This document shows positions 1 to 64,000 of a DNA stretch of 64,000 bases, in pieces. Source of the DNA: Inia geoffrensis (taxonomy: Eukaryota > Chordata > Mammalia > Artiodactyla > Iniidae); the NCBI GenBank assembly GCA_036417435.1, contig CM070901.1, forward strand, positions 68,806,501 to 68,870,500, given 5' to 3'. Numbering within the stretch: the stretch's first letter is position 1; each line of letters opens with the position of its first letter. A program made the position numbers and the translations under genes. The notes below the pieces were generated by a model. That model worked only from the letters and a program-made list of their open reading frames with translations. It was not told where the DNA came from and made no database searches.

Positions 1-1245
1 GACATGGCAGTGCGGGTTTAATATACATATATGTAGAATATATATGTACACACAGTTAGCACGGTCAGGGTGGGGATGGCTATCTTGGACAGGCAGGAGG
101 CTGGGGTCACTGTACTCTAGTGATTTGGCTAGGAGGTGTTCACAAGCCCAAGGTGCCAGGATATTGAGGGAGAGGGGTTACTGAGTCCCCTCCTGGACTA
201 AATTGGGGATCAGTGCAACAGAAAACACTGTAGTTAGCTTCTTCCCTTCTTTCTGGCTTGGGGGAGAGGGGGTTCTAGATCATGGAGAGAGGGAAGGTTG
301 CCTGCGATAACCGCGTTGGGACTCCGTAAGTGGGAGCAGGATTGGAGTTAAAACCTAAGGATCTCGATTCCCCAACCTCCCTAGGTTCAGGGGACTCCTG
401 TGCAACAGTCTGAGTAGGAATAAAGGAGTGGGACAGGGAACTCCTCTCTGCCTTCATCCCCACTCAGGCTCAGTGATGGGGCGTGTTCCCAGCACAGTCT
501 CTCCAGAGCAGAGGTGGGGGGCGGGGGGGGCGCTATCTAATGCTGGGTTCTCCATGGGGTTTGAACTTTGGGGCCAGGGAAGGATCCAGTGATCCTCTCT
601 CTTTAGGTCCCTGGCTCATACCCACCGTAGGCCCATGAGAGGGGAGCAAAAAGGGACCTGCTGGTGCCCAGGCCCTCCAACCTGAGGAACTACTGGAAAC
701 TGGACTCCTCAGCCAGTCCAGCTTTGGGGTACAAACACAAACTCTGGCTTTTCTTTGCCCCTTCCAGGTGGGGGTTGGGTAGCCTCTTCATCTTCCCTCT
801 CACTGCTTTTCATTAGATTCACCCACCTCTCCCATGCCTCACTCCTACCTCACCGCCTCATTGTAGGAAGAAAATACAGGCCCTTTTCTGCTCCCACACT
901 TTAGAGAGGTGGGGGAAGAGTGGAGGAAAGGGAAGTAGGAGGAATGTGCCCATTTCTATTTGCATAGAAATAGCCCCCAACTCCCCCTAGAGTGGGGAAA
1001 CTGAGCTCCCCCACCCCCAGCCCCTGACCCCCATCCCCTCACAAGGAGGAGGAACTAGATGAGCTAGACATATAGACAGACAGCCAGAGCGTGCGCACAC
1101 GCACACACACGCGCACAGTAAGGGGGTTAGGACCAGGTTAGTAAGTGGGTAGATGGGGGGGGATGCCCTTGCCCCCTCCCCTGGAGGATGGGGGAAGAGA
1201 ATGGTCTGATGAAGGTCCAACCTTCCTCCTCTTCCTCCCCCTTGC
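1..1245 (-). other. PEA15: PEA15 3' untranslated region (reaches the window edge)
   Basis: Sequence downstream of the PEA15 stop. The gene is known to have a long 3'UTR. No canonical AATAAA is seen on the minus strand here, but ATTAAA lies at 22-17, only a few bases from the edge, so cleavage would fall at or just outside position 1. A purine/pyrimidine-rich stretch and a short CA-rich run (about 1095-1118) are present. Confidence 0.6.
17..22 (-). terminator. candidate poly(A) signal ATTAAA for PEA15
   Basis: The plus strand reads tttaat, which is ATTAAA on the gene strand, the second most common mammalian poly(A) hexamer. Its distance from the stop (~1.2 kb) is reasonable. The cleavage site itself would be at or beyond the window edge. 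Confidence 0.4.
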
Positions 1246-1310
1246 TCAGGCTTTCTTCGGTGGAGGAGCCAATTTGATGATCTCTTCCTCAGAGGGCTGC
1301 CGGATAATGT
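1246..1310 (-). CDS. PEA15: PEA15 coding exon 3 (last exon, coding part)
   Basis: 65 nt from the acceptor AG at 1312-1311 to TGA at 1248-1246. It encodes residues 110-130, with Ser116 and the C-terminus APPPKKA. Confidence 0.96.
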
Positions 1311-3183
1311 CTGGGGGCAAAAAGGGATGTGTCCAGGGACAGAAGTCATGGGAGGCAGTAGGCAGGCTAACTGATCATAAGCCTCTGTTCTCCCAGAATT
1401 CAATTATTCCACAGATAATCCATGGGAGGGGCAGAGGTACATATTAAAGGCATGGCCTCTTACCTTTGTACTTCTTGGCACTGGGGATACGGGTTAGCTT
1501 GGTGTCCAGCTCATCTTCCTCAGAGATCTTCAGAACACGGGTTCTGTAGTCAACCACCATAGTGAGTAGGTCAGGACGGCGGGAGATCTCAAAGATGTGC
1601 TCGATATAAGAGAGGTTGTCTGGAGGAAGGCAGGAGACTGAGGATCAGAGCTAGGCTGTAGAGGTCAGCTTCCCCTACACTGCTGGATTAGGCTTCAGGA
1701 ACCAAGACTGAGTTGCTCATGTTGGTTACTGGAGGAGGCAACACTGGAAGAAGAGGGGCAACTAAGCCAGGAAAAGAAAGCTAAAGCACCAAAAAACAGT
1801 AGAGAACTATTCTCAGGAAGGGCAGATCATTGATGAGTGAAGTTTCTAGATTACAGATTTAGAATGAGGGATTTAGGTTAAATACCAGGTTCCACATTGA
1901 CTGGAGGGGAGAAGAGAAAAATTAACCAGGCTTCCAGATACCCAACATCCACCCTGTCCCTCTTTCACTTTTCCTCCAAGCAAGCATCAGAATTTCCCAG
2001 CAACACATGTAGGACAAGAAGGGTGGGATCTGTAGACAACCCAGGAGAGATTCTGGGCCTAGTGAGAAGGGTAATTCTGAATGAGAAGGCACAGACATGA
2101 CCAGAGGGATGATGTCCATGGGTTGGCCAGTTCTAGGAGATTGCAGATGCCTTCTTGCCTGGCTCCTCCCCTCTACTGCAGTAGTACCCTAAGTCAGCGG
2201 CCCCCAACCATTTTAGCACCAGGGACCGGTTTGGTGGAAGACAATTTTTCCATGGACAGGGTGGGCGGGGGTGGGATGGTTCAAGCTGTAATTCGAGCGG
2301 TGGGGAGCGAGCGGTAGATGAAGCTTCGCTCACTCGCGCCCACTCCTCACCTCTTGCTGTGCGGCCCGATTCCTAACAGGACCACTATGGACCCCTGTCC
2401 TAAGTGTAGCATGTCCTCCTTCAGCCTCCCTCCCTTCATTCCATGCTACAGATTAGTATCTCTGAAGCACCCTCAGGTCACTCACCTTACCTATCAAATA
2501 CCCTGTCACTCAAGGCCCTCCACAACACAGTCTTAACTTACCTTTCCAGACACTTGTAAACATACTATGTTCCTCTGCCTAGCATGTTCTCCTTTAGATC
2601 CTGCCTTTGAAATCCCACTTGCCCTTCAGGGCCATTTTAAATACCAGTTCCTCCCCAAAGCCCTTTCCAGAGCAATGGTCTCTAAAAGTGAATAAGAAAA
2701 TGTTAGAACTTGTGGTTTAAGTTTTATCACTTTTAAGTCCTATTTTAATGTTTTATTATATATATGATAATAGCACAGTAGGATCTGTGTAACATTTTTT
2801 GCTGAATAATATTTTTTACTGAGAAGGGCACCATGAAGAATGTAAAGACCACTGCCCTAGAGCAGCCCCTCTACTCTCTTAGAGCACCCCTCTTATTCTG
2901 CCTTGTCAGAAAGGAGTGCACTTTGTATAGGAGCTCTGAGCTCATTTCTATTTGCTGAATGAACTGAGCCTGAACGGCTGTTGGTAGGATGCCTGTGTCC
3001 CCCTCCCCCACCTTTGTCCAGCTTGTTGTGGCTCTCCAGGAAGCTAAACCAGGCACTGCCAGTAGTGATCTCCTCGCTCTTCTCACTGGGGATGTCCTCC
3101 TTGCAGGCTGACTTGAGCTGTTCCAGATCTTCAAGGGTGATGTTGTTGGTCAGGTCCTGGAGGAGGGTCCCGTACTCGGCCAT
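1246..3183 (-). CDS. PEA15: PEA15, proliferation and apoptosis adaptor protein 15 (3 coding exons)
   Basis: The coding sequence joins 3183-3012, 1619-1464 and 1310-1246 (minus strand), 393 nt for 130 residues plus stop, the usual mammalian length. Residues 1-80 form the death effector domain, with the RxDLL motif RRPDLL at 71-76. A leucine-rich export-type stretch lies near residues 7-17. The C-terminal tail carries the known phosphosites in context: Ser104 (RIPSAKK) and Ser116 (RQPSEEE). All junctions are GT/AG and phases agree (1, 1). From family knowledge the protein sequesters ERK1/2 in the cytoplasm and binds FADD to block death-receptor signalling. No lesion is seen, and the protein appears identical to the human one as I remember it. 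The promoter is the CpG island near 9.5 kb, leaving a ~6 kb first intron. Confidence 0.97.
1464..1619 (-). CDS. PEA15: PEA15 coding exon 2
   Basis: 156 nt, acceptor AG at 1621-1620 and donor GT at 1463-1462, phase 1 at both ends. It encodes residues 58-109, including the RRPDLL motif and Ser104. Confidence 0.96.
2195..2390 (-). mobile_element. MER1-type hAT DNA transposon fragment (PEA15 intron)
   Basis: The start 'cccccaaccattttagcacc agggaccgg' and the later 'gcgagcggtagatgaagcttcgctcac' section match the MER1 family end and internal sequence as I remember it. The copy near 63.6 kb is its relative. Old and diverged. Confidence 0.65.
3012..3183 (-). CDS. PEA15: PEA15 coding exon 1 (gene exon 2)
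   Basis: The ATG is at 3183-3181, starting [10 protein letters not shown]. The exon opens 2 bases upstream, after an AG acceptor at 3187-3186. The donor GT is at 3011-3010, after the first base of the Asp58 codon. It encodes residues 1-57, most of the death effector domain. Confidence 0.96.
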
Positions 3184-5177
3184 GACTGGGGTTGGGGGGA
3201 ACAAAGGGAGAGGAGGCTGAGCTTGAGGTTCACTCACTGGCACTACCCACCTCTCCTCTACCCTACCAGCAAGTGCCTGGAACACAGAGGTTGGGGAGGC
3301 TAGGACTGGAGGGAGAAAAGGAAGACCTAAGGGAGGTAGGAGTAGACAGGAAGAAACTGGGAAGCTAGGGGCCAGGCTGGAGTCTAGAGTGAAAAGTCAC
3401 ACCTCCTTCTCCCCACCATCTTTTTTCTTCCTTTCCCCCCCCCCAACAGTAACCCTGGCAACATCTCCCCGACTGAGGAGGCGGTTACCATAGCAACCTG
3501 CTCCCGACTTTCTCACCCGCTGTCTCCAAGTCCCCCCCAACCAGAATCACCCCACCCACCTGCAACCCCTCCCCCTGTCAAACAAAACAAAACACACTAA
3601 AACGACCAGGGAGAGGCTTGCTGTGGCAGTGAGAAGCTAAAAAGAAGGGGCTGGGGGAGGTTGATTGGAGCTCATGTTCTAGCTTCCATTCTTTCCCAGA
3701 AGCAAAGGGGGTCCCTCACTTCAACTCCCCACCACCCCACTAATGACTCATTTTGGATAGATGCCTAGTTGCCTGGTCAAATGGTCCCCTGGCCCCTCCA
3801 TGCTCAGCCCTGTATTCAGTCATTAGGTCTCGGGATGGGCGGGGGAGGGTGAAGCAATGGGCTACCCCCACCTTTGCGGAGCCCATTTTCTCCCTTGATT
3901 GCTGCTGGGCCTCTACACAGCCCTTTCTCCTAGCCTTTGTGCTATGCCTACAGCCCCCGCGCCCAAGAATACCAAGCGGCTGGCTCTGGCCCCCTGCCCA
4001 GTTCCCAGGCTGGCTGGGTGGCAGGGAGAAGGGGTTCAGATGCAGCTTTGGGAAAGTCTGGCAGGAAGGGGGCTGCCACTTCTGCTTGCATCAACATCCC
4101 GCTGGCACTACCTTCAGCATGACCTCCCGCAGGGGGCTGGGGAAGGCCGGATCTCATCTAGGCCTTCACCCCATCCCTCTTCTATGAAGATTTTTAGGTG
4201 AAAAGGGAGAGGACATTCAAGGCCCTCCTTCCACTAAGATAGGGACTGTGGCTAAGACGGGAAGAAAGAAGGTCAGACCTTAGAATGAACTTTCCGGATT
4301 TGATAAAATGTGAAACTCTAGTGGTGAGTTTTAAAAAGGGGCTTTTTCCCCCCACAATGACTATATATTTCTTTTATAATTAAAAAGTAAAGCATTTTAA
4401 AAAGTAAATTATGGCATAAACACTCTGTGGCTAGACTAAGGGGTGGGGCAAGGAGCTAGATGACCTTGTACTTGACTGAGACTGCCCACAAATCACCCCA
4501 ACAATGGGCTGGGAATGTAGCAGAAAGGGACTAGGTGACACACCCCATATTCCTTATTTCCACCTACATGCAGGGAAACTGAGGGAGAGAAGCATGCACC
4601 CAGGAGGCCCCATTCCCAGCCCCCTACTTGGACCAGAACAAACAAGCCTTCCTTGGTGGCAGGCACTGTGACACAAACACACAATAAGCCAGGCAGCAGG
4701 GCCAGCATGAGCCCCACAAGAAACAGGCACTTATACACATGCTCACTTGCACACCCAGGTGCAACCAGACAGAGGGCCCAGCGGTGGCCCTGCCAGGCTG
4801 GGCCAGAAACAATGCTCTCTGACTGTCAGCACCAGGAACCGTCTCGCCTTGAAATCTAGGTCACAGCAGCGGGCTCTGGAGCTCAGCCCCCACCCCCCTC
4901 CACTGATAATCCAAGGACAGAAAAGGGGGGGGGGAATGTAGACAAGGGGAATGATGGGGACAGGGTTCAGAGATGGGGATAATAATGGAGGTGGGGTGTG
5001 AAGAGAGCTGAAGAGAAAAGGGCAGCTTGGGAAGGAGGCAAGATGCCCTCAAGAAGGCTGCCCCAGTCGAGGAGACCCTGCGACCAAGCCCTTAGCTGGA
5101 AAATGGGACAGACTTTAGGACCATAGTGCCCTGCTTTCACATAGAAGAAGAGTTTGTAAATACAGAGATCCTGTGGG

Positions 5178-5218
5178 AGGAGAGAGCGGGAGAGAGCGAG
5201 AGAGAGAGCGAGAGAGAG

Positions 5219-5278
<60 letters not shown>

Positions 5279-5298
5279 CGAGAGCGAGAGCGAGAGCG

Positions 5299-5359
<61 letters not shown>
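5178..5359. repeat. compound microsatellite (GA)n then (GT)n in PEA15 intron 1
   Basis: Positions ~5178-5301 are almost pure GA with interspersed GC steps. Positions 5302-5359 are an unbroken TG run of ~29 units. It yields artificial Arg/Glu- and Val/Cys-repeat frames that are not genes. Confidence 0.95.
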
Positions 5360-5361
<2 letters not shown>

Positions 5362-8300
5362 CTCCTGGGAGGAGTTAAGATTTAGGACTCTGAATTGAAA
5401 ACACAGACTTACAGGGGAGGTGGGCAGGAAGGGATTAATGTGTATTAGACACCTACCCACAAAGGCTGGGGGCGGTGAGTAGGAGCTTTCTGTGAGAGTG
5501 AAACAGATACAAGGAGGCCCCTAAGAGAAATGGGGGTGGGAATGTGTGTGTGCCAGAATCCTCTGTATGGATGCTGATCCCTGGGTGTGGGCACAGGTAC
5601 AGGGAGGAGGCAGTGCTGGTATCTGTGGGTGTGTTTGGATGTTCTGGTAATGGACGTGTATGTGCCAGCACTGGATGTGTGGCTTTGAGTGTATGTGGTC
5701 TGTGTGTATGTGTCTGACCAGCTGAGAGTATGTGTAAGAAAGCAGATAATCACAGGCTCACATCCAGAGAAAAGAGGAAGGGTAAGGGGAGCCTAGAGAA
5801 TGGAGGAAGAGAACTGGTGTTGGGAGAGGGAAAGAGACTGAGCCTGCAAATAAGGAATCCTTGGGGCGGGGGAGGGGCACAGGGAGCACACAGAGTCCAC
5901 GAAGAGAAGGCTGCAGCCTCAGCTCAGTGGTTACCATGGCAACCTCAGTTCTGGGTGCCCCCCCCCCATTCAGTTGTCAGGACAATGACACCACTGGATA
6001 GGAGGGATGTGGGGAGTGGTGGGTAAGAAGAGACAGAAGGGATAGGAGAAGGGCCCGGTAAGGGTGCAGGGAAAGGCAACCTAGTGTCCTGCCTCCCTAG
6101 AGAGATCCCATTTGCCCAGGCCTGGGTGTGGCAGCAGGGGCAAGGGCAGGGGAGTTTGGGGGAAATTTCCTTACTTGGTGCTCAAGCTTCCCTGGTCAAC
6201 CATGGTCCAGTTGTAGTCTGGCCATGGTAGGTGGGGCTTGGCAGAAGCTTGGCTCCTTCACCCTCCATGTTGCTTTTCTCACCCAAGACTTAGAATTCCA
6301 TAGGGCCTATAGAGAAGTCTCCTGCCCTCATAGCTCTGAAGAGTCCTCCTGATCTCTGGAACAGTGCAGAGGCTGCCCAGGGAACACCAGGCAGCCTGGG
6401 CGGACGCCACTCTTGGGACAGGATACTTGGGCAGGAACCGGGAACCGGGGCTGAGGCTGCCAGGAAGTCAGTCCCCTTCCCTCCCAGATCATTCTGTGCT
6501 CTGCTCACCGCTTCCTCACACCTTCCTTCCTTCCTTCCTCACTCTCCTTCCGAGCTGGCCCCAGGTGGGGCCCTGACAAAAGTCAAACCAACTGAGGATG
6601 CTGAGGAAGAGGGGCAGGAGGTAAGGATTATATTCTGACCTTCTAGGGTAGTAGTTGGGAGCATGACAGGTGGGTGCTCCATGGGCACTGGGGGAGGAAG
6701 GCGCGGGCCCTGGGAACACTTTGAGAGCCTAGCAAAATGGGATAACCACCTGTGGAGGAGGTGGTAGCACCAAAAGAATTTCTGTGCATTTGGACATTAA
6801 TTTATGATTATCCTCTCCCTAGCATTTGGTTCCAAATACTCAGTAAATTTAAGAAGCCTGAGAATTAGGAGGTGCTATTCCTCCCTCCCTCCCTCACATC
6901 GGCTGCAGCTGCCTAAGGCTGAGGGGAACTGCAAAGACCTGGAGATCCTGCAGTGGGCAGGAGGCGGCCTGTAGGCACTCAAGTCTGTCAGTCTTGTTGC
7001 CTGGGGTTTGGGGTGGGAGGCTGTTGATCACAGCAAAGCAGAGGGCTGGGAAGGGAGAGAGCAGGGTTCCTACTTTAAATTTTATCTGGGCCCCAAATTC
7101 AAGCAGTCCTATAGTTCGTCCCTAATTATTCCTTTACTATCATACTCAACTGACTTCTTCCCATAGCTTCTATTCAGCTTTTTGGGGGGAGGGTGGGGGA
7201 GGATGCCTTTATTTCTGTAAAGTAGGAAGAAGAGGATTCTAAGCCTCCAGAGTCAGCCTGGGAATGAGGGGGTGGGATGGGACACCTGGACCTCAAAATG
7301 TTCAGTCCAAGAAGCAAAATGGGTTACCCCTGGCTACAAAGACAGGGTTAAGCTTTAAGCCCTTAGTCAAGAGAAGAAGGATCGGACCCAGGATGAGAGC
7401 ATCAGAAGATACCTGGCATTGGATCAGGCCGGGCAGAGGAGAGGGAATGGGGCCTCTACTGCTCTCTACTCATCTGATTCTCTCTTCCTCCTTCTGTTTC
7501 TCCCCCATCTCTCTATCTCTTCCTCATCTATTACCTCTCTCTCTAGTCTTTCAGTCTCTCTTTTCCTCCTTTCCTTTCAATGGGCTTTCATCCTGTCCCA
7601 CCTGGTGGTAGCCAAGAATACTTAGGACTCCTGGGTTCTGTGACTTGGTGTCCCCATTTCAGGATTCAGAGCTACTATACTAGCTATACTAGGAAGGAGT
7701 GAGTGTCCCTGCTATAAAGAGAGTAAGTTTAGTGGGGAGGGGCCTGGATTGGTTGGCTGCGTACAGGTTGGTGATGTCCACCATTGCACTGTGGTGGAGG
7801 CTCTGTGTGAAAGAGTGAGGGGATGGCATGGCAGGGTGTGACTCTGGTCCTCTTCTTCATGCATGACAACACATGCACACATGATGGGCACAGGTTATCA
7901 GGGAAGTGAGGAAGTAGGCAACCAGGGCAGCTGGCAGCCTAGGGCATCTCTGGCATTTCCCCAATGGAGTGTTTAACCACAAAGGGAAGAGCAATTAAAG
8001 CTAATCGCTCTGACAGCCTGGAGGCCAGACACATAGGGAAACAAAACACACATACTCAGCATGTTTCCCCTAACTCCCAGTGGTCTCACCACCATCCTGC
8101 TTTCATCCTCCCTAATTTCTGAGCCTCTGTCGTCCATTCCCCAGCACTCTCCCCACTCATCTGACCATCTCTGCTTCTCACTTCCTTCTCCCCATTCCCT
8201 GACTGTATCTCTGTCCCTCTGTGTCCCTCTCTTGATGTCTGTCGCCTCTCACACACATTCCCCTCATTCTCTCTCTCTGACTTGGGCCTCCATTCTTGGC

Positions 8301-8939
8301 TGACTCATACTCATTCTTTCTTTTTCTCTCTCTCCCTTTCTTCCATCCCCCCTCCATCCCTTGGCCACTCAGATGCCCAGAAGCCAGCCACTCCTAGCAC
8401 CCTAAGCTCCAACTGGACCCAGTAAGAGAGGCCACCAGCAACCCTACCCTCACTACTCACCCAGTTTCAAAGCACCAGGCTCACTCGCCCTCAAGATCCT
8501 GTCTCCCTGTCCTGGATTGAGACCAGGATTTTCTACCATGTTTTCTCACTGTTTTAAAGAGGGGCGATCTGAAGCCCAGGGCTGGGAGAAGATGCCCAGA
8601 AAATTAGGGTGGACTTGGGGATGGTGGCCCCCACTCAGCTGTCCTGTTAGACTGATATTCTGCCAGGAGACTTGCACATGGGAGGCAGTGGGAGTGAGGT
8701 GGGGGCTTGGATGTGTAGTGCAGGGCCCTTTGTGATTTGCTGTGTGCAGTCGATGTGTGTAAGAGTCACATGGGTGTGTGTCACCGTGTGTGCTGGCGTG
8801 TCTCTTGTAGGTGTGTGTGTCCCTGTCAGTTTTGATACTGATTATATGAAATTAATTAGGGGCTTTACGTTAGCTACTTCTCTCCTGTACACCCCCCAGC
8901 TCCCGACTCCTTCCCTCTGGACAAGCCTTCGACAATCTC

Positions 8940-9486
8940 ACCTCTACCCCAGGTGCAGAGGGCTGGGTGAGGGCACGTGGTGCCAGCCGCCGGCTTTGAG
9001 CCCTCGGAGCAGGGGCGGCTGCCGGCGGAACTGAGGCAGGGCTGGGCCGGGAGACCGCCAGCCGAGGCGAGTCCGAAGCCAGAGAACGGGAGGGAGGGGC
9101 GGGAGCTGGCCCGGCCGAGCCGGCTGGGCGGGAAGCAGGCTCCATCCTAATCCCCAGGCCCCGGTCCGACTCCCAAACTGCTGGTCAGAGTGGAACAGGC
9201 GGCCGGAGCCACGCCGCCTCCAGCACACACCGCGCTCGGAGCGCACCGACAGAGACGGAGCCCGTGGGGCCTGACACGGAGCGGACCCCTCCGGGGCCCC
9301 CACGCTCCGCATCTGTCTCCAGGCGTCCCGGATCGACGCCCCTCCAAGCCCACACCCCCAAATCTGCCCCTCCCCGCGACACTTTCCCTCTCGGCCCTCT
9401 CACCGCCTCCGGGGCTGAGCGCTCGGGGAGCGGGCACTCCGGCGTCCCCGGTTCCTGAGCAGCGTCCGGAACCTCCTCCTTGGCTC

Positions 9487-9520
<34 letters not shown>

Positions 9521-9760
9521 TTCTGCTGCCGCCGCCGCCTCTTCCGCTCGCGGAGCCGGAGCCCGAGCCCAGCGCCGCCTCACCCCACCCGGCTGGCCCG
9601 TGATGTCAGAGCCGGGGAGGGGCGGGGGGCGGGGAGCGGCGGGAGAGGGGGAGGGGAGGCAGCAGGGGGCTGGGGTTCTGGAAGACTCCTGGGACGGGGG
9701 CAGAAGTGCGGGAGGGCTGGAGCAGCGACGCCGCCTCCTCCCCTAAACAGCGAACCCCAA
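8940..9760 (-). promoter_or_regulatory. CpG island / PEA15 promoter and non-coding first exon region
   Basis: An abrupt rise in GC content and CpG density marks a CpG-island promoter. It contains GC-box (Sp1-type) clusters near 9616-9640 and a CRE-like TGATGTCA at 9601-9608. A good donor (GCG|GTGAGA, GT at 9403-9402) could end a non-coding first exon of about 9404-9590 that includes the triplet repeat. A second good donor (AGAG|GTGAGA) lies near 8937-8943. The start site and the exact exon 1 limits cannot be fixed from sequence alone. Confidence 0.7.
9487..9540. repeat. CCG/CGG triplet repeat in the PEA15 first-exon region
   Basis: About 11 uninterrupted CCG units at 9487-9520, then a short break and four more GCC units. 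On the gene strand this reads (CGG)n and would probably lie in the 5'UTR. It also produces spurious poly-Ala and poly-Pro frames on both strands. Confidence 0.85.
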
Positions 9761-12510
9761 TTCTCAGATTTAATTCTTCCCAAAGGGACACACTCCTTCC
9801 CTTACGACTTTTCTGTGACCACAGTGGCTGGGACCCTGGGAGGCAAAGAGTAAGTTAGGGTTTAAGGGTTTGGAAGTCCTTTGGCGTCTGGATCCTCTTA
9901 GATGCTTGACTCAGTATTTGTAAAAACCTTTTCCCCTTATGGGTCAGGGGAGCCGTAGTAAAAGACTGCTCAGATTTATCCACCTTGGAAGGTGGGGGAG
10001 GAGGAAGGAGTAGGGGCAAGAAGCAAAAAGGGGGCCTCCTTCGCCTGCTCTGGAGCCACAGATCTTCTCTCTCCAGGATGATGCCAGCTGGCCCCTTGTG
10101 TTCCTCTCACCTTTCCCAAATATACCGCCCTCCCGCCTTCCCCCCACCATGATGTAATTTTATTTCTGGGGAGAAAAAGAGCAGCAATGAGCTCAGCATG
10201 CAAATATAGACAACTTGCAGAGCTACTCTCAGCTCTGTCTCCTAGCTCTGCCCCTCTGCCCAGGCCCAGCATGGCAGCTCTCACTTCCCTTCTACCCCAG
10301 GGACTTTCCTCCCCCAGATTCTTAGCCAGACTGAAAGAGGGAAGGAATAAGATGCTCTGTTATCATTGCCAGCCTAAGAGGTCTCTCAACTCTGGCAGAG
10401 CCTGGCCCGGGGACAAGGTCTGAGCCCCATCAGTGTCTGTGCCACCTCCAGGAACGCCCCGGCTTCACTTCAGTTCCAGCCTGGCAGAGACCCCTCAGGA
10501 AGCCTCAGGTGAGCCCATCCCTTCTTGAGTCTACACTGCCCCTAGAAGAGGCTGAGGCTACTGCTGCGTTGGATTTCACAGCCCTTCTCTTTGCTTTCGC
10601 CATCCTATTCCCCCAGTGTGCCATGTCACTGCCCCTTTGATAGCAACACACCCTCATAATTTGCCTTTGCATATATCTCATTTGTTCTGAGTTGTAGGGC
10701 CAAAACTCATTTTATTGACCCATCTTTGAGACTCAGAGAAGCTGAATGACTTATCTACAGTCAGTGAAAGGTCCAGGTCTTTTAGGTACAGGAGATTTGG
10801 GCTTCATGCTGACTCTGCTCCTTTCTTAGGTAGGTTATGCCTCTGAGCCTCATTAAGGGCAAGACGGGGACACTGATGCCTATCTCACAGTGTTCTTCTG
10901 AGTTTTAGAAATTGTCTCTAGTGACTGGCACAGATGGGTGGTTAAAACATGGGAGCTATTATTTAGTCTGGGGCCTTCCACTGACCTATGCTAGAGAGTT
11001 AAGTTTCATAATATTTTTGTATTGGCCCAGTGCCCGTACTATGTATTAAACATTTATTAAATGGGTGCAAGTTGGATGAATACATGGTTTCTACTCTATA
11101 CTCCTGCCACCAATTCCAGGAAGACTTCCTGGATTTGTCTGTGGAGGGTGAAAACTCCTCTCACCTCAGGTCTCATTCTTCCATACTCAGAGATCCTCTA
11201 AGTTGTCCAGCAACACGTTTATACCCAGTCCATGAAAGCTGTAACATCTGTTAGTTATGGGCTTGTTCAGTTGTTTGGTTCCTCCCCCCCTACTCCTTAC
11301 TCCTTTACACTTACCCCAGCCTGGGCCTGTGCTGGAGAGAATGTGGGTCCTTCCTGCCAAGATCACCAGCAGGCTCAGGTCTGGGGGATGCCCTTTGAAC
11401 AAAGCTCAGCGTCTCCTCTGCACTCCCACGACCACCACTCTGATCCGTGTTCTCCCACCTCCATCAGATTATTATAACTGTCTGATAAGAGTTGGACTTC
11501 CTGCCTCTGGTATCTCCATCGGCTTCCTTCCCTCTATCCATCCTGCTCATCACTGCCAGATTAAATGTTGCCCTTCCTCCCCAGCTCACAGGACTAAATC
11601 CAGACACCTCTGCGACCTAGCCCCGGATGCCCACCCAACCTCGTGGCCACCACTTGAACCTCTCTGCTTGTCTCTTTGGTCTCCTCTGTGCCCCAACATG
11701 GCACACGCATTCTGGCAGTGCTTTTGATGTTTTCACTACTTGAAATGTTTCCTCCCCAACTCCTTTGCCCTAATCAAATCCCACTATTCATTTAAGGCCT
11801 AGAAAATGCTCACTTCCTTTATGAAGCCGTCAAAGTCCACTCTCATCTGTCTCTTCTGAGGCCATTCTATTCATTTGTTCCTTCTTTTAACAAACATTTA
11901 TTAGGGACTACTTTTGGTGTGCCAGGCCCTGTGGACACAGAGAAAAAGCCTGAGGTCCTGCCTTCAAGGGGCTCACAATCTGGTGGAGAAGACAGACATG
12001 TAAATGAAGAGCTAGTACTAGAATAGAGGTGGACAGAGAGAGTGCAGTGGGAGCCCAGAGGAGGGAGCTGCAGGAGGGGCCACCTCTGGGAAGGCCGCAC
12101 CGAGGAAGTGTTTTTTGGGCTCAGTCTTGCCATTCAAATAAGCTGCAAGGGGGGGTGCTATCAAGCAGCACATAATCACTTAATTACATATTGCTTTGTA
12201 TTTTTCTTCAGCTCTTTAGTGTGCTTGTCTTGACTTCCCAGTGAGGCTAATCAGCTCGAGAGCAGGGACAGGCCCAGCACTCTCTGTTCTCCCAAAGCCT
12301 GACAGCAGTCCTGGACAAACACCATGTGTTCAGAAAAGCCTTTTTGACTTGCAGCAGATAAATAATCCAAGCTTCTCTGGGATAACTGCCTGGAGGGAGG
12401 AGCCCCACGCCCCTGCTATCACAGTCCCCTAACAAGGTACCCACACCTTAAATCCCCATCCTCTGGCTGCCTCCCTCCTGCCATAGGGGTGAGACCTCAT
12501 CAGCAGACAC
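9761..12510. other. PEA15-CASQ1 intergenic spacer
   Basis: No coding exon recognised. It holds diverged L2-like sequence (about 11440-11860) and an A/T-rich relic near 11870-11900. GC content falls sharply after the CpG island ends. Confidence 0.6.
11440..11862 (+). mobile_element. L2 LINE 3'-end fragment
   Basis: The stretch with 'actaaatccagacacctctg', cctagcc and later 'ttcatttaaggcctagaaaa' has the layout of an old L2 3' region. Highly diverged, so limits are approximate. Confidence 0.5.
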
Positions 12511-12514
12511 TTGC

Positions 12515-12997
12515 TCATGTTGCCCCAGATCCTTTATTGAGGTCTCTCATTTGACCCAAGTACATTAACAAGAGATTGCTAAGATATAGCCCCAAACACA
12601 GTACCCTCCCGTCCCCCTGGCCAGGGATAGGACAGTCAGAAGGATAGAGGACTTGAGAGAGTGGGGGAAGAGTGTGCTCAGCTGGAGGGAGCAGAAGAGA
12701 GATGGGGGCCCATAGATATGGCAAGAGGGAAGTCACAAGAAAGCATGTAGGGAGTGATGGAAGAAACAAATAATCGACACAGGGACATGGTGGGACAGGA
12801 AACAGAAGTCAGATGGGATAGCTGGGCTGGTGTGCAGGGAAAAGTAGCTCCTTGAATCTCAGCACGCAGGATAGAGACCCCAGTGGGCCCCATGGCAGAG
12901 AATGACCTAGTGTCCCTGGAGGAGCTCAGGGAAGGACAGGGAAGGAGAAGGGGGCAGGAGGACAGCAGGTGGGGCTAGGAGATGGCTGCCACAGCAA
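12515..12997 (-). other. CASQ1: CASQ1 3' untranslated region
   Basis: Sequence between the CASQ1 TAG and the AATAAA at 12538-12533. No interspersed repeat is recognised in it. Confidence 0.7.
12533..12538 (-). terminator. CASQ1 poly(A) signal AATAAA
   Basis: The plus strand tttatt gives AATAAA on the gene strand, ~460 bases past the CASQ1 stop, followed by a T/G-containing stretch. Cleavage is expected around 12510-12522. Confidence 0.75.
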
Positions 12998-21758
<8,761 letters not shown>

Positions 21759-21929
21759 TCACGGTGGGGATGGGGTAGGGAAGGGCCCAGAGCAGTGGAC
21801 AGAGGGCACTGCTATAGGTCCTGGAGAAACTGCCAACAGAGCCAAGAGAAACAGGGTCAGGGGGAGGGCTAGGAGCAGGGGGCGGGGAGGGAACCGGAGC
21901 TGCCCTTGAGGTTGGCACCCCTCGGCCCC

Positions 21930-21951
21930 CACCTGGTCCTGTCTAAATATG
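21930..21951 (-). promoter_or_regulatory. candidate CASQ1 core promoter: E-box and TATA-like element
   Basis: cacctg at 21930-21935 is a myogenic-type E-box. ctaaatatg at 21943-21951 reads CATATTTAG on the gene strand and could serve as a TATA-like element ~280 bases upstream of the ATG. The start site is not determined. Confidence 0.35.
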
Positions 21952-21960
21952 TCTCCAGGA

Positions 21961-24900
21961 TTGGCAGGAGAGACGGATAACCTCCTGAGGCCAGGACGGC
22001 CCCGTGAGGGCCAGGATCCTCCTACCTCCAACACCTCTCACCCAGGCTCCTAGAGCCTCCTCCCCTCCCCCCCCCCAATGTCCAGGGCTCCTCGGCCCCT
22101 GTCCCCACACTGGCCTAGAAGCTCATCGCCATATTAAGAAAGGGAAAAGCTGGAGCTAAAAATAAGACCAGATGAGTCGGAGGTAAATGAAGATGGGGCT
22201 GGGGGAGGGGAGGCTTGGGGGTAATTAGGGAGGGTGGAGCGAGGGCAAGGGTATTCAGAGAGAGGGAAATGGGGCCGCAGAGGAGGAGGATTCTGGGTCA
22301 GAGGTTAAATTTGTCGTCCCTTTGTAAAATGGGGAGCGAATGTGGTATAGCCTCTAAGTCCTAAAACCTGGGACTCTCCTCTAGGTCAAGTCTGTGTCTT
22401 TGATCCCGTGGAGGAAGCGGGTGGCGGGGGGGAGTACAAATGCAACCCAGGCTGCAGGAAAGAGACCCCCTGCACTTCCCTTTAAAGCACGAAGACCAAG
22501 GATGAGGTCATTCTCTGAATAAAAGATGGAGCCGAGTCCAGGACGGGCGCCCTGGCTCGGCTCCAGCCGGTTTCCTTTGCGGCACTCAACACTCCTAAAT
22601 GGAGTATGCAGAGGAAGGACGGGGCGTGGGGCGTGAAGTGCTGGCACTTGGAGTCCTTGGAGATGCGGATCTGGGGCTTCTCTGCCCACAGACCCGAGAG
22701 GAGAAGGAGAAAGTCGTTCGGCCGCTGCCTCCTGCTTGTACTCTCTACTCTGATCCTCCGGGACTGGTTTTCTAGGGCACAGTGGGGAAGGAGGATTCCC
22801 CTGGCTGAATGATTCCAAGGAGAGCGAATTGTGACTATTCATTCCTATGTCTTTGACAAGACAAAAAGGATCAGGCATCAACGGTCGGGAAAAAAATTAA
22901 CACTGGGAAACATGAAGAGGTGGGGCCCTGTGCCCTGAACCAAGGATGCTGCTTACTTCTGTGCAAAGCAGAGCTGGTGCAGGGGGGCTCTAAATTCCTG
23001 GATCCCAGCTTGGGGGTAAGGGCGGAGTGGATGGGCTCAGCTCTGGGTACCTCCAAGGACCCTCTTCACGGCCCTCCAGTGCTCGTGCACAGGTAAGCAG
23101 AGGTGCGAGGGAGACCAGAGAGAGGCTAGATCGAAGTCAGAAGCCCCCATGCCCACCCTGAGGTGTCTCCGATGTTGGAGGCACAGCGGGTGTTTTGCAC
23201 CATGAAGTTATGTTAGAGGAATGACCTTTCCGCACTCCCACAGGGCAGACCTTACACGGCTAAGCAAGGAAGGCCAGGGAAATTCTTAAGAACGTGGCAG
23301 GAGTGGGTCCAAGAGAGACAGCTGTCATTGGCATAGGAGAGGCCAGAGGAAGCTAGGCAGGGCATGCTGGAGCTGGAGAGACCTCAGAACCCATCTCAAG
23401 AGAGCGACCAACTTGCCCACAGCCCCATGACCGGAGCAAAGACAGCAGGAGAGATGGGTGGACCCGCCCGGACGTACGGGACCTAGATGACGTCCAGCCC
23501 CAACTTCTCCTTCTGCTGCGCTCTGGAGGAGGGGGGAACACTGGGACAGAGACATCGGCACCTTCGACTCGTTCCATCCTGAATCTGACCTCTCGCGCCC
23601 CCAGGTTGTGAGATGGGACGAAATGGTGGCCCAGGCCTGCCCCATTCCCTCTCCGCTTCCGCAGCTACCAGGCTGGTGCATCCCATCCTCCTCCCTCTCC
23701 TTGGCCCTGGCTCTCCAGAGCCACCCGGATCCCTTCCAGCAGCTGCACCCCTCCCCTCCTCCCTGCCCTCCTCTCCCATACTTTGCTCTATACTTTCTAT
23801 TCAAATCCTTCCCTCTAGGCCCCTGCCTTAAGGCTCAGCCACCGATATCAAATGACCCTAATTCGGGGCCTCTGTATTTTTAACCCACCAGACACCCAAA
23901 GCTCCTGCTACTGAAACTTGAGGAGCTGGCCCCTCCATGCTCCCCCACCCCACCTCACTCACACACACCCTGGCCCCTCCATCGTCTGGGCTCTGGTTCA
24001 GCCCTGTCAGCATCGGGGAAGGACCCCAGACTGATACAGCCCTGTCCCTAGGAGACCTTGTGTTGGAGGAGGGAGGGGAGCAGGTGGGAGGGAGACCTCT
24101 GAGGAGGGCCCGATGTAGGGGGAGAGGGGCTGGTGTACCTTATGACAGCCTTCCCTTTGCTAGTCCATGGCCTCTCGTCCTCCAGACTCATCCATGGCCC
24201 TTCCTCTATCACTATCCTAGTTTTCTTCTTTTGCATTGGTACGTTTTTGGCCCAGCCTTCATCATAAGACTAGCCTGAAAAGTGGTTGAGGGCACAAGTT
24301 CTGCAATCAGACAGACCTTGGTTTCCTCATCTATAAAACCAGGCGGGGTGGTAAGAATGTATTTGTTGTATGGATTAATGGATGGTGTGAGTAAGGCCTT
24401 TGTCTACTGCCAGACAGAATGTGCGGTCACTTAACATATGTGCTTTGTTTTTGGTGACAGTCTACGATTTCCACCAGCTTTTCTCAGCATTTCTGTCTCT
24501 CTGTATGCTGTTCGGCACAGCCAACCCTCTCCTCTAAAAGAAGCCTGAGAGTGAACCGATCCACAGGGTAAAGTGGACCAGCTCACAGAGCAAAAGCCAG
24601 TGAGTGGGTAAAGAGGAAGAGCTGCTGCCAAGGGTGGGCAGGAGAGAAGGGATCCCGGGGACTCCCCACGTGTCTGAGACACAGCAAGTGCTGGGCCCAG
24701 GCTCGGAGGCCAGGCTTTGGGGAACATCCATCACCTGTGTGGAGCTGGGGCATGAGGGGGCGGGTGCTTTGCCTAGAGTCAAGGCTACAGGGATCCATTC
24801 AGCGTTGTTCCAGCCTCTATTTCAAGGTTACGCCAGAGAAAACAGCTGAGGGCTGGGATGGGGGCGAGATGCCCTAATGACTGGGGCTACGGGAACACCA

Positions 24901-25350
24901 ATCCCTTCCTCAGAGGCGGGGCAGCGGCCCCACATTCACCACTCACCACGTGGCCCCTTCCAAGTCATTTAACCTCTCTGGAGCTCAGGTTCCTCATGAT
25001 GAAATAAGGTCTAGCACGAAAAGTCTATGAGTCCGTGAGTTGATCTGAGGAACTGAGTGGGCGCTGTGGCCTCTCTGTAACGTGTGGCTCCCCTGCTCCT
25101 CTCTCACCTCCTCTGTTTCTCTGATCCCAGGACTTGTCCCCTCCTTGCTGTCTGTCAGGTTGGAGAGTGACTTGGAGGGGGTAGCCCTCAAGGGGCAAGG
25201 ATGCCTGATTCTGATCCCTTCCCAGCCTCGACTCTGGTCCCTGAAAGACTTCCCCTGCCTGGCTCCCATGAAGATCTAGGGAGAGAGCGTCACAGTAATC
25301 CCCATTCTCCAAAAATCAGATGCGACACATCTAGGAGCTAAGGGCTGTTG
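21961..25350. other. CASQ1-ATP1A4 intergenic spacer
   Basis: The proximal ~250 bases hold the CASQ1 muscle-type motifs. No exon, RNA gene or clear young repeat is recognised in the remainder. The segment around 23.4-23.8 kb is GC-rich with some CpG but not dense enough to call an island. Confidence 0.5.
22156..22165. promoter_or_regulatory. MEF2 consensus site upstream of CASQ1
   Basis: ctaaaaataa fits YTAWWWWTAR exactly, ~490 bases upstream of the CASQ1 ATG. A CArG-like ccatattaag (one mismatch to CCW6GG) lies ~20 bases away at 22129-22138. This pairing is typical of striated-muscle control regions; function is inferred. Confidence 0.55.
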
Positions 25351-25356
25351 CAAACA

Positions 25357-25362
25357 TTTACT
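25357..25362 (-). terminator. weak candidate poly(A) signal (AGTAAA) for ATP1A4
   Basis: Plus strand tttact is AGTAAA on the gene strand, ~265 bases past the ATP1A4 stop. It is a minor variant hexamer; no AATAAA was found nearby. Confidence 0.25.
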
Positions 25363-25623
25363 CTCTTGACTGGCTACTGAGCCCCCTGCTGGGCTCCAGT
25401 CAGATGCAGGCTGGGCTCCCCTCAACCCACCTCATCTCCTATCCATGGTGCCCTCAACCCAGCCCTAGGATCACCAGTCTCTCTCATCCAAGGTTCTTCC
25501 TCCTGGCATCTCCCTGCCCCAACTAATGTGCACTCTCAGTTTTCCCAAACTCATTACCGCAACCCTCCCCCACCTGGCACTCAGGACACCCTGATGTCAT
25601 GTGAAGATCTTCCTCTGTTGAGT

Positions 25624-25652
25624 TTAGTAGTAGGTCTCCTTCTCCAGCCAGC
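25624..25652 (-). pseudogene. ATP1A4: ATP1A4 exon 22 (C-terminus)
   Basis: 29 nt encoding (G)WLEKETYY and TAA at 25626-25624, the canonical ETYY end of alpha subunits. AG at 25654-25653. Confidence 0.92.
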
Positions 25653-25912
25653 CTGTGGAAGGGAAGAGACCAGAGTGAACTGGGGAAGGCCTCAAGGGGG
25701 GAAAAACAGAAGGGTGAGCCAGGACACGGTGGGAGGCTTGACGGTGGGAGGCAGGGCCCTGAGGGTTGGAAGGAGCCGCGTGCTGGGGTCAAGGACTAGA
25801 GGGCAGGGTCCAGGCACAGCACAGGCTGGGCAGTGAGCTGGGGAGAAGGGCAGTGGGCCTGGAGGAACCAGGGGGAGTGAGGCAGCTGGTCAGGACGCTG
25901 GCAGACTCTCAG

Positions 25913-25969
25913 GCCAGGGTGCAGGGGAGCCTCACCGCCAGGGTGCAGGGGAGCCTCACCGCCAGGGTG
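25913..25969. repeat. 24-bp tandem duplication spanning the ATP1A4 exon 21 donor
   Basis: Units 25913-25936 and 25937-25960 are identical, with a partial third unit to 25969. Each contains gcctcacc, i.e. a GGTGAGGC donor on the gene strand. Confidence 0.9.
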
Positions 25970-26051
25970 ACAGCAGATGATGAGTTTTCTGATTTCATCA
26001 TAGGCAAAGATGAGGATGCTGTAGGGAGTGGCACAGAGCCACCAGGTTATC
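25960..26051 (-). pseudogene. ATP1A4: ATP1A4 exon 21 (M10)
   Basis: 92 nt encoding [20 protein letters not shown] to CCHPG. Open. Its 3' end and donor are part of a 24-base tandem duplication (see 25913-25969), so two identical donors lie 24 bases apart. Confidence 0.93.
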
Positions 26052-26590
26052 CTGAAGAGAGCAAAAGCTGGTCAGCGGGGGCGGAGATAGAGGGACCAGT
26101 GAAAGGCAGGTGCAGAGAACAGTGCCCGGGAATCGAGTGTTTCGTTTGTTGTGTGGGAGGTTGATCCCTACCTTTGAGGAGGTCAGAGCCTGGGGAGTGA
26201 AGGCGGAGCGGCCCAAGACAGGAGCATAAAAAGCCAGAGAGAACAGAAAGGGATAAATGCCATATTAGAGGTACATGCAGTGTTCACAGAGATTGTCTAC
26301 CAGCTTTTGTGGAGTCGCTGAGGGAGACTACCTTTGCTTTCTGGGTTCTCTAGACCTTGCACACACAAACTCCAAGCAGGATGGGTCTGAGACTAGATGT
26401 GGGGTATATCTTGCCAGGGAATATATACACTCTTCCATATTGCAAAGATGGTGAAATCTTTTTCTTCCTGAATCTCTTCTATAGACCAGGAAGATGGATT
26501 CTGGGGAGGGGTTGAATCAGGACCACATTTGTCCCTTGGATGATAGAGAGATGGCTTAGAGCAGCATTGTCCGATAGAAATATACTGTGA

Positions 26591-26917
26591 GGGCTTCCTT
26601 GGTGGTGCAGTGGTTAAGAATCCGCCTGCCAATGCAGGGGACACGGGTTCGAGCCCTGGCTCGGGAGGGTCCCACATGCCACGGAGCAACTAAGCCCGTG
26701 TGCCACAACTACTGAGCCCACGTGCCACAACTACTGAAGCCCGCGTGCCTAGAGCCTGTGCTCCGCAACAAGAGAAGCCACCCCGATGAGAAGCCCGTGC
26801 ACCGCAACGGAGAGTAGCTCCCAGTCGCCGCAACTAGAGAAAGCCCGCGCCCAGCAATGAAGACCCAACACAGCCAAAAATAAATAAATAAAATAAATAC
26901 ATTTATAAAAAAAAAAA
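26591..26917 (+). mobile_element. CHR-1-type SINE (ATP1A4 intron 20)
   Basis: tRNA-like head gggcttccttggtggtgcag, a body with repeated gtgccacaactactga units, and an A-rich (AAATA)n tail. Flanked by near-identical duplications (gaaatatactgtgag / gaaatataccgtgag) at 26577-26591 and 26918-26932. Confidence 0.88.
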
Positions 26918-27377
26918 GAAATATACCGTGAGCCATATATGATAGTTAATATTTTCTAGTAGCTACATGAAAATAAGTAAAAAGAAACAAGTGCAATTAA
27001 TTTTAACATTTTATTTAACCCCAAATATCCAAAATATTATTGCTTCAACATGTAATCAATATAAACATAATTAATGAGTTATTTTACATTCTTCTTTTTA
27101 TCCCAAGTCCTCGAAATCCAGTGAGCATTTTACACTGACAGTGTATCTCAAGTCAGACACTAAATTTTCAGTGGTTAAAGGAAAATGTAGTCAAACCAAA
27201 ACAATAAAGTTGTATTTAATTGAAAAATATTTGACACTGGTTTAGTTTTTAACATTCAGTCAACTAAAATTATAAATTCAATTTCTCAGTCTCACTAGCC
27301 ATATTTCAAGAGCTCAGTAGTTGCATAAGGATGATGGCTACCATACTGGACAGGGCAGGCCTAGGCCATGGTTCATT

Positions 27378-27397
27378 ACACACACACACACACACAC
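27378..27397. repeat. short (CA)n microsatellite
   Basis: About ten CA units in ATP1A4 intron 20. Confidence 0.85.
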
Positions 27398-27734
27398 CAC
27401 CCTCAACCAATATAAACAGTTACAGACATACAGTCATGCATTCATTCAACAACAATAATCATGTCTACTCTGTGTACGTGCTAGGTCCTGGGGAAATAAA
27501 AATGATGACATGATGGCCTTTGATCGCAAGAAGCTCAAGCAATCAGGGAAAAGAGGTTAGATAAATGCACAAAATAAATAATCACAGTATTAGGTGATGA
27601 GTTTTATGGTCAAGGTATGTACAAGAGTGTTTGGGAGCACAGTTAATGCTCAACCACGTTTACTATCATTTATATGTTGACATTAATAGCAGTAACAACT
27701 GAGCTACTATTAACAAAGTGCCCACCGAGACCCA

Positions 27735-27905
27735 AATGCCATGCTTCATGCATTATATGCATTTCTACCTGTAATTATCAGAACAATCTGCCAGGTGTGT
27801 GTTATCGAGACTTTGCAGTTGAAGCTGAGGCTCAGAGAGGTTACCAGCTTGTCCAAGGTCATAGAATAATACACAGTACAGCCAAAATTCAAACCTGGAA
27901 TTGTC
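27735..27905. mobile_element. MIR fragment (ATP1A4 intron 20)
   Basis: 'gttgaagctgaggctcagag' and 'aggttaccagcttgtccaag' are the MIR core. Confidence 0.6.
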
Positions 27906-28603
27906 AGTATCTAAGGGCGGTGCCAATGTCTTTTATTAAACATTAATTGAGCAGCTACAGAATACAAAGCATTGTGTAAAACACTCCAAGGGATAGAAAG
28001 GTGAGCGAAGTGTGTAAACACATAGAAAATCAGTTGGAAGACTGCACACTAAATTATTAATAGAGCTTACCAATGCAGGGTCGGGGAGGAGTGGGAATGA
28101 AATGGGAGTTTTGCTTTTTTCTTTATAAAAATGTTAAATGGAAAAGTTTCACAAGCAACAAGGAAACAAAAACTTGGGACTTGAACCAAACAAGGTACCA
28201 GACAGTAAGAATTTCAGTATGCCCACCCACCTATATGCACATTAAAACGGATTTGCAGAAGTACAGCAGAGTTAGTCATGCATAGATTAGGCTGTTTTAT
28301 GATTACACCAGCTCCAAGCAATGTGTAGCCTGGGACAGCTATACCACACATTATCATAGAAAAGGTACCACTCTGTTAAGCACTGGCAAATCTGCTAAGT
28401 TTGCATGTCTAGTGGGTTGTGATCACTTGGTACAGTCCCTAATTCCTCCCCGGATAGGATGCGCTGTGGGAGCACAGGCAGTTCTCTCTACATCACTGAG
28501 TGGAGCCTGCTCCCCTCTTGACTTCCCTGCTCAAACACGCCTCCTCCCATGTGCTCTCCCTGTGCCCAGAGACGCCCCGCCTTGCACCCCTCCCCTTACT
28601 CAC

Positions 28604-28705
28604 TTGAGTGGGTACATTCTCAGGACCACGTCCATGCCTGGAGTGTAGGACAGAAAAGCAGCCAGGAACGTCTCCTCCAGGATCGCAAATATTAGGATCT
28701 TGTTT
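28604..28705 (-). pseudogene. ATP1A4: ATP1A4 exon 20 (M9)
   Basis: 102 nt encoding [20 protein letters not shown] to LRMYPL. AG at 28707-28706, donor GTGAGT. Open. Confidence 0.93.
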
Positions 28706-28797
28706 CTGATAGGAAATGTTTAAGGGTGTGTTGGAGGTCGGGAGGGAGAGTTAGGGGTGCAGCTTGGGAGAGTGTTGGGGCCGGTGGGCGGTGCTCA

Positions 28798-28974
<177 letters not shown>

Positions 28975-30059
28975 TCAAATATGCCTCAAAGGCTTCCTTC
29001 TCCTGCCTCCCCGGACCCCAAGGCTGAGATAGGTCCCCTATTTAGATTCCTGCCGCCCTCCACGTGTATCTCTGTCTTAGCACTTCCCATGTTGTAATTG
29101 TGAGTTGTTTATATGTTTGCCTTCCTTGACTGAGAGCCCCTCAAGGGCAAGCACCTTGTCTTACTTATCTCTGTGTCTCCTCTCCCCATGCTTCGTTCAG
29201 TGAGTGGCAGGTACTATGGCTCAGTAAATATTTACTAAGAAGAAGGGTGGTGTAAGAGTAGAAGGTGGACTTCAAGAGGAAAACAGAGTCAGAGGAAAAA
29301 GGTAAGGAAGATGGGGCCGGAGGGGAATCTGCATGCAGAGGGGAAACGGATACACGAAGAGTGGTACCAGATGGGAGGCATTCACTCATCCATTTGTTCA
29401 TTCTTTCATTCACATTTTACACAGAAGGAACTTAGGGTCCAATGGGGAAGATAAATATGCTATGTCAGCACAGTAGGTAGGTTACAAGAGGGAGATCACA
29501 GAGGGCTATGGAAACACAGGAGAGGAGCATCTAAATTAGACTGGAGAAAAAGCCCGTTTAAAAAGAAATAAAACAGCATGTCTATAAATAACTTGTAGGT
29601 CGAATAAAGAACTTGAAAATATGTAGGACTAAACAATAATGAGATACTACAGATAGAATCTCATGGGATGTGGTCAATGTTGTACTTGGAGGGAAATATA
29701 GAGCCCTAAACAATTAGAAAACAAAGGCTGGAAATCGATGAGCCAAGCATTGAAGCTAGAATGAGACCTGTCAGCACATTTCTGTGCATCAGATCATACC
29801 ACCACTATCCCCTGCAGCCAGCTACCAAAACTGAGCCACACCCATCATCACTTGAAAATTTTAGCTCCTAACTCACCATCACTCTAACTGCTGTGTCCTC
29901 GGATTTGGAGATTTAAATGTACGTTGATGATCCTTCCCATACCATGGTCTCACAGTCTTAATCTTCTCCTCCAACTGTATCCTCTACTCCCCACCCGGCT
30001 GCTTACTTCCATGGTTAAACTCCAGACATTGTCTTTCCCAATAGCCACAATTTTTCTGT

Positions 30060-30358
30060 GATTTTAATTTCAAGCACCTCTCTTCTCTCTGATCACTGTC
30101 TTTATCTTTCCATCTCACCTACTCTAGTATCCCAATTCCAACACTTCTTGGACTTGGACTTAAAATCCATGGACCCAATATGTTATATATTTGGCTATTA
30201 TCTTTCTCCCCTCCCACTCTGTGCCCCTAACTAGAATATAAGCTCCATGAGAGCAGTAACTTGGCCATTTTTCTTCACTACTATATTCCAGGGACAGAAT
30301 AGTACCTGGTGCATAGAAGATGCTCAACAAATACTTGCTGAATGAATAAATGAAAGAA
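30060..30358 (+). mobile_element. L2 LINE 3' end (ATP1A4 intron 18)
   Basis: 'tagaatataagctccatgag', then 'gatgctcaacaaatacttgc' and tgaatgaataaatga, the classical L2 3' terminus. Confidence 0.65.
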
Positions 30359-31711
30359 TGGTGATCAATGGAATTACTGCTAGAGGTATTTAGAAGATAA
30401 GGAGCTATCTAGCAGTATGTAGGGTACTCTCTGGGTAGGCAGCTCTATACTTGATTATCTGAAGATTACAGCAGTGGAAGAGGCAGAGACCTTGCCTTTA
30501 TGGCTTTTATTCCGCAGAGCAATTGTTCTCAACACATTTTGCAATATCTCAAGACGTCACTGATGTAATTTGACATTAATTCAAATTAATTATCTTTAAT
30601 TTATTGTAAATAAACACGTGTAAAGCTTCATTTTGGTAGCAGGGAGATGGTATCAAGATATAAAACTAACAAGGGGCTTGATCTGAGGACTGAGGAGATG
30701 TTGACAAGGTACATAGCAATGAGGACTCTGGTCATCTTTGGACCCTGGAGCAGTGTTGGTAGCTGGGAACATTGACATCTGTTGTTCTCATGAGGCTCAG
30801 ATAGTGGAAGCCTACTGTGTATAAGGGGCAATGTTCCAACAGCCCCGATTTTAACTTACTTTTGAGAGACCTGCAGTTAGCTTGGTTTGGAGACATCATA
30901 GTGAAGTGGGAAAGTGCCGGGCAGGAATCAGTCCAGATTTCTAGTCCAGCTGTTATAGGGATTCATTGTGGGACTTTAAGCAAGTCACTAGATCTTTCCA
31001 GTAGACCATAATGTCCTCTGTAGACTGTGTGAACTCTGTGGTCCTATGATTCTAGCAAACATTGGCGTCACATCTCGCACTGTCTTAGAAATTGGGCTGG
31101 GAGTGTTCACAGATGCAAACAGGCATACTCACTAAAATTCTTAAGCAAATATTGTTGGTTGGAGGGCTTTGGTTTGGACCTTATTCATCTTGGGTGTTAG
31201 GAATGACTAATACAGAGACGCATCCTCTAAGTTTAAAAAGTTTAGAAGAACAAGGAAGAGATATACAAAGAAAATACATTTTCAGATTTAAAATCATACT
31301 CTTTGACGACCCTTGGAAAAGGAGCATAACAGGAGGAAGTGGACCCAGCACTCATTTCTGGGACAATGATGATTAGAACCTGGAAAACCAGAAATCAGCC
31401 CCCAAAAGTTGATTGACAAAGTAGACTTCCAGGTCCAAGGAAGACAAAAAGACCCAGGAAGATAAGGACAGACAACAGACCGTAGGAATTAATGGAAATG
31501 AAGTCACCATAAACAAAGAGAAGAATATTTGCTGATGCGATTGGAGATTGAGGACAAATGTTAGAAAGCTCCTGTAGGACTGGAGATGAGGACCATCTCT
31601 GTCTGCCTGGTGCCTCCATTCTCCTACTCTGCAAAAACTTGCTACACTCACTCTTCCTCATTACTTCTTCACTCTTACTGGTCACAATCTACTACCCTAC
31701 CTTTTACTCAC

Positions 31712-31857
31712 CCACTGTTGTCCATAGCTGTCCTCCAGGTCATTGAGGTATCGATTTTCCCAGCTGATGCAGATGCCCAGCAGATCAGTACGTTTAAAAT
31801 CATTCTCAGCCAAGATCACAAAGTAGGTGAAGAAAGCTGCCAGAGCCTGGATCATCC
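31712..31857 (-). pseudogene. ATP1A4: ATP1A4 exon 18 (M7)
   Basis: 146 nt: [18 protein letters not shown] (M7) and the beta-subunit contact region ending SYGQQW. Open, junctions intact. Confidence 0.93.
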
Positions 31858-32529
31858 CTGTGAGTGATAGGGTCACAGGTCAGGGGAACCTGATTCAGAG
31901 AAGGATCTCAGAAGTCAGATTATGGAAGGGGTGCTGCCTGGGGCTTGCTTCTAGCAGGGTTGATGTGTGTCTGAGCTGTATTACTGAAGATTCATGCCAT
32001 TAATGATCTGATCCCACCATCTCTGTAGGACTTGTCTCCAAACTCTGACATTTCTTTCTAAGCTGTAATCTAGAGTCATCTTTTTATCATATAAGCTTAA
32101 AACTGGAAAGGACCTTAGAGGGGATTTGTTCCCTCTCCCCCCTGAGTGAGTGCTGGACTCCGCCCTGTCCATTCTCTCTGACACCAGGACACTCATCGAG
32201 TCCTCTCATCCCCTCGCATCTCTCCCATCTGCCCCTTGCCTCTCCCTTGGTCAAAACCTCCACCCCCTCATGCCTGGACCACGGCTATGGCTGACGTTAA
32301 TGTTTGCCTACTGACCACAGATCTGTGCACTGTGTAGGTACTGGTGGACATGGATTCTTGCAACAATTCTGAACTATCATTTACATTTCATAAGTGGGAA
32401 AACTGAAGCGCGAAAAAGGCTCAGTCATTGTCTAGGGTCATACAGGTCATGAAATTGGGATTCAAGCATAGGTATGGCTCCTAAATCTGTGCTTTTTTTC
32501 TATGTTTCCATCTCTAGATATTAGGATTG

Positions 32530-33000
32530 TCTCCTCTGTCCCCATCTCTTTCCTGTACCCCTATCGTATCTAGCAACTCAAGAACAAAGACCTCTAATGG
32601 CTCTCAAATGTCTTTCAAGGCTGGCCCCACTATAAATGCTACCTGTGTCCACAGCCTCATTTTCCACTACTTCTTTATCAGGAATAAGTGCTCCACCAAA
32701 CTGGTTTATTCACTCTTCAAAAATCAGGTATCCTCTGGTCCCCCGCACTGGACCATCCATTTACTAGTCTAAGCCCTATCTTCCAGCACCGAGTTTAAGT
32801 GCTGTTTCCTCCATAAGGCCTCTCCAACTGTCCTTAAGTTTGGTGAATCCTCTTGCTTTGTACTCCTGCAGTATGTCCTATCTATACTCATTTGGCACTT
32901 GGAGAACAACTTGCCATCATTTTATGTACTTTTGCTCCTTTTTGACTAGACTCTTAAGTCAAGGTAAGATCAGAGATCAATGTTTTTTTTGTGTCCCAGG
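32530..33000 (+). mobile_element. L2 LINE 3' region (ATP1A4 intron 17)
   Basis: 'caaatgtctttcaaggctgg', 'cataaggcctctccaactgt' and 'tgtcccagggcccagcacag' follow the L2 order. Diverged. Confidence 0.55.
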
Positions 33001-33119
33001 GCCCAGCACAGTTTGTTGTTAAGAAAATATCTCCCTGACTTCCAAACCAAGATTGGTCCAGTGGCCACGCCGGTGCAGCCGCTCCCTGCCCCCTTCACCC
33101 CTCATTCCTCTGGCCGCAC

Positions 33120-33243
33120 CAATCTGTCCATAGGCCATGCCGGTGAGACGGTCATTCACCAGCTTATCAGTCTTTGGATTCCGTGGAGCCCTCTTCATGA
33201 TGTCACTTTCAGCCGACTCATAAGCCAAGGAGATAGCAGGGAC
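33120..33243 (-). pseudogene. ATP1A4: ATP1A4 exon 17
   Basis: 124 nt encoding [20 protein letters not shown] to MAYGQI, the L6-7 loop. Open; the donor GTGCGG is sub-optimal. Confidence 0.93.
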
Positions 33244-33351
33244 CTGGAGGATGGAGGGTGGAAGTGACAGGGAACACACAGTTCAGAAGGAAACTCAGAA
33301 GTAACTCGAGCTCTGCCCCTCTCCCTGGACACAGATTTTTCCTACTCCTCA

Positions 33352-33567
<216 letters not shown>

Positions 33568-33883
33568 TCAGCCTTCTGTGAGAAGCACAGAGAGTTCACA
33601 CCTCCCACAAACCAGCTCCTGGACAGAGACTGCTACAAAGCAGTGTCACAGTCCACGAAAGGGTCCGAAGGTCTTAGGCCTTGGCAGCCCCAGTTTTGTT
33701 TCTAAATTGTGTGACTAGTAATTAGAGTCATGATTTATTAACGTGTCATATCTGTATACTCTTTGTTCTTGGGTTCAACATGGCTACTATCATCTGATCT
33801 CTGAAAATTAATCAGGGTGGGGCCTGTTAATACTTAGAGATGTGTGAGAATGCCAATATAAAAGCCATTAGAAGATTAAGGCT

Positions 33884-34345
33884 GATTCACAGTAACATGG
33901 ATGGACCTAGAGGTTATCATACTAAGTGAAGTAAGTCAGACAGAGAAAGACAAATATCGTATGATATCGCTTATATGTGGAATCTAAAATATGACACAAA
34001 TAAACTTATTTACAAAACAGAAACAGACTCACAGACATAGAAAACAAATTTAGGGTTACCAAAGGGGAAAAGAAGGAGCCAGGGAAGAGATAAATTAGGA
34101 GTTTGAGATTAGCAGATACAAACTACTGTATGTAAAATAGATAAACAACAAGGTCCTACTGTATAGCAGAGAAAACTATATTATATACTATAAAGTGAAA
34201 AGAATGTGAAAAAGAATATATATGTATATATATGTGCATACATATATACATATGTATCTATCTATCTGTATCTGAATCACTTTGTTATACACCAGAAGCC
34301 AACACAACATTGTAAATCAACTATACTTCAATTTAAATAAAAGTC
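33884..34345 (+). mobile_element. LINE-1 3' terminal fragment (ATP1A4 intron 15)
   Basis: The unit starting 'taacatggatggacctagag' and continuing 'cttatatgtggaatctaaaa' is the 3' end of the cetartiodactyl L1 lineage. It closes with 'caactatacttcaatttaaa' and an A-rich tail. It contains a tatatatgtatatata-type microsatellite at ~34217-34265. Confidence 0.8.
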
Positions 34346-34479
34346 TGAAGTGGAAAGAGCCTGGGCTTGGGTTCCAATTCCATTTTCTGCCATAACTAGC
34401 TTGTGATCTTTGGCACCCCTCACCTTCATTTCTCCTGCCTTGCAAGATGGCTTGAGTCCTTACCTGACAACCTTTTCTA

Positions 34480-34705
34480 ATATTGTCATCCCTCCCTCCA
34501 CTCCCTGCTTTACTTATTTTTTTCCATTGCACTTGTCTTCTTTTATTATACTGTTCAGTTTACTTTATTGTCTGTCTGTCTCCACTGGAAATTAAGTTAC
34601 ACAAGGCAGGGATGTGTGTTTTGATTCCCAATTATAGTATCCCCAGCATCAAGAATAGTGTCTGGTACATAGTTGATACTCAGAAAGTTTATTGAATTGA
34701 GTGGA
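34480..34705 (+). mobile_element. L2 LINE 3' end (ATP1A4 intron 15)
   Basis: 'tctccactggaaattaagtt', 'atccccagcatcaagaatag' and 'ttgatactcagaaagtttat' mark an L2 terminus. Confidence 0.6.
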
Positions 34706-35156
34706 TATAAAATACTGAAGATCATACAAGGTCTAAATAAAATGTTAACTATTACTCTTATGTGGATTGTCATAGATTTTAATAACATAGCTCCAGGCAG
34801 AAATCAGAAATCAGGGAGCCTGGGAAGCAGAATTCTGGGCTTCTCCTGTATGCCAGTGGGTATTGTCTCTGGGAAAGAGGGGGCTTACTTTAGCTCATGC
34901 AGTCAATTCATAGATTAGGCTCCAGCTGATCTTGATATGTCAACATCATTCAGACAACAGGTTGTTAGAAAGTCCTCCTGAGGTTGTGGAGTACAGTGTA
35001 GTCTCACGGTATAGCTACACCCTGATACTTACTGTAGACCCACTTGAATCCCCATGAGAGAAGAAAAACAATGCTATGCTGCACTAGAGCCCCACTCTTC
35101 CTAGAAAATCTGGACTTTCCTCCAATCTCATAAGGGCTCCAGAGAGTGATGTGCTA

Positions 35157-35594
<438 letters not shown>

Positions 35595-35815
35595 TCATGC
35601 TTGGTTTAGGCCTCTTGGCCCTTCCTTCTCCTACACCTCCTGAGATAGCAAAACTCACAGGGAGCCCCCAAATGGATGCCTGTCTCAGGGGTTCACGATG
35701 GGATGCTCTCTGGAGCCTCCTCTAGCCCAGCCCACACATTCCTATGCTTGGTTTGGGGCTGGGCTGTGCCACGTGATTCCCTCCAGATTCTCCAAGCCTC
35801 CTTGGTGTCCCTTAC

Positions 35816-35958
35816 CAGCCTCTGACATCCCTCTACAATGATGAGCTTCTGCTGGGGGGAGCAAACACGATCTCAGTGTGGTTTTGGAGGATTTCATCAA
35901 GCTGCCCTGAGTTCCTATTTTTTAGGTCTGAGCCGTGCACCACAATGGCTTTTAATCC
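35816..35958 (-). pseudogene. ATP1A4: ATP1A4 exon 14 (indels and stop)
   Basis: 143 nt where the family has 151. After completing Arg664 the frame reads Asp then TAA (35954-35952), owing to loss of one base in the normal D-A-K-A segment. Further on, the 12 bases coding RTSP between VFA and QQKLIIVEG are reduced to 5 (35855-35859), a 7-base deletion. Both changes alter the frame; together they remove 8 nt. Confidence 0.93.
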
Positions 35959-36358
35959 CTGAGGGAGAGGAATTTCAAAAGGCTAGTTCAGAGTGTTGAG
36001 AATTTTCACCAGGTGTCCTGGTGCCCTCTAAGCCATCTTTGCTATCACCTCCTTGTTTCTCCTTTCAACCCCATCTCCTCACTTGTCCCCAGCCACGCAC
36101 TGTCCCCAGATGGGCACATTGCATTCCTTCCCTCCTCTCCCACCTCCTCCTCCCTCTTCTCTACCTCCTTCTTTGTCCCACCTTCATCGGAAAACCCACT
36201 GACATAGTTGCTTGGTCATTTTCCTATTACGTTTTACTTTGCAGTAAGTAAACTCTGCACATCTACCTATAGAAAGAACCTCCGAAAATGTTAGTGGGTG
36301 GGGCAGGCTAAGGATGGAGGGAAAAAATGGCAGATCTGAGCTCTTTCAGGGACCTCAC

Positions 36359-36495
36359 CTGGCATTGACCTGGCTGACAGGGATCTTGAGCCGGGCAGCA
36401 ATGTCCTCTGCTGTCTCGGTGCCTTCTGAGATGATGCCCACACCCTTGGCAACGGCCTTGGCTGTAATGGGATGATCCCCTGTTACCATAATTAC
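36359..36495 (-). pseudogene. ATP1A4: ATP1A4 exon 13 (P domain)
   Basis: 137 nt encoding [20 protein letters not shown] to VSQVNA, containing the TGDHPITA P-domain motif. Open, phase 2 at the end. Confidence 0.94.
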
Positions 36496-38251
36496 CTGGG
36501 TTGGAAGGGGAAGGAAAAGGATCAGAATCATGTTCAGGGAGGTCCCGGGTCCTTCACCTCTCTCTCTAAGAACTAACAGATCACTGCTATCATTCCACAG
36601 GGGTTTAAGTAGCTCATTCCCAAGAACTTGTGCTGTCAATCAAAAATCTTGCTACGGTCGGTGGCTTCAACCCATGGGAGTGGGTCAGGGCCATCAGACC
36701 TTAAAACATAGGACAATCTGAGCTCTAGTTTTCCCAGGAATGAATCAGGGATTTGGGTGTATTTACTGAATTCAGAATTGCATTTAATTGCTCCAGGGGA
36801 CAGTCTGCCTCTTTAAGCTCGAAGACAGAAACACCTACCCGAAGAACAGTGGTAATAAAGGAACGTCTGGAATAATCTATCTGCCTAGCAAAATCTCATC
36901 TAGGCCCTCATTCATTTCAATCCTCAGTCTACCTCTCTTCTTCCCACTGCCTCCTCGTGCCCCTGGATTCCAGCCCTTTTCTGGATACCTGGGGCCAGCC
37001 CTATAGTCCTGTCCCTTTCCTCCCCAAAGATCAGGTGTTTGTGCTCTGTGCTCTTCTAGCCTTCTGTTCTTTTAGTCCTCCTCACATCTCTGTGTGATGG
37101 CTTGTCTGTCTCTCTCCCCTGCTGGAGAGAGTGGGGCCGTGCCTATAATTCCTTGTTAAGTTTCCAGCCCTAGCATAATTCCTAGCACATAGTAATCCAT
37201 CAACAAGCAATTACAGAATGAAGGAAGGATCGCTTCCTGGGAACCACTGTCCATGGTTCCCAAGTGCCCTCCCAGCACATAATTCTCAGGCTCTGGTGGG
37301 AGGGAGAAGGGAACTATCTGACTGTGGCTGAACAAAGAACAGAGGTCCTGGAAAGGTCAGTCTGTTTACTTCCAGGGCGTGGAAATAAACCTTGAAGGAG
37401 TTTTCCCATGAGCCCTCCTCATTCCACACTGTCACAGCGGGCTTGCTGGAAGGAGTGCTAACTAATCTGGGATTACCAGAGACTCAGGAAAGGTGTGCTG
37501 TGAGCAGTTACCCACACCACTGGTTTCAAGTGCTCTGGCTTGGTTGTGGGGCACTGGGGCCTCACCAAGTTCGGCCTGTGGGGCACGAGGTAACTGGTGA
37601 GGATCTGAGAGGGAACTGCACAGAAGATTAGAAGATTCCAGAGGTGGCTCAGATTGAGCCCTCAGTGATGCCTTTCCAGGCTTACAGTGTCCTGAACGTT
37701 TCCTAATGGTTCATCAATAATGACCTGTAGGACATATGTGGTAGGTAGCCCAGCTTGACCACTCAGATGGGCCGATCTGCAGTAGTTTCTGGAAGTATCA
37801 CCTCCACGCCAGGCCGGAGAAATAAAAACAAAGTCAGCCACCCCAAGAGTGAGTTCCTAGGACACAATTTCACAGAACATTGAGATGCATACATACAATA
37901 GAAGCGCAGTTCTACAAAGAATGGCTCCCTTTGAAGTAAAGAGCATCTAGTGGTTTCTGGAAATTGTCAAGTACTGAAGGAATTTCATTTCCAACTTCTC
38001 GGTGCTGACTGTACCTCTGGTGTTCCCACGCAGTCTTGCCAGCTGCCCTCTTGTTCCCTTGGACTCTCTTCCCCCAGATCAGAGCCATCTGAGAGGAACG
38101 GTCCAGTGTTGGTGACCATTCTGTAGGCCCTCACGGCTTAGCTGCAGTTCTTAGAGGGGGCTGTGTTCATAGCAGGGGCCAAGTGTCTTCGTACTACTAA
38201 GGGCCTCAGGTGGTAGCAAATAGGATGGCATCATTTTATTTTAGTTTTTTT

Positions 38252-38375
38252 GTTCTTTTTTTTTTTTTGGCCATGCCAGGCAGCATGTGGGCTCTTAGTT
38301 CCCCAACCAGGGATCAAACCTGCGCCTGCTGCACTGGAAGGGCGGTCTTAACCCCTGGACTGCCAGGGAAGTCCC
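38252..38375 (-). mobile_element. short CHR-family SINE
   Basis: Reverse copy: T-rich tail, 'ggccatgccaggcagcatgt' body, tRNA-like head gggacttccctggcagtcc on the minus strand. Flanked by approximate duplications ttattttagttttttt / ttatttaagtttttt. Confidence 0.8.
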
Positions 38376-39884
38376 TTATTTAAGTTTTTTAAAATTAAGT
38401 TTATTCCAAAGGTCTGAACACGTGGTTCTGAAAAATATCAGTCCCACAGTCAATTGTAAAAACTTTGCTGCCATGCAGCCGTTAACCAGCCTCTTTCAGC
38501 AGCCTCATCATACCCATTAGCTCGGCATCAACACCATTTTAGAGTTGACCTTAGAAGGGTCTCCCCTATGGGACAAGCCCCCGTATAACCATTACATTTT
38601 GTCCTCCTTGAAGGATGGCCTCATGTGTACATCTTACATTTCCTTAGAGGGAAAAAGGGTGTGATTCAAAATTCCTCACCAAGTCTGCCCAATTTCTGTG
38701 AGCTTCAGGTCCAGAAGAAGTAAGAAATTAAAATGTAAACCTGTGCCCAGAACAAGGGCTGGCCCAGAAAGCACCAGGCGTCCTGCGTCAGGTGTCAGCT
38801 CCAGGCCAGCCGGAACCCTATTCAGACTGTTACCTATCACACCTCGCTCTGCCTCAGGCCGTGACCGTGTCCTGCTCTGGCAGGCCACCTGGCTCAAATC
38901 ACCTCTTTGTCTCCTGGTTGGGCCTCCCCCCCACAGTAGGCACAATTGTAACTCTCCTTCTTGCTAAAGAGATCCATAAATTCCCAGGTGAGGTAAATTT
39001 TAGACTGTGTTATTATGTGCACAGCAATAACACAATGCACAATAATAACCACAATGTTATTCCTCATGCTGGCAGCCCACCTCAAAGCTGAGAAAATGCA
39101 AATGAACCCCTTCTCCGTTTATCTCCCACAGTATGTATGACGTGGTAGCTTATAGAACCACAGAGGAGTATCAAGATATGTGGCTATCCTATGCAGACGT
39201 GTTACAATAATGCCGTCTCCGCAAAGAACAGTACCACCCCAAACATCTTGTAGTAATTAGGGAATTCACTCAGAATAATTTCCTATATCCATTCCTTGGT
39301 TCCCACTGTAGTGACCAATCATTGTACTCAGTGCAGCTCAGGCTGCCCCGAGACTAACGGCCAACAGTCAAAGGTCAAGGTGAAGCCATCTCTAACAGAT
39401 AGCATCCAGTTCTCCTTAAATAGTTCTAGCCCCACTCCCTCCAACCTGCCCTCCCAGGTATTCCCAGAATATCAAGTATGAGCAGAGAAGGTGACAATAC
39501 CTAATCTATGAAGATGTATAGGAGTCTTAGAATTTGAAATGTGGGATACAGAACATCTCAGAATTAGAGGAATTTTACTGCTGCTATCCCGTGAAGTCCA
39601 AAGCCCACCCTGATTAAAGAGGAAGTCCCATCTCTGGGTTTGTTCTGCAGCTGCGTTTTACTCTCAGACCACTTCAAGTGGTCCAAACCAAAAGTTTTGG
39701 TTCCTAGCTTTTACTCCTGGACGTACACCTGTTAGGGCAGCTGCTCACCCTGAGTCAGATCCGTTGAGGGCCCCCAGCTCTCAATCTCTCATTCTCACTA
39801 GTGCCCCCAGCCCTCTTGGCCTCACCCTTTTTGCAACCCATCCAACAGTACATTTATATGACACCTTCTACCACTTTGCTACTC

Positions 39885-40270
39885 CTAGTGCGGCCTGCAG
39901 ACCAGCAGTAATGGCATCAGCTGGGAGTGTGTTACAAATGCAGAATCTTGGGGTGTCCTAGTCCTACTGAATTAGGATTTGCATTCCAACAAAACCCCCA
40001 GGTGATTCACATGCACATTAGTTTGAGAAGCACTGTCCTAGGGTGATGCTTCTCAAATTTGACTGCACATCAGAATCTCTAGGAAAGTTTTAAAAAATAC
40101 AGATGCCTGGGTCCCACCCTGAGCGTTTCGAATTGAATGGGTCTGGAGTATGGCCAAGGCATCAGACTTTTAAAGCTCCCCTGGTGATCCCATTTTATTT
40201 TTTAATTTTATTGAAGTATAGTTGATCTACGATGTTGTGTTCGTCCCCTGGTGATTCTAATGTTCAATGC
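39885..40270. mobile_element. two MER5A-type hAT relics, one interrupted by a short L1 tail
   Basis: 39885-40045 and 40050-40270 each show MER5A signatures ('gcacatcagaatctctagga', tgcctgggtcccacc). Inside the second, 40191-40243 (tgaagtatagttgatctacg) looks like an L1 3' tail, flanked by cccctggtgat on both sides. Confidence 0.65.
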
Positions 40271-40449
40271 AAGGCAGGATTCTAACCACAGAGGACACTT
40301 ACTATTAAGTTCTCTCTTAAGACTGCAACTCATAAGCTCAGGAGGCAGAAATCAGTTCAGTTAAACCAAGAACCTACTCTGTCCGAGGTTTTCTACTGTT
40401 GATTCAGTTAATGACAAGTGAGGGGCATCTGGGATGCTCCAGTGTTTAC

Positions 40450-40622
40450 CTTAATCCCGGCACTCCGACACTTGCCCACGGCATCAGTCACTGCAGCTCG
40501 GGGAGGGTCAATCATGGAGATGAGCCCCACAAAACAAAGGTTATCCACGGGAAAATTGATTTCCTCGGTGTTAAACTTGAATCCCTTGGAGTAAGTGATC
40601 GGCAGACTCAAGAAGCAGAACC
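40450..40622 (-). pseudogene. ATP1A4: ATP1A4 exon 12
   Basis: 173 nt, codons 562-618, including [18 protein letters not shown]. The conserved AAVPDAV reads AAVTDAV. Open; donor GTAAAC. Confidence 0.93.
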
Positions 40623-40767
40623 CTAGGGAGAGACAGAAGAAAGGACCAGTAGTCATTCCACTGTCTATGTCTCTATCCTGCTCGCCCCAACCTCCTAGAT
40701 TTTTCACCATACAAATAATGATTATTTTGATGCCACTCTTCAAAGGCTTCTCCCACAGCCCCCTCAC

Positions 40768-40957
40768 CTAGCACGCGTTCCCCCAGACCTCCCAGTTCCA
40801 AGTAGGCATTCTGGAAGGCTTCCTTCATTTCATCATCCGTTGGGTACTCCTGCCCTTTCAGAAGGTAAGTAGAGCAAAACTCCAGGATCCTCTCAGGCGC
40901 CCCCTTCATCATCAGTACCTGGGTCTGGGAGCTGTCCTCCCGAAGGTGGATGGACAC
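40768..40957 (-). pseudogene. ATP1A4: ATP1A4 exon 11 (N domain)
   Basis: 190 nt, codons 498-560, with the nucleotide-pocket motif [14 protein letters not shown]. Open frame, AG at 40959-40958, donor GTGAGG. The first codon is Val where human has Met. Confidence 0.93.
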
Positions 40958-41549
40958 CTAGGGAGAGGAGAGGAACAGGAGGAGAGAGTGAGGTTTGGGG
41001 CAAAAAAGCAAGTGTAATGTTTTTGAGAGTAAAGCCGAAAGGCAAGCTGTGTCATATCTCCATTTCCTTTGTCCCCTAAACCAGCGCAGCCCCCCTCTCT
41101 CCAGCCAAATCCGACCTTTGGTTGATCCCACCCCTCCTCCCTTGCAGGACCCCCCAGCCTGGTATTATTTGCACAGGAATCTGTTATCTTCTCAGCCAGA
41201 CTGGACGTGAAGGGCAGCCCAGGCACTCTCCCCTCCCCGCTTCCTCTCTGCCTGGGTGGCTAGAAGCAGAAGTCATGGGGCCACAGAGACAGCAGAGTAG
41301 ACAGGAAAGAAAACTTAGAGTCAAACACCTGTGCTCTAGGGCTAGCAGGAATGCTTTCTTAGCTTTATGGCCTCAGGTCAGTCCACTTAACCTCTCCAAA
41401 CCTTAGCTCCCTTGATAAATGTAATAGGTTCTGCGTTGCCCACTTCACTGGGTTTTTATAAAAGAAAGATAATATTTGTAAAGAATGTATTGAAAAACAC
41501 TGACAGTTCTTCACCATGGTTGTTTGAGCCTGAAGGACGGGATTAGGAC

Positions 41550-41800
41550 GAATAGTAATAACAACACTTACTGAGCACTTACTATGTGCCAGCCACTGTT
41601 CCAAGTGCTTTACATGAATTGTCACTTAATCCTCTCAGCTACTACCCCGTAGTAGTACTATCAATTTCTTTATTTTATAGATGACAAAACTAAGGTTAAG
41701 CTGTGTCCGGAATCACACAGCTAGGAAGTAGAGGCTGTCAAGGAGGGAACCCAAATAGACTCACTTTAGAACATGCTCTCTTAACCCACCTATGCTCTAA
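41550..41800. mobile_element. MIR element
   Basis: 'ttactgagcacttactatgt' through 'aatcacacagctaggaagta', a nearly full-length MIR. Confidence 0.75.
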
Positions 41801-43506
41801 GTTCTCTGTTAACTCTGTCATCATTTAGTGATGAAGTCTACTTAAAATTTATGATTGTTGCTTTGTTTTTATTAATACTGTCTTTTATTTTTTCCCCCCA
41901 AAATAAAGTTATCTATTCACTTTGAGTTACCAAACTCTTTAAGCATTCTGACTTGTTTAGTTTGACACTGAATCGTGGTTGCTTCTTATGTTTTTATGTT
42001 CATTTTTGGGACTGATGAATAAACTGTTTTCCAAGTGTTGCCAGTAGAATTTGTATAATCACATCTTTCATAATTTTGTTTATATGTTGAATGTACTGTT
42101 ATCTTGTGTTTACGAATTTTTTTTTTACCAATAAACAGAACACGTCTCAAAACCAAAAAAAAGAAGAAAAAGAAAATATCGAAAACTGTGAAGCACAATG
42201 CAAAAACTGGTTAGCCATTCTAGCCCCATGTCTCCTGGAAACACGGCACGGCCCCTGAGAGGGGCTCGACGGTGCGAGTTGGGGGTCCCTGTGGCTCAGC
42301 TGGGGAGGGGAGGGCGTAGTCAGGAAGGGAACCTGAGGAGACAACTTGAGGACAGAGAAATAAGATCAGTTTCATTTTTCATTTTCCTGTGATCTCTGAT
42401 CTGGGAAAAGGAGCTGTATCTGGGTTTCCTCTTATGATCGACAGGAAATTCCTGCTACGTCGCCTGTTGGGTAACAAAATCAGCACAGTGAGAGAAATTG
42501 AGCTTGTGGTACTGAGGGGACGAGACTGTACTGGCCCAAGGAGAAGCTGGGTGGGAAACCTGGGTGTAAAATGTGGTTAAAACGGCTTCTTTGGAAACTT
42601 TCCCAAAACTGTTATATTCAAAATATGCTTAAGCAGTTAAGAGGGGAAACCTTAACTCATGTAAGCAGAAAGCTGTAAAAAAATTTTTTTAAAATTTTCC
42701 GAGCGCTTAAAACCTATTTGTTGACTATTTATTGGAGATTATCGGAGACGGCAGCAAGACCTGCTTAAGCTAGTAATTGAGCACAGATGCATCACATCTT
42801 GATAGAAAATTACAGGTGAAAAAGATGGGAGCAATATGGAAATATCAGAACAGAGAAACTTCTTCCTTTCATTTTGATCTCGGAGACGGAAAGAGACCAG
42901 GCCTTGCAAACGACCGCCAGGCTAAGATGTCCCTTGCAGACCGGAGCCTCTGACTGTCCCAAGAACAAGCTGATTAAGGCAGGTTGTTCTTGGGTACGGA
43001 GCAAAAGGAACCAGAGGGGTTTTCTTGGACCCCCCCAAACAAGCCCCGCCAGAGCTGGGTAGCTTGCAGGCTGGCCGAGCACACTTGGTGCAGAGAAGGA
43101 TTTTGCTGTTTGAACTTGATATTCGGTAGCTCAGAAAAGGCACTAACGTTGTCATTTGGGGGAGAGGTTGCTATTTTGTTGGATGTCCCATCAAATGTCA
43201 TGGGTATGTTTTACTTTTATTTTGAATCTTGTGGAAGGAGAGGTACCTAATTCTTTCCAGTCGAAGGCTTTAATTGGGCCCTGCCAAGCACAGAATTCCT
43301 GCCTGGTTAGTGAGGTCACTAAACGTCAGGAAAAAGTGGAAATAAGTTTGCAGTTTGGGCCTAGGGGACCTATCTTATTACACTGATGAAAAGTCAGATG
43401 AGACAAAAAACTATGAATCTGTTTCTTTAACTTTTACTCGTTCAGCATTCAGGGTGAAAATATAGGCGATTTGGTTTGAAAAGATCTATATAGCTTTTGT
43501 TATGGC

Positions 43507-43716
43507 TTTTTTTTTTTTTTTTTTGCTGTAGGCGGGCCTCTCACTGTTGTGGCCTCTCCCGTTGCGAAGCACAGGCTCCGGACGCGCGGGCTCAGTGGCC
43601 ATGGCTCACGGGCCCAGCCGCTCCGCGGCATGTGGGATCCTCCCGGACCGGGGCACGAACCCGTGCCCCCTGCATCGGCAGGCGGACTCTCAACCGCTGT
43701 GCCACCAGGGAAGCCC
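43507..43716 (-). mobile_element. CHR-2-type SINE (ATP1A4 intron 10)
   Basis: Full-length reverse copy with poly-T start, flanked by perfect tgttatggc duplications at 43498-43506 and 43717-43725. Confidence 0.92.
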
Positions 43717-43802
43717 TGTTATGGCTTTTTTTTTTTTAGTTACAAAAATTGTTTTTTCTTGTGACAAAAACTTTTAAGATCTATTCTCTTAAGCAACTTT
43801 CA

Positions 43803-43908
43803 AATATAAAAGTATGGGCCGCCTCATGAATTTGCCTGTCATGCGGGGGCAATGCTGGTCTTCTCTGTATTGTTCTAGTCTTAGTGTATGTGCTGCTGAA
43901 GTGAGCAC
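43803..43908 (-). pseudogene. U6 snRNA pseudogene
   Basis: On the minus strand the sequence starts gtgctcacttcagcagcaca and keeps the U6 landmarks: aatacagagaaga (near the ACAGAGA box), ccagcattgcccccgcatga (AGC-triad region) and caaattcatgaggcg, followed by a run of T. Length ~106 matches U6 (107 nt). Several substitutions (ACTTCAG for GCTTCGG at the 5' hairpin, AGACTAG for AAATTGG) indicate a dead retrocopy. Confidence 0.88.
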
Positions 43909-44779
43909 TATTATGTGTTTTTTAAGACACAAAACCAAAACTGACTTTTGGGAGTTGAATTTCTTCTCTGTTACCCACACCTGATGTCTGACCTTTAGGG
44001 TAGTACATGAATTTGGAGAATCCCACTACCCTAAGTAAATCACGATTGTCCCATACGAGTCAAAGCTTAGCCGCTAGAGCTCCTATCATGGTGATGCCAC
44101 CGTTCCCTCCTTTCCACACTTTCCTCAAAGTGTGCCAGGGTTCTCACGTGGGAGGGAAGTACTGGGTTTCCTGTCCCTCACATGGATTTTACTGTTAGGG
44201 CCACCACTGTCCCTCCCTCAGCATTTCTCCTTCCCTTCAGCCCTCCTTCCCTTGTCAGTCCTCCCTGGATCATGGACAAAATGGCCTTGGGAAAACAGCT
44301 TCGCAAACACTCTGGAAAGCCCTGACCGCCTACCTGACAGCAGCTGCTAGAACTGCAGGCACGGAATGAAAAGAAATATTTGATGACTAGTGAGATAAGA
44401 TGCCTCAGGGAAGTGACTGGCAAATCCAACATATTCTGCAGCAGCAAATTTCACAGTTGCCACAGAGACGCCGTTCACGTGACTTTCTCCAGCCAGCCTT
44501 TGCTGCCTATGGACATTTCAGCACTTTATGACATGCTCTCTGCACAAGTGGCGTAGCCTCAAGTCTGCTTACGACTGAATGCCTCTTCCTTTATCAACTA
44601 TGCCTGCATTTACCTGTTTACCACTTTCCCTTAAGGGGACCCTTCCTCCTACCTGGGGTGCTGAGGATCCACCGTATCTGTTCTACAGCTCAGACATAAA
44701 GGCAAAGGCAAAGCTCCCGTTTCCCCAGATGACGAGCCCATCCCCCACGGCTATCTTCCTACCTTTGTTGGTTCTGTAC

Positions 44780-44915
44780 CTGGTACTTGTTGGTAGAATT
44801 AAAGGGAATTTCTGCCACCTTGGGGCTTTTCTCTCTCATCTCCTTCACAGAGCTGTAAGACCTGCTCGATGAACTTGAGGAGGGCTGACTCAGAGGCATC
44901 CCCTGCTGTTGCCCG
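44780..44915 (-). pseudogene. ATP1A4: ATP1A4 exon 10 (frameshift)
   Basis: 136 nt where the family has 135. [18 protein letters not shown] reads normally, then an extra G (plus-strand C at 44861 or 44862) shifts the frame. The original frame resumes as [18 protein letters not shown] in the +1 register. GT/AG junctions are intact. Confidence 0.93.
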
Positions 44916-45106
44916 CTGCCGGGATGGGGTTGGTATAATGAGCCCGAGAGGCAAAGGCACCTGGGCTTGCCAGTGGTGTCAAGGAGAGGAACAGAATGGG
45001 GAGGGGTGCTGGGGGCATCACCGAGGGCCAGAAAAGAGGTATTGAGGGGAGAGGGCAGGTTATACCCTGGACACTGAGGTACCCTTTACTCTCTTGGGCC
45101 TGACAC

Positions 45107-45216
45107 CTTAGCTATGGGAAGGTACTCCTGATTAGCCTTAAAATCAGCCCGGTTGCAGAGGCCAGCGATTCGGGCCAGGATAAACCAGGTATCAGAGCCC
45201 TTGGCAAACGCATTCC
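45107..45216 (-). pseudogene. ATP1A4: ATP1A4 exon 9 (N domain)
   Basis: 110 nt encoding [20 protein letters not shown] then [16 protein letters not shown]. Frame open, acceptor AG at 45218-45217. The donor GTGTCA is weak. Confidence 0.92.
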
Positions 45217-45452
45217 CTAGGGAGAGAGAACAGAACTGTCAGCAGGGATAGGAGAGCTTAAAGCAGGAGTTCATTCACACCCCTTCTGCGCCCAGATGCT
45301 TCTCAGAGACAACATTTCATCTCCTCCACACCTCCCTGCTCTCCTCTCACTTTGCAACTACCTTCTTGCTGTCCGGACTCACCACGCCCTGTCAGCTACT
45401 CATCACATTCCCCACATCCTTCCACTCTCCGACCGCCAACGCCACTAGTCAC

Positions 45453-45651
<199 letters not shown>

Positions 45652-46544
45652 TTAAGGCCGTGAACAGGGGGGAGGGGAAAAGGAGAAGAGAGCTCGGCTG
45701 CTCACAGCGCTTTGTGCTTTTGGAAATCTGATCGTTTTCACTGCTCTTTTAATTTTTTATATTTATTCCCCTTTTGTTACCACCTAGTCTTTAGAAACCC
45801 CATCTGTGACTATGGGAAAGGGAATTAGGAAAGTGATTTCGTTTTGTACTTTATGGCAGAGTTTCCAAAGAAGAGTGCTTTCTTTTACCAGGGTATCATA
45901 GAGAATGATCTCCTTTTCCTCCTGGAATATTCCTCTCCCCCTCGATCCTTTCATCTTTTCTATTCTGCAGCCTCTTCTCCATTCAAGTTCAAGCCACACT
46001 TCTTTCTCAAGTCCAGTCTTTCCAGGGGCCACAGTGAGAGCTAACCTTTGATTGTGGCATAAGATGCTCTGTGTGGAGGAGGGTTGTACCAGTAGTTTAA
46101 AAAAGGAGTGGGGAGGAGAGAATGATGAAACTGAGAAGGACTGTTGCAGCGCTGAAAATGACTTGAGAAGTCACTTAAACCAAAAGATTTTTGTTGACCA
46201 TAAATCCAGTGAAAGTCAGGTGTGGGGCAAGGTTATTTTAAAAACGAATGAATTCTTAGGCTGCGGTTATGTACAGAATTCTAATCATGGAGTTATTATT
46301 TATTTACACAATATCATGAGTACTGATGTTTTTGTGCTAGTCGAACCACACCCTGGGTATTATTCTCATTTCCATTTTAAGAAGGGTATTGATAAAGGAG
46401 AGCATACCTCAAACAGGTGATCAGCAAGACAAGGGGTCTGAAGATGTGTCACAGGAAGAAGGGCTAAGGGAAAAGGGATTATACGACCTCTCCCCTGTAG
46501 AGTTTGAGGGGACATAATGGTTACTGTCAAAGATCTAAAGGGTT

Positions 46545-46760
46545 GGGCTTCCCTGGTGGCTCAGTGGTTGAGAGTCTGCCTGCCGATGCAGGGGACACGG
46601 GTTCGTGCCCCGGTCTGGGAAGATCCCACATGCCGCGGAGCGGCTGGGCCCGTGAGCCGTGGCCGCTGAGCCTGCGCGTCTGGAGCCTGTGCTCCGCAAA
46701 GGGAGAGGCCACAACAGTGAGAGGCCCTCGTACCGCAAAAAAAAAAAAAAAAAAAAAAAG
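46545..46760 (+). mobile_element. CHR-2-type SINE (ATP1A4 intron 7)
   Basis: The only forward copy of this subfamily in the window: head gggcttccctggtggctcag and a 22-A tail, flanked by perfect gatctaaag duplications at 46532-46540 and 46761-46769. Confidence 0.93.
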
Positions 46761-47384
46761 GATCTAAAGTGTAGGTTTGTAGAAGAGAGAGAATTGACTT
46801 ATTTTGTATTTCTTCAGATGGGAAAACTGGGACCAAACAGGGAACCATATGTTTGTTCAACATAATGAAATCTAACTAGAGCAATCCAACAATGAAGTGA
46901 GGTCAGATAAAAAGGGGTGGGCTTCCCATGGCTAGAAATCATCATCATCTCCTACAGATTTTATGCAGGGTATTTGGCATTGGTTGAAAGGTTGAATTTA
47001 TATGGGCTTTGAAGTCCTTTCCAGTAAGATTCTATAATCTTAAATTAATCTTCTCCTATGAACTGATGAATAAACTGAGGCCCCGAGTGCAGTGGGTTGG
47101 CCAGATTCACCAGCCAGTACGCCCAGGACTGGAACTCACTCCCGGTGATCGATAATCTATGCTTTCTGCGTCGTAACTCACTTCTTTTCTCATTAAAGAC
47201 AGAAGGCACCAGAAAATAGGGGTGAAGGAAGTCAGTGTAATTTGGGAGCTCAGTGATATGACATCTGTATATGCATCAGAGTACTCTGCACTGGAGAGAT
47301 TCAGCCACAAAAGAGATGATAGTGATTTCATTTCCTTGGGGCTGTTTGTCTGCCCCGGGGCCACACTCCACCTTAGCTACTCAC

Positions 47385-47653
47385 AGTGACGGTGGCCAGC
47401 AGCCCCTCAGGCACGTTGGCCACAATGATGCCAATAAGAAAAATAACAGCCTCCAGCCAGGTGTAGCCCAAGATAAGTGAGAGCCCAAAGAAAATGACAC
47501 CGAGGAAGATGGCCACTGCTGTGATCAGATGGATGAAGTGTTTGATCTCCACAGCAATGGGGGTCTGGCCCACTTCCAGGCCGGAGGTCAGCGAGGCAGT
47601 TCTGCCCATCACCGTGGAGTCTCCTGTGGCAATCACGATGCCCCGGGCTGTCC
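47385..47653 (-). pseudogene. ATP1A4: ATP1A4 exon 7 (M3-M4)
   Basis: 269 nt, the family exon size. Encodes [18 protein letters not shown]3, M4 with the ion-site motif [13 protein letters not shown]. Open, GT/AG intact. Confidence 0.94.
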
Positions 47654-48042
47654 CTGTGGATGAAGGGGGAAGTATGAATTGGAAAGGCTGTTGGGTTTGG
47701 TTCCTACACAGAGAAAACTGTCAACAGTCAAAAATAAGGTGGAAACTCAAGGTCCTCTGAGAGGTTATAATGTTCTACTGTCTTTACAGTTCGCTTATGC
47801 AAGTGAAGGTCTCCTCATCTGAAGAATCTCTGGAGAGGTTTCGCAGTTCTCCAGAAATACCCGATTTTATTGCCTAATAGCTTTCACTGTCAAGAAGGTC
47901 TTTGTTACACTTAGTCTAAATCTCTTCCATTGCCTATATGTTTCTTATTTTGTCCTCAGCAGCTGAAGAGCTTCTCGAGCCCCAGGAATAGTTGTTACCC
48001 TTCTGCTAGAATCCTGTGTTCCAATATCTCCCCATCCTCTAA

Positions 48043-48267
48043 CCCAGGGCTACTCAATTTGCCGCCCTCATCCCCAGGAGACATTTGGCAAAAGGTCTGG
48101 AGGCATATTTGGTTGTCACGACTGAGGTTGCTACTGGCACCTAGTGGGCAGAGAGCAGGGATGCTGCCAGGCAGCCTGCAACTCACAGGACAGCCCTCCT
48201 CTCCCGCTACCACGAAGAACGGCGCGACACAATTGTCAGCAGTGTAGAGGTTGAGAAACTCTGCTCT
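48043..48267. mobile_element. MER20 hAT transposon (ATP1A4 intron 6)
   Basis: 'ggagacatttggcaaaaggt' and 'ggcatatttggttgtcacga' through 'gtagaggttgagaaactctg', in the opposite orientation to the copy at 16.8 kb. Confidence 0.8.
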
Positions 48268-48534
48268 GACCGAGCCTCTTCCCTGTTTTGCTGGCTGGAG
48301 CTAGTCTGCCCCCTGCTGGGTAGCATAGGCCATAACATGGCCCGTGAATCAGACGGGGAACTTGACATACCCAGGATGTGGCTTGAAATGAGGGTCCCCA
48401 CAAGGTTCTTTGCTCAAAATAATTCTTCCTGCTTTACCATGATGGCTGAAATTCCTACCATTAAAGTTATAGTCAGAATCACCCAGAAAAGCAGCATATT
48501 ATAGAAATAGCGCTTATTTTCGAATCAGAAAGAC

Positions 48535-48720
48535 TCAGGGCTAGAAGTTCAACTTCCAATGTACTAGCTGTTCACCCTGGGGCAATTTACTTAAACTCTC
48601 TGAGACTCAGGTTTCCTCATCTTTAAAATAGGGTAAAAACATCTACAAAGCTGTGAGAATTAAATGTTTTTAAAAGAGCCTAGAACAGGGTTTGGCACAT
48701 AGTAGGCACTCAAATATTTG
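48535..48720. mobile_element. MIR fragment (ATP1A4 intron 6)
   Basis: 'ctctgagactcaggtttcct' and the downstream 'cacatagtaggcactcaaat'. Confidence 0.6.
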
Positions 48721-50464
48721 TTTCTTTTTTTTCTCCATTTAGATGAATTTAAGGTCTCCAGAAGGATGGCTAGAAAATCACACATATGCCTTGCAGGGTA
48801 GCTCTAATCTGGCAGCTCCCACGAACATCATAGCAGGGAGCGGCCAGTCCATTTTCAAGGTCACCTTCAGCATTATGAGTCTGAGAGCAGGTTCTGCTCC
48901 GACCAACAGCAGACGAGTGAGGTCACTGCTATGTGAAGAGTGGTTCTGGAACGCCTCACAGTATGAGGCACTCTGCAGATGAGCAGGAAGATACTAAAAT
49001 AATTGAGAGGTGCTGAGAGGGTTTATTTTGGCAGGGGGTAGGGGTGGTTAGGGTATGGTGTCAATTATAGTCATTTTGTGCCATGGTTTAATCTAGTTCT
49101 TCATTTTTCTTCCTTCTGCTATGGTTTCCCCATGCTTGGAGAGACAGGATTTAATAACTAATCCCAATGTGCCTAGAGAGGGGGAAGGTTGATGTCAACC
49201 TTGGGGGAGGGTTAAGAAGGCCAAGCCTCCCATATTCCAGGCTAGACTGACTTCTTCCTACACCTTCTATACAGTGCCAGAGAAATAGCTTACCATCTCT
49301 CCCCTACCCCCCATGAAGATGCATGAGAATCCAAAGAGAGATGTTTGTACCAGCAGCCCTGTCAAGGGCCACAGTGATGAAAGCAGAGAGGCAAGGGCCT
49401 AGGATAAAGGTTAACGTGATGCTACCTGTTTGCAGATTGCACAGGGATTCCTCAGTTTAACAGTCAAGAGCTCCTCCAACCTAACTCCACCCTCTTGGTC
49501 ACATCTTGGGTCCCTCTAGTCTCCTATTAAAGCCTTCTCTATTCTAGTCAGATCCCTGTTTCTTAGATGGAATTCCATCATCCACTTTCCCTGTTATTTG
49601 AAGCATATAATTTGTTGATGAAAAGCCTACTTTGGAAGGACAAATCTGAGCAAATTTCTTCCTAAAATTTAATAATAGGAATCTCACGTTTTTGGAGGAA
49701 GCTTGCTAACTTGCATCTTTCTGTTCAATCAAGTTACAAAAATTTTTTTAATATATATTTTATTTTCTAGTTGGATTCTTCTTCAGTCTTAATGGTACTC
49801 TACTCCTTTAAGCTATTTCCAAATTAAATAATTTTATTACCAGAGGGGTCATTAGCAAGCTTTATTCCAGGGGAGGTTCTGTGGAAAGAGCATGGGCTTT
49901 GGAGACAGACCTACATTAGAATCCTTGATCCTCCTCTTTTTTGTTGAGTTGTGCTCTTGGGTGCTGCATTTAATTTCTCTGAAGCTTGGTCTTTCATGTG
50001 TAAAATAGGAATAATATCTGTTGTACAGTCTTGTTAGGATCAGAGATTTCTGTGGCACTTGACACGTGCTAGGCATTCAATTAAAGAATAGCTATTTCTT
50101 AGACACCCAAACATTTATTCTTAAGCATAAATGATGGTTTTCATGTGTGTTCCAGAGAGTTTTGCAGGCCTTCTTAAGCAGAAAGGATGAAGGAGAGGTT
50201 GACATAATGATATTGAGCCCATGGGTACCACTTTGGCCAGAGCTGTCTCCCGGTTCAAGGATGCCCTAGATTCTAAGAACAAAGCCAAAGGTGTGAATGG
50301 CACCTCTGGTAACTCAGATTTCCAATGCCAGTACCCTCTCTTGGGATAGTGAGAAGTTAGGGCTTACTTCAGGAGAAGAGTGACCTAGCAGAGCTGAATA
50401 ATTTTCCTCCCTTCTGTGCTATTTTCAGCTCATAGAGCATAGTCCATTCACTAGATAGAATAAA

Positions 50465-50650
50465 AATAGCTACAATTATAGGGCACTTAGAGTGTGTTAG
50501 GTCTTACGCTAGGCATTTTATTATGTATTATCTCCTTTAACCCACATAAAAATCTATGGAGTAGTGACTTTTAGTATCATCAGTGTACAAATGTGGAAAT
50601 GATGGCTTTGACCTTTCATCAAAATTTGTATAGCTCATGAGGGATGAAGA
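50465..50650. mobile_element. MIR fragment (ATP1A4 intron 6)
   Basis: 'tgtgttaggtcttacgctag' and 'attatctcctttaacccaca' correspond to the MIR left and core parts. Confidence 0.55.
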
Positions 50651-50767
50651 ACGTAGACTACTTACTGGCTGTTACCTTCCCTACTGCCCTTAGAAGATAG
50701 AGAGGTCTGGAAATCTTTGTTTCAATCTTTGCTTTTGAATCTAGGCTCCTTATGATTCGATATTCAC

Positions 50768-50885
50768 CTTCCACACAGTTGGTGGAGAGGAAGCAGATAT
50801 TTTGGGTCTCCACAGGGTTCTCATTGGTGAAATCAGAGGAGCAGGACTGGGGCTCTGCCTCTCCTGTCAAGGATGAGTTGTCCAC
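50768..50885 (-). pseudogene. ATP1A4: ATP1A4 exon 6 (dephosphorylation loop)
   Basis: 118 nt, codons 221-259 plus one base, open. The conserved TGES loop reads TGEA ([14 protein letters not shown]); the catalytic Glu is kept. Confidence 0.93.
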
Positions 50886-51101
50886 CTGGGATGGGAGAGA
50901 GGACAGGTCATCGAAAAAAAGCACCAACATCATCATTATTGACATGCAGAGAGAAGCATAAACTTACACACCACTGTAACCTCAAATCTGCACTTAAGGT
51001 TCTAAACAAATAAGATCACGTTGTTTTGAACTGAGTCCAGGTCACTGCAGTGCTCTAAGACCATACTTGGCCCCCTTCCATAGCATTTCACATCCCCTCA
51101 C

Positions 51102-51236
51102 CTTACATCCTTGTGAAGAGATAAGCCGGATGTCAGCAGGGCTCCGGTCTCCTCGCTTCACTTCTACCAGGTCTCCTACCACCACGTCTTGTACAGGGAT
51201 CTGAATCTTCTCTCCACCTCGGATTACCAGAGCTTG
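51102..51236 (-). pseudogene. ATP1A4: ATP1A4 exon 5 (actuator domain)
   Basis: 135 nt, codons 176-220, open frame. The family motif GGDRxPAD reads RGDRSPAD here: Gly to Arg, and a hydrophobic residue to Ser. Confidence 0.93.
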
Positions 51237-52019
51237 CTGTGGGAAGATAGTGTTGGGTCATTTCCAAAGCTTTTTGCTCCCCTCATCCAGTTCCTGGTCT
51301 CTTTCCCTCTGATTCCCTTTTCTTACACTGTCACTCACCACATCATTCTCGAAGGTCTCTTGGGTAGATTGCAAATTCTTACCATCGCTGTCTACAGGGC
51401 CCTTTGATGCTCCTCTCACTAAACTATGAGGTCTATCTTTCCATTCCTACACTTAGGCTTGGCTGTATCGCTTGCTTTGGCCCATAGGACATTAGCAAAT
51501 GTAGTGCAAGCAGGCGCATAGAAAGTGCTTGCACCCTGGGGCTTGCCCTCTGCCACCATATTGAATGTGCTCAAGCTACCCTCCTGGAGGGAGAAAGATG
51601 AGAAGGAGAGAGGCCCCAGCTGTCCGTGACATCTCAGCTGAGGCCCCAGACACCTGCCTGAATGAAGTCTCCCAAGGCCACCCAGCACCAGCCAAGGTCA
51701 GCCCAGATCAGAAGAACAGCCCAGCCACAGAACTGTGAGAAATACTATGTTCATTGTTTTGAGCCACTATGTTTCGGGGTGGCTTGTTTAGCAGCAAAAA
51801 CTGATAGTCTCCAAACTCCTACTTCATTCTACCAAAACGTTCCCCACTGAACTCTTACCCAAGGAAGGAATTAAGTTATGTTGACACCAAAGGGAGACGA
51901 GGCTTCTGAGCTATAATGCGAGAACATGATCGTGTCATTGGGGAACTTTGGAGCTATTCCTTTCCAAGTTTTCAAGCCCTGTGCCTAGGAACCCCCTTCT
52001 ACTGTCATGTTATTTCCAG

Positions 52020-52760
52020 GTTCTTTAGAAAAGTTTTATCTGAAAATAATACACACTTTCAAAAGAGTTGCAAGAATAAAAATTGTACCAAGAACACCCA
52101 TATAACCTGCACCCAGATTCATCTGTTAGCCTTTTACCCCATTTGCTTTGTCATTTGTTCCCTGTCTCTATATATGTGGGTATGTAAATACTTTTTTTCC
52201 TGAACTATTTGAGGGCAAGTTACATACATCATGATCTTTTATTGTCCCTACTTCAATGTCCATTTCCCAAGAATTAGGATATTAAATAACCATAATACAG
52301 TTATCACATTCAGTAAATTTCACATTGACACAATACTTTCACCTGCTGTCTGCATTCCAGTTTTGTCAATTGGCCCAATATATCCTTTACAGCATTATTT
52401 TCTGCTCCACCACAGGATTTGGTCTAGGGTCAGATATTACATTTAGCTGTCATGTCTCTTTAGCCTCCTTTCATCTGGATCACTTCCATCGCTGTTCTTT
52501 GTCTTTAAGGCCATCGACATTTGAAGAACCCACACTCCCTTTGCCCCCACCCCCGCTTTTTGGAAGAGAACCCCCAAAGATTTAGAGTTTCAGATTATGC
52601 TCATTGGATTCAGATCATGCATTCCAGACCAGACCACTTCATGGATGTTATTGTGTTTTTCTCAGGGTACTTTTAAGGCCTGATAGAGTAAAACCTAAGT
52701 GAATGTCACCCTCATTACCAGCCTTACTCAGTTCACTCACTGTAGGAAATAATTCTTCAG
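52020..52760. mobile_element. ancient L1 (L1M-type) 3'UTR fragment (ATP1A4 intron 4)
   Basis: 'aaagagttgcaagaataaaa', 'aacacccatataacctgcac', 'agctgtcatgtctctttagc' and 'tcagattatgctcattggat' follow the order of L1M 3'UTR copies. It ends ~70 bases from exon 4. Confidence 0.75.
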
Positions 52761-52831
52761 GGGACATACAAATCATGCATTTGGCTACATTCTACACGTT
52801 CTCCCACTATATCCTTCCACATGAATCCTAC

Positions 52832-52945
52832 CTGAGGTACCATGCTCTTAAAAGATTCCATGATCTTGGAGCTCTTGGCCTCCTGATAATAGGAGAAGCA
52901 GCCAGTGATGATGACCACGACAGTTAGTACAATGCCGAGGTACAA
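52832..52945 (-). pseudogene. ATP1A4: ATP1A4 exon 4 (M2)
   Basis: 114 nt, codons 138-175: M2 ([17 protein letters not shown]) followed by [17 protein letters not shown] at 52947-52946, donor GTAGGA. Intact. Confidence 0.93.
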
Positions 52946-53540
52946 CTGGGGGTTGGGAAACAAAGGGCTCATCAGTAGGTCCTTTTCTTCCTCTTCATCC
53001 TCAGAAAGTCAGCTTGCAAGCGTAACAGCCGTATTTCCAGGTGGAAGAAACCATGGGCCTCGGTGGGAGAGCACAGGGGCTGAGAAGAGTCTGAGACAGG
53101 CCCCGTTCTCTGGGCTTCCTTGTTAAGGAGCCCGGAGCCACAGTGAGGGGCCAGCAAAATCCCAGGCCCGAGAAAGCCTATATCTTCCTCTCCAGGAAGG
53201 CTATTCATGGGGTTGAGTGTGGCTATTGAGGGAGATGGAGAGGAATGATAGGAAGAGATTAAAATTCTATGAAAGAGAATGGACAGCAAAGTGCTTTGAT
53301 GACCAGTTGGGAAGATAATCAAAGGACAGCAAGTTTCTGGGGGGAACGTTATATCTCAGGGAGTTGAATCAGGAGCAATCTAAATAAGAGGGAAACCAGG
53401 AAAGACAAAAGCTTCCTTAGAAAATCCTGGGAGTATGGAGATTGGGGCCAGAGGACTTCAGGAGTGCTAGGCTGCTGAGCAGAAGACTATTGAGGGCTAA
53501 GCAGACACTGGGCTTGGCAGTAGTAGTTGAACAGACTCAC

Positions 53541-53747
53541 ATTATCTTTAGTAGGGTCCTCATGGAAGTATAACTGGATGCCATAGGCCACGAAGCAGAG
53601 ACTGGCACCAGTCCACAGTAGGAGGGAAAAGCCACCAAACAGTTGTTTACAGAATTTAACCCATTCTGGAGTGGTAGGGGGTGGTGGGCTAAGTGTATTG
53701 GGTCCATCTCGAGCCAGGATTTCCTGTGCCTCTCCAGGGCTATGGCC
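53541..53747 (-). pseudogene. ATP1A4: ATP1A4 exon 3 (M1)
   Basis: 207 nt, codons 69-137: [14 protein letters not shown], then M1 ([16 protein letters not shown]) and the extracellular [12 protein letters not shown]. Gln and Asn sit at the two ends of the M1-M2 loop, as in ouabain-sensitive alpha subunits. Intact. Confidence 0.93.
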
Positions 53748-54601
53748 CTGTGTGGAAAAGAAATAGGAATGGATGGAGAATGATGAAAAGAAAAGCAACT
53801 ATAAAAAAGGAAAACCTGGCTTCAAAACTCAGGTCTGCCATTTATTGTGCTAGGATAAGTCTAGAGACCAGTGAAGTTCTCTGAAGGTCATACTGGAAGT
53901 TCTTCCTACGTAAGTGGGATTCTAAAATTTGCATTAGAGAAGGATCTCATTTAGCCTCCTTGCATAGGAAGAATTTTTAGTTTTTATGGGTTGACTCACA
54001 AATCTTTTGAACCCCTGTCTTGGGCCTGGTACTGTGGTTAGGGTACCAAAGCGAGTAAGAATGATCCCTACCCTTATGGAGCGCCAACCTTAATGAGATA
54101 CATATAAATGATTTATAATATAGTGTGCCAGGCTAATGGGATGATGAGATATGATACGTAATGTTGATAACATTTGGACCTCCACACTTGGACTCTTTAA
54201 CTTAGAAATAGGAAAAAAATACCAACTAAATCCAACATGAATGTGTAGATCCTCACTCTAGCCTTGTGCATAAGCTTGTGTGCTTTTTTCTTCTTAGTGA
54301 AAATGAGAGTAGAACCTACCAGAGGATAGTAAAAAAAAAAAAACCAAAACGCTCCTTAATTCCCATCAGCCACTCCCCCGGAAAAACATGCAATTTTAAT
54401 AAAAAACGGACCAGCCTTCCATGCTCCTCCTTGGTTGCCAGATGGCCATCCCAAGCCCCTCCAATGAAGAAATTCTAGAGCTAAGAGGAACTTACAGTTT
54501 GAGGGCTTTTATTTTTTTATTTGTGGTCATTGTATTCGTGGTTATAGTAGCAGCAGCAGCAGTACTAGTGATAATAGCAGTAATAAATGGTTTTGCTGTT
54601 G

Positions 54602-55085
54602 AACCAGCAGTTCTCAAAGTGTGGTCTGGGGACCCATGGGGTCCTGAGATCCTTTCAGGCGGCGTCCACAAGGTCAAACAACTTTCAAAGTAATACTAAA
54701 TTGTTTGTCTTTTTCACTCTCATTCTCTTAAGTATACTGTAGAATTGTCCGAAGGCTACAGGGCACATGATAGCACAGTAGCGTTAATGCTGAAAATATA
54801 TGAGAATCTAGCTGTCTTCTATTAAAAAGCTAGACATTAAAGAGATCTGCAAAAATGTAAAATACCACTAATATTTTTTTGTTTTGAAAAACAGCATTAT
54901 TTGTCATAAAAATATTATCTGTACTAATATATAATGGTTGTTTCTAAATGAGTTAGGAAATACTTTTTAATTTTCTCAATTTTAATTTCTAATATGATAA
55001 AATATAAGTAGATGTAATCCACATAAGCAAAAGCTCTTTGGGGTCCTTGATGGGTCCCGAGGACAAATGTTTGAGAAGTGCTGCC
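54602..55085. mobile_element. DNA-transposon relic with inverted ends (ATP1A4 intron 2)
   Basis: It starts cagcagttctcaaagtgtgg and ends 'aaatgtttgagaagtgctg', giving matched inverted termini ~480 bases apart, of hAT/Charlie style. The exact family is not identified. Confidence 0.5.
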
Positions 55086-55301
55086 CTAACCCAACCTCAT
55101 TCTCTCATCTAATCCTGAACTCTCTTTGGGTAGTTACCATTTCATCTTTTTCTGAGTGTGTGTCCTTGGCTGGGTGCAGGTTAAGGGTAAGAGCATTGAC
55201 CTTGAATTTAGGGGCTAGATTTCTAGCCCTGCTTTTGTCCTGGCAGCCTCAAGGTCGGGAATGGAGACCCTCTGCCTCCCTCAGGGAGTTCCTTCACTCA
55301 C

Positions 55302-55361
55302 CTTGGTTAGGTCCACAGAATATTTGGTGCTCAGCTCGTCCAAGGTTAATTTGTGATCATC
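55302..55361 (-). pseudogene. ATP1A4: ATP1A4 exon 2
   Basis: 60 nt encoding DDHKLTLDELSTKYSVDLTK (49-68). AG at 55363-55362, donor GTGAGT. Intact. Confidence 0.92.
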
Positions 55362-55544
55362 CTGAGGGGACAGTAGAGTCATTGAGGGACAGGGGGTGAC
55401 GCATCATTTCTAGGGGAAACATTTCGGGGAAGAGAGGTGGCACTGGCCTGTGTGATCAGTTTTCAAGGTGAGATGTTAGCAGCCTGAGGGTTGAGAGAGG
55501 TTTTTAGAGGGCAATTTGTCAGCACCCATTTCGGGTGTTCTTAC

Positions 55545-55688
55545 CATGACCACTTCCTTCTTCAGGTCCTCCATCTCTCTCTTTTTTTTCATCTTCATCT
55601 TTCTTTCACTCATTTTAGGACCCTTAGGTCTTGGGCTTGGATTCTGCTCATGAGGTGTCACGGTCGCTTTTCTCCCTCCAAGAGCCAT
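55545..55688 (-). pseudogene. ATP1A4: ATP1A4 exon 1
   Basis: Codons 1-48, MALGGRKATV onward to DLKKEVVM, open. ATG at 55688-55686, donor GT at 55544-55543. Lys/Arg-rich cytoplasmic tail typical of alpha-4. Confidence 0.88.
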
Positions 55689-56404
55689 GGCTTTCCCTGG
55701 ATATGGCTGCCCCAGATCAACTGGTGGGAAGAAAGCAAAGAGAGTGAGGGGTGTGAGGAAATCAGGAGGAAGGAGGGGGAGAGGGGTGAGAGGAAGAATG
55801 GCTGAGTGGGGGGAGGACTGAAGGAGAAGGGGGGGTGGGTGGGTGGCAGCGGTGAAGCCCTAGATGGGGGTGGAGGAGGTGTCAGGAAGGAGGACACGGA
55901 GGGATGAGAGGAGCCTGGGGCCTGAGGTACAGGAAGGAGAGGGGTGAAGAGAGGGAGTCAAGGAAATGAAGTGTGGAGAGTACTATGTGCGTAAGTGATG
56001 AAGATGCTGCAGGGCCCTGAGCAGGTGGAAAGTGCAGTGGGCTTCAGGGCACGCTGGGAGCTCCCCCGAGCACCGAGGCAACAACCAGGCCTGTTGTCAC
56101 AAAGGCCTCAGGAAAGTTCTAACTGAGAATCAGTTAGAAGTCTCAGTCTCTGGGTTTGAGAATGATTGGAGAAGTTTCTGCCACAGAGAGAACTGCAGCC
56201 TGATGGCAAGGCTAGAACAAAGTCCCAGTCGGGTCCTGCTGACCTCCGAGACTCAGAGGTACCCTAGATAGCTGACTCAAAAAATAAAGCAGGCAGTCCG
56301 TGTGTGTGTGTGTGCTTTTGCTGAGGTGCCCTTCCCACAGACATTGACTTTGAGCTTTTGGCTGTAGGAGATCAGATAGCAGAATAGGTCAGATCTTGGA
56401 CTTT

Positions 56405-56520
56405 TGAATCTGTCCTGGGTTTGGGTCCTAACTCTGCTGCTTACTGGCTGTGTGGCTTTGGGCAAGTTACCTAACCCCTCTGTGCCTCTCCTTCTTCATT
56501 GGTAAAGGGGGATACCGTCT
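56405..56520. mobile_element. MIR fragment
   Basis: 'ttactggctgtgtggctttg' then 'ggcaagttacctaacccctc', MIR core. Confidence 0.65.
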
Positions 56521-57310
56521 GCACTGTAAGGTGGCAAAAGTAAGGATTAAAGCAGGGTGCTCCACGTAAAACACGATGTCTGACTTATATAGTATATGCT
56601 CAATATATAGCTTGAATTAAATATTATAAGTCTTACTTTCAGCTTAATGTGCAGCTCTTCTCAGTGAGAGTAGAAATACGCTTTTCATGTAATAACCCTG
56701 AATTTCCTCACTTTAGTATGACATATTTCTCTCTTCCATTCACCTTCTTTGACATCTCAGTAAGTGGTTTGACTGTATTCACTTTATATGTTTTACGTGT
56801 AAATTATACTCTCCCTCCTTCTGAAAAAGGGTCTGAGGCAGCTGTATATTTCCATAAAGCACACATTTTTTTTCAGTTATGCATGTCAACATACATTTTC
56901 CCTTTCTATTTTTGGGTATTTATTTAATTGCATTTTGGCTTGGCATGCTTTTAAAAAATATGACTCTGGATCAGAAAACATCCATCTTGGCGCTGATGTA
57001 ACCCTCCTTCAGTATTCAGAAATAGAAATTTTCCTTTCCCAGATGGGACAAATAATAGTCTGTTTCTTTAATAGATTGGATAAGATTTTTCTTCTCTCTT
57101 AAAAGTGTACCAAATAAAAACGGAAAGTCCCACTTTCTCTCTCCCCAGGCTCAGATTCCCCACCACTGATGTTACTGCTGTTGGCAGTGTGCTGGGTATC
57201 CTTTCAGTCTTTTTTCTACATTTATACCAATAGTATCTATAAGGAGGTAGAGTCTTACCTTTTACAGCATCATTCAGCTCCCCTTTCATTTATGTAAAGG
57301 TTTGCTTTTT

Positions 57311-57507
57311 TTTTTCAGTATGCGGGCCTCTCACTGTTGTGGCCTCTCCCGTTGCGGAGCACAGGTTCCGGACGCGCAGGCTCAGTGGCCATGGTTCACG
57401 GGCCCAGTCTCTCCGCGGCATGTGGGAATCTTCCGGGACCGGGGCACGAACCTGTGTCCCCTGCATCGGCAGGCGGACTCTCAACCACTGCGCCACCAGG
57501 GAAGCCC
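57311..57507 (-). mobile_element. CHR-2-type SINE
   Basis: Reverse full-length copy; flanks aaggtttgctttt / aagatttgctttt differ by one base. Confidence 0.9.
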
Positions 57508-57523
57508 CAAGATTTGCTTTTTA

Positions 57524-58120
57524 ATGGCCACAAGGCATATGCCATATTCTGTATTGACGGCGGTCTATTCAATTATTCTCACTACGGGTGGATTTACAGG
57601 ATATTTTTCTTTTTTTTTTTAACCACTGAAAGCACTGCTGCAGTGGCATCCTTATATATAGTACCTTTCGGCCCTTGAGCTTCAATTTATGTAGAATCGA
57701 TTCCTGTTGCTGAATCATAAGATACTCTTATTTAAAATCGTAAAATGTTCTAGCAGATTGCTCTTCAGAAGAGCTCTTCGTATCCATATCCCAGCAACAA
57801 GATGCAAAAAATGTCCACTCCCCACACCTTTGATTATATTGGATGACCTTGACCGTTTTCATTTTTCCTATTATAATTGGTGAAATTTGGTATCTTACAG
57901 TTTTAATTTGCATTTCTTTATTGTCTAGGTAGCATCTTTTTCTTATATTTACTGGCTTTCTGGACTTCATTTTCCTTTTTCTGAATTGTTGTTCTTATCA
58001 CTTGCCCAATTTTCCATTGTTTTCTTTTCCTTATTGATGCGTTTGAAGGGGTTCCAATGCCTTGTCATATACATTACAAACATTTTCTCCCAGCCTTTGT
58101 ATTTAATGTAGATCATAAAA
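57524..58120. mobile_element. probable L1 fragment
   Basis: 'gccatattctgtattgacgg', 'gttttaatttgcatttcttt' and 'cttatcacttgcccaatttt' resemble the L1 3'UTR region. Diverged. Confidence 0.45.
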
Positions 58121-58249
58121 TCCCTAAGAGCTTTTTAAAGTTAAAATTGTTAAGTTAATCTATGCATCATCTATGTGACAACAGCATTTAGCCCAGCCTT
58201 GAAAATAGGAGATCCCTCAAGGCAACTTTATTGACCTAAAATCAAGTGA

Positions 58250-58545
58250 AATTAGTTTTGGAAACCCCGTTCTGTTCCACAGTTCTTAGCTCAAAAGTCT
58301 ACCTCTTCAGAGAGGCCTTCTCTAATTGCTAAATCCAAAATAGCCACTCACACGCAGCCCTCAATCCATCACTTGTGGGCTTCACTGCACTTTTTGCCCT
58401 CTGAAATTATCCTGCCCATTTATCTGCTGACTTCTTGTTTGTTTCTCCACGGCAGTGGGGACCTTTTCAGGCTTATTCACGGCTTTACACTCAGCCCTTA
58501 GAATAGCACAGAGTGGTTCATCCACAGATAGTTCCTAAAAATAAG
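58250..58545 (+). mobile_element. L2 LINE 3' region
   Basis: 'cctcttcagagaggccttct' and the downstream 'cacagatagttcctaaaaat' have L2 character. Confidence 0.5.
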
Positions 58546-58850
58546 TTGAACGATGAATTTTCAGGTTTTATCTTAATGTTATAAGGTTTGATACCCATCA
58601 TTTTGGTCTGCTATGTTTTAAAACATATTAGGGTAAATATGCTAGCATCACAGTTATCTACTCATTTGCTTCATAATCACTTATAAAACACTCTGATATT
58701 CTTGCTTGATCACACTTGCTGCAGAATGTCACAACCAACATGTCATGTTTTATAAAAATACAATGAAGCTTTTAATTGATACTGGATTGGCTCTTTATAG
58801 CAACTTATCTGTCTTCCCAAACAGCAGTTAAGCTTAGCTCTCCATGTATT

Positions 58851-59053
58851 CTTTTTTTTTGTGGTACGCGGGCCTCTCACTGTTGTGGCCTCTCCCGTTG
58901 CTGGAGCACAGGCTCCGGACGCGCAGGCTCAGCGGCCATGGCTCACGGGCACAGCCACTCCGCGGCATGTGGGATCTTCCGGGACCGGGGCACGAACCTG
59001 TGTCCCCTGCATCGGCAGGCGGACTCTCTACCACTGTGCCACCAGGGAAGCCC
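58851..59053 (-). mobile_element. CHR-2-type SINE
   Basis: Reverse copy from tttttttttgtggtacgcgg to accagggaagcc; flanks ctccatgtat / ctccatatat. Confidence 0.9.
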
Positions 59054-59087
59054 TCCATATATATATTTTTTAGTACTCTCATTGTGC

Positions 59088-59342
59088 TTTTTTTTTTTCT
59101 AATATTTTAATTTTATTTAGCTGCGCCAGGTCTTAGTTGCAGCACTCGGGATCTTTTTTAGTTGTGGCATGCGGGATCTTTAGTTGCGGCACATGGGATC
59201 TTCGTTGCCTCGTGTGGGATCTTCCTTGCGGCACATGGGATCTTTAATTGTGGCCTGCGGGATCTAGTTTCCTGACCAGGGATTGAACCCGGGCCCCCTG
59301 CATGGGGACTGCAGAGTCTTAACCACTGGACCACCAGGGAAG
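59088..59342 (-). mobile_element. CHR-related SINE, reverse
   Basis: T-rich tail, then repeated units gttgtggcatgcgggatctt / gttgcggcacatgggatctt, ending in a tRNA-like head (accaccagggaag on the plus strand). The body differs from the CHR-2 copies and resembles the CHR-1 type. Confidence 0.8.
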
Positions 59343-59439
59343 TGCTTTTAATCTTCTTTAATTGTGCTTTTAATCTTCTTTAGTAAGCACAATATGTCAC
59401 ACACACTAAATCCTGAGTATAATTTGTTCTGGTTCTGTT

Positions 59440-59967
59440 GTAAATAAAAGCTCTTTGTACTGTATTTTCTAATATTTAGGGATAAATTTGATTTAAAAAA
59501 AATCGATTATCTTGTACCCTGTAACTTTGAACTCATTACTTCTAGGACTGTTTTTTGTTGTTGCTGCTGTTGCTTTGTTTTGGTTGACTTCCGTGGATGT
59601 TTTAGGTATTTAATCATGTCCTGTACCGAAAGAATATGTTTTTATTTCTTCCAGTTTGTCTCTTTATTTAGACCATATAAATACAAACTTCTTATCCAAG
59701 ATTTCAAATGTTGCTGCTATTGCTTTTGTTATAGTTGCTGTTATTATTGTTTTCTAAACTTATGCATCCCTTCCTTGCTTCTCTGAACATGATTACAGTT
59801 TCCTATATGCTTTTTCCTCCAACATTTTAATCAGGAATTAATGTTAAATTTTACTGATAACCTTCTAACATCTTTTGAAATGATTATTTAATCATTTTTC
59901 TAGTGAATATTCGTGGTTAGTTTTCTGTATAATCTACCATCCTTGAATTTCACTATTTGGTAATAAA

Positions 59968-60044
<77 letters not shown>

Positions 60045-60300
60045 AAATGTATATATAAGCAAATATATATATTTGTTTTTACTTTAGTAAATTCTATCAA
60101 AACTGTATTTGTCTCATTAAATAGGCTGGGCCATACAAAATTTTCTTCTACATTGTAGTACAGTTGAAATAATATAAGAATGTTCTTTGAGGTATTTGGA
60201 AAAAATTCTCCACTGAATTCACTGGAGCTGAGGATGTCTTTGAAAGGCTCATTTTATTTTAAATGTCTTCCTTGAATATTGATCTAATTATTTTTTTCTA
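59440..60300. mobile_element. possible degraded L1 with AT microsatellite
   Basis: Phrases such as 'accctgtaactttgaactca' and 'gtatttaatcatgtcctgta' resemble antisense L1 ORF2 3' sequence. Too diverged for a firm call. Confidence 0.4.
59971..60041. repeat. (AT)~35 microsatellite
   Basis: Unbroken AT alternation of ~70 bases. The Ile/Tyr repeat frame it creates is not a gene. Confidence 0.95.
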
Positions 60301-61159
60301 TTTCCTATTCTGTAGGTAAAAAGGAAATGGCACGGAAAGCATGTCTGCCTGGGTCAGAGGTTGGCCTTAACCTCTAACACTATATCCCATAGTAAGATTC
60401 TCTCACCTTTTCAGTAAGATCCTCTAAGATGGTTGACTCTTAATCCCCTACCGCATCCTTAAGGTCATGCCCTCTTCCTTTCTCTGGTTCTAATCACTTG
60501 GGTCTGCCCACCCCCTACTGGTCAAATGTTCATTGCCCACAGATTCCTGGTTCCCCTTGCAGCCTCCCCAGTTCACTAAACCATTGTGCTAATCAGGCTC
60601 ACTCCGTGCCCACAGGTTTACTGTTCCCACAGTTGCCGCTAAGTATGGCATGGTGGTGAAGAGGGCTGCCCTGTAGCCAGACTGGTCTTGGGTTTGAAAC
60701 CTGATTATGATGCTTACCACCTTTGAAGCTGAATGCATACTTTTGCCTTTCCAAGCCCTAGTTTTCTCATCTGTAAATTAAAGATAACAATAGTCTCCCT
60801 CTTACTGGATTAAGAGGATTCTTTCAGTCATCCAACCAATATTTATTAATTACCCAATACATGTCAGGCATCGTTTTAGGTGGCAAATAAAAGTGGTGAA
60901 GAGAAAAAAATCCCTGTGTATGTGGAACTTATTCCAGAGAAGGAGTCAGGCAAATAAAGTATAAGCAAAAAACTATATGTATATATTTGTATATATATGA
61001 ATTATATGTATATATTTTAATATATTATCTATATCTACCTATCTATCTAAATTTGAGGAAGTTAGTGATTATGACTAGAAACAAAGAAAATGGTGAAAGA
61101 GGTGCCAGAAGTGTTATTTTATTTGGTGAGGTCTGTGAGGGCCTTGCTGAGGAGGTAAT

Positions 61160-61370
61160 TTTTTTTTTTTTTTTTTTGGGGGTACCCGGGCCTCTCACTG
61201 TTGTGGTCTCCCCCATTGCAGAGCACAGGCTCCGGACGCGCAGGCTCAGCGGCCATGGCTCACGGGCCCAGCCGCTCCGCGGCATATGGGATCTTCCCGG
61301 AACGGGGCACGAACCCGTGTCCCCTGCATCGGCAGGCGGACTCTCAACCACTGCGCCACCAGGGAAGCCT
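61160..61370 (-). mobile_element. CHR-2-type SINE
   Basis: Reverse full-length copy with a long poly-T start, flanked by perfect ggaggtaat duplications at 61151-61159 and 61371-61379. Confidence 0.92.
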
Positions 61371-62321
61371 GGAGGTAATGTTTAAGGAGTGATCTGTGTA
61401 AAGTGAGGAAGCCAGGCATGTGAGTAACTAGGGAAACTAGGTCCCTCCTGATAGAGGGACCATCAAGAATAAAGGTCCTGAGGTGGGATTAAATGAGACT
61501 ATACAACTAAAGGTATGACGTAGTTATGGCACAGAGTGAGCTGCCGTTAATTCTCCTAAAACTCCTATTACAATCACCATCACCACCACTGCTAGACTTG
61601 TAATAAAGGGGTCAAGAACTGACTCCTGACTGGTATTCCAAGATCCTGGCACAGGGCTGTAAGTTTGGTGTCTTCCTTTCTCCAGTTATTAGGGAGAAAC
61701 GCACACCACCCAGCCACCCCTCCATCCCCAGCATAGAAGCATTCCTCCTTACTGCCCATCACACCCTGTCCGTGAATGTTTTAGATGTCTGCTACTTAGA
61801 TGAATTTCAAGGATTGCATCTACTTTTCCCTCCATCCCCTGCTAAAGCACCCAGAACAGTATAGACCGTTAATTGGTGTTGGCCACTGGGGACCCCTCAG
61901 CCCACCATCTCCTTCCCCAACCTGCTCATATTGAGAGTGGACTGATTTTGGTCTGGGACAGAAAAAAGCAGAAGTGGCCCTGAGGGTTTGGGCCCACAGA
62001 TTCATGGGCTCTTCCCTGTGCTAGAAAAACCTTTATGGTTTTGGGGGTGGGTTCACCTGTGAGGAAGGAAGGCCCCACTGTATTTTCGTCTAGGTTGTTT
62101 TGCAACCTAATTTCTTCCCCTATCTCTTGCTCCACTGACATCATCTTTTCTCAGATTGTTTCCCTCCTGTCCTTATCTCCTGCCCTCTCTTTATTGCTTC
62201 CTCTGCAAGCCAAATTTTGCCACAGCACACGTTTCAATACCACAGTTTGGGAGGGAGGCAAGTATTAAGGACAGAAATCTGAATTATGGAAGGGATTTCT
62301 TCTTTCATAAAGAAATGCAAC

Positions 62322-62327
62322 TTTATT
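62322..62327 (-). terminator. candidate ATP1A2 poly(A) signal AATAAA
   Basis: Gene-strand context is gaaaataataaagttgca. It lies in a stretch free of young repeats, at a distance from ATP1A4 that fits the expected gene order. Confidence 0.4.
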
Positions 62328-63564
62328 ATTTTCACGTACATACGTAGTGCCTCAAACTAATGTCTTACAAAAGGTCACCAAGTAAAGGTCTTGTAGATAT
62401 TTCTTAACAAATACATAAGAACTGATGACAGTTGGCCCATGCATTCACTATTTCTAAATGGATATTCGTAAAGTGCCCCAAAAGTATTGTTTTAGGAGAC
62501 TACATATGCCACCCTAGCAATATTGTCTATGCTCTTAATTTACTAAACAAATGCCATTTTATTGATTGTGCAAAGATAAACTTTTGTCCATGGTCAATAA
62601 ATCTCAAATTAATCAGGCCCAAATTAATATGGTTTCCCATTTAGTTTTCCAAGCCCAAGGCAATGACTCATTATTTCAAGGTACCTCTGATAAAGTAAAG
62701 TTCCAGTGTAATGAAGTAATAGCCCTTGGGAGGTTGTTTACGGGCCTGAGGTTTGTCTTTTTTGCTTCCTTCCTTTCTGCCTTAGGTCTTCTATTTTCCT
62801 CAGGTGTCTCTCACACTTGCTTTGTTCATCTAGGTTTCTCTCTACAGGACATTCCCTAAGCCTTCTAAGCCAGGCTTAGAGAATGGGCAGAGCTGCCTGA
62901 AGAGCAAAGTGGAGGTGGGGTGGCGGGCGGTGGTTAGGGAGGGAAAAGCATCTTCCTGTAGGAACCTGAATCCAACTCTTCATCTCAGGGGAAAGTGGGC
63001 ACAATGATCATCAGCGTGAAGGGCGTTGGTCTGGGAGGAACAGCCCTGCTGTCTAAGAAGGTCAAAGGCAGGTCTCCTAACGCTCTCTCTTGTTGTCCAG
63101 AGGTCCTAACCACACCCATGACCTAAGCTGATTCTGCATGTCCCTGGAAGAGAGGACGTTTCCAGGAACTTCTTTACCCCAATTCCAGCTAATGGCCAGG
63201 GACCTCCTTTTCCAGGGCTGGCTTGGCAGTGCCTGGGAGTGACGCCGGTTCATCCGGATGGGCGCGAAGGGGAAGGGGGGAGGGGCAGGGAATGAGCTGG
63301 CAGCTCCTCCTCTCAGCACCACATGGAACTTCTGAGGACTTAGCATTCTAAAGGGCGGGGTGTTACCAAAGGGTGGGGAGAACTGGAGCATCTGTAACAC
63401 CTAGGCCTCGGGGACCAACAGACCACAAACCAAGGGTCAGTGGGGAACACCACGGGCACACGGGTGTGGAATCCCAGTGAAGCTCCTCAGATCGCCTCCT
63501 GGTCCTGCCTCTGCTGCTACTCTGGTGACATTGGAATTGGTTCTACTGGAGGGGTGCTCTAAAG

Positions 63565-63792
63565 CAGGGGTCCCCAACGCCCGGGCCTCTGACCGATACA
63601 GGTCCACAGCTTGTTAGGAGCTGGGCCACATAGCAGGAGGTGAGTGGTTGTGAGCGAGCAAAGCTTCATCCGCAGCCCCCCATCGCTGGCATTACCTCTT
63701 GAACCATTCCCCTGCACCACCCCTTCCCGTCCGTGGAAAAATCGTCTTCCACGGAGCCAGCCCCTGGTGCCAAAAAGGTTGCGGACCGCTGC
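63565..63792 (+). mobile_element. MER1-type hAT element
   Basis: It starts caggggtccccaacgcccgg and ends ggtgccaaaaaggttgcgga, with the internal 'agcaggaggtgagtggttgt'. Both ends are inverted relatives of each other, as in MER1. Confidence 0.75.
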
Positions 63793-64000
63793 TCTGAAGG
63801 GCAGGTCACAGAGCTGGAGCCCAGAGATCCATATCAGACATCCTGAACTGACATTCTCTCTCCTTTCCTGTCCCCCTGCTCTGCCATAACCCCCCTCTCC
63901 CACCTGTCCGCCCAGCTCTCCTCTGGCGCTTCCTAAATGGCTTTGCCTGGGAGATGGGCCAGCTTCCTGAATGGCTGGCTTCCCTTTCTGGCCTCAGGCC

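Follow-up and report, generated by a model that had tools for sequence, protein, structure and literature searches.

An ATP1A4 locus with five disabling lesions in Inia geoffrensis: a very likely unitary pseudogene with an apparent conversion tract from ATP1A2

ATP1A4 in other mammals and in the window

Unitary pseudogenes are known in cetaceans, for instance among the genes of skin and olfaction. The locus described here, ATP1A4 in a 64,000-nucleotide stretch of Inia geoffrensis DNA (the window), resembles them in being an orthologous locus with lesions and a neutral pattern of change, for which a functional duplicate was not found. It differs from them in that male mice cannot be fertile without ATP1A4 according to PMC7401355, where the Atp1a4 knockout was made by deleting exons 5-8 and the males were sterile. 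Both that knockout and the changes in the window remove the exon 8 phosphorylation site; however, the knockout mice are sterile and the whale lineage evidently is not. Other mammals share with the window the 22-exon layout of ATP1A4 and the neighbours ATP1A2 and CASQ1/PEA15, and at the protein level the window is 85-89% identical to the pig, yak, camel, dog and macaque sequences; it differs from them in its five disabling lesions and its neutral replacement pattern. We found no report of cetacean ATP1A4 loss in the literature searched, although genome-wide loss screens or supplements may contain one; the screens of Huelsmann 2019 and Turakhia 2020 are the likeliest places.

The gene lies on the minus strand, from the ATG at 55688 to the end of the terminal TAA at 25624. 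Reading exon by exon, with splice sites, reproduced exactly the interval 25624..55688 and the collinear exons of the original prediction (22/22), and all 21 introns are bounded by GT-AG. Exons 1-7 (47385..55688) are open over 349 codons and are located at 55688-55545, 55361-55302, 53747-53541, 52945-52832, 51236-51102, 50885-50768 and 47653-47385. Also open are exon 9 (45107..45216), whose donor GTGTCA is off consensus, exons 11-13 (36359..40957; 40957-40768, 40622-40450 and 36495-36359) and exons 16-22 (25624..33554; 33554-33400, 33243-33120, 31857-31712, 28929-28799, 28705-28604, 26051-25960 and 25652-25624). A retrocopy was rejected, given the retained introns.

The gene had been predicted to be alpha-4 from a cetacean-like genome, and both points were borne out. 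The top PDB match was human alpha-4 (1936.7 bits), followed by alpha-1 (1788.3 bits), and the closest listed proteins were the alpha-4 records of humpback and blue whale, with 93.5% identity to humpback alpha-4 compared to 78% for both alpha-2 and alpha-1. In the protein tree, with an outgroup of 26 sequences, the window groups with the toothed whale Kogia (bootstrap 95), then with humpback and blue whale (100 for cetaceans). A ruminant or pig origin of the window was rejected on this placement. CASQ1 (13013..21563) and PEA15 (1249..3183), both located with tblastn on the minus strand, lie inside the window, and the neighbouring 20 kb hold ATP1A2, which is upstream of ATP1A4 and has the same orientation. 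ATP1A4 is hence flanked by ATP1A2 and CASQ1 on one strand, and we take the arrangement ATP1A2, ATP1A4, CASQ1, PEA15 to be the human gene order.

Disabling lesions and the exon 8 tract

Five lesions were read directly from the sequence, in agreement with the claim of at least five separate disabling changes in exons 8, 10 and 14, and the observation as originally made is confirmed. Expected exon lengths follow the known layout of the gene and the intact paralogues. Exon 8 (45453..45650) has 198 nt instead of 199, since its acceptor junction is one base short and reads AAG followed directly by TGTGTC; in alpha-1, -2 and -3 of the same genome it reads AGG TGTG in all three. The same exon carries a TAG (45544..45546) in place of the lysine codon that follows the catalytic aspartate of the phosphorylation motif, turning DKTGT into D-stop-TGT. 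Exon 10 (44780..44915) is frameshifted, having 136 nt instead of 135 with an additional G at about 44861. Exon 14 (35816..35958) has 143 nt instead of 151 and holds the last two lesions, a one-base deletion that leads to a TAA at 35954-35952 and a deletion of about 7 nt at 35860/35859; these indels shift phase and make per-codon figures for this exon unreliable. When the exons are joined, the first stop is at codon 352, just within exon 8, and the joined frame has 28 stops.

No second alpha-4 was found in a protein search of the 2.75-Gb genome with 44 of 152 candidates scored, while alpha-1, -2 and -3 were. A DNA search with ATP1A4 exon 11 returned only the exon itself and ATP1A2 at 74% (2/2 candidates scored). 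Within the limits of these searches, the predicted lack of a second intact ATP1A4 held, and a recent duplicate was rejected. Two intronless decayed P-type ATPase copies that the protein search returned were also set aside as not alpha-4: that on C9 is nearest to alpha-1, and that on C7 is below 45% to each isoform tried. The lesions lie at the original locus, introns are kept and neither search found a functional copy, which supports the unitary pseudogene claimed by the original prediction. We consider it very likely that this is the orthologous toothed-whale ATP1A4 locus and that it is dead as a pump gene. The reading frame ends at codon 352, ahead of the nucleotide-binding and phosphorylation domains and with four more lesions downstream, and any transcript would presumably be degraded by nonsense-mediated decay.

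A feature that adds to the original observation is the stretch 45512..45650 (minus strand) of exon 8, which is identical to ATP1A2 exon 8 in 138 of 139 nt. The sole difference is the A>T change that creates the TAG. For comparison, alpha-2 and alpha-3 share 127/139 there, and the other well-covered exons of ATP1A4 and ATP1A2 are 68-82% identical, except exons 15 and 16. The block thus stands far above the rest of both genes and above other paralogue pairs (p = 5e-5). Sequence of ATP1A2 thus appears to have been copied over exon 8, in which case the copying would have come first and the stop afterwards.

Probable loss of constraint and its timing among cetaceans

We compared amino-acid replacements private to a species with columns that are otherwise invariant. 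In the window 19 of 33 private replacements fall at such columns, compared to 102/524 pooled over 24 functional orthologues (p = 3.8e-6); a comparison on 12 of these 24 species gave 38/208. The highest single-species shares in the functional set are those of Ochotona (5/12) and Cynocephalus (8/20). Changes found only in the window hit invariant sites in 17 of 34 cases, close to the neutral expectation of 0.51. These include S230A, R235C, F253L, G871A and R1016C, together with A719V and G744V, both of which are in exon 15 at mammal-invariant sites. For private replacements, the shares at invariant columns in other whales are 11/19 (humpback), 19/31 (blue whale) and 7/15 (Kogia). Statistically, therefore, the rate at which replacements in the window, Kogia and rorquals strike invariant sites is that expected of random mutation, and both the odontocete and the mysticete branches look neutral in replacement pattern. 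Replacements common to all cetaceans, on the other hand, appear still constrained (2/13 at invariant sites, p = 0.012 versus neutral, with Kogia missing at many). Taken together, the random-like private changes and the constrained shared ones suggest that selection probably ceased to constrain ATP1A4 no earlier than the base of the living cetaceans. The loss is not ancient, because the coding exons are still well conserved (92.5-93.5% protein identity to rorqual alpha-4).

Humpback, blue whale and Kogia form one clade with the window and likewise have private changes at invariant sites; they differ from it in being annotated as proteins, and are known here as protein records. Those of humpback and Kogia are tagged LOW QUALITY PROTEIN, and that of blue whale reads ICSKETGT, in which the catalytic aspartate is absent. 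The departures of humpback from invariant columns (11/545) are no higher than those of the fastest functional species, Octodon (14/564) and Pipistrellus (11/557), so that its decay is argued from the tag and the 11/19 above. Baleen-whale records thus appear degraded too, and decay of ATP1A4 probably reaches beyond Inia geoffrensis. In PMC9913093, ATP1A4 is among the expanded gene families of sperm whale, a family-level label that is silent on intactness.

We lean, by a little, towards a reading in which living cetaceans as a whole, with the baleen whales among them, have lost ATP1A4 or are losing it: constraint would have lapsed in their last common ancestor or later, followed by parallel decay, with takeover by ATP1A1 and with gene conversion between the dead copy and ATP1A2. 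That the gene was lost once, in the ancestor shared by all living cetaceans, instead of in parallel after the split, is possible but somewhat doubtful. Both branches look neutral and the records of humpback, blue whale and Kogia are all odd, as a single loss would have it. However, replacements shared by cetaceans shun invariant sites, neither the humpback record nor that of blue whale has a stop at the lysine of DKTGT (although annotators' models can mask stops), and the stop of the window sits in a tract that is probably young.

Remaining alternatives and sperm function

It is very unlikely that the gene is intact and that errors of sequencing or assembly produced the lesions. They are read from the assembly, and three of the five are 1-nt indels, a type that sequencing errors mimic, but homopolymer errors do not typically yield a nonsense substitution or a 7-nt deletion. 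Control exons of the same assembly had no stop or frameshift in about 2,366 codons matched (ATP1A2 931, ATP1A1 943, CASQ1 362, PEA15 130), a partial coverage with N runs at the expected ATP1A2 exons 4 and 19 and the ATP1A1 ends outside the match. Given these clean codons, neither chance nor bad sequence is likely to account for the lesions in general, and assembly-wide low quality was rejected; if lesions were spread evenly across these exons, all five would fall in ATP1A4 by chance with p = 0.0025. The neutral replacement pattern, moreover, is independent of indels, and the records of three other whales are odd as well.

The lesions, known from one assembly, are probably fixed in the species. 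A null allele could instead be segregating with functional alleles still common; this seems highly improbable, since five lesions and the surplus of replacements at invariant sites imply a long unselected period, and a similar surplus is seen in other whale records. That the locus yields a useful truncated or alternative product, from exons 1-7 or from an internal start in exons 15-22, is hardly credible in spite of both stretches being open and all introns GT-AG, as window-only replacements strike invariant sites in both and a product without exon 8 has no phosphorylated aspartate and cannot pump.

Loci of ATP1A1, ATP1A2 and ATP1A3 are present in the genome, with the exons of ATP1A1 and ATP1A2 intact where read. 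Sperm of these whales probably use another sodium pump, and the sodium gradient may be kept by ATP1A1, which is also carried by the sperm of other mammals. If ATP1A4 is indeed lost, a natural mammalian loss would mean that dependence on the sperm pump is not universal, and the replacing pump or sperm property, and why this was possible in whales, would become testable.

Exon 15 (35327..35495, minus strand) is open and is identical to ATP1A2 in 162 of 169 nt, which makes it a second, weaker candidate for conversion. Exon 16 (145/155) was rejected as a candidate, alpha-2 and alpha-3 being equally alike there (146/155). The ATP1A2 of Inia geoffrensis has the alpha-4-type isoleucine in GIAMGIAG, so that conversion in exon 15 may have run either way.

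Structure and disabling lesions of ATP1A4

The window corresponds to C4:68806501-68870500, where C4 is a contig of 185.96 Mb in the 2.749-Gb assembly of 895 contigs. PEA15 (3183-1249), CASQ1 (21563-13013) and ATP1A4 (55688-25624) were located on its minus strand, and ATP1A2 lies on the same strand as ATP1A4 in the part of C4 next to the window. The original prediction described ATP1A4 as 22 exons with introns, having at least five disabling changes in exons 8, 10 and 14. All 22 exons could be read, every intron starts with GT and ends with AG, and our reading of the sequence gave the same count of five. The 5' junction of exon 8 is without one base (AAG TGTG vs AGG TGTG in this genome's ATP1A1, ATP1A2 and ATP1A3); when exon 8 is spliced at the remaining AG, the frame is shifted and the joined exons reach a stop at codon 352. 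In the original frame, TAG is in place of the Lys codon of the phosphorylation motif DKTGT. Judging from exon content, skipping exon 8 would remove the phosphorylated Asp. Exon 10 has one extra base, while exon 14 has lost one base, resulting in TAA, and further on has a second loss of about seven bases. Starting at the end of exon 1, the translation has one length difference from human alpha-4, namely an extra codon in exon 3; the other exon lengths, with the exception of the three broken exons, match those of ATP1A genes.

As control for sequence error, exons of the same assembly were clean over 931 matched codons of ATP1A2 (with N runs at the expected sites of exons 4 and 19), 943 of ATP1A1 (gene ends being unmatched or beyond the stretch examined), 362 of CASQ1 and 130 of PEA15. 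Five lesions in 3,082 nt of ATP1A4 vs none in 7,098 nt of controls has probability 0.0025 under evenly falling errors.

A perfect 24-nt tandem repeat (25913-25969, 2.4 copies) spans the exon 21 donor, so the donor-containing unit is duplicated. Intron 10 contains a same-strand U6 snRNA match (43808-43908, minus strand, 66 bits), probably a U6 pseudogene insertion. Upstream of ATP1A4, on the ATP1A2 side, a tRNA-like Rfam match (59268-59340, minus strand) resembles the tRNA-derived head of cetartiodactyl SINEs.

Orthology and probable loss of constraint in cetaceans

The best PDB match of the conceptual translation was human alpha-4 (1936.7 bits), followed by alpha-1 (1788.3). Among the best 120 of 7,980 proteins, the nearest were humpback (LOW QUALITY PROTEIN, 91%) and blue whale (92%), then pig, yak and camel. 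Searching with exons 1-7 added a pygmy sperm whale (Kogia) record of 311 aa, also LOW QUALITY PROTEIN, that stops one residue beyond exon 7; with exons 15-22, no row named as whale alpha-4 was among the 120 matches listed, most of which were unnamed. In the maximum-likelihood tree, the window joins Kogia (95), then the two rorquals (100), with cetaceans beside ruminants (91). The sequence is thus toothed-whale ATP1A4.

We then compared 30 sequences selected from those retrieved: the window, the three whales, alpha-4 of 24 other mammals, one alpha-1 and one alpha-2. At columns invariant in the 24 mammals, departures were 20/541 for the window, 19/546 for blue whale, 11/545 for humpback and 7/160 for Kogia. 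Five artiodactyls had 3 to 7 of 551-554 each (self and nearest relative left out), and the highest other species was Octodon with 14/564, exceeding humpback. Private replacements, defined as states seen in no other non-cetacean row, fell on otherwise invariant columns in 19/33 cases for the window, 19/31 for blue whale, 11/19 for humpback and 7/15 for Kogia, compared to 102/524 for the 24 functional species pooled (p 3.8e-6, 1.1e-6, 3.4e-4 and 0.018, respectively). The highest functional species were Ochotona (5/12) and Cynocephalus (8/20).

For individual branches, we counted states absent from artiodactyls and sites invariant across 26 outgroup rows. Invariant-site replacements were 17/34 for the window only, 6/12 for Kogia only, 5/10 for humpback only, 12/19 for blue whale only, 4/9 for both rorquals, 0/3 for window plus Kogia, and 2/13 for all cetaceans, where Kogia is missing at many of the sites. 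The neutral expectation is 0.51, calculated from random mutation of this coding sequence with assumed transition and CpG weights. Crown branches pooled (44/87) fit neutrality, the cetacean stem departs from neutral (p 0.012), and the two shares differ (Fisher p 0.019). Since crown branches appear neutral and the stem does not, we read selection on ATP1A4 as having ended at or after the cetacean crown split, with both suborders having decayed since. The Kogia and rorqual sequences come from annotators' gene models, in which some changes, perhaps including ICSKETGT in blue whale, may be artefacts.

Apparent sequence exchange with ATP1A2

Of the first 139 nt of ATP1A4 exon 8, 138 match ATP1A2, with an exact run of 104 nt, whereas other exons share 68-82% with no run longer than 22 nt (leaving aside exons 15 and 16 and any exons that are short or masked). 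Over the same 139 nt, alpha-2 and alpha-3 differ at 12 sites and alpha-4 and alpha-3 at 13 (p 5e-5). The sole difference in the tract is the A>T creating the stop, so the stop is younger than the apparent copying from ATP1A2. Given mammalian substitution rates, the tract would date to about 6-12 million years ago (limits about 0.1 to 64). Conversion may thus have erased lesions that exon 8 carried before.

Exon 15 is a second, weaker candidate for conversion, with 162/169 sites identical vs 150/169 for alpha-2 and alpha-3. Within a 13-residue segment, exon 15 of ATP1A2 (L009-L010, C4:68870501-68890500) has the alpha-4-type I, where alpha-1 and alpha-3 of this genome and macaque alpha-2 have V. 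This may reflect conversion from ATP1A4 to ATP1A2. The literature searched had nothing combining ATP1A4 with gene conversion.

Other copies and a possible substitute pump

A second intact ATP1A4 had been named as evidence against a unitary pseudogene. No second alpha-4 was among the 54 matches when the whole genome was searched with the humpback protein (44/152 candidates scored), and a DNA search with exon 11 returned only that exon (100%) and the corresponding one of ATP1A2 (74%; 2/2 candidates scored). The protein matches were the window's gene, ATP1A2, ATP1A1 (C4:82.37 Mb), ATP1A3 (at C32:15.37 Mb, most similar to alpha-3), more distantly related members of the family and two intronless P-type ATPase copies. 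Both copies are old with many stops, and neither is a second alpha-4: L013 (C9:14426174-14427382) is closest to alpha-1, and the other is L014 (C7:114470394-114471962).

Unitary pseudogenes are well known in whales; the loss of ATP1A4 is a surprising case because the gene is essential for mouse fertility. Within the literature searched, nothing combined ATP1A4 with the term cetacean; two screens outside that scope are likely to have scored the gene. Among papers pairing ATP1A4 with whale or dolphin, a whale-genome paper counts ATP1A4 as one of the families expanded in sperm whale, with no comment on intactness in the available part (PMC9913093), and the species list for alpha-4 sequences in the available part of a 2020 review has no cetacean (PMC7401355).

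ATP1A1 is intact in the exons read and would be the simplest substitute in this genome. According to the review, ATP1A1 also occurs in sperm of human, rat, mouse and bull; however, in alpha-4 knockout mice alpha-1 was present without upregulation and fertility was not rescued (PMC7401355).
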